A stretch of DNA of 64,000 nt from Trichaptum fuscoviolaceum. Lineage: Eukaryota; Basidiomycota; Agaricomycetes; Hymenochaetales; Trichaptaceae. Where the stretch lies: the NCBI GenBank assembly GCA_910574455.1, contig CAJSYZ010000005.1, positions 124,001 through 188,000 of the forward strand, in the 5' to 3' direction. The notes under the pieces are model-generated. The model had not been told where the DNA came from and did no database searches. It saw only the letters and a program-made list of their open reading frames with translations. This document shows positions 1 to 64,000 of the stretch, piece by piece (position 1 is the stretch's first letter; each line of letters opens with the position of its first letter). The position numbers and the translations under genes were made by a program.

Positions 1-431
1 TGTTTCTTGTCTTCGGACTTCTCGCGAGCGACGATTGCGGCGCGCACGCAGAAGACATACTACGGACGGTTGGCTGGAGTCCGTGCATAGGCGCGTGCTA
101 CTGGTCAGCTTAGTTCTTTCGACGGAACGAAGACTTCGGGCCGCGACGGCCATCGATTCTCTCGAGCGACGCGCGCGAAGACTCTGTCTTACGGACGGTT
201 GGGCCGTTAGTTGGATTTCATTAGTTTTCCTTCGTTGTTTCTCCTCTTCTTTCCGTCTCTCTTTCTATCATTCTTTCATTGGGTTATATAGCTACACTCC
301 ACCCCCTGAGTACCTATCTAGTTTACAACGTGAAGGTAGAAGAATTACCACATTAACCTGAGAGTCGGTGTCTGGTGGCGACTTCCTCTTTCCGTTCTTT
401 GTGACTGTGATGTCCTATTCATATGCACACA
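1..431. other. Left edge, no gene assigned; possible retroelement remnant
   Basis: No convincing coding frame. A repeated phrase TACGGACGGTTGG occurs near 60 and 190. A TATA-like stretch (GGGTTATATAGC, near 284) precedes a segment containing TGGTGGCGACTTCC at 373-386, which has the form of a retrotransposon primer-binding site (complement of a tRNA 3' end, CCA plus discriminator base plus acceptor stem). No gag or pol frame follows, so a solo or truncated LTR is only a possibility. Confidence 0.25.
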
Positions 432-2557
432 TTAGCGATCGACTCGAAGTGAAGAAGGAAACGAATAGTTGCTACAGGAGAGCACCGGAAGTGAGCCTAC
501 AGTGCATCGACGCTCACACATACCTGTACACGGGGTTCCAAAGCTAGTGATCGCACCTTACAACCATAAATAAGGGGGGGAACGAGAGAAGTTGAAATAA
601 GATAGACTTACCGGTGCGCTAAGCTGCGAGTTAGCAGTCCTCTTGTTTGCATCCTATGCAAATACCAATTCAGCAATGAAGGATATAGAATGAAGATCAC
701 TGTGCTTCGCTGTCTGGCACTCACCTGTCCACCTGGTTTTATCTTGTTGTTCTTATCCTCGAGTACGGGAAGGGATTGCTTAGTAGAATGAAAAATGAAA
801 AATGATATGACATCGCTTACCGTTGAAACCTGCGACCCGGAAAGAGTGTCATGCAATAACTTCCTTTTCTTCGAGTTGAGGTTGCTGCTACCTCCATCCT
901 GTTCATGACACGGCAGTTGGCAGATAAATAATAACGAAGGGATATGAACAAACGGTCATGGAGTAACTGACGTGAATCGAACAGAAATAAGTCGTACTCA
1001 CACAAGCTTGAGCCGGCCTTGTTAGCCTCTTCGGATTGCTTCCGCCCTATAAACAAGTTATTCAGACTGCATTTGCCATTCTAATTCTCCGTCAACTCAC
1101 AACATTTGATTCCGAATCGACAAGATGTGCCTTCTGTTGCACACTGATTGTGCTATTTTTTACACCATGATAGCTTGTAAGGGTGATTGTTTCTCCTTCA
1201 TCCTCCCAGGGACTTAAGTTTTCATCATCTGGCAATGAGATGGTGTGTCTGGTGTAGCTTTGCGTCAGCAAGGCTCATAATACAGTGGTAATAAGGACAA
1301 GAGCGTCAATATTGCAGGTGAAGGACTTCCAAGTCGGGTCTTGGCCCGGGAGCGTCACGGTCAACTTGAACCGCTGGCACCGTGACCGCTGTGACACTGG
1401 CAGCCTGAGTGGCAGGCTCATTAGTAATCTAGTACTACTACTAGTAGTCGGGATGATGTTTAATCGCACTCACCATTACATTGACTTGACAGTACAAGAT
1501 ACTGATTCAGACGCAATGCAAGATTCAAACTTCAAACTCACAAATTGATCCTTTCTGAGTCTATCCCTGCCACTGGCACCTCAAGACCTCCACCCTCTTC
1601 ACCGATGAAAGTGGAATCATCTGTGTTGCGAAGCGCCCTGACAGGGCGTTTTGTCTTGTCGTTCCGCCTTGACGTAGCGGGCGAGTCTATTATGTCCGTT
1701 TCTTCACCAGAAAGACTCTCGTTCGGTCCTGCAGGAGCGTGAAAGAATGCGTCGCTGGGAGTGGCGGCAGACCTGGACATCTTTGCGGTCTGCACACGTG
1801 TGCGAAATGGAAGTTCACCTTTGGAGTCTTCTTTCCTAGCTTTTTTTGCAGGCTTCCCGTTTGGCTCATCCATACTCGCTGCTTCGCATTAACGTGAGTC
1901 ACAGGGTTCAACCTCCAAGCTTTGAGATCGTCTGAAAATGTATAGGCAATGTTACTCACGAATATCCAAGTCTTCGTTGTGTCCATCTTCACAATCCGAT
2001 ATGTCTTTAACATCGTTCTTCGAGTCTGTTTATGCCAGTTCAAATCTGTGTCATCACTGATCTAAAGTTGAAGACTTACAACTAGATTCGCCTTTTGGCT
2101 TTCTACGTCCACGTTTGCCAGTGAGTTTGGGCACTGTTGAGCCCATCTGGGTGCGTGTCTCAAGAGCCTTCGACAAGTTGTTTTCAAGCTCTACGGTCTC
2201 TAGCATCGCTGCTTCTTGGTTCTCTGCTGCAGTCACCTTCTTGCGAACCTTGTCAGCTGCCTCTTGTTCTTTTGCTGCCCGTTTTTGCTCCGCAGTGTGT
2301 TTTCTCCTCTCTTTCACAACCGCGACTTGCTGGGCCGCAGCTCTGCGGAAAGCTGCCCGCTCTTCCTTCTGCTTTTCCTTCTCTTCCTTCTCCTTCAATG
2401 CCTCATCCCGCCTTTCTGCCTGCCGTACTTTCCTTTTCTCTTTTTCTTCCTTCTCCCGCAATATCTCCTCCTGTGTTCGTCTTGTTCTGAGTTGGTCAAC
2501 AACTGCTCCGGGGTGCTTTTCCCTGTTCTTAGCCCTTGTCTGTCTTTGAGTTGACAT
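432..2557 (-). CDS. Charged coiled-coil protein with micro-exons, divergent to the Plavaka transposase
   Basis: Unknown function. I can splice ten exons in one frame: 2557-2080, 2025-1960, 1881-1542, 1248-1101, 1046-1002, 898-821, 757-725, 653-612, 543-524 and 471-432, giving about 429 aa. Introns have GTAAGT, GTGAGT or GTATGT donors and all phases agree; if the last intron is not spliced the protein stops at 514 instead. Residues about 25-130 are a Lys/Glu/Arg-rich coiled coil, followed by a basic patch (GKRGRRKPK). The middle is acidic and Ser-rich; the C terminus has a KKRK patch. Exons 5-8 are only 45, 78, 33 and 42 nt, all phase 0. A nuclear, nucleic-acid-associated role is an inference from composition. 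It shares a 272-bp divergent promoter with the transposase, suggesting it belongs to the same element. Exon calls are good; function is open. Confidence 0.65.
1282..1541. repeat. Palindromic word cluster inside an intron
   Basis: The 293-nt third intron of the minus-strand coiled-coil gene (1249-1541) is far longer than the other introns of the gene. It contains runs of TGGCA/TGCCA words (GCTGGCACCGTGACC, ACACTGGCAGCCTGAG), a GGGTCTTGGCCCGGG stretch and an alternating TAGTACTACTACTAGTAG stretch. The same words recur around 2700-2830, 9470-9620 and 10080-10600. This may be a small insertion or transposon subterminal repeats. Confidence 0.5.
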
Positions 2558-2829
2558 TTTGTGCAGTGTTTTGAGACTTGTATGATGATAAGATGTGTCG
2601 AAGGTGCAAGTTCAAGATCAGGGAGGCGGGGGCGTCTATCTTAGACAAGTTGAAAATTTACGCCCACTACTACCGTGACTACTCTATGACTAATTTTAAC
2701 TCAGGTTCAAGTTCACTGGCACTCCGAGTCCGAGTCACTGCCAGTGCTAGCAGCCTGCCAGTGCCAGTGAGGCTCAGCTGTGAGTCCCAATTGTCGACGT
2801 GTACTACTACTGAGGTTACATTCAAGTTG
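2558..2829. promoter_or_regulatory. Divergent promoter / subterminal repeat region of the Plavaka locus
   Basis: This interval separates the start codons of the coiled-coil gene (minus) and the transposase (plus). From 2700 onward it is packed with inverted and direct copies of CACTGGCA/TGCCAGTG and GACTCCGAGTC-type words plus GTACTACTACTG. DNA transposons often carry such subterminal arrays as transposase binding sites; that role is an inference here. No clean terminal inverted repeat or target duplication could be fixed by eye. Confidence 0.45.
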
Positions 2830-5800
2830 ATGCCAGCGACACGGAAAAAGCACGATCCCTTTCATTTTCCACCAACTATTCGATGCACCTTGCCCGGCTG
2901 TAGTAGGATGTTCAAGAGTCAATCTGGAAGAGCAAGACATGAATATTCAGCTCATCCGACGTCATTCTTGGCAAATTCTTCTGCCTGTGGTCATGAATAT
3001 GAATCGTCACCTATTCGACCCATACGAGCTCCAAGTCCTCAACTTGAAGCTCTCCTGAGGTCGTCCGAACTTCCATCAGAGGGTCATCTTGAGAGCGGCT
3101 CTGACTCCTACGATTACGATATTTCCATGCTTACACAGGATATCTCGATGCTCAGTATAGGCCGAGACGAGCTGCTTCAAGATTTGGACAGACCTGATTC
3201 TCTGTCCCATTCTGTCACCGGAAGTGACAGTGGCCGTTCTGAAGACTTGGATTCCGACATTGGAGATTATAAGGAGAGCGAGGATAACTTGAAGGTGTAT
3301 CACAGATACTTGAATGGTGCGCGCCAAATCAATTGTTCCCGGTTTACTGTAGCATTTTGACACCAAACATTGTGCAGCCACTCCATGCGATGCAGAAGGG
3401 AACTTCTTAGAATACGAAGACTCACCCGCTCCGCGAAACGAATCTGTGTCAAATGACTGGTTTCCATATTCGTGCCGAGCAGATTTTGAGCTCGCAGATT
3501 TTCTCTATCGGGAAGAGCAAATGTCTGCTGGGAACATAACAAAGCTTCTGGGAATCATGAAGGCTTATCAGCTGATTCAGGAGGCGGAGAATGTAAAATC
3601 TTGCGGATGTTCCGAATTGGATGCGACATTGCCTGACGATGACTTGGATCTGGGTTCAACTAGTACGCTACTCGATGGAGATGCGCAAAAAATGTATAAC
3701 GCCATTGATGCTACGAAAGTCGGTGATGTGTCTTGGAAATCCTTTAGTAACTTCTACACGGACGATCATAGCCAAAAGGCAACAAACGAGAACACCGAGT
3801 CATGGAAGAGGAAAGAATATGATGTATGGTATCGGGATCCTTTGGAAGTGATCCGGAATTTGGTGGACAATCCGGCGTTGGAAGGCGAATTCGACTATGT
3901 CCCGTTTCGTGAGTATCAGCCGAAAGAGGACTCTGATGACAACAAAGAACGAGTCTTCAGAAACTACATGTCCGGAAATTTTGCTTGGGAACAGGCTGTA
4001 AGTCATGAATCATGCAGCATTCGAAGTTAGAGGAAGTGTACTGATTATCCTTGACTTAGAACAAAATCTACGCTGAAGATAAAGCAGTTCATGGGTCCAT
4101 GTTCGTTCCGGTAATTTTAGGGAGTGACAAGACAACAGTTTCCGTTGGAACTGGCAACAACGAATATTATCTGTTATATCTCTCAATAGGAAATGTATCT
4201 AACAAGGCCCGGCGGTCCCAAAAGTTGAATACAGTCCAGCTCGTAGCATTTCTAGCAATACCAAAGAGTGTGTGTCAAAAACTGAGCTATCCATTTGTGT
4301 TCTGATGCTTTGCAGCTGAACGGCAGTACGAAAAGTCGGATGAATTCCGCCGCTTTCGACATCAAGTCTTTCATTCATCTATATCGAGAATCTTGAGACC
4401 ACTGAAGAGCGCAATGTCCATAAACAACGAACAAACCATTTTCCGGTGCCCTGATGGTCACTTGCGTAGGTCGATTCTCGGACTCGGCTCGTATATAGCC
4501 GATTATCCGGAACAGGTGAGTCTATGCGCAATATGCACTGGATGGTGCTGCAAGTAAGTATTGTCCTTTCCAAAAATCACATCCGACTTGAGTTCGAGGA
4601 AATGGCTTAATGCGGCTACTATATAGATGTACAGCACCTCACAAGAACCTAGATAATCCGGAATTTGTTACAAATCCTCGAACAAAAGAGCTGCACGAAC
4701 GATTGATAGAACAGGTGGATGACAATAGCATAAGTAGAGCCACAATTTGTAAGGAGTATGGGTTCCACCAAGATATCGTCGTATGTGTTCCAACTTCAAG
4801 TTGTCCATTAGATGCACTTACCGCAACTTGAACTATGTCCCGTAGCCCTTCACCAATGATTTTCCGCGTGCAGATATATGCGATCTCATTTCTCCAGACT
4901 TACTGCACCAAATCATCAAAGGCGTGTTCAAGGATCATCTTGTCGAGTGGATTTGCCAGAGCATGACCACAACAGAGCTGGATATTGTGGATAAAAGGTA
5001 CTATTCCCTTACAAGTCGTGTGAATACCATTGCTAACTTTCACGTAGAATCAGAGTTGCTGCTCCTTTTCCCGGACTTTGCAGATTTCCCGAAGGTCGAG
5101 GCTTCAAGCAATGGACAGGTAATGATTCAAAGGCACTTATGAAAGTATGTGTATTTTCATCATGATCTTGTTTGAGGTGGTGGTTTGCTGATATCTGATG
5201 CAATCCGCTTACTAGGTGTATCTTCCGGCTATTGTGGGCATTGTACATGATGATATAGTTCACGCATTGAGTGCATTTCTGGACTTCTGTTACCTTGTGC
5301 GTCGGTACACGATTACAGCCTCAACTCTTGATCAGATTAAAGCCTCTCTGGATCACTATCATCAATATCGCAAAATATTCATAGCTAAGGGCATCCGGGA
5401 TAACTTCTCACTTCCACGACAGCATGCCATGATTCACTATCCTACAATGATCCCTCTCTTCGCTGCACCAAGCGGGCTGTGCTCATCAATCACAGAGAAT
5501 AAACACATTTACGCGGTCAAGGAAACGTGGCAACGCTCAAACAGAAATGATCCTTTAGGTCAGATGATCACAGCAAACCAACATCTCAGTAAACTTATTG
5601 CATCGAGGGCAGACTTCAAGAGGCGTGGAATGCTGGAAAGTCCTCTGGCTGAGGCTTCATGGAGAGCTTTGCAAGATGTTCTGCGCAGGAATATGTCAGA
5701 GTCGGAGACAGATGACGCTGAGAGGACCCGAATTCGGAAGGAGCAGATGCACCATCATGATACACCCGTAGCTGGCGCAGCTGATGATACAGAGGACTTC

Positions 5801-6821
5801 TTCGATGACATTGTGGGCAATAATGAACTCAACGAAATTGCAGACCTGGAAGATCCCGAAAACGTAGTGTATGGGCCACATCATCTTGCGGTTCATGGCA
5901 TACTACATGCTGAACGCCAGATCCGCTTGGGTGGCAGAAATGACCCTTTGAGCTTGATCTTAATGGCTTCCAAGCAATGTGGGTATTACTTGGTAACCCA
6001 TGCTTTGGTGTTGCACATCTGACTTCTTTGTTGTCATCCTTGCAGAGTCCAGTAAGGTGTATCCTAAACAGCTCAACACGCTTGCGGCGATAAAAGGTCA
6101 TCCAGAGCTCCGACAGCTCCGACAGCTCATAAAAAAATACTTATTCAACAAGTACGAGAATCACATCTCCAACTCAAGGGGCTCCTCTGGCAGAGCCCAA
6201 CCAGCAGTTGAATTGGACACAAGCAATGACTTTTCAATATTCCATTCAGCCACTGCTTTCTTTGCCTACCATGGCGAATCAATCCCTATAGAACAAGCAA
6301 TGAGGGAGGCGATCAGGTCCAATCCCTCTTGGCGCGGAAAAGCAAGACGTGATGCAGTCCTTGTTCGAGTTAGCTCCTGCATAAAGGGGTTTGCAGGAAT
6401 GAGAGTTGCCCGGGTTATGCTTCTTTTTTCCTTCACCGCTAAAGGGGAACGTCAGGACTGCGCTCTCGTCCAATTTTTCAAGCGTGTTGGAGATTCACCC
6501 GACCTGAAAACAAGAATGTGGATAGTCGAACCGGAGTATGAGTTAGAGAGCTCTACCACCTGTGTCGGATGCTGTACTGGAGTGAATGCCAGTGGCAGAT
6601 GTCGCTATCACCGCGACTGCAAGGCTCCAAAGCAATCTGTGATAGATGTAGGGGACATCCTCCGTTTGGCCCACCTCCTGGGGGTTCCGAAGGGTGATGA
6701 ATGTCCTCCAAAGTCATTGACACCTGAGGAGACCCTGGATTTTTTGATAGATTCTATGTTAACCGATTTGCTGACATGCACATGCACCAAACACTGTACG
6801 AAGCTAGACAATAATTACTAA
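2830..6821 (+). CDS. Plavaka-family DNA transposase, nine exons
   Basis: Transposase of the fungal Plavaka group, expected to act in the nucleus on its own element's ends. Exons: 2830-3316, 3378-3997, 4060-4267, 4316-4553, 4627-4780, 4846-4997, 5048-5144, 5216-5992, 6048-6821; together exactly 1169 codons with no internal stop. The start was chosen at the ATG just before a C2H2 finger (Cys19, Cys24, His37, His42); the frame is open upstream to 2578, but that part is repeat-rich. Family-typical blocks are visible: WYRDPLEVI, PVILGSDKTTVSVGTG, IADYPEQ, PDLLHQIIKGVFKDHLV, GRGFKQWTG, FCYLVRR, SLPRQHAMIHYP, GLCSSITENKH and a C-terminal MWIVEPEY. The eighth intron acceptor (6046 or 6048) is the least certain; 6048 keeps the frame. 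The element could still be active. Family assignment is from memory of these blocks. Confidence 0.85.
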
Positions 6822-7047
6822 GTTAAACTCTTCCGTTAGCACATTCAAGTTGCCACATAGTACTACAAAGTGTATTGAGACTTGTTGTACAGTTTACATT
6901 GCCAGAGCCAGCGGCGACAACATCATGGTATTCATTGTTCGAGGTAATATAATTATCAACAAATCTCAAAGCAACAAAAGGAGAAACTGGAGATGCAAGC
7001 ATACTGTGTCCATTGTCAACCCACCACCTACGAGAGGGCTAATTCGG

Positions 7048-9274
7048 CTAGTAGTTGAGGCGACCTTGAGGACTTGAAGGCTTGGAGTCATCCTTTGACT
7101 TTATCGCCAATTCTAAATAATTGCGATACCCTAGAACTTCTTTAATATCAATTTTCATCGCGATGCCCTTCGGGGTTTGTCTATCGAATGACGAGCACAC
7201 CGCCTCCATCAGATACATTTGGTATCTGTGCATGTCCGCCTCCTGCAAGAAAGTTGTTCGAGTCGTCTGGCTACCTAAGGACCCTGCTGACGTCGATGCT
7301 GCCGTGTCCTGTCTTTCCTTCCCCTTGCCCTTCAAGTTCGTATGATAGGCCTCCAATTCGTCCTTGTTATAGGCTGCTAACATATCAATAGAATCAAGGA
7401 CAGCATCAGTCGACTCCTGCCCTTGATGTATGATCTTGTTTAAGAGCCCTTTTATGACCACGCCTTTCCCATTCTGCATGACGACATCGAAAAGACCCTT
7501 TGTGGAGGCAATTTGCAACCATCTCTTGACAATCCTAAGCACTCCTATCAATCTCCTCTGAAGATAATCCAATTCCTGGAAGCAATATTGAATCTTGTCA
7601 GCAGAATTATCTGCCAAATTTGCTGCTTCGGCGTTTTCCAAAAGCTCCAGAATATCTCTTGCCTCGAAAATAATTGCATAGTCGTTGGAGGTAACAGCAA
7701 ATGCATCCCTCCTCTGGAAGAATGCGTCGTGAATATTGCACAGATTAATCGCCATTTCCCAAGATTTCTGCGTGTTGTCAAACTGTAGTAGCGTTTGATT
7801 GACCTCAGTTTGCTGGGGCTGAAAATGAAGCTGTCTAACCTAAGGCGTATTGTATTTCGATGGCAAACTCCCTGCTTCCGATATCGGTTGATAGAATGGC
7901 CTCAATGTCAGGGGCCGAAGATTGGGACGACGATTGGAAGGCTGAGATTGAGCCACGAAAATCTTAGAGATGTCGACTGACATTCTTTGGAGATCGGCGT
8001 CAATGATTGCGATGAGTTCGTAGATTACGTCGTAGTAGGCCTGGAAGAGCGGTATGAAGAATTGGAAAGCCTTAAGATTTGCGGCATCCTTATCGTATGA
8101 GTTCAATACTGCGAAAAACTCTTCTGCCTTCTCTTCTCTATAATGTCCATATTGAGATAGCAGTTCTCTAAGACCTTCCGAGCCGTTGCGAGAATGAAGT
8201 CGGTAGTATCTATTCATGATATTCTGAAACGCGTCATCGTGCACCTCGAAGTAGTAGGAACCGAAGGGATCTTCAGTGCTCCGTCTGTCAAGGCATTCCT
8301 GTATGTCCGAATCTTTGAACCCAAGGACAATTGCGGAGGATTCCATGAAGAAGAACCTTAGACTATCCAAGGTCTTCCTTACTCTAACAGCGTCGCCTGC
8401 TGCCCGTGACTAACAAGCATAGGTTATTAGACGTTCTTTTTCGAAACATGATCCTATTACTTACCCCAGCAACATTACTAGTCAAGAGATCGACATAAGA
8501 AGATATCTTGCGAAGAGTTTTGTTCATCGTAACAACCTGACCCTCCAAACTCGCAATCCTATCATCCGATGAAAGGCCTGGATGGCCTGAAGTCGAGCGA
8601 ACCGACTCGTTGCCTTCTATGCCAGTGTGCAAAGCACTTTGTGCCATATTTTTAAGCAGTTCACCTATAGTATCTCCGCGATCTCCGCCAGTGACAGGTG
8701 TTTGGACAAAACTGCCAGGTCCCGTGACGCCACTCACATTATCGGGCAGTGATGATGGTGGCCTTGATGGTGGTGGAACAGATACCGGGAACGGTGCCCG
8801 ATGACTCAGTGTTTCGTCCTTCTCAACTTTACGCCTTTTGCTGTCACTGGCAGGAGTACCTTCAGGTTCATTGTGATGGTGGCTACTAGGACTCCGAGTT
8901 GAAATGCGATCTTGAAGACGTTGGCTACCACGACTCCGTTTTGAAGGGCCGGCAGGAATGCGATCTTCAAGAGGTCGGCTATTAGGACTCGGACTTGCAG
9001 GGCTGGAGAAAATGCGTTCTTGAAGAGAGCCATGACTCCCAGCTGAAGGGTTGTTCGAAGATGTATGTGCGTACGCTCTACTCCAGTCTGGAATTTGCGA
9101 CCGGTCGCGCGATTGGTACCACCCGTTGCCTCAACCTCCATGATTTGATATCACCCGCGGGGCAGATGTGTGTTCCCCAACTGTCTCATGAACGGGCCGT
9201 TTCCTTTTATCTACAATTTAGCTATTGTCAGAACCAACAAGGGGGTTCGACTCAAACTCAGGCTCACTGGACAT
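7048..9274 (-). pseudogene. Unknown disordered/helical protein gene with two in-frame stops
   Basis: Not recognised. With introns at 9211-9267 (57 nt) and 8410-8464 (55 nt) one frame runs about 705 codons, interrupted only by TGA at 9131-9133 and TAG at 7840-7842. I could not find a phase-preserving intron that removes either stop. The N-terminal third is Ser/Pro/Arg-rich and disordered, with basic patches (KRKRP, SKRRKVEK) that could be nuclear localisation signals. The middle has a heptad-like segment (SSDDRIASLEGQVVTMNKTL). The C-terminal half is long amphipathic helices (LELLENAEAANLAD, YCFQELDYLQRRL) without any motif I know. Both stops are one C-to-T change from CGA and CAG. It lies tail to tail with the transposase, 226 bp away, and is flanked by the same repeat words, so it may be cargo of the element. 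A rare unseen splice form or readthrough is the alternative. Confidence 0.6.
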
Positions 9275-9727
9275 TTTGGATATTTTGAACAAAACTGTGA
9301 CTTGAAGCCTGATAGGAGGTTGTTTCGCTTTCTCCAACAGCTTCAAAATGGAGTTAAAACTGGTGCAATAGTATAGTAGCTGTGAGCCTACCAACTCCAA
9401 GTCCGACTCCGAGTCGTCGGAACCGAATAGTAGTATCTTGAACTTCGGTTCAAATTTAGAGATCAAGTTGCCAGTATACTAGTAGTAGTAGATAGTACTA
9501 CTCAGGCTACAACTTGAAGTTTGAAGATCTCAGTCAGCGGATGAAGTTGAACTAGGAGACTGGTTGACTCACCGCCAGCCTGAGTACCGCCAGTGGCAGC
9601 CTCTGAACTAAAATTTAGGTGGCAGGGACTTCGACTTTAAGGTGAGAGGGCTTCAAGCTGTTGAAAAGAACAACCTTGAGTACTACTAGAGTACAGTACT
9701 ACAGAGTATAGTAGACAAAGACACGAT
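9275..9727. repeat. Subterminal-like repeat region
   Basis: No gene. Dense short words recur: CCTGAGTACCGCCAGTGGCAG near 9582 (read with its neighbours), TAGTAGTAGATAGTACTACTCAGG near 9480, several ACTTGAAG/CTTGAAC copies and a GTCCGACTCCGAGTCGTCGG palindrome near 9400. The composition matches 2700-2830 and 10080-10600 and suggests transposon ends or their remains. Confidence 0.45.
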
Positions 9728-10087
9728 ATGTCGATGCCACTGGCAGGGCATGGGGTAGTCAGGCTACTAAATGCGGAACTTGAATCTGAACTTGAAGCCA
9801 GACTTCTCAGGCTCACGCCACTCAGCCACTGTATTTGGCAACAATTGTCGGAGATGCGCACCTCCGGTTACGGTGATATTCATTTCAGATTCGAATCACA
9901 AAAGGATGATGCAGTGATGTCGGAACTTGCGGAATATCATCCACAGATTAAGGTAACTAGGGCTAACAAGGGCTCGAGTACATGGAAAGCGTGGTTTAAT
10001 GAGGAGCACCACAAGGTTGAGCGGGAACGAGCAGCATTGGAACCTTTTAATTCACTTAAACCGCAGACTCGGAGTCAGACGAAGTAG
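9728..10087 (+). CDS. Small unrecognised open frame (119 codons)
   Basis: An open frame with a charged C-terminal half (for example NKGSSTWKAWFNEEHHKVER). The first half overlaps repeat words (CCACTGGCAGGGC), so the plausible coding part begins around the Met near 9854. No family is recognised, and it sits between two repeat-rich stretches, so it could be a fragment of a captured gene or chance. Low confidence. Confidence 0.2.
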   Translation: MSMPLAGHGVVRLLNAELESELEARLLRLTPLSHCIWQQLSEMRTSGYGDIHFRFESQKDDAVMSELAEYHPQIKVTRANKGSSTWKAWFNEEHHKVERERAALEPFNSLKPQTRSQTK

Positions 10088-11167
10088 CCTGCCAGTGAGG
10101 ACTCAGGCTTGTACTCATACTATTTCTAACTGTTTTCTTTTCGTAGTATTACCTCATACCAGTGCATACCACTAGTATTCAAGTTGTGTCTTTGTATGTT
10201 TGTCTCCTGTTCTGTGTTTGTCGACCTTATACTTGTGTTTTCTGTGCATCGGTATTCAAGTTGTTGTATGACTGTATGTAAATAAAAAACGATATGAATT
10301 GTTTACTAACTATTCCGAGTCGGACTTGGACTCACTGGCACCAGTGATGCTCTAATTACTGCTTGATAAATTCACGACTGGCTCGAATCCGGGTCTACCA
10401 ACCTGAAGACCGAACATCGTTACGGGTCACTGTTCGGCAACTTGAACTTTTGAGCTGAACTTGAAGTCCCACGACTCGGTCTCAGGCTCAGACTCGGAAG
10501 TTCTTCCGACTCGGAGGTCAGCTTGAAGTCGGAAACTACTAGTACTAGTAAACTAAGCCTGAGGGGCGAAGGTCGGTCCGGCTACTACTACAACTGCTCT
10601 GCTCGACAACTATTAGGTATAATAATTTTAATGGAATGACCGGTTGTTATTCTCGGGACGTTCTAGGTCAGAGGGAACTGGACGGCTTGACTTATGCTAT
10701 TGCCTTCTGGCAGACGACGGAGGAGCTGGATCAAATGGGCTTTGCGACCAACCTTGATTCAAAGACAGACATGCAACTTGGTAGTATTGTTTTCCCGACT
10801 CCGAGTCAGCAAGAGCCCGACGTGGACATCGCAGCTCGCCTTTAAGTTCCCAGACTGAGCCCCTTCCTCAACTCCCCCACCATGCGCACAAACTCTCTCA
10901 TCTCATCCTCTTGCACTACCTTGAGGCTTGTCATTTTCTTCAACCTTGGCGCTGTCTCCTTCACATATGACATCTTCCATGCGCTGCTCTCCTGCACTTT
11001 GTACTAAATTATGTCGTAACAGATCTGGGCGGAATGGGAGACAGAGGTCTGCACGAGCATGGCACAGGAGTTCAAGGCTGGTGAGTTTATTCTCCTTCTC
11101 AATCCTTTTACTTCACGTTATTTACATACCATTTGATACAGAATCCTAGCTCACACCGTTTACAGCG
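10088..11167. repeat. Repeat-rich intergenic region
   Basis: 10088-10110 has GCCTGCCAGTGAGGACTCAGGC. 10310-10600 is built of GACTCGG, ACTTGAAG, TGGCACCAGTG and ACTAGTACTAGTAAAC words. Open frames at 10636-10845 and 10928-11149 are short and unrecognised. An ATTTGG-like exon ending in GTGAGT near 11081 could be a 5' piece of the following ATPase relic, but I cannot support it. Confidence 0.35.
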
Positions 11168-12777
11168 CACGCAAGATGGTGCAATTCTGGAACACTGCCA
11201 GACAGCACCACCACCATTGCCATCGCACTCCTGCTACTAGTAGTACCCAGCATCGACATGATGACTTCCCACGTGGGGTCTGACACTGGCATCACAGGCC
11301 CTCCGTCGTCCGCTACCACCACTGACAGCCATGGTCAGGTTGGAAACCAGAGACTTCCGGAGACACTTTCATTGTTGTGGGGACTGGTAAGTAGCCCTAG
11401 TAGTTATCCGCTATTGCAACAATAGCTCATGACCCGATGAACACAACTACATGACTGGCTGATGCTATGGTTGTTGAAGCGCTTAGAATGCCAGCACGCT
11501 TACGAGTTCGAGACAACAGCGCGCACCATCTTGCCGGGCAAGTCTTCTTTTAGAGACAAGTCATTCGGAGATGAGGAGCTCAAAGGCTTCCAGTTTGCCT
11601 CACCAGACGACCATCAAATTCATATCTATTTCGCTGATTCCATGGCTCATGGCGGGGATTTAAGAGATGCTCCTTGCCGACACAAGGGACTTCTTGCAAT
11701 CAGAGAAGGTATGTACATGAAGTGCCACACATCGACTGAAAGTTTAACCTCTCTTTCTGAATCAGTGGTGCGCTGACCGTGGTAACCACTCTCGTCGCGA
11801 CAATTTCCTCTATCGTGTCCCTGGCTTGGGCAGATCATCGTTGATCCATGCCCTTGCTGGCGCGCTCATGCTCGACATTCTCGCCATCTCACGTTCCGCT
11901 TTTTGGATGAACGATGTGACGTTGTCGTCGCTTATGGGCCGTGTGCCTGCCCCGTGTATTGTCCTTCTCGAGGACCTTGATGCTGCATTCACTCGCTCAA
12001 CTTCGCGCGACGGGTCCTCAACCTGTGTTCCTGGTGGTAAGAAGAAGAGCTCTTTGTTGTCCGACAACAAGGATAAGATGACGATGATGACGACAATGAA
12101 GAAATTGGCAAGAAGAAGAAAAGCAAGAAATATGACACTCTATCCGATGTGAACACGCTCTCTCTTTCTGGCCTTCTTAATGCACTTGATGGTGTCGCCG
12201 CTGCTGTTGGCCGCTTCCTCGTCCCGTCGCAGCGACGAACCATCTTGAGCGTTTCGACCCCGCGCTCTCGCACCCCGGTGGTATGGATGTTTGGATTGAG
12301 TTCAAAAGCGCAAGCCCTAGGCAGGCTCAAGCGCTCTTCTGCGACTTCTTCCTGTACGCGGACGTCAAGAAGCCCGAGATCACCAAACGCGAAGGCGAGC
12401 TCGATGGGATCAGCCTCCCCACCCCACCCCATCCTCTGGATCGATTTCGGAAATTCCGGTGTCGGTATTTGCGTCCGATGCCTCGAGTACCGCAACCTTG
12501 AGCTCGAGCTCATTGATGAGAGGTGCGTCAAACAGTCTGCCTGACGTTGGCAAAGCAGCTCACGACGCAAATTGCGAATTCATCAAACGGGAAAAAGTAT
12601 TACTTCATCTTAGATATCGTTCAAGTAGTCATGTCCTATTCCTCGACAAACACCTCTGTGCCACCACCATTGCCGCCGAAACGGAGATCGCTCGGTTTCA
12701 ATATGCAGAATAAGTCGATTATCGGCCGACAGCGCAATCCCCCCAGCTCTAAGGACAAGAAACGCTCCTTCATTTAA
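11168..12777 (+). pseudogene. Decayed BCS1-like AAA ATPase gene
   Basis: Relic of the large fungal family related to mitochondrial chaperone Bcs1. Recognisable blocks in order: DWLMLWLLKR (about 11455), MLLADTRDFLQSEK with a GTATGT donor (about 11670-11709), a P-loop region, Walker B (CIVLLEDLDAAF, about 11958), LSLSGLLNALDGVAAA (about 12160), and a sensor/arginine-finger region near 12225-12300. The P-loop reads VPGLGRSS where GxGK[ST] is required, so the catalytic lysine is Arg. The arginine-finger block RPGR reads HPGG. At least two frame changes lie between Walker B and the C-terminal region (after about 12050 and near 12220). The tail with a PPPLPPK stretch ends at 12777. Inactive ATPase is a firm conclusion if the sequence is correct; the 5' end is not resolved. 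Confidence 0.75.
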
Positions 12778-13222
12778 ACTACTTCTTCCATAGCGGATTG
12801 GGATGCATTGATCCCATTTCCCACATTGGCATGGTTCCGGTTTCGAGTTGTATCCAGGGATGACTGATTGTATGACGGCTTACTCGTGGCTTTGCCTTCT
12901 AGAGCTGATGGAGCAGCTTCTTGTGCAGTGGGCTATGTCTTCCTGACTTCTTCGGAGTTAACCTGACTCACTTTCTTGTTTGTTTGTGCATAAAATGAAA
13001 AGAAGCCTCATAATCGAGTCATCTAGAAGAAATCCTTCTTATCTCCTGTCAGTTCAGCTTGAGGTTTATCCGAGCCATAGTATAATGCACTGATAGATTC
13101 CTCTCTTCTTTTCCCAGAAGAATAAGGCATCAGAAAAATGCGTGCAAGAGCTTTGTATAAATGTGAACTCGGAGTGGGTGTCGCCCCTCCCCGCCACCCA
13201 CCCACCCATTCAACCCTTCGCC
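12778..13222. other. Intergenic, nothing recognised
   Basis: Short stretch between the ATPase relic and the exonuclease gene. It would hold the exonuclease promoter; a C-rich run (CCCCTCCCCGCCACCCACCC) lies at 13183-13202 just before the chosen start. No RNA gene or repeat seen. Confidence 0.4.
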
Positions 13223-14268
13223 ATGAACTTTTATCACATTCTGTTGGGGCTCCACATGCTCCTATTGATTGACCATGCTGTGCTTCGAGTACGCATCGCG
13301 CGAAGACTTCCTTGGACACAAAGGAGGATATCTAGGATGCAAAAAATCGTGCTTACTTTCCATTTCCTCTCAAAATCACTGCACTGACTTTTTGCCAGCT
13401 TCACAAACAGATGCAACATCTCCTCGACTACCTGGGGGTTCCGCCAACGCCTCTTCTTCAACTTCGCAGTTATACACTCGGACCTCTTGTTCCTGAAGTA
13501 TGTCTGACCACCGCGACGATGGAGAATGCCGTAGACGTCATCTATGCTTCCTTGCCGGATGCCCCGGAACGACGCTTCGTTGCCCTCGACATTGAATGGG
13601 CGAGTAACTCACCAGAGCTATATCGCGTGGACCTCATCCAACTCGCGGTTCAGCAACATGTGTTCCTCCTCCGGACTCATCTACTTAATGCTCTTCCCCC
13701 AAGATTGGAACAATTATTAGGTGATGAAACTGTATGGAAAGTGTCAGCAGGAATTGCTGGTACGACAATCCCATTTCTTCTCTCATTATGCGGCATAACT
13801 GAACTAATTGGCAGGTGATGCGACTTGCATCAGGAATAAATTTGACATTCCCGTATCCTCCTGTGTCGATTTGACAGATTGGGCGCGCTTCGTTTACCCC
13901 GATTTCTGGCCAAGAACGCCAACTTGGCTCCAGCTGCTTCTGAACCCCCGTCTCTGGTTCAAGTTTCCGCAACCGTTTATAAAGCTGGAGGAGATGGCGG
14001 GCAGGCTCCTGCAGACAAACATCGAAAAAGATGTCTTGGTCACGATGAGCAATTGGGCCGAAGTTGAGCTGTCGGCTGCTCAAGTCCATTGTAAGTTATC
14101 CTTTTCAAGTTGTCACTCAGGCTGACCATCTTCTCACTTGCATCTGCTCTATTAGATGCGGCAATCGACGCGCACAGCACGTTTGCTGTTGCTTCCGTCT
14201 TGAATCAAGATGCCTTGGCCTTACCGGATACAGTAATCCATCACTTCCCAATGCTCGATATTGAGTAG
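13223..14268 (+). CDS. DEDDy 3'-5' exonuclease domain protein
   Basis: Single-domain 3'-5' exonuclease of the RNase D / Werner-exonuclease superfamily, hydrolysing nucleic acid 3' ends with two metal ions. Exons 13223-13348, 13399-13759, 13815-14090 and 14156-14268 give 291 aa with consistent phases; the first intron has a CTGAC branch site. Motif ExoI is ALDIEW (Asp106, Glu108), ExoII is the GDATCIRNKF block (Asp164, interrupted by an intron inside Gly163), ExoIII is YAAIDAHS (Tyr255, Asp259). All catalytic acids are present, so it is probably active. The hydrophobic then Arg-rich N terminus (MNFYHILLGLHMLLL...RRLPWTQRR) might be a mitochondrial or membrane signal; an ATG at 13411 is the alternative start. 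The exact substrate cannot be told. Homologues with this compact form are common in Agaricomycetes. Confidence 0.82.
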
Positions 14269-15027
14269 GCTGAGGCCCGTTTGAATAGTGCTAACGGTGT
14301 TATCTTGTTGAGTAAATTGTTGAGTGCATGCTCTTGTCTTCAAAAGTTGCCAGAAGCATCGTGATTGTATCTATTATTGAATTGCTTCTCGTTGAATGAT
14401 CATTGTAGACTGAGGTTGTCAATGGTGTTTGCTGTCGCTTTCAAGATGTCATGAAGATGAAGGTAGCTTGAAATCTCAAAACAGAGGTTCAAGTTCACTT
14501 GAGTACAGTAGTGGTAGTAGTAGTAAATCTCACTTGAGTCTGACTTGCCACCTGATGTACAGCTTCCCTCCTTACGCACTGATTTTGTCCTGAAACGCCG
14601 TTTTAAGGCCATCAGGCAGCCAGGCAACACTTCAGGCAGGCATGACAACGCTTCAACCCATTTAAGGAAGCTCCAGGACGCGCCAGCCGCCGTTAGCAAT
14701 CTCTGATGTATTACACTTGAGCACTGAAATCCTGACTTGCATTCTGATGCACTGAGAGACGGCTTGCATCCTGAAACACTCCTTATTTCAGTGAGATAAG
14801 GCAATCAGTGTATTTTCAGACGAAGTAGCGACCCTTCAGACAGGTGCCAGCCAAATCAGGACGCGTCAGGACGCGTCAGTCGCCGTAAGCAAAAGGAAGT
14901 TTCCCTGATGTGTGTACATACTATCCGTCCAGTAAACTTAGTGCTGCCAAACTCTACTTAATTCGTGGTCGACCAAGATAGCGTAGTAAAGTACATTCGT
15001 CATGAAATAGTTTTGTCGAACACAATT
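14269..15027. other. Intergenic with repeat words, no gene
   Basis: After the exonuclease the sequence holds scattered words (TTCAAGTTCACTTGAGTACAG near 14490, GTGGTAGTAGTAGTAAATC) and the direct repeat listed separately. No coding frame resembling a known family. Confidence 0.4.
14669..14912. repeat. Imperfect direct repeat with ACGCGT words
   Basis: A block CAGGACGCGCCAGCCGCCGT followed by TAGCAA...TGATG (14669-14708) recurs as CAGGACGCGTCAGTCGCCGT followed by AAGCAA...TGATG (14867-14912). The second copy is preceded by another ACGCGTCAGG, so ACGCGT occurs at 14861 and 14871. It looks like remnant ends of a small non-autonomous element. Confidence 0.45.
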
Positions 15028-16470
15028 CTACATTATATTCCATTCTTTGTTATACGGGTAGCAGCTCCTTCCCCCTTCCCTGTCACCCGTACAGCCCTCT
15101 TTGTCATCCAGCTTCATCATCTGCGCGATCCATACCACTTTTAATCCCCTTCCGGTCCCGCACCCACTGTTTCTTAATGCGTCTTCTCCATCAAGCGTTT
15201 CATACTTCATGCGGAGCTTCTGAACAACTTTGGATACATGTATCGCAGGCAACCCGAGTCTGGGCATATGATAGCTGGTCGGAAGTGTAGATGAGGTTAG
15301 TCTACACGACATTTAAATACAGCGAAAGTAATGCTTACCCTCGCACCCTCCTGCGTTCTCGGACTCCGCTTTCATCCCAAAATAGTCCAACAGGCCGATA
15401 ATGTTGAGCACGGGCACTGCTGTCCCCAATCGACCAGCTTTAAATATGTAATAGCAAGGTTGGTGTAGAGTAGGAGCCAGATGGTTCAGGGTACAGGACG
15501 TCGGCGTGATGGCCTTGTCCAGGATTTTCCATCCCTTTGCTTTGTGGGTTTCCGAGGTGGTGATTGTCGAAAAGAAAGCACATATTTATTGCCATTTGTC
15601 TCGAAGAACGGTACATGGGTAGCCGAGGCAAGGGTTCTGACACCCTTCTTCAGGCGCGGACGAGACGAGAACAGATGATGGAGCGTCGAGTGCAGACGCA
15701 CGCGCCTCAAAGTATCGACCCAGCTTCAAAACGAGCAGGTCCGTATTCTTGGTTTCCATTTCGGTTGACGAGGAGACTTTAGACGATGAAGCAGAGATAG
15801 TTCCTCGGGACCTGGGTGGCTCAAGGAATGGGTCAAGGGAAAGCCACAGAAAACCTGGATGAGGTGCCTTTTCCCCCAGCGATCGTGCCTGCAATTTCCT
15901 TCCCTGCGCTGCGTAAACGCGTCGTTTTTCACACCTAAAGTCGCAGCGCAGTGCTTTTCGCGAAGCAGCTGGAGCGAAGATGATCACAGCGAGAAAGGAT
16001 CCAATGCTGAACAAGAAGTGGAAGATGAATAAAACAACCGGTTTCGCTGATGTGGATGAAGACGACGTCAAACTTCCAGCTTCCAACCGCTCTCGGACCG
16101 ACAGCTGTCTCCCGTAGTGCACCTCAATCCTGCACCAACCCGTCGATGTTACCGCTTTCTGCACCTGCACATCAACCATCCATCTCGACGTCCCTCAACC
16201 TCCAGCGAGCAACCCATCTCTGCCACTCCTCATCCACGAGCACCCTCTTCGCCCCGCCTTGACCAGATCTCCATCTCACGTGCTCCTCGCGCTCTTTTTG
16301 CACACGTACATTCCCCTACGTGCAAACGCAAGATCACCGACGAAAACGCTCATGACCGGTCGACGACCTCGCTAGCCTATAGAGACAGCTTGTCAGTGAG
16401 CATTTGCAGGTCGCTCGAGACTAGCGAAGAGAACGCTCACGTTTTATGTTCTCTGTATAAACAGCGTACA
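15028..16470 (-). pseudogene. Auxilin-like fragment A1 (linker, TPR and pre-J region)
   Basis: Degenerate minus-strand copy of the C-terminal half of the auxilin gene at 45899-49368. Matches by eye: the RWMIDAQ block as SRWMVDVQVQ near 16170, the TPR start as LKLGRYFEARASALDA near 15700, and the pre-J helix (FEAVQKLREANKALEAEDA in the intact gene) as VSKVVQKLRMKYETLDGEDA near 15190. The copy has many frame changes and no J domain. Between the RWMIDAQ block and the TPR it carries a segment absent from the intact gene, including CCTTCCCTGCGCTGC near 15897 and a hydrophobic frame (FIFHFLFSIGSFLAVIIFA), also found in copies A2-A4 and A12. Confidence 0.7.
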
Positions 16471-16489
16471 GCCTGATGCTTGACGACGG

Positions 16490-16810
16490 TGACTTTTGCT
16501 CGTGATCCAGTCCATCGTGGCCCAGAGACCTATTGTGCAAGATTGCCATCCAATCCATCATCCGAGTCTCCTTCAAAGCGACAATCACGACTGTCGGTTT
16601 ACGTATTGGCATCTGCGTAAGGTCAAAGTCCGGATGAGTGCTCATGGAGAAGATGAGGTCCATTATGTAGTATGGGATGTCGGGGAATAGCTGAAGGCTT
16701 ACAATCATGACATCGGCCTGTGGTGGGAACTAAATATAAGTTGAGTTCACCATATTATGAGCTTGTGAGCCAAGGTATGATTATTTCTGGATGCTTGGGA
16801 ACATCTTAGG
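16490..16810 (-). pseudogene. F-box/LRR family fragment F1 (N terminus)
   Basis: Minus-strand remnant matching residues about 30-100 of the F-box/LRR proteins: SLQLFPDIPYYIMDLIFSMS followed by THPDFDLTQ and MAILHNRSLGHDG. The first 30 residues are decayed and the F-box-like and LRR parts are missing. It abuts auxilin fragment A1. Confidence 0.7.
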
Positions 16811-17259
16811 AAGAGAGTTGCTAGACGAGAAGTTTGAAGCTCGAACGCACCTTCAACTTAGATTGTGGCTAGTGTTGTGTTTTATTTTGTTGGTCTTGTA
16901 TTACCTCAGTCACGGGCTTGGAACTTGAGCCCCAATCCGACTCAAGTTCAACTTGAATGTGATGACCTTTTGTCCCAACCATCTCTCTCTTCAACTGTAA
17001 GAGACATGATAGGGTACAATCATGTTAGAATCATCCGAATCGTCTCTTATCTTCATCTTCAGATCGCGTCAGGTTTTTACCCGGACGGCACCTCGCAACA
17101 CTTATTCTTCCGTCTATCGTGACTCGTGGAGATGGAAACATCCTAGACTGCTGATAACCGCCACAGACTTCGATAAAATGATATGTGCAACTATCAAGAG
17201 ATGTTCTTTACGACGGGGCTTCCTGAACTCAAGCGCATTCTTCCTGTCCGTGAACAAGC
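16811..17259. other. Intergenic, presumed promoter of the alcohol dehydrogenase gene
   Basis: No gene. A CTTGAG/CTTGAA word cluster (near 16920-16955) resembles those elsewhere in the window. Nothing else distinctive. Confidence 0.35.
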
Positions 17260-18900
17260 ATGAGAATGTCTGTTCCGGAAACATACAAAGCCGTGTGCCT
17301 CTATCCCGAGGACCACACAATCCATGTCGAGACACTGCCGTGTCCTCAGTACGTTGTCCTTATCTGCATCTTTTTCTCTTACTTAAGTCTACGCAGGATT
17401 GAGCAGCCAGACGATGCAATCGTGAAGGTGATACTTGCGGGGCTGTGCGGAAGCGATTTGCATGGGTACCGGGGTCATGAGCATATTCCATCCAAGTACG
17501 CACGTATAGTTCCTTTTCGATTCACAGATACACATCTTCTATTGACTACCACACTTCTGATACCAGAATCGTAACAGGCCACGAGTTTGTCGGGGAGGTC
17601 ATCGCACTCGGCGAAAGCTATTCAGCAGATACGAAAGGCCGACCGGCGCTTTACGCCAGTCTGAAGGTTGGCGACAAGGTCGTCTCACCGTTCACCACCT
17701 CATGTGGGGAATGTCAGTGAGTCCATGACATTTCCACCCCAAGACAGTCATCACGATGTTGATCAAGTGTGCTTCAGCTTTTGCCGGATAGGCTTCTCCT
17801 CACGCTGTGTGCACGACATTCTGTTCGGCTGTGCAAGCCTGAATGGCGCTCAAGCCCAATACGTGCGCGTCCCCAAAGCCGGCGGGACGCTCTTCGTCGT
17901 CTCCTCTTCTCACTCCACTCCCTCGTATATGTCTCTCCCCCAAACTTCAATCGCATCTTTCTCCGACTCGTCTCTCCTGCTGCTGGCAGACATCCTGCCT
18001 ACGGGCTACTTCACGGCGCTCCAGGCGCTCCAACATCCGAACGTCCTGCCTCTGCTCAGTGGCACGCCGTACCCCTTGAGCGCATTCGCGAACATCCCGA
18101 GCGCAGGAAAGCTCGTGGATGTGCTGAAGCAAGCGAGCCAGCCGTCACCTTCGGAAGAGGACAGGGTGTTGACGATTGCGGTCATCGGGCTGGGGCCTGT
18201 TGGTATTGTGAGTACTTCAGCTACATCTCGCGTCGCTGTCCCGGAACCAATTGAAGTGAACTGCAATGAAGTGCGGCGTCGTCAGTCTGCTCGACCTGCT
18301 CGCGATACTCGAGATTAAGTACCGTGTAGTCGCCATCGACCTCAATGAGGGTCGGCGCCAGAAGATCGAGGCCATCTATGCCGCCATCCCAGCCGACGCA
18401 CGGGGAGTAGGTTTGTTTGTGGCAGCCGCGCCTGACAAGGCAAAAGCGGTTGTCAACGAATGGACGGTCGGCGTCGGCTGTAACGCAGTTCTAGAGGTCA
18501 GCAATCCCTTTTACTAATAACAAATATTCACACAATATCTGATTTTGATCGTACTGGCTGGCAGATCGTCGGGAACTCGCAAGCTCTAAAGCTCGCATAC
18601 GCGCTTGTCAGCCCGTTCGGCGTCATCTCCTCGACAGGTGTGCACCAAACCGTGCCCTTCCCACTCACCGGCTGGGACTGCTTCGACAAGAATCTCTCCC
18701 TCGCGTTCGGGCGCTGCCCCGTCCGCGCCATCTTCCCGCTCGCCGTCGACCTCCTCCAGCGGCGCCAAGACGTCTTCGGGGGTGTGGGTTCGTCGATTTG
18801 TCTGGTGGATAAGGTGGTGGGCATCGATGAAGCTCCTGAAGCATATAGAGCATTTGATAAAGGCGAGTGCGGGAAGGTATTGTTCGATCCATGGAAGTAG
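17260..18900 (+). CDS. Zinc-dependent alcohol dehydrogenase (MDR family)
   Basis: Medium-chain NAD(P)-dependent alcohol dehydrogenase. Exons 17260-17348, 17397-17495, 17567-17716, 17778-18207, 18272-18496 and 18565-18900 give 442 aa in frame; the second ATG at 17266 is an equally good start. Catalytic zinc ligands are Cys47 (LCGSDLH) and His68-Glu69 (GHEF). The structural zinc loop has Cys109, Cys112, Cys115 and Cys123. The cofactor fold has GLGPVG at about residues 250-255. The acceptor of exon 5 falls just after the glycine motif, restoring GICGVVSLLDLLA. All key residues are present, so it is probably functional. The substrate cannot be deduced. It is the only ordinary metabolic gene here and lies between pieces of the auxilin/F-box cluster. 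Confidence 0.88.
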
Positions 18901-19470
18901 GATTGCAACTGGAAGGGCTGCGCGGAAACTTGAAGTTCAACTAGGGGTTCCCACGGTAAAAAAACGCAAAGTTACCGTGTTGTCTTTCTTCTTCTTTTAG
19001 GTCCATCACAATGTGCACATATGTAACCTCCTGGCCCTCTCAGTTGTCTAAAGTACGAGTTAAGCAGTATAAGAAGTCTTTACTGCGTTATCTTTTCATC
19101 TTGTAAACGGACCATAATATTTCTGCGATGGACAGTCTCTCGCAAGCAAACTTGATTCTTGTCGTCACTCTCCAGCCTCCAGCCGCTTTGCTCTCTCACG
19201 CGTTAAGTACCAGTCTTTCCATCAACGTCTCCAGCTATTGAACTCTTCAACATACGTTGGAACGTCCAACCCCATCCAATGCCGAAAATCTCTCACTACT
19301 TACCACCGCGTCTCTGGTGAGTTTTAACTTCCGCGCCTTCGCTATCCCGTGTACTGATAAACGTCTTGGCTAACCACTACCGGTATCACCCCATGGCCAT
19401 CGCGGAAGACAATAACCTGCTGAAAAAAGAACTTATATATGCTAGTGCGACTGACTTTGCTGTACCGATG
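18901..19470. other. Intergenic, nothing recognised
   Basis: Downstream of the dehydrogenase; T-rich stretch (TTTCTTCTTCTTTTAGG) near 18985. No supported gene. Confidence 0.35.
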
Positions 19471-19869
19471 TCAGTGGACACTGGGCCGGATTTCCATAAA
19501 GGAAGGCTCGGGTAGACTACGCTCACTCTGGCCTTCTGAGTTCTGGGCGATCAACGCGTTTTGGCCACAGACGGGCCACTCATCGGGAATAAACACGTCT
19601 ACTTGCCACTGGCATTCGCGCGAAGAGTGTTCCATCTGAAATTCGCTCTCGATGGAACCTACGTCCAAATCTTCAAACACGAAGTCGCCGTGCGCCGGAA
19701 GCCTCAAGTAATTCCTCAGCTCCGAGCATAGTACTGGTCTTGATATCTCGACCGCTTTCCTGATTTTACTTCCATCTATTTCTTCAACCAAGTCATACGC
19801 CACCCTTAGACGGTCAGCGACAAAATGTGAGGTACGTTCTTGCGTCAGTCCTGTTCGCGAGAACAACAT
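19471..19869 (-). CDS. Unrecognised open frame (132 codons)
   Basis: A minus-strand frame with balanced, globular-looking composition (for example RVAYDLVEEIDGSKIRKAV and DEWPVCGQNALIAQ). No family recognised; no clear splice partners found on either side. It may be an exon or fragment of a larger gene. Low confidence. Confidence 0.25.
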   Translation of the reverse strand: MLFSRTGLTQERTSHFVADRLRVAYDLVEEIDGSKIRKAVEISRPVLCSELRNYLRLPAHGDFVFEDLDVGSIESEFQMEHSSRECQWQVDVFIPDEWPVCGQNALIAQNSEGQSERSLPEPSFMEIRPSVH

Positions 19870-21014
19870 TGAGGCTCGCTTGGTAAGGTTACCTCGCCTC
19901 CATGTGTAACGACCTCACTGAAAACGGAGACCGGAAGCTCTGACCGTGCCCGGTACCCCGTTGCATCGTGCATGCCATCAGTATTCCTGGATTCGTGCCT
20001 CGAACCTCTTTACAGTTGCGGAAATTTCTCTTTTCGATGTCGTGCGGACGGTGGCTCACTGTAAGCGATGTTGCCTGGACTCAATTGCTGCCTTGATATT
20101 TCTACTAACTATCCAGCGCGCATACTTTCATTGGCAGCGCTATCACGAATTCTCGTCCGACCAGTACTCACCTCCGCTTTAGAACATGCTTGTAGGGTGC
20201 TCAGCCGCTCTTGCTCTTTCTTCGAGTTGGCACCCCTGTGCTGCTGATAGCTGACCGGTTCCCCCAGATCCGTTTCAAGCCCGGATCTAGAGGAACACAA
20301 TGTACTAGAGGGTTCACGCAGGTTGCTGGTGCGAATGGAAGTCAACATTCTGGCGGCATGTCCTCTTCGTGGAACTTGCCTAGTCTCAGCCTTCCATGGA
20401 GAATCGTCTCCTAAATGTAGTATAGTGCAGGAGTACGTACTCTTTGTCTAAATTACATGGTTGTCAATGGGTAAGAAGAAGCATGATGCATAATTTACTG
20501 ATCAGCTTCAATAACATATATGTACTGGACGATTCTTTCTCGCTGTAAGTGGCCGAGGCTGGACCCGGGCGTGCACGGGTCATTCTCGTGCTATTCCGCA
20601 TGTGGCTCTCATTAAAGTGTTGGTTCTGAAACTCGGTGTGTACAGTTAAATCTCTACCTGTGGTCGATATAACCCCCCTGAACGCTATGCAGCCATACGA
20701 CTGACAAATAGTCAATTAAAATCAATAACATACATTAGTTTTCTATGTTAGATGGTCATATGTATGTATTTTATTTACATATCTCCTCTTCTCTGCTTAC
20801 TTCTTTATTTAATATAGTCTACAACAGGATGATGGGAATATGATCATCCTAATCGACCTCTGGACAACTACCACTAGAGCTCGTAGTCTCTTCATCCCGC
20901 GAGAGTGCACCATTCCCATGAGATTCAGTGTCAGAACTCAGGGTAGATGCTCTGCGCAAATAAAAAAAAACGAAGTTAGGAATTTTCCAGTAACATCGGA
21001 AATATCAAGGTTTT
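19870..21014. other. Intergenic, no supported gene
   Basis: Several short frames on both strands without recognisable content. From about 20700 the sequence is AT-rich and lies just 3' of the minus-strand F-box gene, so it would hold its terminator. Confidence 0.35.
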
Positions 21015-22649
21015 CTATACGCACAGACTCGGATATTGCAGCTCCAAATCAATAGAGCACTTTATTCCCGCATTTCGACAAAGACTTTTCATCAATTCTT
21101 CGAATTCTCGAATTCGATTACGCCTATTCTGTGCCTCCTGCTTATCTAACTCGTAATAAAAGTAATCAAAGGATCGCGTCCAGACAACTAGTGAAAATGA
21201 CTTCAGTTCGGAAAAGAGGACGTCGGATATTATGCCGAGGATGCACTTTGTCCACACGGCAACTTCCTCGACCTTGGACCATGTTGCATTCATGACTCGT
21301 AGGTTAAGACTCCGAATAGTCACGGGTATACTGGATACGGTGTCAGTGATAGAGGCCATATCCACATCAAGAGTGATGTCTTTCAGGCTAGAGCAGTACG
21401 GACCAATCCACTTCGTCCATTGGCCTGCTCCGTTGTCGCCTTTAATGTGCAATGAGCGGAGCTGATTGAAAACAACGGTGCACTGGGAGGGATGAAACAA
21501 TCGCGTTGTAGTTTCATCGAAGTCAGGGTCTCGAAGGTGGGTACAGACGATATGCAATGATTCCAGGTACGGTTTCGAGAGCGTAGATAGTCTACGCAGC
21601 GTTTCCAACTCGGTTTCGTGTGAAGAAAATACACATTTCATGATCAAGCTGGTCAAGCTCATGAAATCCGTTCCTCGTAATGACTTTCCTTGGGTTGTGT
21701 CAGAGAACCTTGCACCTTCTAAATCCAAAGTCTTGAGATGCTTTAGATTCCCGGAGGTTTCTGCCAGAGAGTCGAGAATAAATGGGGCTGCGTAATCCGG
21801 CGCGTGTAGGGTAATATCCCTTAAATGCGTGTTTCGTAGAACCATTTTCCCTATCGTGTGATTAGCCCACTTGGTGAAGAATGAGGCATAGCTTTGCATC
21901 CAGATACTTTTGAGATTCGTGAAACTGACAAGAATGCGGTGCACGTTCTCAAACCACTCGCGATAGTCCTCCTCGAAATCATCCAGAAAGTAATATTCAT
22001 AGTATTCTCCCTGATCGTCTAAGCGGCAGTACATTTGAAAAGCGACGACGGTCGTCCAAGGACCGAAGATTGATTTCCATGCGGTGGACGGGGCATAGAG
22101 CAATCTGCTTCCATATGCGGGTTCATTGATGAAGAGGATTCGACCAAGTGCTTTCTGAGAAGGGATTGTCCAGGATCGATGAACGAGGCACATTTTCCTT
22201 AAAGACCATTCCTCTTCACTGTAGCGGTTATATTCATACACCAACTGCATATAATGTAGATCTTCAAACGTAGACTTGATCTTTGCCATTCTTCGAGAAT
22301 GGATAATCTCCAGAACCTCTTCCAAAACGAACAGGGGGAAGCCAGCCTGCTCTATACGACCATCACGATCTAGAGGCCTTTTGTGCACGATTGCCACCCT
22401 GTCCTTCATCCGGCTCTCCTCCAAAACGTCGATCACATCTATCGAGCTGCGCAGCTTCACCTGTTTGGGGTCAAAGTCTGGATGAGAGATTGTGGATAAG
22501 ATGAGATCCATGGTGCGGCATGGGACGTCGTGGGACAGCTGAAGACTTGCAATCATAGCATCGGCCTTTGATGGAAAGGAAACATATGTGGAGCTCGCCT
22601 TATTATAGGCTTGAGAGTCAATGAAAGGCTGTTGGTTGCCGGCTGACAT
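21015..22649 (-). CDS. F-box-like/LRR protein, copy F2
   Basis: Single-exon gene, 544 aa, of the family amplified in this window. The start is set by alignment with paralogues (MSAGNQQPFIDSQAY); an upstream ATG adds 20 unaligned residues. The conserved N-terminal block (about 1-90) ends in DVIDVLEESRMKDR. An F-box-like helix bundle follows (FVLEEVLEIIH ... CLVHRSWTIPSQKALGRIL), then the family block KSIFGPWTTVVAFQMY, then irregular leucine-rich repeats (LKTLDLEGARF, LRSLHIKGDNG with WTKWIGPYCSSLKDITL) and a C-terminal helix (RIREFEELMKSLCRNAGI). The expected role is substrate recognition for an SCF ubiquitin ligase; the F-box match is weak, so this is inference. Auxilin fragment A2 lies directly upstream on the same strand. 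Confidence 0.8.
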   Translation of the reverse strand: MSAGNQQPFIDSQAYNKASSTYVSFPSKADAMIASLQLSHDVPCRTMDLILSTISHPDFDPKQVKLRSSIDVIDVLEESRMKDRVAIVHKRPLDRDGRIEQAGFPLFVLEEVLEIIHSRRMAKIKSTFEDLHYMQLVYEYNRYSEEEWSLRKMCLVHRSWTIPSQKALGRILFINEPAYGSRLLYAPSTAWKSIFGPWTTVVAFQMYCRLDDQGEYYEYYFLDDFEEDYREWFENVHRILVSFTNLKSIWMQSYASFFTKWANHTIGKMVLRNTHLRDITLHAPDYAAPFILDSLAETSGNLKHLKTLDLEGARFSDTTQGKSLRGTDFMSLTSLIMKCVFSSHETELETLRRLSTLSKPYLESLHIVCTHLRDPDFDETTTRLFHPSQCTVVFNQLRSLHIKGDNGAGQWTKWIGPYCSSLKDITLDVDMASITDTVSSIPVTIRSLNLRVMNATWSKVEEVAVWTKCILGIISDVLFSELKSFSLVVWTRSFDYFYYELDKQEAQNRRNRIREFEELMKSLCRNAGIKCSIDLELQYPSLCV

Positions 22650-22989
22650 TTTCAAACAAGAATTGCTGTAGGATTTCGTTCCAGAGGACCTAAGACTCAA
22701 GTGAGTCATATCGGTACTGTTGTGATTTGTTTGGGTCCTCAGTCCCTGAAGGTCAAACGGACAAGTCTACGATTCAGTATCATCAAGCCTTCATGGCTTC
22801 TCGAAGCACAAAAATTATGCGCAAAAGGTATAACAATGGGTAGAAAAAGCAATACATTTGTAGTTTACATGACAACTCATGACCAAAAGGGAGGAAGAAA
22901 GCACGGGGTTGGAGAATTATGTTAGTCCGAATAATCTGATTGCAACATGATGCAAAGATGTAGAGAACACATTCCTCTGTTGCTCTAGT
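22650..22989. promoter_or_regulatory. Upstream region of F-box copy F2
   Basis: Non-coding on both strands as far as I can see; presumed promoter of the minus-strand F2 gene between it and auxilin fragment A2. No specific element identified. Confidence 0.3.
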
Positions 22990-25260
22990 TCATTCACCTG
23001 CAAAAGCCATACGAAACTTGTCACAGTAACCAACAACAAGAATATGAATATCCACAAAGTGGCCAAAAAAACCTAGTCCACATGCAACTCTGGAAAGGCT
23101 TTCACATACCCAGAGTCGTGCCTTCAGACTTCTCACCAGAACACAGATCATGGCGAGCACTGGTCCATCTCCTTCCCCCTCCCCGTCACTCGAATTACTG
23201 CGCCCTCCACCTCCATCCTCTGCACATTACAGAACGTTTTACGCCTTCTTCTAGCCGCATGTCCACAGTGTCCTTCCTCCAGTGCTTTGTTTGTATTGCG
23301 AAGATTTTGGAGGGTCTCGAATGTCTACATCTCAGGCAGAGATGCGCGCCGGGTCTGGGGATTTGCAAGATATCTTTAGTATGTAATGACATTTCGATAT
23401 ATCGCGAACGCAATACTTACGAAATTTAGATTCGCCTAACAGCGCCTCGCTTCATATCCTCAAAGCCCACTCACAGCGGATAGCCGTCTTCCGAATCTCT
23501 AGCGCCATCGTCCACGTCTTCTTCCCGTCTGCTCCCACCCCACCCCCGAAATCCTATGACACCGCTCCAGTAAGGTCCAAGACTGCAGCCTATTCTGCCT
23601 TCTAGACCTTCATTTCCTTCCCAAGATGGCACGACAGGCCGACAATGTTGAGCTGTGCCATGTCCGACTACTGGGCTTGAAACGTGCAGTAATGCGGAGT
23701 TTACGCAGTCGGAAACAGGTTGTTCCATCAGGACGTCGCGATGTTGTTCCCTTTGGTTTGTGTTTTTCGAGGTGGTGATCGACGATAACGAAGTACATAT
23801 CGTTTGCCATCTGACTCGGCAACCGTGGTCGGAACTTGAACAAGGCACCGAAAAAGTTGATCGGTGGGTGTGATCGTCCTTCATGGGGCGCGTGAAGGTC
23901 CAGTTGCTTTGTAGCATGACGAAACAATGAAAAGTGGTTCAGGAGTAGCGCGTCGTGTGCAGGCGCGTACGCCTCAGTGTATTGGCCCAGTTTCAGGTTG
24001 AGTAAGTATGCTCCCTTGGCTTTGTGATTTGTGACGCGATGTTCGTCGACGGTGGAGCAGAGATATTTCCCGGGATCAGGGTGGTCGAGGCGGCATTTGG
24101 CTAGACGCAGAAAGATTTGGTTGAAGCTAGCCATAGACCAGCTGAGAGTAAACCGAAAGAAGTGCAACAGATTCTGCGCTTTCCTTCCCTCCGCTGCATG
24201 ATCCCCTTCATGTTTAGCGACAACAATTCATACAACGACTCGGTGAATCTTTTGAAGCAGCTGACGCGGAAGATGATTAGAGCAAGGGAAGAGTCGGCGA
24301 TGAAGAGGCTGAAGACGATGGCATCACCGAGGTCGATGATATTGTTGCAGTCGAAGACGCGGGAATCCATACCGAACTTCAGACTTCCAGCCGTTTCCGA
24401 ACCGACTATGTGTCTAACGTTATGTGCCTATTGTCTTGCATCAGCCCGTCGATGGCACCGCCTTCCTATCTGCAACCTGCGTGTCAACTATCCATCTCGA
24501 CCTCCCTCATCCGCCGCTGATCGCCCCTTTCGCACCACCTTGATCCCAGCTCTAACTCGTACTCCCAATCATTACTCTCCTTCTACGGCGCAATTACACG
24601 GATGAACACGCGCAGGACCAACCGGTGTCTACAAGGACAGGCTTGTGCAGGTCGTTCGAGACCAGGGCAAAGGACGCTTACGATTGCGGTTTATTGCTTG
24701 CAGAGCCCGATGCTTGACGATGCATAGTTGGCTTGTGAACTTCGTGTCGTGTTCGAGTCCCGGGGCCCAGATCCTGAGCTTCAACATTCAACACCCTTAA
24801 TCGCTACTCATCCCTATTGTTGCCAAGATGCCGTTCGGTCAAGTCTGCAGCAGTTTCAATCAGCGTTATCACAGCTTGAAAGGCACTTGAAGACCGAGAA
24901 GCAGAGACAATGCAGCCTATGTAGTAGATCGTTATATACCCTTAGCCAATGTAACACGCTGAAATGAAACTTGACTAGCGTACCAAGGTTTTTCGCTTCC
25001 AATTAGAGTCAGCGGACTAGGTTAGTTCCTCACTATATCAGCGCCACCCTCTCCAACCGCAAAGGAGCTCGAGAGATGAACTTCTCTGTCATCTAGGTAG
25101 AAATCGCCAGGACCAAGCCGAAGACAGTAATGAACTGTCTCGGCCTTTAAATTTAAAGCTGACGATGTTTGGTATAGTTGATTGGCGTAATGGGAAATAA
25201 TGATAGAATGCCGAACAAGATCGTAGGCATCGGAAAAGAGCAAGTTGTCAGCTGGCGAGG
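22990..25260 (-). pseudogene. Auxilin-like fragment A2
   Basis: Degenerate minus-strand copy. It retains a repeat-module piece (PGDFYLDDREVHL...VGEGGADIV at about 25050-25130, matching the PGDFDFGDRED module of the intact gene) and an intron-like stretch near 24965-25020. The TPR start appears as LKLGQYTEAYAPAHDALLLN near 23950, and a second related piece, VDHHLEKHKPKG, near 23780 suggests a nested duplication. It shares the extra segment with A1, A3 and A4 (CCTTCCCTCCGCTGC near 24182 and the frame QRREGKRR). It has multiple frame changes and no J-domain HPD. It precedes F2 on the minus strand. Confidence 0.7.
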
Positions 25261-25939
25261 CGGGTACGGAAATGTGAAAGAAAAGACAGGCAAGATTTTG
25301 TGGTCGTCTTCAAGTTCAAATTGAAGCCTGAGTTTCCCACGCTACGCGATTCGGATTGCCCCCCGGAACCCGAGAAGAGGCATGATTTGCACGACAGCTC
25401 AAATTACCTAGTGTATGGCGCTTTTCCATAGCTTCTATGCGCATGAACACCACTTTGGAATTGAGCCTCCTGCTTCTTATTGCAAACAAGAAAATCAATA
25501 TGCGTTTATTCTACGCCTGTGGCAGACCTGTCTTTAATTCGGGTTTAGATTGTACCACATCCGGGCTGGTCTTCGTCTTCTGCCGGCTCTTTATTTTCTC
25601 CTCTCTATGGGATTTTGGTTGGATTTAACAAGCTATCCTACTCCTACACTCATCCTTTAAGCTTATTTCCACTTCCAATGATTTATTACATATGACCGTA
25701 CGTACCTCCGCTTTGCCGTAGTCTCTTCGGGCTTGCGACATATTTAACTTGAAGCATAGGAGCATCCGGAGCGACCTCCGGACGATTGCTAGTGCTCTTG
25801 GTCAGTTGGCTTTGGTAATCTTGTGTCCTGCTTCATGATCCACGGAATCCAGTGTAAGAACTGAGAGTGTATCTGGTCAAAATGTATCACGGGGATTCAC
25901 TGGTGATATTGCAGACATCAATAAACACTATGTATGTAC
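25261..25939. other. Intergenic, nothing recognised
   Basis: No coding frame with family resemblance. It separates auxilin fragment A2 from the F-box remnant F3. Confidence 0.3.
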
Positions 25940-26200
25940 ATGAACTTTGAAACTAAACACTCTATGCCACCGCATTGACAAAAATGTTGCAACGATTCTT
26001 CGAATTCTCGATTTTGATTACACATAAACAGTGCGTCCTGCTGGCGTGCTTATTCGTACACGCAACCCTAGTATTGATAGTGTCCCTCCGAAACATGTAC
26101 ATAATGAGAATGAGTTCAGGTCAAAAAAGTGACCGGAGGAAAATAACTCCCGGATGTCCTTCATCCGACCAGTAACTGCCTCAATCTCCAGATATTTAAT
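25940..26200 (-). pseudogene. F-box/LRR family fragment F3 (C terminus)
   Basis: Not visible as an open frame, but the DNA matches the 3' ends of F2 and F5. The antisense reading near 25990-26010 (GATTCTTCGAATTCTCGA) matches 21087-21106, and 26112-26165 (TTCAGGTCAAAAAAGTGACC and following) matches the F5 segment encoding the WTKCILGIF...SDLKSF region. It is degenerate at nearly every codon. It lies just downstream of auxilin fragment A3 on the same strand, as expected for an auxilin-then-F-box unit. Confidence 0.65.
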
Positions 26201-26319
26201 CGTACATGCTTCAGTTTAAACAAGACAAAGACCCGGAAAGAGACCAAATACGCTTTGTCCGCATGCATGCCCGATTTAGTCTCCATGCACCAGATGGCGA
26301 GAGCTCCGGTTCAAGGCTC

Positions 26320-28290
26320 GCGTATGTTCTTCTCCTTTTCCCTCCCTGTGCGCAAGTAGTTATGCAACATCCGCGAAATCAAGCTCCATCCTCTGCGCAT
26401 TCCATAACATTGGTCGCCTCCTTCCAACTGTACATCACCTGCGTCTTAAAGCGTCTTTTTTGCATCGAGCGCTTTGCACTTCTTGCGTAGCTTTAGGACG
26501 GCTTCGGCTATCTGCGTCGCAAGGGAAAGTGACCGACAGGTTTAGGAGCTGATTGAAATTATGAATTGGTGCGTTATTTGCCAATGAAAACAGTTACTTA
26601 CCACTGTTACCAGGATCGCAACATCATCTTCACCTTGCAACTACATTCGGTACACCGCTTCGCGCCTTCATAGCACACTCACATTCACCAACCGTCCTCC
26701 TAAGTCCCGCCTCACGACTTCTTCCCAACTCTGATAAGTCTCCAACACCGCTACAGGAAGGTCCACGACTGCACCCCCCACTACCTTCTCAACCTTCGCT
26801 TCCTTCACAAGATGGTATGGCCAGTTGGCGATGTTCAGAGTTGCCGAGCAGCGCTCGAATTCCAGGCTTAAAGCACTGAGCTGCCGGCCTGTTGTGTAGT
26901 TGAAAGAGGAGTTATACCAAGTAATTCGTGGATACGACATCGGCGTATTGCCTCAGGCAGAATATGTGCTCGCCCTGTGCTTTGTAATGCAAGGCCGCAA
27001 TCATGGACAAATAAGCACATCGCGCAATGGAGCTCCGAAAGCTGGATGAGGCGCTGTTTTGCTGTAACGTGATGGGACGAGAGCAGGTGGTTCGCGAGCA
27101 GAGCATCGTGCGCAGCCGCGTACGACTCGGCCACGTCGGTACCCATGACACTGTGTCTGATCGACACGGCGATTGTTGATGGTGAAGTGGGAATAGTTTC
27201 CAATTATCAGGATGTATCGGAGGACGGTGCTTGGCCAGCTGAACAGGGCGCAGAAGGACTTGCTCGAGAACTGAGCACCTCAATTTGAACCAAAAACAAT
27301 TTGCTTTTCGCCCCAGGTGTTCCTACACTTTCCTTCCCTGCGCTGCCTGACCCTCCTCATACTTTGCTACGTCAACCTCAACGAAGGCTCAGAACTTCCT
27401 GAAGCAGCTGACGCAGAAGGCCATTACAGCGAGGGAGGAAGCGATGTTGATAAAGAGGCGGAAGACGGTAAAATGATTGAGATCGATGACGTGAATGAAG
27501 ACGAGAGGCGGGAAAGCGGAATACCATGGCGAATTTCAAGCTTTCAGCCACTCTTCAAGCGACTCCGTGTCTCGCGTCGTGCACCCACACTTATTGTATG
27601 AGCTCGCGAGGTCAGCCTTCCCAACTGCTACCTGCGCATCAACTTTCCATCTCAACCTCACCCATCCGCCGTCGAGCGCCCCTATCACACCGCGTTGACC
27701 CGAGTGTTTGCTCGCGCGCTCCTCATACACCCTGTGCACGCAATCCTTCCAACCTTCTAATACGCAATTGTACGTGTGAATATGCCCAGGACCTATCGGC
27801 AAGCTGTCGCAAGTCGCTCGAGTCCAGGAAAAAGGTTTTCACGATCAGACTGTACGCGAAGTACTACGTTTGACGACGCAGAACTTCGGACTTCGTCTCG
27901 TCTTCAAGGTAGCAAATCCTCAGTTTCGATAACCATGACCTTATTGTCCTCGATCGCGACTGCCAACTTCCATCGGTCGAGCCTCTAATCGATATTTCCA
28001 TAGCGCGAGAAACCAAGCAAGTTCGGAGACCAATATCGCCAGCCGCGCTTGTCTGGGTGCGAATGACACCTACAAATAGTCCATCATGTGCCTAGTAAAT
28101 CAACGTGTCCTTATCCAATGCAAGACAATGCAGCGCAAGTTGATCAGCATACCGAGGTTCTTCGCTTCGAGGTGAAATTCACTATTTAACTAGGATTCTC
28201 GAAGAAAATCGTCGCCACCCAGTTGATCCTCTCCGTCGGCTCAACGGAAGTCGCCAGCCAAGGGCTGAGCAGGTGATTCTTTGGTCGCAT
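26320..28290 (-). pseudogene. Auxilin-like fragment A3
   Basis: Degenerate minus-strand copy. The pre-J helix is readable as TQIAEAVLKLRKKCKALDAKKTL near 26460-26530. It carries the shared extra segment with CCTTCCCTGCGCTGC at 27332-27346. Near 28130-28200 it retains the intron-exon boundary sequence following the PGDF module (compare 47060-47110). No intact J domain and many lesions. Together with F3 it forms one decayed unit. Confidence 0.65.
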
Positions 28291-30475
28291 GTGTGATTTC
28301 AATTTGATGTGTTTGGTATGATAGAGCATCGCGATGGGCGATGATATTGAACAGGAACTGAGTCAACGGAAAACGGCAGGTTGTCATCTAATGAGTGGAC
28401 GCAGAGATGAAGGATGAAGAAAGTGAGAATCGGTTGATTTTGGTGGATGCAGTGCATTTTCCCACGATTAAAATCGCAACCTAATTGAACTCAGGCTGAA
28501 AGCGAACCGTCTTCCTTCGCCTTTTCCCCTTTACTCGCAATGCTTTGCCACAGGGTGTGAAGGTAGGTCGGGTGAATTATCCGTTATACAATCTCATCAG
28601 CCTCCAAAATCCCTTTCGACCTTGTTAACTCTCGTTTGTCTTTGGTCCCGCGAAAGTCTCTTCGGCGAAAATAACAAACGACTCGGACATCTACGAGCTA
28701 ATACTACAAGCAATCGCATCTGTGAGCTCCTTATTACGCTCAATCGCTCAACCTTGCAGTCATTGACGATCTGAAGTCTAAATAGCTCATACATAAGTGT
28801 CCTACTGGAGTGAGCTATTTATCTGCGCTCTGACCCTGACGATGACAGAGAATTGTGGAAGCTTAGGCAGATACCAATCAGAATCCAGAGTGCTGCCGTC
28901 CCTTCCGAGTACTGGCTCTGTGCTCAGGAGGCTGGGTTGCTTGTCTCCATATGTTTCGCTTGCTTTTATTACCCAAATCCGTGGTCCTGATTATTGGCTG
29001 AAAATGCCACTCATCAGAGACGAGCGTCCGAGCACTATTCAAATGCGAGGCAGATAATTGTTCCGTACTTTCTGCCCGATTCTACCTGTGTCCAAGGCCA
29101 GATTCGTTGACGTCAGAAACTTAGGCTTCAGCTCGAGCCTCATGCTATTTTCCAGCGCCGAATACGGTACCTCAGCTTACTTCACTCCCGTAAGCTTCTT
29201 TCTATCCGGGAACAAACTTACGCTGTATCTCCGCACCTAGGTCCTCCACCGCCCTCCAATTATCAGCTGTGTATGTTCGCGCACTAGACACTATCGGCGG
29301 CACTGCTTTATCGTAGACTACAGTATATTCATGCTGACAAGGCCTTACTAGCCTCCCGGTGCGCCCGGTGCACCGAAATCACTGCGTAGCTAGAATCTCT
29401 TCTACCAATACACGGTCTCGCATCACTGTACTCGTCATACATAGATGATTCGGACTGGTTTCCGATCGATCAACCTATCGGTGAGTTACTTTAATTCGTG
29501 ACTGTCTAGCGACGTCTCCCCGGGTGGGTGTTCAAAATATTCGCTTTATTTAATTATGCGGTATAACTAACCCATCTAACCCCACTCTCCGCATACAAAT
29601 GCATCGCTCCATCCCTGTCTCTCCACCCCCTCACATCGCCACCATATACAGCTGTTAATTACAGGATCGCCTACCCATAACTTCAAAGCTTTCCTGCCCT
29701 TGCTCCCTCCTAGCCGCGTCTACTTTTGTCCAACTGCACCACTGCAGGTCCCGGTCCCGTTCTGGGTGACTCCTGTGATATGGTCTTGCGCCGACTCTTG
29801 CGCCGCTAGGGCCTGCTTTATGATCCTTTTGGTGCTGTTCCCAAAGCCGGTGCCCGGCGATAAACCATGGACCTAAGCCACTCTTGCGTGAACCGTCGAT
29901 CGTTGATGCTCATAATGTCAGGCTTTGTTGCCTTTCCCTCTTTACGGACCGGCTCGCACGATACAAATCTTATATCGACAATTATTTTTTACCAGTTCAG
30001 TCCGGGAGCGCAATCGACTTTCGGGCATTGGAGAGGTTGTTGTTGTATAGGCATCGCAGCTTATTAGGGTCATCTGCTTCCTTTAATTCGGTTTCCACAC
30101 CATAAAACTTATAGTCGACCAGAGAAAAGAATACCACCTCTATGTAGGGAGATATTGGCGACATTTTACTGAAGCAGCAGCCGACTTTCTAGTTAATTGA
30201 CTTTTCACAATGCATTGAGATTCTGCAAAAGACGTCAAACAACGAATAACCTACTTGTGAGCTATAATCATCCGCGGGCTGACAACGAGGATAGAATTTT
30301 CCTCCTCTACGGGTTTACGGGACATGTCAAGGAGCTAGTTATACTCGTGCGTGCTATTCACATCACAACAGTGGCAAACAAAGGGATGAGTCACACTAAC
30401 TCATGGCAAGAGCAGCCACCGACCATCTCGCGCACTTGAATACCGACAACTCCAACTCTCCTAACCTCCTCAGAT
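28291..30475. other. Long region without a supported gene
   Basis: Several open frames of 60-90 codons exist on both strands, but none resembles a family I know. One frame at 29884-30105 (YKSYIDNYFLP, FRALERLLLYRH) has protein-like composition and might be a fragment. A GGTGCGCCCGGTGCACCG stretch lies near 29357. The last 200 bp before 30476 would be the promoter of F-box copy F4. Confidence 0.3.
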
Positions 30476-32077
30476 ATGTCATATGGCGACGAGCAGCCCT
30501 TCATTGACTCCAAAGCTTTCGTCAAAGATACAAAAGCTTATGTCACCTTTTCTTCACAGACGGAAGCGATGCTTGCAAGTCTCCAGCTGTATCACGGCAT
30601 CCCGTGTCATGTCATGGACCTCGTTTTTTCCATGGTCACTGACCCGGACTTTGATACCACGCAGGTGACACTGCACAACTCGATAGATATAATTGATATT
30701 GCGGAAGAAAGCCGGCTGAAGGACAGGATGGACGTTGTGTACAAAAGGTCTCTGGGCTCCGATGGTCATATGGAACAGAGAGGCTTTCCCCAATTCGTTT
30801 TGGACGAGCTCCTCGACTTTATCCACGCAAATAGAATGGACCAGATCAGGACTCGTTTTGAAGAACTCCCGAGTGCGAAGGCTATGACATCATTACCGCA
30901 CATCGAAGAAGACGAAATTCTAAAGAGTATGAGTCTCGTCCACCGGTCCTGGACGTTTCCTTCTCAGAAAACTCTTGGCCGGGTACTTTACCTCGACAGA
31001 CCAGCTAGTGATGTGAACGTCCTCCAATCTCATGTGCGAAAATCAATCTTCGGACCTTGGACGTCGGTCGTCGCTTTACAACTATACCATTGCATAGAGA
31101 AGTCAAAATATGGTACATATGGCTTTTCCGTTGAAATCAGGGAGGAGTACCGCCAGTGGTTCGAAAGCTTGCATCGCATTCTTGTTGGCTTCACGAATCT
31201 TAAAAGCGTCTTTATACAAAGCTATGCGCCATATTTCACCGAGTGGTCAAATCCCACGATAGGGGAGCTGGTTCGACGAAACTTATACTTGCAGGAAGTC
31301 ACCCTGCAGACGGATAGTGGCAGTGGATCATTTATTCTTGATCCACTGATAGAAATCTCTGGGCAATCGGGATTTCTGAAGACCTTGAATGTAGGAGGAG
31401 GAACGTTTCCCCAGCTCGGGAAAAGCGGGGGAAAGCAGGTGACAGACTTCGGATGCTTGAAAAATTTGACGCTGCAGCGCTCCCGAACATACTCCGACCT
31501 TGATCTAGAAACACTGTTATTACTATCCACGCTCTCCAGCCCTTGCCTGGAATCGTTGCGCTACAATGGTGACATTGACCGAGGAAATTCCTTCGAGAGG
31601 GAACTTGCACGGGTATCGACTTCTCCTCAGTGCGCCGTTGCCTTCGGTCAGCTCCACTCGCTGCATATAATCGATAATATGACAGCGGATCAATGGTTGA
31701 CGTGGATTGGACCGTACTGTTCAAAGCTTGATTACTTCGCTCTCGATACCTCGGAGTTGACCAATTCTACAAAAGCATTGCCCCTCATACCCGCGACGAT
31801 TCGGAGTCTCGATTTACGAGTTGTACCTACAAAATCCTTGCAAACCGTGAACGTTGCTGACTGGATAAAGTGTATCATGGAGATACTTTCCTCGAGGCGC
31901 TTTACGAAGCTTGAATCATTTTCCTTAAATTTCTCGGGGGAACTCCTAGAACATTTGTCGACCGACGAGTCTCAACAGCAGGAGAAAAAGGGGGTGCTCG
32001 ATCAGCTGCAAGAATTCGAGGAATCAATGAAACATATTTGTCAATACGTTGTGGTAGAGTGTTCGCTCTATATATAG
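30476..32077 (+). CDS. F-box-like/LRR protein, copy F4
   Basis: Single-exon gene, 533 aa, start fixed by the conserved MSYGDEQPFIDSKAF. N-terminal family block 1-90; F-box-like segment about 103-171 (FVLDELLDFIH ... MSLVHRSWTFPSQKTLGRVL); KSIFGPWTSVVA at 189-200. A leucine-rich region of about 215-480 follows, including one copy of the WLTWIGPYCSKLDYFAL repeat, then the C-terminal helix (LQEFEESMKHICQ). No lesion is seen, so it is likely expressed. The expected role is an SCF adaptor with a solenoid binding surface, inferred from architecture. It differs strongly from F2 and F5 in the LRR part and less in the N-terminal blocks. Confidence 0.8.
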   Translation: MSYGDEQPFIDSKAFVKDTKAYVTFSSQTEAMLASLQLYHGIPCHVMDLVFSMVTDPDFDTTQVTLHNSIDIIDIAEESRLKDRMDVVYKRSLGSDGHMEQRGFPQFVLDELLDFIHANRMDQIRTRFEELPSAKAMTSLPHIEEDEILKSMSLVHRSWTFPSQKTLGRVLYLDRPASDVNVLQSHVRKSIFGPWTSVVALQLYHCIEKSKYGTYGFSVEIREEYRQWFESLHRILVGFTNLKSVFIQSYAPYFTEWSNPTIGELVRRNLYLQEVTLQTDSGSGSFILDPLIEISGQSGFLKTLNVGGGTFPQLGKSGGKQVTDFGCLKNLTLQRSRTYSDLDLETLLLLSTLSSPCLESLRYNGDIDRGNSFERELARVSTSPQCAVAFGQLHSLHIIDNMTADQWLTWIGPYCSKLDYFALDTSELTNSTKALPLIPATIRSLDLRVVPTKSLQTVNVADWIKCIMEILSSRRFTKLESFSLNFSGELLEHLSTDESQQQEKKGVLDQLQEFEESMKHICQYVVVECSLYI

Positions 32078-33099
32078 TTTCAAATTCCATGTATACAGCA
32101 TCTCAGAATGAATCAACCCCTGGAATATGTTGGTTTCTTGTTAAGATATGTCCTGAGTTCTGACATTGGTTGCAATTGATCATGACGCATGGTTGTGGTG
32201 ATTTGACACAATGTTCAAGACATAGGGGCCGTGGACTCAAGTGATGGTCAAATTTGACAATGTGTCTTGAGGATGCAAGATACAAGGCCACTCCTGTTGG
32301 ATAAGTTATTATAATTAATATAAATTGCACATCATTAATGTCTATACGGGGTAGCATAGGAGAGCAAGTCTAGACTTACCATACCGAATGACGGTAATAC
32401 TTGTATTGCGTGATTGGCTGCCTTTATTTACGGAGAAGAGAGTTACAAGACACTCTCGTAGATGCTATGTTCAGGGCGAAGATGAGCACAAACTGTTTCC
32501 TCAAGGTCCTTCATCACAACTTCAGATGCTGAGTCTTGACAAGCTCCGGGGAAGAGAGCGATGAGGAGGAAAGCTGTGGAATGGATAGAGATGGTCTGAA
32601 CGAAACTGCTGATTGAATGTAATTGTAATGCTGGTGATTGAAAGACAGAATACAGCATTATTGGCCCGCTTTAATGCCAATAAATTTGATGGTGATTAAA
32701 GGCAAATGTGTGTTCACTATTCTCGAGATGACAAGACAAAGCCTTGAGAGACTAATGAGTGTATATCATATGTTACTCACAGGATTATCTGGAGTTTCTT
32801 CTCCCCCACTTACTTCCTGTGGTAATGCCATGCGAGTATGGCAAAGAGTTTCTTTTGCAATCTCAAGTCACGGTATTGAAGTAGTAACTTACCGTGGGAA
32901 ACGTCTTTTCATACCAACCTTGTCTGATCGTTCGGCTTTCACCTTCATTCCCATACCATTCTGCTAGATGATAACATGCTTTCTCTCAGCATTTTTCTTC
33001 ACCGCGTTACTGTCGACTGTCGTTAGTCCAGTATACCGAACGCCGACACCTTTGAAAACCACCTTATTCCTGGCAACCTTTACTTGGACGACAGAGAAA
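32078..33099. other. Intergenic, nothing recognised
   Basis: AT-rich region 3' of F4. Small frames on both strands (for example 32443-32658, minus) have no recognisable content. Confidence 0.3.
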
Positions 33100-34930
33100 T
33101 GTCGAGCGGCTTCTGGGGGACTGGCGAGGGTGGCGTCCTTCTATAATTGTAGATCACCCGTACATTTCGAAGCGAAGAAGCTCGGTATGTTGATCTAGTT
33201 GCGCTGCATTGTCTTGCATTGGCTAAGGATATATAGCGATTTACTAGGCTATATTGTCTTTGCTTTTCAGTCAACACGACAAGCGTGGCTACCGATCCCA
33301 GTTCAACTGTCTTGCAAGCAGATAACGTTGATGGAAACCGCTGCAAACTTGTCCAAACAAAATCTTGGCAATAATAAGGCTGAGTAGCGAGCAAGGATAT
33401 GACCTGAGGGCGCCGAAGCTTGAGCATCTGGGACTCGGAAATTGGACACGACACGAAGTTCACAGGCCACTTACGCGTCGTCAAGCATCGGAGCTTGGGA
33501 CCGCAAGTATATACGCCCTTTCCCTTTGTCTCGAGTGACCTCTGTCCTCACAGGCAAGCGAAATCGCCGATGGTTCTAAGAGTGTTTATCCGTGCGATTG
33601 CGTACTGAGGGAAGGGAAGGATTGCGTCAGAAGGTGTACGAGGAGCACGTGAGCTGGAGCTTGGGTCAAGGCGGTGCGAAAGGGGCGCTTGTCGGCGGAC
33701 CAGGGACGTCGAGATGGATCATTGAGACGCAGGCTGAAGATGGAAGAGCAGTGATATCGGCAGATCGTGCAAGAAATGAGGTATACTACGCGACGTAGTC
33801 GGTTGGAGTATGGTTGGAAGCTAGGAGTTCGACATGGTATCTTGTCCTTGCGCGTCTTCTTCTTCATCCACATCATCGAACCCCGAACCCGGTGATTTCA
33901 TCGTCTTCCACCTTTTAGTGGTCAGCAAATTCTCCCTCGCTAAATTCATCCTAGGCGGCACCTTCTTCAAGAGAGTCATCGAAACTTTGTTGAAGATGTC
34001 GCCGCAAAGGACGAGGAAGCTTGACGCAGCGCAGGGAAGGAAAGCGCAGAAACACTTGCCGCGCGGATGAACACCTTAACGATGTCTTTCCCCGCCTTGT
34101 CTTAATGCCAATGATCCATCACCCGAGCCATCCGGAACTCGGGAAAGTGATATCTGCCTCACCGTCGACGATCTCCGGTTTACAAAGGGATGGGAACAGA
34201 TCTACCCAGTCTGAGGCTGGTTCAATAAATCAAGGCATACTGTACGTGTTTGCGCTCGATGCTCTGCTCGCGACCAATTTGCTCTCCTCTCATCATACGC
34301 TTCAAGAAGGGCCATCACGCCCCATCAATCAACTCTCTCTCTCTCACTGTGCCTTGTTCAGCTACTCGAGTAGCAGTGCCTGAGCCAGATGGAGATCGAT
34401 ATGTATTTCAATGTCGTCGATCACCGCCTTAAAAAAACACGAAGCAAACACATGCGAAAGTTCGGACTGCGGCAATACGCAGACGTCCCGCATGCGAACT
34501 ACCAGATATGCCTCCTCGTCCAACTACACAGCAATCGCGCCGTTTGAGGCCTCAAAGCCAAGCAATCCGGTACATCACGGCAACACTTGATATGATAGAC
34601 CTGCCAAATCATCTTGCGAAGCAGGCGAAGGCTGAGACGGCAGAGAAGGACCTTCCTGCAGTGGTGTTGAGGGATTATCAGTATGGAAGAGGCAGTGGGG
34701 TGGGCACACATGGTTTGAGGTGGGGTGGACGGTTGGTTAATATGAGTGCGCTAAGACGCGAAGCGACATGCTGAATGAGGTTGCTAGGGACGATGATATC
34801 ACGATTCTGGTAAGCGTAGCTTTCACTGTTTATTGACGCACCAGTTCATAATCTCAATAAGCTCCTAAATGTGGTTCTTATCCTCGCAGGCGATACATGA
34901 ACTCAGTCGTCTGGAAGCTATGCACTGGGT
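33100..34930 (+). pseudogene. Auxilin-like fragment A4
   Basis: Degenerate plus-strand copy upstream of F-box copy F5. The start matches the end of the PGDF module plus intron (GAAGCGAAGAAGCTCGGTA near 33170, compare 47320). The linker reads EGLRQKVYEEHVSWSLGQGG and TSRWIIETQ (33630-33730), matching KERVQKVYEER and RWMIDAQ. Next comes the extra segment shared by the decayed copies (GDFIVFHLLVV, FFKRVIETLL, AAQGRKAQKH; GCAGCGCAGGGAAGG at 34027-34041). TPR and J regions are barely recognisable. It has multiple frame changes. Confidence 0.7.
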
Positions 34931-35566
34931 GTAGAAGACTTGCTGAGACAGTGGATGTACGGCTGGAAGGAGGCGACTATTGTTATGGAATGCACACAGG
35001 ATGAAAGTCACCACAATCCTCGTGACGGAGCTTGGGGAACGAGGCGAACCTACACGAATCTCGAAACGGTATACTGGTGGAAGGTTGGGATGTATGAGTT
35101 CGTATGTTCAGAACACCAAGGTCATTTTCAGGCATGCGTTGTCTTCCTTCAGAATAATTTCGCAGATGCGCATGTTTGGTTTAAATGACTGATCAAGTTG
35201 TACTCGTTAGTACAAATACATTCCCTGTGGTCAAAGATACTTGTGTACGTTTTGTGCCTTGCCAGTGGTTTATCAAGATGAGCTCGACTTGAGTCTGTCG
35301 TGGCAGGCAAATCGCGGCTGCCCACATGACGAACTATAGAATATGGACAGTACATATGTAACTAAATATTCGACACTGATAATTTACGACAATTGTGCCT
35401 TACAAACTATCATGTGTCTGGTTCATTATGAGTTCATTATGGTTTTTTCGGCGTGGGACTTGAAGCGAAGGTTACTTGACGGACTCAAACAAAGCACAAC
35501 AGCCTGAGTGAATCTCTTGAAGGTGGCTCACCCCAAGTGCCACACCAGTCCTATCCTTCACCAAAG
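34931..35566. other. Intergenic between A4 and F5
   Basis: Probably contains further decayed auxilin 3' sequence and the F5 promoter. GGACTCAAACAAAGCACAAC (35479-35498) resembles the word set upstream of F9. No gene supported. Confidence 0.3.
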
Positions 35567-37195
35567 ATGGCCCTGGCCAGCCGACAGCCGTTCATTGACT
35601 CTCGTGCTTTCAATAAGGCAAATTCCACTTATGTTTTGTTCCCATCGCAGGCCGATGCCATGATTGCAAGCCTTCAGCTGTTCCACGACGTCCCGTGCCG
35701 CATCATGGACCTTATCTTTTCCGTGATCACTCATCCGGATTTCGACGCCAGACAAGTGAAGCTGCGCAACTCGATAGACGTTATTGATGTTGTGGAAGAA
35801 AGTCGACTGAAGGACAGGTTGACGGTTGTGCATGAACGGTCGATCGGTAAAGATGGTCGTCACGGTACGGAGCAGGCAGGCTTCCCCGAGTTCGTTCTGG
35901 GCGAAGTTCTGGACATTATCCATTCTGAACGTATGGACAGGATCTGGTCTAGTTTCGAAAGTGTCAATGATAAGGAGTCGGTGTATGAATCAAGGTACAT
36001 ATACGAGGACCAGATCATAAAACAAATGAGCCTTGTCCACCGATCCTGGACCACTCTTTCACAGAAAGCACTTGGCCGAATTCTGTTTATCAATAAACCG
36101 GCTTCCGAAGGTCGTTTCCTTCTTTTCCCTACCAGTGTACGGAAATCAATCTTTGGACCTTGGACGACTGTCGTGGCATTTCATATGTACTGCGAATTGG
36201 ACGATGAGAACGATGACAATGAATTCGACTTCTCTGACGATTTCCACGAGGAGTATAGGCAGTGGTTCGAAAACCTGCATCGCATTCTTGTCGGTTTCAC
36301 GAATCTCAGAAGCATGTGGATCCAAAGCTACGCTTCACTCTTCACCAAATGGGCTAATCTCACGATAAAGGAGCTACTTAGACGAAATACAAACCTAAAA
36401 GACGTTACGCTACACGCGGAAACCGGCATAAAACCCTTCATTCTCGACTGTCTGGCAAAAGACTTGATAAACTCAAAAATCCCCAAGACGCTCGATATAG
36501 ATGGAGCACGATTCTCAAAAGCTACCATGCGGAAGCTGTTACATGGAACGGATTTTATGTACTTGAGCAGTTTGACCATCGAATGTTCAACTTCGTCACT
36601 TAAGAACGACTTGGAAGCACTCCGAATAATATGTACCCTCTCCGAACCTTTCCTGGAATCACTGCACATCATCTGTACCCAAAGCACAGGCCAATGCTTC
36701 GAAGAGCTTGCTGCACGAATATTACGTCCTGCTGAGTGTACCAATGTCTTCGGACACCTTCGGACATTGCGCATCGATGGCTCTGACACCGTGACAGCAG
36801 CGCAATTGCTGAAATGGATTGCCCGGCACTCCCCTAACCTCAAGGACGTCACTCTCAACGCGGATATTCTCTCTAGCACTGATATTTTATCTCTCATACC
36901 CGCGACTATCTGGAGCCTTGACTTGCAAGGCATGGAAACAAGATGGCCGCTGATCGAGGAAATTATTGGATGGACAAAGTGCATCCTGGGGATATTCACC
37001 TCTGGTCACTTTTCTGACCTGAAGTCATTTTCATTCTATGTTCCAGGCCAACGCTTTGAACACCTGGAGCCCACGTATGACAAGTCAGGCCAGCAGGAGG
37101 CGGAGAATTCGCATAGTCAAATTCAAGAATTCGAGGAATTGATGAAATGTCTTTGTGAAAGTGCTGGAATAAAGTACACCCTCGATCTATATTAA
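35567..37195 (+). CDS. F-box-like/LRR protein, copy F5
   Basis: Single-exon gene, 542 aa from MALASRQPFIDSRAF; the ATG at 35537 would add ten residues not shared by paralogues. Same order as F2, its closest relative here: N-terminal block, F-box-like segment (FVLGEVLDIIH ... MSLVHRSWTTLSQKALGRIL), KSIFGPWTTVVAFHMY, an acidic loop (DDENDDNEFDFSDD), leucine-rich repeats (LRTLRIDGSDT, LKWIARHSPNLKDVTL) and the C-terminal helix (IQEFEELMKCLCESAGI). No lesion is visible. Decayed auxilin A4 lies upstream on the same strand. Confidence 0.8.
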   Translation: MALASRQPFIDSRAFNKANSTYVLFPSQADAMIASLQLFHDVPCRIMDLIFSVITHPDFDARQVKLRNSIDVIDVVEESRLKDRLTVVHERSIGKDGRHGTEQAGFPEFVLGEVLDIIHSERMDRIWSSFESVNDKESVYESRYIYEDQIIKQMSLVHRSWTTLSQKALGRILFINKPASEGRFLLFPTSVRKSIFGPWTTVVAFHMYCELDDENDDNEFDFSDDFHEEYRQWFENLHRILVGFTNLRSMWIQSYASLFTKWANLTIKELLRRNTNLKDVTLHAETGIKPFILDCLAKDLINSKIPKTLDIDGARFSKATMRKLLHGTDFMYLSSLTIECSTSSLKNDLEALRIICTLSEPFLESLHIICTQSTGQCFEELAARILRPAECTNVFGHLRTLRIDGSDTVTAAQLLKWIARHSPNLKDVTLNADILSSTDILSLIPATIWSLDLQGMETRWPLIEEIIGWTKCILGIFTSGHFSDLKSFSFYVPGQRFEHLEPTYDKSGQQEAENSHSQIQEFEELMKCLCESAGIKYTLDLY

Positions 37196-37439
37196 CAGAA
37201 TTCATGTATATAGTGTTTCGTCATGTTTTGAATCTCTTCGGAAAACACGTGGTTCAGTTTTGTCTTGGTATACTCATCAGTCAACTTCCAATGCTAAATC
37301 CCGTGAGCCGTAAGCATGCTTGTTGGGATGCTTAATCATTGCGTGATCACACGATGAGAGCGGCCAACAATTTTAGTGATCATCCGCTGCTCCAGCGTCG
37401 TGTTTTCTGCTACGTGAAAAGTCAGATCCGAATATGACA

Positions 37440-38220
37440 ATGCCAGCACCCAGGAAAAGTCAACTGTACCTTAACTGGAGGCAGCTTCCCAATGGCCTTC
37501 ATACACCACAGCTCTGACGTCACAATCTTGTGCATCCCGACCTTCTGCCAGCCCAGCCTCGACCAGAGTGCGGGATGGAGGTCCGCGAGCAGAGAGCGCA
37601 GGTTTGAGTCCTTCACACTACGCTGCGCGACGCGCGACCACGATGCCCTCCAGCTCCAGTCTCGGCGCTCATTGTTCGTAGACTGACTTTGATACCGAGA
37701 TGGGTACAAACAACGCCGGGCGTTTATATCACCGCCCACTCACACCCACAGATCGCCTACCCGTCCCTCCGACCCATTGCCCACCTCTCTCTCTCCCCCC
37801 TACGTCTCCGCCAACCCTGTAACCCATCACCACGGCACCTGCAGAGTCCACCTCCTTCGAGGCCTTCGCCTCCCTAGCGTGATGATGCAGCGGGCTAGAT
37901 GTTGAACAAACTTGGTCGTGCAGACCCATGATTGAGCCAGCGTGATGCTCTGCCTTGATGCGATTGACGGCAAGGCAAATGTACAGCAGATTGGGTGAAG
38001 CGCAGACCGCAGACGCAATCATATTGTTTTCTCGGCATCGACGTATTGTCCCAGCGTGATTGGTACCCTACCATTTGCTTTCCGTTTGTTCGAGACGCTG
38101 AGACAATCTGGTAAGGCGAAATCAGCTTCTAGGGTCCTGACTGGTTCATCTGCAACTCTAAACCCACATGAAGAATCTTTAACTGTAGTCCCGAGCGCCA
38201 AGCGAGCGGCCGCGCATCTA
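37440..38220 (-). pseudogene. Auxilin-like fragment A5 (TPR and J domain)
   Basis: Minus-strand fragment. The J region is readable as LRSLLADLHPALWSRLGWQK then VGMHKIVTSELWCMKAIGK, but the HPDK signature is PPVK, so Hsp70 activation would be lost. The TPR part appears in other frames as LHHHAREAKASKEV (intact gene: TYHPAREAKVTRAE) and LGQYVDAEKT. The LHHHAREA variant is shared with A6, marking a sub-lineage. Confidence 0.7.
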
Positions 38221-38299
38221 CTGCATTCTCCGTGTGTCATCGGCCTCAGGCTCCTTGTTTGCCTTGCGCCGCTTCGACTGGTTGTGTGTCACAGGTAGG

Positions 38300-38660
38300 A
38301 CGCGCGTGCACTGGGTCTAGAGTTGTGGTGCTTTGAGGACTTTTGAGGCTGGTTGTAGAAGAGTGGGTGGTTCCTCCGTATATCTGTTTATTTCTCCCGC
38401 CCGTCGAACGCCTCCGCTCGTGTCCTTCGCCGCCGTATCCACTAAGCCCACCGCCTTCGTGACCATTGCTTCCCTCGCATGACGATGCAGCGGGCCCGAT
38501 GATAACGAGCTTAACCGTGCAACCGTGATTGTACCAGAGATGTCGGCGTGAAGGGTAATGTATAGCAAATCGAGTGAAGCGCCTAACGTTGATGCATACG
38601 ATTCTAGTGTCCCACGTGAACGTTTCTCTGTCCTTTGTTTTCCGTTTTGTCGAGACGAGA
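38300..38660 (-). pseudogene. Auxilin-like fragment A6 (TPR piece)
   Basis: Short minus-strand fragment directly following A5: LHRHAREAMVTKAVGLVDTA matches the AREAKVTRAEEGATVDLADA segment of the intact gene, and ASKVLKAPQ matches ASKPRKAPP at the exon 4/5 junction. The rest of the gene is missing. Confidence 0.6.
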
Positions 38661-38697
38661 ATACCAGGATGTGCCTTTTACAGTTTGAAGGCAAGCT

Positions 38698-40560
38698 ACA
38701 CATCATCCGGTGCTGTAAAGACGCCATTAGCGAATATCTGGATCCACTGTTCCAAAGTCGTGCTCGACACGTTCAACTGCAATGCCACAGAAACCATTAG
38801 ACCAGAACAAAAAACAACACAACCATTAACAAGAAAAGAAAGGGAAACATACCTTATCCGGATGCAGCTTCGCAATAGCCTTCATGTACCGCATCTTCAC
38901 CTACGCAGAATTCACGAGCTCGTGCATCCCAACCTTCTGCTAGTGACGCAACCCGACCAGAGCACCGCCTCGAGGCTCGCGAGCAGTGCGCGCAGGTTCA
39001 ATTCCTTCCCCCCGCGCCACGCGAGCAGGCGTCCACTGTGTCTTTCAGCTTCATCCGCTGGCCATCTTCCACCTCGACTGCTTCGTTCGCATTTCGCAGC
39101 TTCCGCATAGCTTCGAATGATTGTGTCGCAGGTGGAGAGTCGCGCCGGGTCAAGAGTGGTGAAGATTTGTGGGGTTTTGGGGCTGGTCGTAGATGGTTGA
39201 GTGTGTTGTCGTAAACGTACGTAGAAAGCCAGGGAAACATATACTAGGAACGCGCTCGGGCAATACCATCTTCTTACACCTCGCAACCCCATTCAGCGCT
39301 TCGCTCCGTGCCTTCACAGCCCATTCGCACCCAACGATCGCCTCCCAATCTTTTTGTGCCTCCGTCCACTTCCTCGTCCGCATCCGCCCGCCTCCATACG
39401 CCTTCACCACCGCATCCGCAAGGTCAACCGCTGCACCCTCCTCTGCACGCGCGACCTCCGCCTCACACGCGGGGTGATAGGCTGTCCCAATACTGGCGAG
39501 CACAGCCGTACAGTCTTCGGTCGCCCCGCGTGGTCACCCGTCTTCAGGTGACGGCACGGTTGTTGTGCAGGGCACCATGGTGCAGGTGATCTACGGGCAG
39601 GGTGTCGAACGCAGACGCGTACGCCTTCTTGGCGTCGACGTACTGACCGAGCTTGAAAACGTCAGTCCCCTTAGCTTTGTGGGTATTCAATGCGGAGAAC
39701 GTGGAAGATGACGCTGAGATAGCGTCCCCGAAATTCTGAGCGGCTGGGTACGTAGCAGGAAGTCTTGATTGTGCTTGAGACACAGCTTGAGGTGTGCGTA
39801 TCGCGGCGTTTTGTCTTCGAGACGGGACACATGAATCGCAGGCTCGACATCAAGTAGGTTAGTCGTGTGTCGATCAGCACTTCTGTTAACATCTGCCTTC
39901 CGAGAGCCTCGTAAAGTGCCCAATATCGCTCCCGCACTTTCTACGTCCTCATTATCTTTGGACGCACCATCCGTACACTCCACACCGTGAGCTCGAGCCG
40001 CAATCTGCGCATCAATCATCCACCTCGGCCTCTTGTCCGCCAGGGCGTGTCCCTTCGCGCCGCCTTGGATCGAACTCGCACGCTCCTCATACACCATCTG
40101 CACGCGCTCTTTGCCCTCCTTCTAAGACGCATTCGCTCGCCTGAACACACTGAGGCCTATCTCGCTCGCCTACGAGATAAGCCTGTCGCGCGTTCCTGCA
40201 CCTGGGACTAGAGATGAGGATGCTTGGACTCGCGCGTGCGGCTGACTGTGTGCTGAACTTGATACTCGGCGGCGCGTGGGTGGTCTCTGAACTTCATCTC
40301 GCACTTGAGGTCCGAGTCCTGCATCCTCGGTATCATTATCCTCTGGACGTACTCTCGATCGTTACTCGACCATCCCATTGCTAAGATTCATATCATCGTG
40401 TTCAGTCAAGCCTGTGTCAATGATTGCTGAACGTCGAGCTCGAAGTCCGTGGCTGCCAGTGCCAGGTGTTCGGGTGAGAAGCCCAAATGGACGATCTGTC
40501 CGATAATGCGTGGGAGAGTGGAACTTGTCCCCGGTGTTTGCTAGGATATGGGTGCTTCAG
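38698..40560 (-). pseudogene. Auxilin-like copy A7, youngest pseudogene
   Basis: The best preserved of the broken copies, minus strand. From 3' to 5': last exon TTLEQWIQIFANGVF (near 38730), an intron, LHPDK (38853-38867, HPD intact), J region, CKKMVLPERVPS, the TPR segment (THKAKGTDVFKLGQYVDAKK; AYASAFDTLP), VYEERASSIQGGAKG with RWMIDAQ (near 40050), and decayed UBA-proximal sequence to about 40560. Lesions are frame changes near 39060, 39480 and 39680 among others, but the linker between RWMIDAQ and the TPR is of the intact-gene type (NEDVESAGAILGTLR; intact gene: GEETESGEEILGTSR). It therefore derives from the intact lineage, unlike A1-A4. Confidence 0.75.
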
Positions 40561-40599
40561 ATAAAAGTTTGTTTCTTCTGACACCAAATCGCTAAGCGT

Positions 40600-41120
40600 A
40601 GCGTAAGTACGGCTTCGGATGTCTCTGATTTTCAGGATTTTCAACTGTTGTTGAGCGCAAAAAGACAGTGAATATCAGAATCCCTATCCCAGAATATCTT
40701 CTTCTTACAATTTGCAACCACATCCCTTCCCATCTTCGTATCCTGCTAACATCCAACAATCCCTCTTCGATCACCTCGGTTTGCTCATCCGTTCGGAGGT
40801 AGGTGACTGCTCGTTGCGTAAGGTATCAAGAAAGGAGATGATAGCGAGCAATACGTCAAGAGCAGACGCGCAAGGATTTTCGACGTCCATGTATTGTCCA
40901 ATCTTGCACAGCCGTGCGCGAAGGACGACCAGGACTAGTGGAGCCGGAAGCAGAATTGATGGCTCACGCCTGCACATCCTTCCCCGCATCAGATGTCCTC
41001 ATACTGGCACAGCGCCTATCATCGGTCCTTCGGTCTTCGACTCCTCGCCATCATTTGAGCCCATTGCCTCCCTCGCCAGCTTCCTTGTCCTTATCAAAGC
41101 GTCTGAGGGGGAGGTAAGCT
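40600..41120 (-). pseudogene. Auxilin-like fragment A8 (TPR start)
   Basis: Minus-strand fragment with CKIGQYMDVENPCASALDVL (near 40890) matching FRLGQYADAEKAYASALAAL. Flanking sequence is too degenerate to align by eye. Confidence 0.55.
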
Positions 41121-41589
41121 AGGAAAGCTGGTTGCATGGCCTATTAGAGTAAGGGTATGTCCTCAGCCAGTGCAGTTAACGCAAGCCAAAATAATAAGCG
41201 CACTGGGATCCATTACTAGTCGGCCATCTCTATCGCCAAAGTCGCTTGGCAGGAGCTCCAGGACAGTTGCATTGACTGCGAAGTGAAAGATTTATCTGGA
41301 TTATGCGATTTCAAGCTGCCGTTGTTGACGTTCAAGTTAGACGAACACTGGCAGAAACTGCCAGTGGCAGATATTTTCCCACGTTAAAAATATGTGAAAC
41401 AAGCTCTTGCCTTGCTTCCTCAGGCTCACTGGCAGTAGACTCGTAGCTAACGAGTCTACTTCCTCATTTCTTTTCCGCTTTTCCCCCCACCATAGCTGAC
41501 ATTACCGCAGTGCTGAAACCGAAATATTACCTGTGCTTTAATGTAGGTCAACGTTCAATATGCGATTTGATCACTCTGAAAGCACAATT
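41121..41589. repeat. Intergenic with palindromic words
   Basis: Contains GAACACTGGCAGAAACTGCC then AGTGGCAGATATT (41345-41377), and GGCTCACTGGCAGTAGACTC with GTAGCTAACGAGTCTAC (41430-41460), a CTGGCAG-type cluster like those around the Plavaka locus. No gene. Confidence 0.45.
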
Positions 41590-42480
41590 TCGTCATCTCG
41601 TCAACCTGCTTTGGACCAGTCGACTCCGAGGACACACCTCCAACACCATGATTCCTTCACCATATCTGTAACCTTTTACAGTGCTTCCGTTTATACTCTG
41701 ACGGCGCATAAGTGGATTTTGAACTTCATCTCGTGAATCACACTCAGGTCTTACTCTTGTTCGTGACTCGATCCTCCCGTTGTCGAGATGCACATCCTCG
41801 TCTTCGGTCGAGCCAGCGCCGTTCGCGAGCAACATCCACAGCTTGCCGCACTTCTAACCCAGACCCGGACACTGGCAAGACCGTCTAGTGCTTGCAACCA
41901 CCCACTCCAAGTCCGGTTGAGAAACCCATTTCGACGATCCGTCCGATGATGCGTGGAGGATGGGAGCTTGTTCCCAGTTTTTGCTGAGATGCGGGTGTTT
42001 GAGAGCAAGGCTGCATAGGCTAATAAAAGTGATAGTATATATATCCTTTGCCAATGCAGCTCAGCCTGATCAGCGTACCGAGATTCTTCGCTTCGGAATG
42101 GAATCTGCGGGCTTTGCGAGCACTCCAAGACGAGCATCACCACCCCTACCTTCTGTCTCTGCGAGTGGTCTGAACTTCGTTCTAACTTCCGCCCGCCGCA
42201 AAGCTTCGAATACCGCTCACTCATCCTCCGTCTCCTCGCGAGTGTTGAATACGCTATTCACGCTCCTGTGAGCATACTCCTCGCCCGGGACCTGTGCATC
42301 ATTCATCCACCCGTCCGCCAGAGTGCGCCCCTTCTCTCCGGCTTGGCTCGAGCTCGCACGCTCCTCCGAATACTCCTTCTACACGCGTTCCTTTCCGACC
42401 TCCTTCCCAATCGAATTCGCTCGGCTGAACAGTGAACAGGCATAGTCCAATTTCACCCGCCTGCGAGATAAGCTTGTCGC
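41590..42480 (-). pseudogene. Auxilin-like fragment A9 (rearranged N-terminal pieces)
   Basis: Minus-strand pieces: MLLANGAGSTEDEDVH (end of the UBA region, near 41830) with MRRQS downstream, an exon-module end (SIPKRRIS-type sequence near 42090) with its intron, and at 42240-42480 linker sequence that in the intact gene follows the UBA domain. Here the linker piece lies 5' of the UBA piece, so at least two fragments have been joined out of order. Confidence 0.6.
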
Positions 42481-42609
42481 GGTGCGCTCTGACAGTTCAC
42501 TTCAAGATAGGACCAGTGACGCTTGCGTGTGCGGCCAACAACGTGTGGAACCTGATGATTTGATTGGCTGGATTGTACAAGGCATGGAGGGCCACGAATA
42601 CAAAAATTC

Positions 42610-42840
42610 TCACTTTAAAAATGGAAAACGCTGATTTATCTGTGTCTCTGTTGGCATACTTTCCGCCGCAACAGTAAATAGTCTGTGTGGAGGCAGCACT
42701 TGAGACTTTATCCACTTGTTCTTTTCTACGAACACTAGCATATATTCATCAGAGAAGCTTGCTCCTTCTAAGTGAAATTTTTGTAAGTTCTGCAATATCC
42801 TTGAGTCTTCATGAAAGGATCAAGGGAAAATGACTCTTGG
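42610..42840 (-). pseudogene. F-box/LRR family fragment F6
   Basis: Minus-strand piece reading LQNLQKFHLEGASFSDEYML, matching the LRR strand KNLKTLNIQGAQFSDEAHE of copy F9. Nothing else of the gene is preserved here. It lies just beyond the truncated 3' end of F7 but overlaps its aligned region, so it is a separate copy piece, not its tail. Confidence 0.6.
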
Positions 42841-42959
42841 CCATTGCCAAGTATAATGTAACCTCGTCCGGGAAGCATGTTGCATACCCAATGAACACCC
42901 AGAGGAATTGTTCTCATACACTAGTACTATAGCAACTACATTAAGCGTGAAGTCTACAA

Positions 42960-44309
42960 CTACCAGGGCGGCGGATGGGAACGATGAAAAGTAGTATTTG
43001 AATGTTCAATTAACACATTGCTCAATCTTGCAAATCCTGCCTCCTGCAACTCTCTTCTTTCCGCTCCATCAGAAGAAGTCTCTTTTCGTATGTATAGACT
43101 CCTTAGGTTCTTCAATGCCGCGGCATTTTCAATCAGAGGCCCGATGTCGAATGGTATACCCTCTTCCGCATATAGGGTAACCTCCTCCAGGCGCATGTTC
43201 CGTCGAACCAGATCCCCGAACATGGAGTTAGACAACTCCGTAAAGATTGGGGCATAGCTTTTGATCAGGATGAGTTTGAGATTTGTGAACCCAACGAGCA
43301 TTCGATGTAGGGTTTCGAACCACTGGCGATAATCATCACTAGCTGCATCATCGTCGAAATACTTATATGTAATTTCAGTGCCACCATCGTAGCAACTGCA
43401 GGTGCTATAATCCGTTTCGACTTCTATGGGATGGAAGAACTGCACGGCGACTACGAATGGCCATGGACCAAAGATTGACTTTCGCACGGGGTTAAGGAGT
43501 ACTGTCATCTCATCCGTCGGCCTGCCGATGTGCAGAACCCGACCAAGTGCTTTTTGGGCAGGATACGTCCAAGACCGGTGGACTCGGGTCATCGCCTTTA
43601 GAGTATGATCCTCTTCGATATCCATTGAGTTGAAATACATCATCTCCTCATCCCAGGTTTGTTCAAACGCAGCTTCAATGCTGTCCAGCCGATCACAATG
43701 TATGATATCGAGAACCTCTTCCAGAACGAATTGCGGGAGTCCTGCTTGTACCATATGTCCATCGCTATCCAGAGATCGTTCATGAACAACAGCCATCCTA
43801 TCCTTCAGCCGCCTTTCCTCTACAGCGTCCATGACGTCCCCCCAACTGCGCAGCGTCACATTTTTAGAGTCAAAGTCGGGATGGGTGGCAACTGAGAAGA
43901 TGGTGTCTATGATGTACCGCTCGACGTTGTGGAATAGCTGAAGGCTTGCGAGCATCGCGTCAGCCCGTGAGGGAAACGTGAAGTAGGTTTCTGTATTCTG
44001 GTCGAGAGCTCGGCATTCGACAAACGGCTGCTGTGGTTCTTCGCAGTCAACCGCTACTCCATTCTCCGATCCGACCTTCTCCACAATGCTGTCCACATCA
44101 TCTGAGTTGCGTAGCGATACCTTTTTGGAGTCGAAGTCCGGATGAGTTACCACGGAGAAGACGAGGTCCATGGTGTCACGCTCGATTTCGTGGAACAGCA
44201 GGAGGCTTGCGAGTATGGCATCGGACTGTGAAGGAAATGCGACGTAGGTTTCCGTGTCCCAGTCGAAAGCTTGGGAGTTGATGAAAGGCTGCTTGGCATC
44301 AGAAGACAT
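42960..44309 (-). CDS. F-box-like/LRR protein, copy F7: duplicated N-terminal module, truncated C terminus
   Basis: Open frame of 449 aa. Residues about 1-92 and 93-175 are two copies of the family's N-terminal module: QPFINSQAF...FPSQSDAILASLLLFHEIER and then QPFVECRAL...FPSRADAMLASLQLFHNVER. The F-box-like segment (FVLEEVLDIIH ... MTRVHRSWTYPAQKALGRVL), KSIFGPWPFVVAVQFF and the first LRR strands follow. The protein ends at HRSHPPPW, where paralogues continue for another 200 residues, so most of the LRR region is missing. It may be a pseudogene or a genuine short form. The start is set by MSSDAKQPF; a farther ATG adds 16 residues. Confidence 0.7.
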   Translation of the reverse strand: MSSDAKQPFINSQAFDWDTETYVAFPSQSDAILASLLLFHEIERDTMDLVFSVVTHPDFDSKKVSLRNSDDVDSIVEKVGSENGVAVDCEEPQQPFVECRALDQNTETYFTFPSRADAMLASLQLFHNVERYIIDTIFSVATHPDFDSKNVTLRSWGDVMDAVEERRLKDRMAVVHERSLDSDGHMVQAGLPQFVLEEVLDIIHCDRLDSIEAAFEQTWDEEMMYFNSMDIEEDHTLKAMTRVHRSWTYPAQKALGRVLHIGRPTDEMTVLLNPVRKSIFGPWPFVVAVQFFHPIEVETDYSTCSCYDGGTEITYKYFDDDAASDDYRQWFETLHRMLVGFTNLKLILIKSYAPIFTELSNSMFGDLVRRNMRLEEVTLYAEEGIPFDIGPLIENAAALKNLRSLYIRKETSSDGAERRELQEAGFARLSNVLIEHSNTTFHRSHPPPW

Positions 44310-44759
44310 TACGGAGAAGACCAGAAGAGTTGGCGTTATCCAGTACCCAAGTTGCAAAGACGATAGGAGTGGACACTGAAGGTGAAGGAGAGCATGCTAT
44401 ATAATGATTCGAGTTCAGGAGTTAGACCGAGTCATCCCTTAGAGTTTTCCATATGTTAATGTGACTCGTGGTGGTATAATAAGCTCATCTCCAACGGTTC
44501 CGAGGCTGTAAGGAGTAAAAGAATAGATGACTCAGGGATACTGTTGACAAAGATACACATATTCTGGATATAGATAGACACAAGGCTTTGAACGAGAAGC
44601 TAAGTCAAAGATATACGGGAGACTGAAAGATCTGGAGGACGCTGACTGACTTTTGATTGCAAATAAATTTCCTTCCAACGCCGCGAGAGCGCCATAAGCG
44701 ACTGTCATAGGTTCAACGTGCAAGCCTGTCAAGCACAGAATCAAAAGTCAGAAACACAG
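44310..44759. other. Intergenic, presumed upstream region of F7
   Basis: No gene. Short distance from F7 start suggests promoter function. Nothing specific seen. Confidence 0.3.
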
Positions 44760-45250
44760 TAGATGAGAAATAGACCAACTTGTGAGCCAGACATAGCCTA
44801 GGTCGTTCGCCTCGAGGGTAGCGAGCAGTAAGCGCAAATCTGTGCTCTTTCCATTGTGCAGCTACCATTTTTTCAGCTTCGTTCAACTCTTTACTGTTAA
44901 TGTCTGGTGATGTGGTAGGAAATGACGATGGTGATCGAGAGACTCAAGGTAAAGCCATCATCAAATAAAAGACATTTGATGAAGGCGAAAGAAAGTTCTT
45001 CTTCGGACTTACTTTGTAATTGAAGTTTAGACCACTGCTCCTTTTTCCTTCTTCGCCGATGCCAGGTTCTCATAATTGTTTGACGAGGAGAATGAAGCCG
45101 ACAAGATCCAAAGACGCCGATTGACATTGCCATAGACGTACTCCTGAACAGAAGCTGCGTCTTCATCTGTAAAAATATCAGGGATTGCGGTCCAAGACTA
45201 GAGAAAGCGACACACATTGACGGTTGGATATTCGTCGCGTATTTGTTCAC
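44760..45250 (-). pseudogene. Auxilin-like fragment A10 (exon 1 piece joined to J-domain piece)
   Basis: Minus strand. 45030-45170 encodes ILSASFSSSNNYENLASAKK, matching SLLSASFSSSNNPGNLSLAA of exon 1. 44760-44860 encodes STDLRLLLATLEANDLG, matching KETNLRALLASLEAVLWPG of the J region. About 700 codons between these parts are deleted. This is a separate short copy between F7 and the intact gene. Confidence 0.65.
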
Positions 45251-45429
45251 ATGTTTAGATTGATTGTAGTTTAGTGTTGAAGCTTGAAAGCAATCGCAGA
45301 CCCAACCCCTTCAAATGGTACTGTCGATGGAGGGACGCGGGACATCATGGGCCATCTGAATGCTTGTAGTTATACCATCGGTTTTTTTAGTGAAACAAAT
45401 CATAGGGTCGGGGGTTCATGGAAATTTGA

Positions 45430-45660
45430 TTCGAGTCCGAGTCATCGTCTTCAACGCCCTGCGACCGAGACTCTTCCGTAACTTTGATAGCATTCGCAGA
45501 GTTGCGTAGCGTTGAAGTTCTGACTTCGACGTTCCGAATGCTGACCGCGAGGAATACGAAGTGCATGGGATGTTGAGAAGTAGATGGAGTCTTGCAAGCA
45601 TGCCAGTGGATCGGCCTAAGGGCCTTTAATGAGAAGGTGAAATAGGTTGAGCCAAACCCG
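45430..45660 (-). pseudogene. F-box/LRR family fragment F8 (N terminus)
   Basis: Minus strand. MLARLHLLLNIPC matches MLASLQLFHNVPC, and after a small deletion FDVRTSTLRNSANAIKVTEE in another frame matches FDSKQVTLRNSDDVIDVVEE. Only about 60 residues are left. It sits 240 bp upstream of the intact auxilin on the opposite strand. Confidence 0.65.
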
Positions 45661-45898
45661 ATTTAAGTAAATTTGGGTGTCGGTGACAGCTGGGCAGTTC
45701 CATGCTCGGGACGATTGTGAATTATTGATAAGGTGGTAACATCTAAATCGTAAGAGACGAAGTTTATACTGAACTTGAGCCTTTGTCGAAGGTCAAGGTA
45801 GAATCGCTAGTATTTGTCACGCGGGTTGTTGACAAACAAACTTGAACGAGATCGGCGGCAACTTGAAGTTCTGATAGTCTTGAAAGCCAACTACTACT

Positions 45899-48800
45899 AT
45901 GTCCGATTCCTTTGCAGATTTATGGTCTTCTCTTGAGCCCGTAAAACAGAGCGCAAAGCCATCAACGCTCGCTGCTGCCAGTAAACTGCAAACGACGACG
46001 ACAACAGCGCAATCGCGAGCTAACGACGCGTTCTCTATGCTTGCCGCCGCTTCTTCGTATTCCTCCTCGCACCCCGCATCACGCTCACTGACACCCTCTG
46101 TTTCTCTCCAACCCCAACGTCCTGCTTCTTCTCAATCTCAGAAAAAGACCTCGCAAGTTCAAGGCGGCAAGAATGGCGATGCTTTCGGTTCGCTGTTGTC
46201 TGCATCGTTCTCCTCGTCGAACAACCCGGGAAACTTGTCACTGGCCGCACGACAGGAGGCGGCAGTGAAGGAACAGCGGGCACGACTGGAGAGGGAGAGG
46301 CTGGAAAAGGCGAAGGAGGCAGATGCGTGGAATGGCCTGGATCTGCTTGCGCAAAGCAGTTCCAAGTCCACCCCCGTTGTTCGTAGTCGATCCAACAATC
46401 CTGGTGATTTCGACTTTGGAGATAGAGAAGATCGATTATTGAATGGCTCTGGGGAGCTTGGCTCAGAAGGTGAGGGCGGTGATGATATTCTTGGAATGTT
46501 CGCAATGCCCGCAGATTCCATTCCGAAGCCAAGTATCTCGGTACGTTGATCAAGTTGAGCTGCATTATTTTGCATTTGCTAAAGATAATTCACTAGCCTA
46601 CGGAAGCACCTCCTCCACACTCCAAGTCTACTTCGTCAACTAACATAGCATCGAACGACGATTGGTTCTTTGACAAACCCACTCTTCCGTCTTCATCATC
46701 ATATCCTACTCCGCCGGATGAAGACTTCCGCCCTGCACCTTCAATACCGAATTCACGTTCTCACTCACTAGTGCAGACGCCTAAAGCGTCTACATCCTTG
46801 TTCGACATACTCTCCAATGACTTCTCTCTGCCATCGTCACCGAACACAGCGGACAACGGCAGCCTAAGCTCTCAAAATCCGCCTAAGATTCGCGATATTC
46901 CGTCACCCGTAGTACGCATCCCACCCAACAGTTCTGGTGATTTCGATCTCGGCATTAGACAAGATGGGTTATTGAATGGCTCTGGGGAGTCTGGGTTAGA
47001 AGGGGAAGGTGGGGACGATATTCTGGGAATGCTCGCAAAGCCTGTCAATTCCATCCCGAAACGAAGAATCTCGGTACGCTAATCAAGTTGAGCTGCATAA
47101 TTTTGCAATAAGCTAATGATATACTATTATTTGATTAGCCTACGCTGGCTCAAAGTCGAGATAGATCATCATCCACAGCTCGTAGTCGACCCAATACCCC
47201 TGGTGATTTCGATTTCGGAGATAGAGAAGATCGACTGTTGAGTGGCTCTGGGTCAGAAGACGAGGGTGGCGATCATATTCTTGGAATGCTCGGAAAGCCT
47301 GCAGATTCCATTCCAAAGCGAAGAAGCTCGGTAAGTTGATGAAGTTGATCTGTATAATTTTGCATTTGGCTAAGGATGTACTACTAGCCAACGCAACATT
47401 CCTCTCAAACATCCGGCTTACAGCCACGACAAAGAACTAGCTCTCCCCCTCCGCATGTTATCGGACAGATTGTCGAGATGGGATTTTCACCCGAACAGGC
47501 TCGACTGGCGCTCGCAGCCACCGACTCCGGGTTAGACGTTCCGCAGGCATTGGAGATGCTGCTTGCAAACGGTGCAGGCTCGACCGAAGACGAGGATGTG
47601 CATTTCGGAAATGGGAGGACGAGAATCAGACAAGAAGATGTTGAAAGTGAGGACTTAAGACTTAGGACTCGAACACGAGATGACGTTCAAAGACCACCCA
47701 TGCGCCGTCAGGCATCGGGATCAGCACGTAGTCAGCCGCATGCGCAAGCTTCTCTGGTCCCAGGCGACCTCCAGGAACGCGCCGACAAGCTTATCTCACA
47801 GGCGAGCGAGATCGGCCTGAGCGTGTTCAGCCGGGCAAACGCGTTCTGGAAGGAGGGGAAGGAACGCGTGCAAAAGGTGTATGAGGAACGTGCGAGCTCG
47901 AGTCAAGGGAACACGAAGGGACGCTCCCCGGCTGACGGGAGGCCGAGGTGGATGATTGATGCGCAGGTAACGGATGAAGTCGTCGAGGGTGGTGTTCATA
48001 GTGCGAATGGCGGATTCAAAGACGGCGAAGAAACTGAAAGTGGGGAAGAAATATTGGGCACTTCACGAGACCCTCGGCGGGCTGAAGCTAGAAAGGAGGT
48101 TCAGGAGAGAGATAACAGTTCTGCTTCCAGTTCAGCTGGTCGACGCATGGCTAACCTACTTGGTGACGAGCCTACCACATATGTGTCCCCGTCTCGAAGA
48201 AGAAACGCCGCGACACGCACACCTCAACCTGCGCCTCAACCACAACTAAACCTGCCTGTTGCGCGCCCAGTTGCCCGACGACCATCGCCTGAGCCACTCA
48301 GAACTCGTAACGCTATCTCAGCGTCACTGTCTAAGATCGCCGCGTCGAATACCCACAAATCCAAGGGCACTGAACTATTCAGGCTCGGCCAGTACGCCGA
48401 CGCCGAAAAGGCATACGCGTCGGCACTCGCTGCGCTGCCTGAAAACCACTTGCTGCTCGTACCGCTACACAACAACCGCGCCGTCACGCGCCTCAAGACG
48501 GGTGACCACACCGGGGCGATCGAAGATTGCTCTGCTGTGCTTGCCATCATCGGCCCAACCTACCACCCCGCGCGTGAGGCGAAGGTCACGCGTGCAGAAG
48601 AGGGTGCGACGGTGGACCTGGCCGACGCAGTGGTGAAAGCGTATCGGAGGCGGGCGGAGGCTTTTGAGGGGCGGGAGAAGTGGGCAGAGGCGCTGAAGGA
48701 TTGGGAGGCAATCGTTGCGTGTGAGTGGGCTGCTAAGGCACGTAGTGAGGCGTTGAATGGGATTGCGAGGTGTAAGAAGATTTTATCTTCTGAGCGGGAG

Positions 48801-49368
48801 CCTGGTATGTGTTTCCCTGGCTTTCTACGTACATTCACCACAACACGCTCAATCTTCTGCGCCCAGCGTCAAAACCCCGCAAAGCACCTCCACCCCAGAC
48901 ACGGCGCACGTCCCCGCCTGTACAACAGTCATTTGAAGCTGTGCAGAAGCTGCGCGAGGCGAATAAGGCGCTCGAGGCAGAGGACGCGGAGCGTCTGACG
49001 CTGAAGGACTCAGTGGACGCCCGGCTGCTCGCATGGCGCGGCGGGAAGGAAACAAACCTGCGCGCACTGCTCGCGAGCCTCGAAGCTGTGCTCTGGCCAG
49101 GGCTGGGCTGGCAGAAAGTCGGGATGCACGAGCTCGTGACTCCTGCGCAGGTGAAGGTGCGGTACATGAAGGCGATTGCGAAGCTGCATCCGGATAAGGT
49201 GAGTTTACGTTTTCTATTTCTGATGTGTTGGGTTAACTTGGATCTAACTTTTTTCTTGTTGTTATGTGATTGCAGTTGAACGTCTCAAATACGACGCTGG
49301 AGCAGCGGATGGTCGCTAATGGTGTTTTCGCGGCGCTGAACGACGCCTGGCTTGCGTTCAAGCAATGA
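45899..49368 (+). CDS. Auxilin-like J-protein (Swa2 type: UBA, TPR, J)
   Basis: Intact clathrin-uncoating cofactor that recruits Hsp70 to clathrin-coated vesicles. Exons 45899-46540, 46597-47073, 47139-47330, 47388-48804, 48867-49198 and 49276-49368 give 1050 aa. The N terminus is Ser-rich and disordered (DAFSMLAAASS, DAFGSLLSASFS). Exons 1-3 each end with the same module (GDFDFGDRED...GDDILGML...SIPK) followed by a similar phase-0 intron of 56-65 nt. Exon 4 has a UBA domain (about 460-500: HVIGQIVEMGFSPEQARLAL), the linker KERVQKVYEERASS, and a TPR region (about 747-902: LFRLGQYADAEKAYASAL). Exons 5-6 have the J domain, with HPDK at about 1017-1020 right before the last intron. UBA-TPR-J is the architecture of yeast Swa2. 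Presumably single-copy essential-type; all other copies here are broken. Confidence 0.9.
46389..47387 (+). repeat. Three-fold exon-module repeat in the auxilin gene
   Basis: Units start near 46389, 46923 and 47189. Each encodes about 50 residues (GDFDFGDREDRLLNGSGE, GDFDLGIRQDGLLNGSGE, GDFDFGDREDRLLSGSG) ending in SIPK and is followed by a GTACG/GTAAG intron with related sequence (TTGATCAAGTTGAGCTGCAT type). Unit plus intron has evidently been duplicated in tandem. Acidic DILGM elements may contact clathrin or adaptors (inference). Confidence 0.8.
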
Positions 49369-50035
49369 TCGGCACTCCGTTAAACTTGCATGTACTGGTT
49401 CTCGCGTAATATTCTTGTTACAATACGACTATCATCACAGACTGTAGCGCCATACGTCTTACTGTAATCTTGGTCTTTGGATCGTTGTCATCGTTGTTTT
49501 TCTTACATAATTATACGTCCGTTTTATCTTCGTATTCACTGTTTGTTTCAGATATCAGATACTTTATTCGGGCTGTCGCGATGGTAGTCTCATACTAGGC
49601 TTGCGTGGGTCATGATATTCACACTTGCTTCGTAGCGTGATAGACTTCTTACTCACGCATAGGCGTTTCATGTGTTACAAGAATGGTTCTGAATATAACC
49701 TTCATTCTTTTTGAACTACACATCTGTCGCTGGATCGCTTTCCTTGGTGCTAATGGATAAAGGATCGATCTTCCTCCAAAGTTCAAAGATAGCAAAGTAA
49801 TCTCCCGCTATAAAGACGAGCGGCTGGCAGAGGATTTTCGTCTTATTGTTACAATGTCAAAGCTATGTGCAGTAATATTTTAGAGGTTACAATGATGAGT
49901 CAAATCGATTCCGAGTCGGCATCACTGTACTACTTGTTCAAACAAAACAAAACAACCTGACTGCGCGAGTGACTCGGACTCGGAGCTTCAATCTAGTCAA
50001 TCCCTCTTACAATCACTGCAACATATCTCTCCAGA
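49369..50035. promoter_or_regulatory. Terminator of the auxilin gene and promoter of F-box copy F9
   Basis: T-rich 3' region follows the auxilin stop. Upstream of F9, 49905-49990 contains ATTCCGAGTCGGCATCACTG, an ACAAAACAAAACAACC stretch and GTGACTCGGACTCGGAGC. The last 50 bp (CAATCCCTCTTACAATCACTGCAAC) resemble the region just before F10 (AATCCCTCTCGACTCCTGAC then TGCAAC), a candidate conserved core promoter. Confidence 0.4.
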
Positions 50036-52318
50036 ATGTCCTACGCCTTCGATCAACCGTTTATCGACTCTCAAGCTTTCGTTAGGAAGACAAAAAGCTA
50101 TGTGACGTTTCCTTCGCAGACCGATGCCATGCTCGCGAGCCTCCAACTGTTTCACAACGTCCCATGTCGGATCATGAACCTCGTATTCTCTGTGGTCACT
50201 CATCCAAATTTTGACTCAAAACAAGTGACCCTTTTTGACTCGGCTGACGTGATTGACGTTGTGGAGAAAAGCCGGCTGGAGGAAAGGATGGCCGTCGTCC
50301 ACAAAAGGTCACTGAATAGCGATGGCTACGCGGAGCAGGCAGGATTCCCGCAGTTCGCTTTAGACGAGGTTCTGGACATTATCCACGCCGAGCGGATGGA
50401 AAGGCTCAAGGCTCAGTTTGAAGAAACCATAGATCCCCGGGAGATGTTTTTATATTCAATGCGCATCGAAGAGGACACCACTCTAAAGGCAATGAGCCTT
50501 GTTCACCGGTCTTGGGCTACTCCTGCACAAAAAGCGCTTGGCCGGGTTCTCCTTATCGGCCGGCCGACAGAGGAGATGATGGTACTCCGTTATCCCGTAC
50601 GAAAGTCCATCTTCGGTCCTTGGACATGCGCTGTGGCCATACAATTATACCACCCCGTAAAGCTGAAATCGGACGGTAGCGCTGATTTCGAATATTCTAC
50701 GGTTCATGCTAGCGACCACCAGGAGTGGTTCGAAAATCTACACGGCATCCTTGTTGGTTTCACGAACCTCAAAAGTCTCTTCATCAAAAGCTATACAACG
50801 CTCTTTACCGAATGGTCTAATCCCACGATCAGGGAGATGATTAAACGCAACAAGCAATTAGAGGAGATTACCCTTAATGCGGTGCATAGTGTGCCATTTT
50901 CTCTTGATCCTCTGATAGATATCCCCGGAATATCAAAGAATCTAAAGACTTTGAATATACAAGGAGCACAGTTCTCTGATGAGGCACACGAAAAGGCGAT
51001 TCAAGGGCCGGGCTTCCCGTGCTTAAGCAATTTGACGATTTCGCGATCTTACCAAACGCTCGACGAGGACTTCATGATATTTTCCCTACTATCCGCCCAA
51101 TCCAGCTCTTGCCTAAAATCGCTGCGCATTATCGATAATAAGGGAAGATTTCAATCCTCTAAAGAGGCACGGGATTTTCCTCTTTCACCGTATGCCAACA
51201 TCTTGAAATCGCTCTCCGTATTGTACATTCATGGATCGGAGTCGACTGACGAATGGCTCGAATGGATTATCCCTCACTGCTCCAGTCTTGAGTCGCTCAC
51301 CATCATTGATTCCTCGGACCGGAGTGGGTGGCGGGTAAAGGAAAGCATAGATCGAGCATCCACTCCGCAGTACACTGCTGTCTTTGGACGTCTCCGTTCA
51401 CTGCACATAGACAGCAGGGATTCTTCAGATTCATGGTTTGAATGGATTGTCCTATACTGCTCCAGCCTCGAATCGCTAAGCATCATCGACCGCAACGAAG
51501 AAGTAAAACCTCTTAACGCTGACACAGGACGATTATCAACTCCACAAAGCACCGTTGTCTTAAAACACCTATGTAACTTGCGTATTGACAGCAAGAATGC
51601 CCCAAATGTATGGACGAAATGGATTGGTACCTACTGCTCCAGCCTCGAGTCGCTAACCATCATCGACAACGGCAAAGGAATACCGTCCGACGAAGACGGC
51701 ATAACTCCCCCACAGATTGCTGTCATCTTCGAACATCTTAGCACTCTGCGCATAGATAGCAAGGGAAATGCAGACCTGTGGCTACAACTTATTAGCCCCT
51801 GCTACTCCGGCCTCGAGACACTAAGTGTTAATGATGCACGTAACATGTCGAACCGCATCTCCATCGTCTACCACCCCTACTTGCTTCGCATTGACGGTGA
51901 TGAGGCAACAGATCTGTTCATGAAGTGGATCAGCCCTCACTGTTGTAGTCTTAAAGCACTCAATCTCAAGACGCACAAGCCCTTGCCTTGCTATTCGCTA
52001 TCCATTGTACCCGCCACCATTCAGACATTCGGCCTGCAAGTCTTGTCTCTTTGGCGTTGGGAAATCGGAGAGATTACTGTTTGGATGAACAATTTTCTGA
52101 ATGCAGTTTCATCCCAACAATTATCGGAATTGAAATCAGTTACGCTTTCTGTTGCGAGGGACCGGTTAGATTATCTGGTGCTCTATGCCAGGGATGAAGA
52201 GGCGAAGGCACTACGTTCAAAAATCCGAAGTCTGGAGGAGAAGGCTAGCGCTGTATGCAGAAGAATTGGGGTCGAGTGTTCCATCATTAGAAAACATCAC
52301 ACAGGTATATCACAATAA
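50036..52318 (+). CDS. F-box-like/LRR protein, copy F9, with expanded repeats
   Basis: Single-exon gene, 760 aa, the longest family member. N-terminal block 1-90 (MSYAFDQPFIDSQAF), F-box-like segment about 103-172 (FALDEVLDIIH ... MSLVHRSWATPAQKALGRVL), KSIFGPWTCAVA at 190-201 and early LRR strands to about 370. Residues 385-645 hold five tandem repeats where full-length paralogues have one. The C terminus (WMNNFLNAVSSQQLSELKSV and a helix) is as in the others. No lesion. The repeats are diverged, with charged variable residues between constant ones, as expected of a recognition surface. The intact auxilin lies upstream on the same strand, a complete unit. Confidence 0.82.
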   Translation: MSYAFDQPFIDSQAFVRKTKSYVTFPSQTDAMLASLQLFHNVPCRIMNLVFSVVTHPNFDSKQVTLFDSADVIDVVEKSRLEERMAVVHKRSLNSDGYAEQAGFPQFALDEVLDIIHAERMERLKAQFEETIDPREMFLYSMRIEEDTTLKAMSLVHRSWATPAQKALGRVLLIGRPTEEMMVLRYPVRKSIFGPWTCAVAIQLYHPVKLKSDGSADFEYSTVHASDHQEWFENLHGILVGFTNLKSLFIKSYTTLFTEWSNPTIREMIKRNKQLEEITLNAVHSVPFSLDPLIDIPGISKNLKTLNIQGAQFSDEAHEKAIQGPGFPCLSNLTISRSYQTLDEDFMIFSLLSAQSSSCLKSLRIIDNKGRFQSSKEARDFPLSPYANILKSLSVLYIHGSESTDEWLEWIIPHCSSLESLTIIDSSDRSGWRVKESIDRASTPQYTAVFGRLRSLHIDSRDSSDSWFEWIVLYCSSLESLSIIDRNEEVKPLNADTGRLSTPQSTVVLKHLCNLRIDSKNAPNVWTKWIGTYCSSLESLTIIDNGKGIPSDEDGITPPQIAVIFEHLSTLRIDSKGNADLWLQLISPCYSGLETLSVNDARNMSNRISIVYHPYLLRIDGDEATDLFMKWISPHCCSLKALNLKTHKPLPCYSLSIVPATIQTFGLQVLSLWRWEIGEITVWMNNFLNAVSSQQLSELKSVTLSVARDRLDYLVLYARDEEAKALRSKIRSLEEKASAVCRRIGVECSIIRKHHTGISQ
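51188..51970 (+). repeat. Five tandem LRR-type repeats within F9
   Basis: Coding repeats of about 52-60 codons with the pattern LxxLxIdS....W..WI..yCSSLESLtIID: units at residues about 385-436 (LSVLYIHGSES), 445-486 (LRSLHIDSRDS), 502-545 (LCNLRIDSKNA), 559-600 (LSTLRIDSKGN) and 610-645 (YLLRIDGDEAT). Copies F2, F4 and F5 have one such unit. Confidence 0.8.
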
Positions 52319-52450
52319 ATGCTTGTTCAATTTATTTTCTTTGAATGAAAATGATACACACACATGATCATAGATGAGTTGAACGATAATCGTCCGTTAG
52401 CGTTTATGAGGTGAGAACTTTAACTTGAAGTTCGGGACTCGCCGGATTGC

Positions 52451-52473
52451 CACTGCCACTGGCAGTGGCAGTG
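52451..52473. repeat. Palindrome of CACTGCC/GGCAGTG words
   Basis: CACTGCCACTG and CAGTGGCAGTG form an inverted repeat with 11-bp arms around a single G, directly 3' of F9. It is the same word family as around the Plavaka locus. Confidence 0.7.
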
Positions 52474-52489
52474 CCACAGTGGGCGCGCA

Positions 52490-54900
52490 CGGCGGCGCAA
52501 ACTGGCATACGCACCAGCAAAATCAACATTTTGTCCCTTTACCGCATCCTCTATCTGCGCAATTTTCTCCACCGAAAGACTCTAGCGATTTCGATGATAC
52601 TGGCTAATAATTGTTGGCACCTCTCAAACAGCTCTGGTGAATGTGTCTTTGTTAAAACAGCAAGCGTCGGCGTCGAACCAGACTATGAAGGAGCGAAGGC
52701 GAAGGAGATGAGTGCTTGCAAAGGACTTGATATACTGGCGCACGGTATGTAGCTGCATTGTACTATATGTCCTACCAGGTACTGAGCTTTTCTCATCGTC
52801 AGTCAAAGGCAAACCCGTCGTCAGCGTCGACAGCCTTGGTCAACTACAACAACTTTCTTCAAGTGTGCGGACTTCATCCTCCCAACAAACAGCAGATCTT
52901 TTACATCACGCTCTAACTCAAGATTGAAAATGTCCACCCCATCTGCAATGAGTATATGACCCAACAGGCTTAGCGATGTTGACATTGGCGACAGAGAAGG
53001 TTGACTGGTGAATGGCTTCTGGTCTCATTGACTCTATACCAAATAAAAGACTCGGGTACGCTTTTCAGGTTATGCCACATTATATCGAATTGATTTTGAA
53101 TTGATGAAGGACATCTATTCGTCTACTACACGTCCTTCCCCGCTTTCCTGCCACCCAGTCGACAAAATCCTATCACTCCTCTGCATAACTCTGAGGGCAT
53201 CGTCGAGGTTCGCAGGCCCCGATTCGACTGCATACGGAAACGGCCCAGGCCCGAGGGAGTGCGGGGACGAGTTTATCAATCATGGGAGGACTAAGTCGTG
53301 ATTGGGAACATGCTTGAGGGCCAAGCACCCGAATACGAAACGAAGGTCAACGGTCATGTTTAGCATTGGGTTCTGCGCGTGGTAAGCGGCACGCACAGGC
53401 ACAACTGCATCTTCCCTGGTCTCGGACGACCCGCAAATTACCCCGATAACCTTTTTCGCGTACGAGATCGCCGGGCAATTGGATTCTAGGAGGAAAGGTT
53501 GCAGCGTATGCAGAGGGTGTATGGGAAACACGGCAGCTTGAGGCCATATCAATGCGATGTAAGATGGCGGTGGCGGTCGACGGCAGCGGATGGGGGGTCA
53601 AGATGGATATTCGACTCGCACAAATGGTGGCAAAGCATTGTGAGGAAAAGGAGGGCGGCGAAGCGATACTACATGCAGTACATGTACGAGGGCAACGTCG
53701 GGCAGGAAAGGAGCTGACGATGAGGAACCTTCACGCTCATAGTTGTTCTCGTCGTTCCGCATCGTTGTCTTCATCCACGCCACCACACTCATCCCCTGGT
53801 CATTGCTTCAGGAAATTCACCGATCCTTGGCCTCTTTTTCCTGTCCTTGCATTGGCCCGGATGGCGAATCTATTGCTGAGACAGACGAAGATCCCCAAAC
53901 AGCTCAGCAAAGGAAAGTGCAAGAACACCAACTGGGGGACGAAAGTGGAATATCCTATCACAAAATCAAGTGCTCGATGTCCGGTACCTCCCCGCTTTGG
54001 CTACCCATCTCCCCTTGCCTTCCTACTTGCAGACCAGCCTGTACGCGCTCCTGTACTGTCAATGAAGCCTGTGACACACGCGCTTGCCACAACCTCAATC
54101 CCAGCTAGTATTTTCTTGCGCCTTATCGTGGTATCTGAGCGCCATCTCTCGCTCAAGATGGCAAACATCCTGTGTTTCTCCATCGTCAATCATCGCCTCG
54201 AGCAAACATGTAGCGAAGTGGTCGGAGATGTTCGGACTGGCGCAACACCCCGACATCCTGCTCATGAATCATCTGATATACCTTCTCGTGCTACGCTCAA
54301 CATCATCGACATTTCTTTCACCGAGGGAAGGAGGCGAAAGAGGAGAAGACAGAAGAGATTGCAGCAGTGGACCCTGCTGCGGCGATGTTGGAGGCTTATT
54401 TGAGTTTGGGCAGAGGCATACGAGCGGAAAAGGCTTTGGACGTGGTCCGATGTGGTGAACGGAGTTGCACGACTTACCATGATATCGCGATTTTGGTAAG
54501 CATTTCTTTCACTCCCTATCGATTGACCAGTATATACGAAATGCATCTCACTTCTCCACCAAGCTTCCAATCATATCCGATGCGCATCCTTGCATGCCAT
54601 ACAGACATTCGAAGTCGTTCAGAAGCTGAAGGAGATGAACGAAACGCCGGGGCATGTGTCGCGCAGAGGATACAGGGTCGTACTAGAGTAGACGCGCGGC
54701 GGAAAGGAGATAATCCTGCGCTCACTGCTCGCGAGCCTCAAGGCGGAGGTGTGGCCGGAGCCAGAGCGGGTAATGGTTTTGGATGAGGCGCGTGCTGCTT
54801 TCCTGGTCCTGTATCGTTCGATTGACTTTTTTGCGGTCGATTGTAGTTGGATGTATCTGATACCGCACTGGAGCGACGGATGATCACTAGCGATGACTAG
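52490..54900 (+). pseudogene. Auxilin-like fragment A12
   Basis: Degenerate plus-strand copy upstream of F-box copy F10. It begins with EGAKAKEMSACKGLDILAHG (52690-52747; intact gene: LEKAKEADAWNGLDLLAQSS). Then QRVYGKHGS and GSRWIFD (53520-53625) match the VYEER and RWMIDAQ blocks. The segment near 53890-53930 (CAGCTCAGCAAAGGAAAGTGC) corresponds to the extra segment of A1-A4. The J region near 54700 reads LRSLLASLKAEVWPEPE, but the HPD signature is absent. It has many frame changes. Confidence 0.7.
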
Positions 54901-55334
54901 CAACCGGTATGCTCAGGCTGTACTAGTTGCCATCTAGTTGTCGCTATACTAGATACTGGTGCGAACATTAATGTAAGTATTGTCTCGCGTTAAATAGTAG
55001 CTGCGTCACATATTATTTCTTTCCATGATTTAGCACTTTGCCTATTTCTTATGCGAATTTCATGCTCTATATTTACAATCTAGCTCATATTAAGCATACT
55101 GTGTGGGATATGTGGTTGTTAGGAAGGCGATCGAATGGCGGACATCAATTGCCAAGACCATCCTACTGAATTGACGTCGAAAAAAAAGTTTGATCCGACC
55201 CACCTAGCAACGAACCTCAAATTGGCGACTCAAGCAGATTAAAGCAACGTATAGTTCGCAAGCTTTCTGAAAGTTCAAATCCCTCTCGACTCCTGACTGC
55301 AACATTCGACAACAAAAGCCTCCTGAGATACTAC

Positions 55335-56360
55335 ATGATTTCTTACGCCGTCAACCAACCGTACATTGACTCTCGTGCGTACAACGAGGCTAACTCAACC
55401 TATGTCGGGTTTCCGTCGCAGTCTGATGCCATGCTTGCGAGCCTCCTGCTGTTTCACAACGTCCCATGTCGCATCATGGACCTTATCTTATCCGTGGTCA
55501 CCGACCCGGACTTTGACCCAAAGGACGTGACTTTGCGCAAGTCGGTGGACATAATTGACACCGTGGAAGAGAGTCGGTTGAAAGATAGGATGGCCGCCGT
55601 CCACGAACGGACTCGTGATCATCATGGCGACGATGGGCATATAGAGCAGGCTGGTTTCAACTTCCCCCGCCTCGTGTTGAACAACGTTCTAGACATTATT
55701 CACGCGGAGCGGATGGACGATATTCGGGCTCAGTTTGAAGAAACTCTGAGTATAGGATCGATGCATACTATGCGCGTCAAACAGGACGTCACTCTGAAGG
55801 CAATGAGTCTCGTCCACCGATCTTGGACTGCTCCTGCCCAAGAAGCACTTGGCCGGATCCTTTATATTGGCGAATCGACGGAAGATATGGACATCTGCCT
55901 ACCTCCCGTGCGCAAGTCGATCTTCGGTCCTTGGACATCCGTTGTCGCCGTACAATTCTTCCCCCAGATAAGATGGGTTCCAGAAGAATATTGTAAATAC
56001 CTTGAAATCGAGACTGTTGTTGATGTCGATGATTTCTGTGGGTTCGAAAACCTGCATCGCATTCTTGTCGGTTTCACAAATCTCAAAAGCGTCTTTATCA
56101 AAGCCTATGCCGAGCCCTTCACAACATGGTCGAATCTCACATTTGCGGAGATTGTCCGACGTAATATCAACCTGGAGGAGGTTACATCGGGAAAAAGGCT
56201 CCCAAATGGTAGCCGATTTCGGACGATTCCGGCGTATATAATCGGATGTCGTCCCGATTTAGCAATATCAGGGAGCTGCCATGCAGACGGCAGCATATCA
56301 TCTGATATCATCATGCTGCCATCCGACAAGGCCTCCGTCGTACTGACAGCTTTCTGGTAA
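55335..56360 (+). CDS. F-box-like/LRR protein, copy F10, C terminus replaced
   Basis: Open frame of 341 aa. It follows the family up to about residue 280 (MISYAVNQPYIDSRAY, FPRLVLNNVLDIIH, MSLVHRSWTAPAQEALGRIL, KSIFGPWTSVVAVQFF, ILVGFTNLKSVFIK, RRNINLEEVT), then diverges into about 60 unrelated residues ending at 56360. The junction lies near 56188. The new tail DNA contains an inverted repeat (GGCAGCAT at 56289-56296, ATGCTGCC at 56313-56320). Most LRRs are lost, so it is a truncated or chimeric member; whether it is functional is open. Confidence 0.7.
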   Translation: MISYAVNQPYIDSRAYNEANSTYVGFPSQSDAMLASLLLFHNVPCRIMDLILSVVTDPDFDPKDVTLRKSVDIIDTVEESRLKDRMAAVHERTRDHHGDDGHIEQAGFNFPRLVLNNVLDIIHAERMDDIRAQFEETLSIGSMHTMRVKQDVTLKAMSLVHRSWTAPAQEALGRILYIGESTEDMDICLPPVRKSIFGPWTSVVAVQFFPQIRWVPEEYCKYLEIETVVDVDDFCGFENLHRILVGFTNLKSVFIKAYAEPFTTWSNLTFAEIVRRNINLEEVTSGKRLPNGSRFRTIPAYIIGCRPDLAISGSCHADGSISSDIIMLPSDKASVVLTAFW

Positions 56361-56557
56361 TTAGATTATAGTGAAGCTGCCAGACTGTTATAGTTATTAC
56401 AAACAGCTGGAATCAAATATAAGAGTCTTAAAATCTACTGTATTGACGTGTCTGTCCGATAGCTGTTTGTACGGAGGTTATATGAGCTACATTTTCACAC
56501 AATTGTCTTAACATTAGCATCAGTTTCATTTTCTTATAAGCTACTGTACAACGGTTA

Positions 56558-58850
56558 TCATACATCCTCGATCGAGTACCAGCCCATGGTCTGCTTTTTT
56601 ATGTTGCTCTCGAGCGCCTTCAGCACGCGCTGTCCGTCCCGGTACAGCCTGTTCACCTTCTCCGTGTCGTTCAGGAGCCCGAAAATGGCCATGAGTCGGT
56701 CAATCACGTCAGGCATCGGGAAAGTGTCGTTGGCGGCACTGGGGTCGCTGCGGGTCCATGCTATCTGGGGCGTCACCGTTGGATTATTGGAAAGTACTCG
56801 TCGACACTGCGGCTGAAGAACTTATCGGCGTTCCTCATCCTTTCGACGTCACCTCTGGTCTGAAGTTCGACGTATGCGGCCACTACATTGGATAAGAAGG
56901 ATCTTTGTTGCGTGGACAGACCGGACATCTCCTATGGCGAAGCTGCGCTGTAAACCTGCAAGATCGACGTGCATGCGCGAATGTCGGAAAGGAAATCCAA
57001 TCCAGTCATGACTGAGCCGATGCGAGTAACGAAATCTAACGCATGAGTGCGGTAATTCCCATCCTTGTCCTTGATAAGGAGGACTCTGTCCATCGCGCTG
57101 TGCAGCGCCGACTGCAGGCCTCGCAGTCTGCTGACGATCATCTGCGCATCGAGCTTGCCAGACGCCCTCGCGTCGTCGAGGAACTGCACGCCTGACTGGA
57201 AAAACTTCTCGAGAAGCTGCAAGGTGTCGGCGTAGCGACCGCGCTGGGCCAAGATGCCGAGGAAGGCGATGAACGAATCGTGGTGGCTGCGCCCGAGCGA
57301 ATACGGGATGACACCTGCGCGGTATTCCAGATTGAGCACCCGATCGAGGAGGTAAGACACGGTCTCGTCGAACTCCTCCTTAGGAAGATCAGGATGGTGG
57401 CGGAGATGCTCAACATTGAGCTCGAAGACGGCGATCCGGTCGTAGTCGCTGATATGCAAACCGTCGCGATCGGCAGAGTGCGGTATAGACAGTTGAGTTC
57501 GGGAAGCATCTTCTCCTTGGCCAGTGCTTCGAGAATTGTGTTCCAGGCTGCTTGATTGGGGCGCGGTGTGCGCAGCGAAGGTCCCAAAGCGTGCGCGGCG
57601 AGTGTGTCCTGCTTCAGCATCCGATCGAACCACGAGAGGGCCAAGTGTATGTCATCGTTCTGTATAAACCTGGTTATGAAGGCATTATAGACCACTGTGC
57701 AGGAAGGGGGAACATCGGCCAGGCCAAACAGGACGCTCGCTTTCGTGTCCATCATTTCCTCGAGAAGCGAGATAGCCTTCACGGGCTGTTTCGCCAGGAA
57801 ATACGCCTCAACCAACTTCATCCACACGAGCATTTGCGCTAAACGCGCCTGTCCGGGGCATACGTCGTCGCTAAGAATATGCGTCGAAAGATCCCCGACG
57901 CCTTCTGCAACGTCCCAAGAGACACGGCCTTCGGCCGAGGCCAAACGGAACTCCCTGAACACGTCTTGTGCTGATTCTATATCGCAAGTTACCACGTAGG
58001 TACTCGAGAGGTGGAAGTAGCACATTGTTTCGGGTTGTAACTGGGGGGTGTCTTCAATATGGGTCCAGATACGGACTGCAGCGTCGACATTGCCGTGAAG
58101 TGCGCAGGAACGGAGAAAAACATGATAGATTCCCTTTCCAAGCGGTAGATCCCTCTTTTTCCCATCACGATAAATGCTCTGGGCAGCTTCGAATAGTAAC
58201 AATGCCGAGCCAAAGTTATCTTCCTTCCTTACGAAGCAGTTGAACTTGCTCCAATTCGGGAAATTCAGCGTGCCTCTGGCGATGAATTCACGCCGCCTTT
58301 GCCGCCATTCGAGCTGACCGATGACTCGATGAACCTCCTTGTCGCGCTCACACAGTGTCGGAATCATCGCCTTGTAGGTGCAAACATTGGGCGAAATCTG
58401 GCGAGTGAGCATCTCATTGTACGTCTCCAGCATAACGGTAATCGGTTGTCCGGGAGCGCGATATGAGAGGAGCAAGCCGAGGGCCAAGTTGTTTTCACGC
58501 ACATTCGGGGATGGGTGGGACGTGCGTAAGTTCATCACCTCTGCGAGGATATACACGGGGTCATGCGTTTTCCGGGCAGCTTCAAGCCTCTCGAAGACCG
58601 AGACGTTGACGGGTTCGCCAGCATTGTCGATAGTAACCTCAGCAGCGGGTGGCGCTGGTGAAAAGGATGTTTGAGGGGCGCTGGGATCTGTCGTTAAGCC
58701 GGGCTCGAAGGAAGAGTCGTTGGGTACAATTGGTTGAGGTGACGATTTGAGCGATTCCAGAGACTCAAGCTCAGACGCTGCCGATGAAGCCGTAGAGTTT
58801 CGCCTTATGGTAACGCGCCGAAGAGATCCCAATTCATCTTGAGGTGCTTG
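56558..58850 (-). pseudogene. PPR protein gene with frame lesions
   Basis: Probably encoded a mitochondrial pentatricopeptide-repeat RNA-binding protein. The start of the aligned frame (LGSLRRVTIRRNSTASS) looks like a mitochondrial presequence but has no in-frame ATG; the 5' end is cut by the neighbouring COPB2 fragment. Helical-repeat elements: ITVMLETYNEMLTRQISPNV, IYHVFLRSCALHGNVDAAVR, VYNAFITRFIQNDDIHLALS, AWNTILEALAKEKMLPELN. The frame changes near 57485, after which ISDYDRIAVFELNVEHLRHH continues. A TAG interrupts at 56932-56934, after which LSTQQRSFLSNVVAAYVELQ continues in frame. Another frame change occurs near 56790, and the last part ends at 56558 (YSIEDV). Three lesions make a pseudogene likely; assembly errors are the alternative. 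Confidence 0.7.
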
Positions 58851-58879
58851 CTCGTCTCGACGAGGGTATCAGAGGCAAC

Positions 58880-60115
58880 AACACGAGCAAGCACGTGCTT
58901 GGGCGCTTCAGCCGTAGTTCCTCCTCGCCTTGTATATGAAGCAATCGCCAATCCACTTCGAGGTCTTGATGCTGAAGTGTCAAATTCAATGAAGATGACT
59001 AGCGAAAGAGTGAGCAAGAAACCATACCTTTCAAAGATTTCTGCAACAACATCAAATGCCTCTTCAACACCCTCATCTCCTGTGTCTACTCCAAACCCCA
59101 ATGCTGCGTTGTATGCTTCACGGTTGAAGCCAAGGACGTAGAGGGAGTCGTCGGCAATGATGGCCGCGAAATTGCCAGACCCAGAACAGAAAGTCTATAC
59201 AAAAGCTAAGAAACCAAGATAGAAGTGGACAGAGGAGTACTTACGCTCTTAGCATCTGCGTCAATCCTGCGAACGACCACAACAGACTCCCAGTCTCAGA
59301 AGACGACGAAACCGCTGCCACGAACGCTTAAAAGAGGGTTGCCAGGCAATCCTTCAATCGGCCATGACCCAGCGCCCTCTCCTTGAAGTTCTTGTACACC
59401 CGCGCTTTGTCTGCCGCTGTCGCAAACGAAGAGCCGCTGCCGAATGCCTTGTTACGCCAAGCCAGCTGGGTGTAGATGATGTACTCCCATCTCCGACCAC
59501 GGTGATCAAGCGTCCATTAGGAGAATGTTGAAGGGACGTCGCGAAAATCTCGGCCATACCAAGTTCTCGCACGAACAGCGGGATGCGTTGTCCTTCGGGC
59601 GTCTTGTCTTCCGCAGCGCCTTGGAGATTGGCGGATAAGACTTCCGCGATGCGAGTGTACACCAGCTTTCCTGATGGTTCTATGCTGTAGTAAGGCTCGT
59701 CACGACCAAGATTGACCACGTCATGACAAGGTAAGACTTGTCTGTACTGGGATAGAAGTTTACACTGGGTCATATTTCAAAGTGGTGAATGTACGCACCT
59801 GAATGCACTTTCACTTTCCATGCCTCAATTGCTATACCATCACAGCCCGTCAACGCGATGTTAAGCAATAGGTAAACAATATGGGCATCGAATGTAGCCA
59901 GGATGGTCCTCGAATGCAGTCACTTCTTCGTCTGTGTTGTGTTTGCTCGACCCGGCTACCATGAACTGCACACATTGAACAGGAACCTGGAATCGGCGAC
60001 TTCGAAGGCTTTTATGAGGGCGCCGGTTTCATGGCTGTAGATGTTGGCGGTGCTGTTGTAAAGACCAGTCAAGAGCCAGGGCTCCGTCGGATGTCGATAA
60101 CTTTTACGCGCCGGG
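58880..60115 (-). pseudogene. Coatomer beta-prime (COPB2) gene remnant
   Basis: Three separate blocks of the conserved COPI coat subunit, minus strand. Near 60000-60090: EPWLLTGLYNSTANIYSHET (WD-repeat propeller N terminus). At 59500-59710: DEPYYSIEPSGKLVYTRIAE and HSPNGRLITVVGDG, then after a one-base deletion EYIIYTQLAWRNKAFGSGSS. At 58920-59100: GVDTGDEGVEEAFDVVAEI and, after an intron, SKWIGDCFIYK. Most WD repeats between the first two blocks are missing, and there are frame changes and stops. The functional gene must be elsewhere. Its end overlaps the 5' end of the PPR relic. Confidence 0.8.
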
Positions 60116-60899
60116 ACTTAGCGAATCGAGGCCTGCCTGAGCCTGAGTGCCAATGAGGTCACCGTGACGGGTGACTCGGGCGGAGCCTGAATTACCGTGT
60201 CACGGCTTCTTTGCAGCGGACGCGTCGTGGAACGTGTCCCGTCCCCCCTCTCTCTCTCTTCACCTGTCCTACATCCATCCTCCGTGATGGCCATCCACCC
60301 ATAGGATGGCCCTCAAACTTTTTACTTTTGATGTTTTTTGGTATGTTCTCATATTTTACTCATATTTTGCTCTCTTTTTCTAATGATTTACTGGTGTGCC
60401 ACCCGAGTGTGACTGTATGCATACTAGTATAGTACAGTCACACTCGGCGGCCTCGATAGCCGGCGAGGACCTCACCAGTCCGCCATCTTCAAGCACGATA
60501 CGACATTGAGCTGGGGTTCCAGTTGCTGGCCTCGCCTCCTCAAGCTTGTCACCTCGGAGATTATGCAGACTGTCGCTATTCAATGCAATCAGGGAGGGGA
60601 GTACAGTGCGTATTGCTTTGTTTCAGGATATAGTACGCATTTCGCTAACTTTCTCGCAGTTGGGATTTTGCTGTGGACAGCTGTTGTCTTGGCGATCGCG
60701 GTGCTCTTCCTTGGCTTGCTTGTTTTCTCTGACTTCAGTAAGTGTTGTCGAATAAGGAGCCGATAGAGAAACGTGTTCTAACTCAATCGACTTCCGCTCG
60801 CTTTGTTCCTTTTGCGATTTTCGTGTCAGCGGCGAGTTTGCTTATAATCCTAGCTCTGTAAGTCTGCTCGCAAAGTTTCTTCATCTATGATCAATACTG
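60116..60899. other. Unresolved region with one hydrophobic frame
   Basis: 60130-60200 has GCCTGAGCCTGAGTGCCAAT and AGGTCACCGTGACGGGTGAC words. A plus-strand frame about 60563-60766 has a predicted membrane segment (FLAVGILLWTAVVLAIAVLF), perhaps an exon of a membrane protein or another captured fragment. Family not recognised. Confidence 0.3.
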
Positions 60900-61400
60900 A
60901 TTGTTGAGTCTTCTACGCCGGATGCTTTCGAGAGATTCATGAGGTATGTCTACAATCTAATACGCGCTTCGTAACTATGTCATTGTTATGTAGGTCAGAG
61001 GAAAAGATGCTGTCGGGTGGAAAATGGACCATTTGGAGTGCAAACGCGAGAAGGGAATTATTATTCAAATCGCTGCGACTTTCTGTGACTGGGAAGATAC
61101 AGTTCGAGAGACTGGAGAGAAGAAGGGCCACGCTATCAACATTATAGATACTGCAGGTGCATATCAGTCAATCTCGAGAAGATTTCTGTAATAAATGATT
61201 TATATCCTAGGTCTCGCCGATTTTACTATCGAGGTGGAACGCGCTCTTCGGGCTTTGGTTGGTGCTACCTTGGTCCTGTTTGCTGTTGCTGGAGTCCAGG
61301 TACGTGATTCTCTTCATTCTCCAGTAAGACGGCTGAACTGTGGTATAGAGGCAAACAACCACGGTCGATAGGGCAAATACGTCGCATTCTCCCTTTCCCC
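60900..61400 (+). pseudogene. Mitochondrial elongation factor G (MEF1) fragment
   Basis: Four exon-like pieces of the GTPase domain with intron signals kept: YAGCFREIHE (about 60913-60942), [20 protein letters not shown] to HAINIIDTA (60993-61151), DFTIEVERALRALVGATLVL to AVAGVQ (61211-61300), and RQTTTVDRA (from about 61350). The G3 motif DTPGH reads DTAGL, so GTP hydrolysis would be lost, and the rest of the protein is absent. It is joined to a kinase fragment without a boundary I can see. Confidence 0.8.
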
Positions 61401-61424
61401 CTTTCCCTTCGACTCATCGTCTTT

Positions 61425-61810
61425 GCAGTGCTTTGCCGAAGGCACTTTCCACAATCAGGCCATCGTCCATCACGACCTCAAGCCGGACATCGTCTTCAGG
61501 GATAACATCGAGGACTTCGGCCTCGCACACATTTCCAAAGGACACGCAGTAAGCATTGACGAGGTACTAACTTACGATGATTAATGACACAGGACTTAGG
61601 GTAAGTGTGGCACGGCGGGCTACATGACATCAGAGATGCTCAGCAACGACCATTACTCGAAGGCCGACAGTTTCTCCGTTGGCGTGTGTTCTATGAGCTT
61701 GTCTTCTGCAGGGTGAGTTTCTTCGGCCCTACACCATCGCCCACGCTGATTCCGCCTTGCGTGACCATTTACCCTTCCGTTCCGTGGGAGGGATCACAAG
61801 GATCTTGAAG
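61425..61810 (+). pseudogene. Ser/Thr protein kinase fragment
   Basis: Catalytic-loop part of an AGC-type kinase: FHNQAIVHHDLKPDIVFRDN (HRD changed to HHD, LKPD kept), EDFGLAHIS (DFG kept) and, after an interruption, KCGTAGYMTSEML (APE changed to TSE), then a frame-disturbed stretch reaching 61808. N-lobe and C-terminal part are missing. Degraded and not functional. Confidence 0.75.
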
Positions 61811-62657
61811 CCGAAGCACTGTACGAAAGCGCGTTCATTCCTCGATGGTTCCGCAGCGTTACCCAGACGCACCTCGACTCCGGGGTACGTCTGGATGACA
61901 TGTAGTATAGTGTGTAACGTACTGTAGCATTTTAAAACAAATATAATTCATTATCAACTATCATCAGCCATTGGCAACAGCCATAATTGAATAAATGCGC
62001 TGTCGGCGAGCCAGCGTAGATACCCAACGATAGACCTGATGTAACGTAAATTTGATTATAAGGAGTACTAATTTGTCATCGGAGCCGGCAGTCTGATGTC
62101 ATTTGTAACTAAATATAAACTATATATGGCCTAGAATTCATGATCAGGGCCCATCATTCATTGGCATCGCTGTCATGACGTGGTGCCTTGTATCTAAAGA
62201 TAGCTCCCAGCATCACTATCATGCATTATCATCGACACATTACGGTGTCATCGCTACCATGCTGTTAGACATTACAATGAAAGCTAGAGTATGTAAACTA
62301 CATAATCCCATTAACTGCGGCAGAATTAATTACATAGGTCACCATAATGACAGCATATATACTAAATTTTAGTCACTATATGCGCAATACAAACACTGAA
62401 ATCCGGTACAAACCCTAACAGGCTGCTAAGCCATGTATTGCATTCTACGGAATAAAAGAGCCATAATGCTGATTGCCTAAGATAGTAGCTGTAATCATGG
62501 CACACTTTGTATTGAATTTTACGTGCCTGATAAGGTCAATATATTTGATACTGGAACCCGAGATACATTAGGGACGATTTTACCTGTTATATTGTATGTT
62601 ATCGTATGTATTCATATTATCATTTTAAAAACTTTTTCCTGATGTACCCTATACTCG
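61811..62657. other. AT-rich intergenic region
   Basis: No gene. From about 61930 the composition is AT-rich with short inverted stretches (TATAAACTATATATGG). It might hold a decayed small transposon; nothing firm. Confidence 0.35.
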
Positions 62658-63449
62658 ATGACCAGTCGTAAAACGTTTGACCTCAGTCCTCTAATAAAAG
62701 ATTCTCGGAGGTCGGAACATCTGAGATCGTTGAATGTACGAAGAGCAACTTTCACCAACGTAGCCCCAGAGAACTTGAAAGCAATGCAACTTGAAGGGCC
62801 ATGCTTCACACGCTTGAGTAACGTGAAGATCACAATTTCCTTCGGGTCGGAACACGACTTTGCGATCTTGCACGTCCTGTCTAAACAACCAAATGCTCAC
62901 CTCAAATCGTTGGGCATCGTATATGAATACGGGTTAACTTATCCTTACGAAAGATTTATGCGAGATTTTACCGATGCACAGTGTGCGGCACTTTTCGGGA
63001 AGCTGAGTGCGCTGCGCATTGAGATTGAGCTTGGATCGAGCCAATGGTTGAAATGGATTGGCCCATTTTGTCCTGGTCTACAATCCTTGACGCTCTCGAC
63101 AACAGCATCGCCGGAACCGAGCCCTGGAATACTGTACCAGCTACCCACTGCTATTCAACACCTAGACCTACGGCTCACGTCCTCGGAAGGAGTTCAGCGG
63201 ACGGATGTCGAGAAAATCAATATATGGATGATGTACCTTCGAGAGGTCTCCTCCTCCAGGCACTTTTCACGACTTAAATCGCTCACATTCTCTCTATCGA
63301 GGGAGTTCATCCAATACTTGGAGAGTGGTGGGAAATATTCTCAACAGGAAGCGCAAAAAGTTCGCAACGAAATGCGAGTCTTCGAGAAGGAGATGGAAGG
63401 TCTTTGTCGAGGTGCTGGGGTCGAGTATAATATCAATTTGGTGAGCTAA
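62658..63449 (+). pseudogene. F-box/LRR family copy F11 (C-terminal half only)
   Basis: Open frame of 263 aa corresponding to the LRR and C-terminal region of the family: LRSLNVRRATF, LSALRIEIELGSSQWLKWIG, FCPGLQSLTL, then LPTAIQHLDLRLTSSEG, YLREVSSSRHFSRLKSLTFS and the terminal helix (MRVFEKEMEGLCRGAGVEYN). The N-terminal module and F-box-like part are absent; upstream DNA is AT-rich with no trace of them. The reading frame has stayed open, so expression as a short LRR protein is possible. Confidence 0.7.
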
Positions 63450-63831
63450 CTCGGGGCCATACTAAAATATAAGCTATAAGAGCCATTGTTATTGTTCAAT
63501 TTAGACTGAAGAAGTTATATATGTTATACCGGTACTCACTTTTAAGAATGGTTGTCTTCTCGGGATTGATGTGTCTAAGGATCGCAGGTAGCAGATAAAT
63601 ATCTGACGTGTACAGTAAAGTGCAAGTCGGGAGATTGGTTACTACGTGACCCATACTATCATTGATGCAGGGAATGTTTGCAATAAATATCAATAATTAA
63701 TCAAATAATGAGCAGGTACAGGCAGATGTATGAGATGATCGTTATTGCAAATTTCTCCTATTTCGTTCTGAGACCGTGTAGTTATTAAGTCTTGAAGTTG
63801 TTAATGTGGTCGATGATCACAAGAAATGCGT

Positions 63832-63957
63832 CACGCGACGCGTTTGTGTTGAACTGGTTGTCACGTGAACTTGAACGCGACAGCCTGCCAGTGAGGATTC
63901 AAGCGGCGCGTCGCGGTGCACCACTCACCACACGCGCGATATCTTCCTCCTTTCGCG
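63832..63957. promoter_or_regulatory. Cluster of MCB/SCB-like sites near the right edge
   Basis: ACGCGT (MluI cell-cycle box core) at 63838-63843 inside CACGCGACGCGTTTG, GGCGCGTCGCGG at 63905-63916, CACGCGCG at 63931-63938 and TTTCGCG (SCB-like, complement CGCGAAA) at 63951-63957. In fungi such sites bind MBF/SBF factors in G1/S promoters. A plus-strand gene starting beyond 64000 is inferred, not seen. Confidence 0.35.
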
Positions 63958-64000
63958 TCCATACCACTTCACTTACCTCTCATTACCAACAACCCGCTAG

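Follow-up and report, generated by a model that had tools for sequence, protein, structure and literature searches.

Swa2/auxilin is a J-protein which uncoats clathrin vesicles together with Hsp70, and the combination of UBA and TPR is its fungal arrangement. Passenger gene fragments in tandem segmental duplications are a familiar product of genome evolution in general. The locus of Trichaptum fuscoviolaceum described here resembles them in that a neighbouring gene appears to have been cut at a breakpoint, carried along and left to decay, but it differs in that the dead auxilin passenger was apparently duplicated anew more than once, in several rounds. Large F-box families occur in mushroom-forming fungi, with 210 F-box genes in Flammulina filiformis (PMC7567395, in part). 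With such families, and with birth-and-death clusters, the locus shares many paralogues, tandem neighbours, remnants and purifying selection; unlike in those, a fragment of a housekeeping gene belongs to the repeated unit. Our literature searches turned up no description of an amplified auxilin-F-box pair, the only match on auxilin, F-box and tandem duplication being walnut cold genes; the array is a clear case of a known process.

The window, i.e. the whole stretch of 64,000 nucleotides that was analysed, corresponds to C5:124001-188000 in a genome of 59,093,390 bases in 12 contigs, and lies 124-188 kb from one of the ends of the 7.85-Mb contig C5. The nearest named relatives of its intact auxilin are from Coniferiporia, Phellopilus, Phellinidium, Sanghuangporus and Fomitiporia, genera which we take to belong to the Hymenochaetales, the order of Trichaptum; the source organism very likely is a wood-decay fungus. 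The part of PMC8970355 dealing with the published T. fuscoviolaceum assembly describes PacBio sequencing with correction by Illumina reads, and a chromosome 5 obtained without ultrascaffolding. Among the first 100 of 193 genome matches to telomere repeats (in contig order), none lies between C4 and C6; since no telomere repeat was seen on C5 among these matches, the position is called "near a contig end" and not "subtelomeric".

Self-BLAST, tblastn and DNA-profile (nhmmer) matches, grouped by us into elements, yielded ten auxilin-derived (A) and nine F-box-like/LRR (F) elements between 15 and 63.5 kb of the window (Table 1). On either strand the two types frequently alternate, as A3-F3-A2-F2 on the minus strand and as F4-A4-F5 and auxilin-F9-A12-F10 on the plus strand. 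Exceptions are F1-A1, in which the order is reversed and F is fused upstream of A, and the minus-strand block F7-F6-A8-A7-A6-A5. No A precedes F4, F6 or F7, and none of A5-A8 is followed by an F on its own strand.

Table 1. Auxilin-derived (A) and F-box-like/LRR (F) elements and associated features in the window
Feature	Position	Strand	Description	Evidence
A1	15061..16529	-	auxilin-derived fragment fused just downstream of F1	nhmmer; 27 frameshifting indels vs intact gene
F1	16338..16885	-	N-terminal F-box-like remnant	tblastn, nhmmer
F2	21015..22766	-	open F-box-like/LRR gene	ORF; protein P0002 elsewhere 96% identical
A2	22781..25202	-	auxilin pseudogene directly upstream of F2	nhmmer; 28 frameshifting indels
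F3	25955..26210	-	C-terminal F remnant only	nhmmer E 2.5e-24
A3	26187..28257	-	auxilin pseudogene directly upstream of F3	nhmmer; 30 frameshifting indels
F4	30440..32077	+	open F-box-like/LRR gene, without A upstream	ORF; P0005 98% identical
A4	33021..35480	+	auxilin pseudogene directly upstream of F5	nhmmer; 34 frameshifting indels
F5	35480..37192	+	open F-box-like/LRR gene, protein used for structure model	ORF; fold
A5	37312..38574	-	scattered auxilin fragments	tblastn, nhmmer
A6	38620..40600	-	auxilin pseudogene nearest intact gene (74% nt)	self-BLAST, nhmmer; 11 frameshifting indels
A7	40662..41283	-	weak auxilin fragments	nhmmer best E 2.7e-9
A8	41697..42626	-	rearranged auxilin fragments	self-BLAST, tblastn, nhmmer
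F6	42960..44396	-	F gene, N-terminal part doubled and C-terminal end truncated	ORF shared with P0014 (97%)
F7	45313..45646	-	F remnants head to head with intact auxilin	nhmmer best E 4.7e-8
Auxilin	45899..49368	+	intact Swa2-type auxilin gene	gene model, domain matches, relatives
Auxilin repeats	46373-46605, 46906-47129, 47180-47396	+	three exon+intron tandem repeats within intact auxilin, 75-80% identity	self-BLAST
F9	49997..52318	+	open F-box-like/LRR gene with enlarged LRR part, partner of intact auxilin	ORF; P0008 98% identical
A12	52907..55001	+	auxilin pseudogene between F9 and F10	nhmmer; 36 frameshifting indels
F10, first half	55194..56187	+	F gene split by insert	tblastn, nhmmer; P0013 is the uninterrupted gene
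Insert	56188..62642		about 6.45 kb, splitting F10; member of a dispersed repeat family	
F10, second half	62643..63449	+	continuation of F10	tblastn, nhmmer

The single intact auxilin gene encodes 1,050 amino acids in six exons (45899-46540, 46597-47073, 47139-47330, 47388-48804, 48867-49198 and 49276-49368), all five introns being of the GT-AG type. Its domain layout is UBA-TPR-J, as in Swa2: UBA and TPR_1 scored 25.4 bits (cut-off 22.4) and 39 bits (cut-off 27.8), respectively, and residues 956-1049 match the C-terminal J-domain structure of auxilin at 7.6e-17, with HPD present in the translation, while the general Pfam DnaJ model stayed below its threshold (14.1 bits vs 27.8). The likeness extends to many relatives in named Basidiomycota, some of them named SWA2 by their source. 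The Trichaptum gene differs in its three exon-intron repeats and in its location among decayed copies, a core chaperone gene being embedded, close to a contig end, in an F-box-like cluster that evolves fast. A genome search with the exon-4 protein gave eight matches, all inside the window. Among the best 120 of 364 exon-4 protein matches, three showed 91-100% identity and the others at most 55%, apart from two exceptions of short cover (59% over 35% and 73% over 10% of the query); these 120 included no further open auxilin of the same type.

The closest described counterparts of the F proteins are FBXL-type F-box/LRR proteins. The structure predicted for F5 from 21 sequences (pLDDT 72) consists of helices followed by an LRR arc and is closest, by Foldseek E-value and Z, to F-box/LRR ligase receptors, the best fold matches including SKP2, FBXL2, FBXL17, TIR1 and D3/MAX2; other LRR proteins are not far behind. 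In contrast to FBXL proteins, none of the 21 F members scanned matched the Pfam F-box profile at E values up to 1. Because Pfam gave no F-box, the label rests on the fold, and "F-box-like/LRR" is in our view of the right strength. All 26 sequence matches of F5 were unnamed proteins of one source, labelled lgn. Judging from the predicted fold, the F proteins probably are substrate-recruiting SCF subunits. Searching the genome with the F2 protein gave 83 matches, and 75 of 112 candidates were scored; about 26 F loci, in our grouping, lie in the first 310 kb of C5, with further loci on C10 and at the opposite end of C5, and with weaker matches in other places. Of 26 F stretches, eighteen are free of stops and eight contain 1-4, including the paired F at 282 kb with three. 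The dN/dS ratio was 0.19-0.53 in all 14 F pairs tested, among which genes recur. Proteins 96-99% identical to F2, F4, F6, F9 and F10 are found in other assemblies.

With a pair defined as an auxilin copy directly upstream of an F copy on the same strand, the window contains A2-F2 and A3-F3 (minus) and A4-F5, auxilin-F9 and A12-F10 (plus), F10 resuming at 62645-63449 in this mapping. These are the five pairs proposed by the sequence-only reading, and all were recovered in place by self-BLAST, tblastn and DNA-profile mapping. The recurrence of one order, for which that reading had suggested a dot-plot, was evident from self-BLAST and mapping, A preceding F in each of the five. One of the five has an open auxilin. 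Outside the window, the DNA profile of the A copies was run on 32 loci, made up of 24 F loci, each with flanks of 1.5 kb, and eight stretches of 10 kb; the resulting count covers these loci, and fragments in other stretches may be missed. An A copy adjoins F at three of the 24 F loci (L013, L014 and L035, the first two also within L049), with an empty reversed control, and is absent from the examined flanks at 21. The three outside pairs are on the minus strand of C5, with A at about 285.1-284.8 kb and F at 284.5-282.8 kb, A at 282.4-279.1 kb and F at 278.7-277.0 kb, and A at 79.0-78.0 kb and F at 77.6 kb. Extending the search by 5.1 kb in front of two unpaired F copies revealed no A (one match at E 0.4), and a genome search with A4 DNA gave matches only at C5:140-172 kb and 281.6-282.3 kb.

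When placement and strand of the 19 elements were randomised, at least five pairs arose in 29 of 20,000 trials (mean 1.2), whereas shuffling of the A/F labels on the real places gave as many in 4,917 of 20,000 (mean 3.7). As the two randomisations disagree, order alone is not decisive, and the case for co-duplication is built on sequence homology. The spacer preceding F5 shows homology over about 393 bp to the one preceding the F gene at C5:277 kb (z 11.1), where an A copy likewise lies just beyond the homologous spacer, so that A4-spacer-F5 is colinear with A280-spacer-F277, a unit about 120 kb away. Spacer matches were also obtained for F5 and 282 kb (z 4.9) and for 277 and 282 kb (z 6.3), while for the spacers of F2, F9 and F10 no counterpart exceeded z 4. 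Spacer homology also links some F genes that lack an upstream A (F4-F6, z 6.9; L018-L019, z 14.8), indicating that the spacer belongs to F at least partly. Across six units, A identities rise and fall with F identities (Mantel r 0.62, equalled or exceeded in 22 of 720 permutations). These sequence comparisons make it most likely that both genes were duplicated together, as a single segment.

Placed on the F tree, the presence of an upstream A requires six changes (6.4 on average after shuffling; 244 of 500 shuffles needed no more) and does not define a clade. All seven rows with A upstream fall within one group of 17 of the 30 rows (support 84/82), with the genes on C10 and at the far end of C5 outside it. 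Two sister F genes, one at C5:277 kb that has an A copy and one at 212 kb that has none, share 95.7% identity across 187 bp in a match which begins about 16 bp before the start codon, indicating that F genes were copied alone as well. The proposal of a two-gene unit, amplified and reshuffled locally, found support in the mapping, the shared spacer and the A-F correlation, with five pairs in the window and three more beyond; F4, F6, F7 and A5-A8 are unpaired and F1-A1 is reversed. As to a joint gene family, what holds is an amplified segment that extends outside the window; only one auxilin is intact, the tested copies are pseudogene fragments, and F stands alone at many loci.

Compared to the intact gene, eight A copies contain 11-41 frameshifting indels each, and nine A sequences differ pairwise at 26-53% of aligned sites. 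Differences within A1, A2, A3, A4 and A280 are nearly flat over the codon positions (A2-A4 0.34/0.38/0.37; A2-A280 0.33/0.35/0.31); comparisons with the intact gene show a third-position excess (A6 0.19/0.20/0.35; A4 0.41/0.41/0.55), and a third-position bias is also seen in some of the pairs that include A78 (A2-A78 0.40/0.36/0.48). In this group including A78, the stretch at A4 33740-34000 has identities of 0.61-0.72 within the group and of 0.35-0.46 to the intact gene, and the segment from A4 34320 to about 34540 is without counterpart in the intact gene, which suggests that the six copies derive from a common altered ancestor. Homology of the examined A copies begins within exons 1-4 of auxilin, and none of their matches reaches the start codon. 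A12 alone has a weak match deeper into exon 1 (E 5e-4), which leaves a single, fixed truncation point unproven.

We consider it likely, with a probability of roughly 0.78, that tandem duplications begun inside auxilin gave rise to truncated passengers carried by a birth-and-death F cluster. What is seen at the locus is one intact auxilin alongside its decayed copies, F genes which are mostly open and show purifying selection, some shared spacers and a spread near the contig end; the ancestral state, the breakpoint mechanism and the selection acting on F we infer. Ancestrally, an intact auxilin would have stood directly upstream of an F-box-like/LRR gene, an arrangement that likely survives in auxilin-F9. 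Tandem duplications whose breakpoints fell within auxilin, near its repeated exons 1-3, and past the end of the F gene would produce a unit of truncated auxilin, spacer and whole F gene. Lacking promoter and start codon, the auxilin part would be dead on arrival and drift as a passenger, whereas the F part, with its own upstream region, would be functional and would be retained and diversify through birth-and-death evolution. Successive duplication of such units would generate F-A-F-A arrays whose A members never were alive, later modified by inversions, F-only copying and mobile-element insertions. The order auxilin-F9-A12-F10, full and then truncated, is as predicted by tandem duplication starting inside auxilin. 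The F3 remnant, the F stretches with stops and A5-A8 without F indicate that decay is not confined to auxilin. Auxilin and F look like neighbours whose link, well supported as a co-duplicated segment, is positional and not functional, nothing favouring a functional one, and the locus offers a natural case of one duplicated segment with a gene kept in many copies and a gene not kept. The divergence between the units (K of A at least 0.46) exceeds the 15.7% given for T. abietinum and T. fuscoviolaceum (PMC8970355, in part), so T. abietinum should share the array, which is testable on its published genome.

A functional module of auxilin and an F-box protein which cooperate, e.g. in ubiquitin-linked clathrin uncoating, and were amplified together would suit the persistence of one intact pair (auxilin-F9), the UBA domain of auxilin and the FBXL-like fold of F, but is very unlikely, since auxilin is dead in four of the five window pairs, F2 and F5 being open here and F10 elsewhere, and since 21 of 24 outside F loci lack A in the flanks examined. 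Retention of the pseudo-auxilin segments as a non-coding part of the F unit, such as a promoter, leader or regulatory RNA, appears unlikely as well. Several units can still be aligned over about 2 kb with some 60% identity, the mean being 0.61 and two stretches rising to 0.75-0.77, and in all 15 unit pairs the K of A is smaller than the dS of its linked F (0.46-0.56 vs 0.82-1.18 in the closest three). Similar K and dS had been expected, and either alignment bias or constraint could explain the gap; as alignment of non-coding DNA lowers K, the difference is not taken as proof of constraint. Conservation of A is otherwise fairly even (sd 0.075), the segment is missing from the examined flanks of the same 21 outside loci, and close F sisters occur both with and without it. 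The more specific idea that the block, derived from a housekeeping-gene fragment, became a retained non-coding module of the F-box-like subfamily and spread with it is quite improbable.

Coincidental adjacency after separate retro- or transposon-mediated copying of each gene is likewise highly improbable: a dispersed repeat does sit within the array, and F genes occur and move alone, but A8 aligns over part of intron 1 and A4 over most of intron 3, which points to DNA copies, and neither the spacer common to units nor the correlated A and F distances fit independent histories. An assembly artefact due to collapsed or misjoined repeats, which the sequence-only reading had itself named as a threat, is extremely improbable. 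Tandem repeats are prone to misassembly, yet the A sequences differ far above read error, the matching published assembly combines PacBio data with Illumina correction (PMC8970355, in part), and near-identical F proteins recur in other assemblies.

In addition to the passenger reading, coding in alternative frames was considered for the pseudo-auxilins and largely rejected, as the ORFs of 120-317 aa in single A copies are mostly interrupted in most other copies; the mid-gene part is less clear. There, about 200 aa are open in several sequences (225 aa in A78, 202 in A1 and A2, 244 in A12 and 211 in the intact gene), and the A78-type ORF is shorter, 114-156 aa, in A3, A4, A280 and A6. A78 may have died late or may still code in part. 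The insert which splits F10 carries a PPR gene (57138-58868, minus strand); no target-site duplication of at least six bases was found, and inspection by eye showed TAC to be common to both joints.

The F-box-like/LRR gene F10 is interrupted by an insert, pieces of which match sites on at least 10 of the 12 contigs with 67–95% identity, among 100 matches listed (for these genome matches, 40 of 206 candidates were scored). Other assemblies contain F10 without the interruption, represented by the protein P0013 (98.9% identity over 548 aa); because an unbroken F10 is present there, the insertion is probably polymorphic. The insert harbors a gene for a PPR protein, and a dispersed repeat carrying such a gene seems unusual.

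Coordinates and properties of features in the window
Feature	Position	Strand	Size or identity	Remark
ORFs of transposon-like appearance	5216-6821			Resemble a DNA-transposon protein
F6	42960-44396			N-terminal segment doubled; C-terminal half absent
Tandem repeats within the intact auxilin gene	46373-47396		75-80% identity	Three repeats, each exon plus intron
F9	50036-52315			LRR region enlarged, with internal repeats
Insert in F10	56188-62642		~6.45 kb	Interrupts F10
PPR-protein gene inside the insert	57138-58868	minus		

The ORFs near the start of the window look like a basidiomycete DNA-transposon protein; the single ORF of this group that was scanned against Pfam (5216-6022) gave no match. 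Outside the window, the F genes at C5:282 kb and C5:305 kb (loci L013 and L019) are each preceded by a version of one stretch, roughly 290 bp long; the two versions share 84% identity, and the stretch is possibly a dispersed element.

Despite the architecture of F6, P0014, a 449-aa form with 97% identity to it, represents 28 sequences; there is also a related form of 747 aa, P0006. In a Pfam scan of F2, F4, F5, F9, and the second half of F10, only F9 showed an LRR match above the cut-off. The three repeats of the intact auxilin gene encode an acidic motif around GDFDFG...GGDDILGM, which is perhaps a multiplied clathrin or adaptor binding site.
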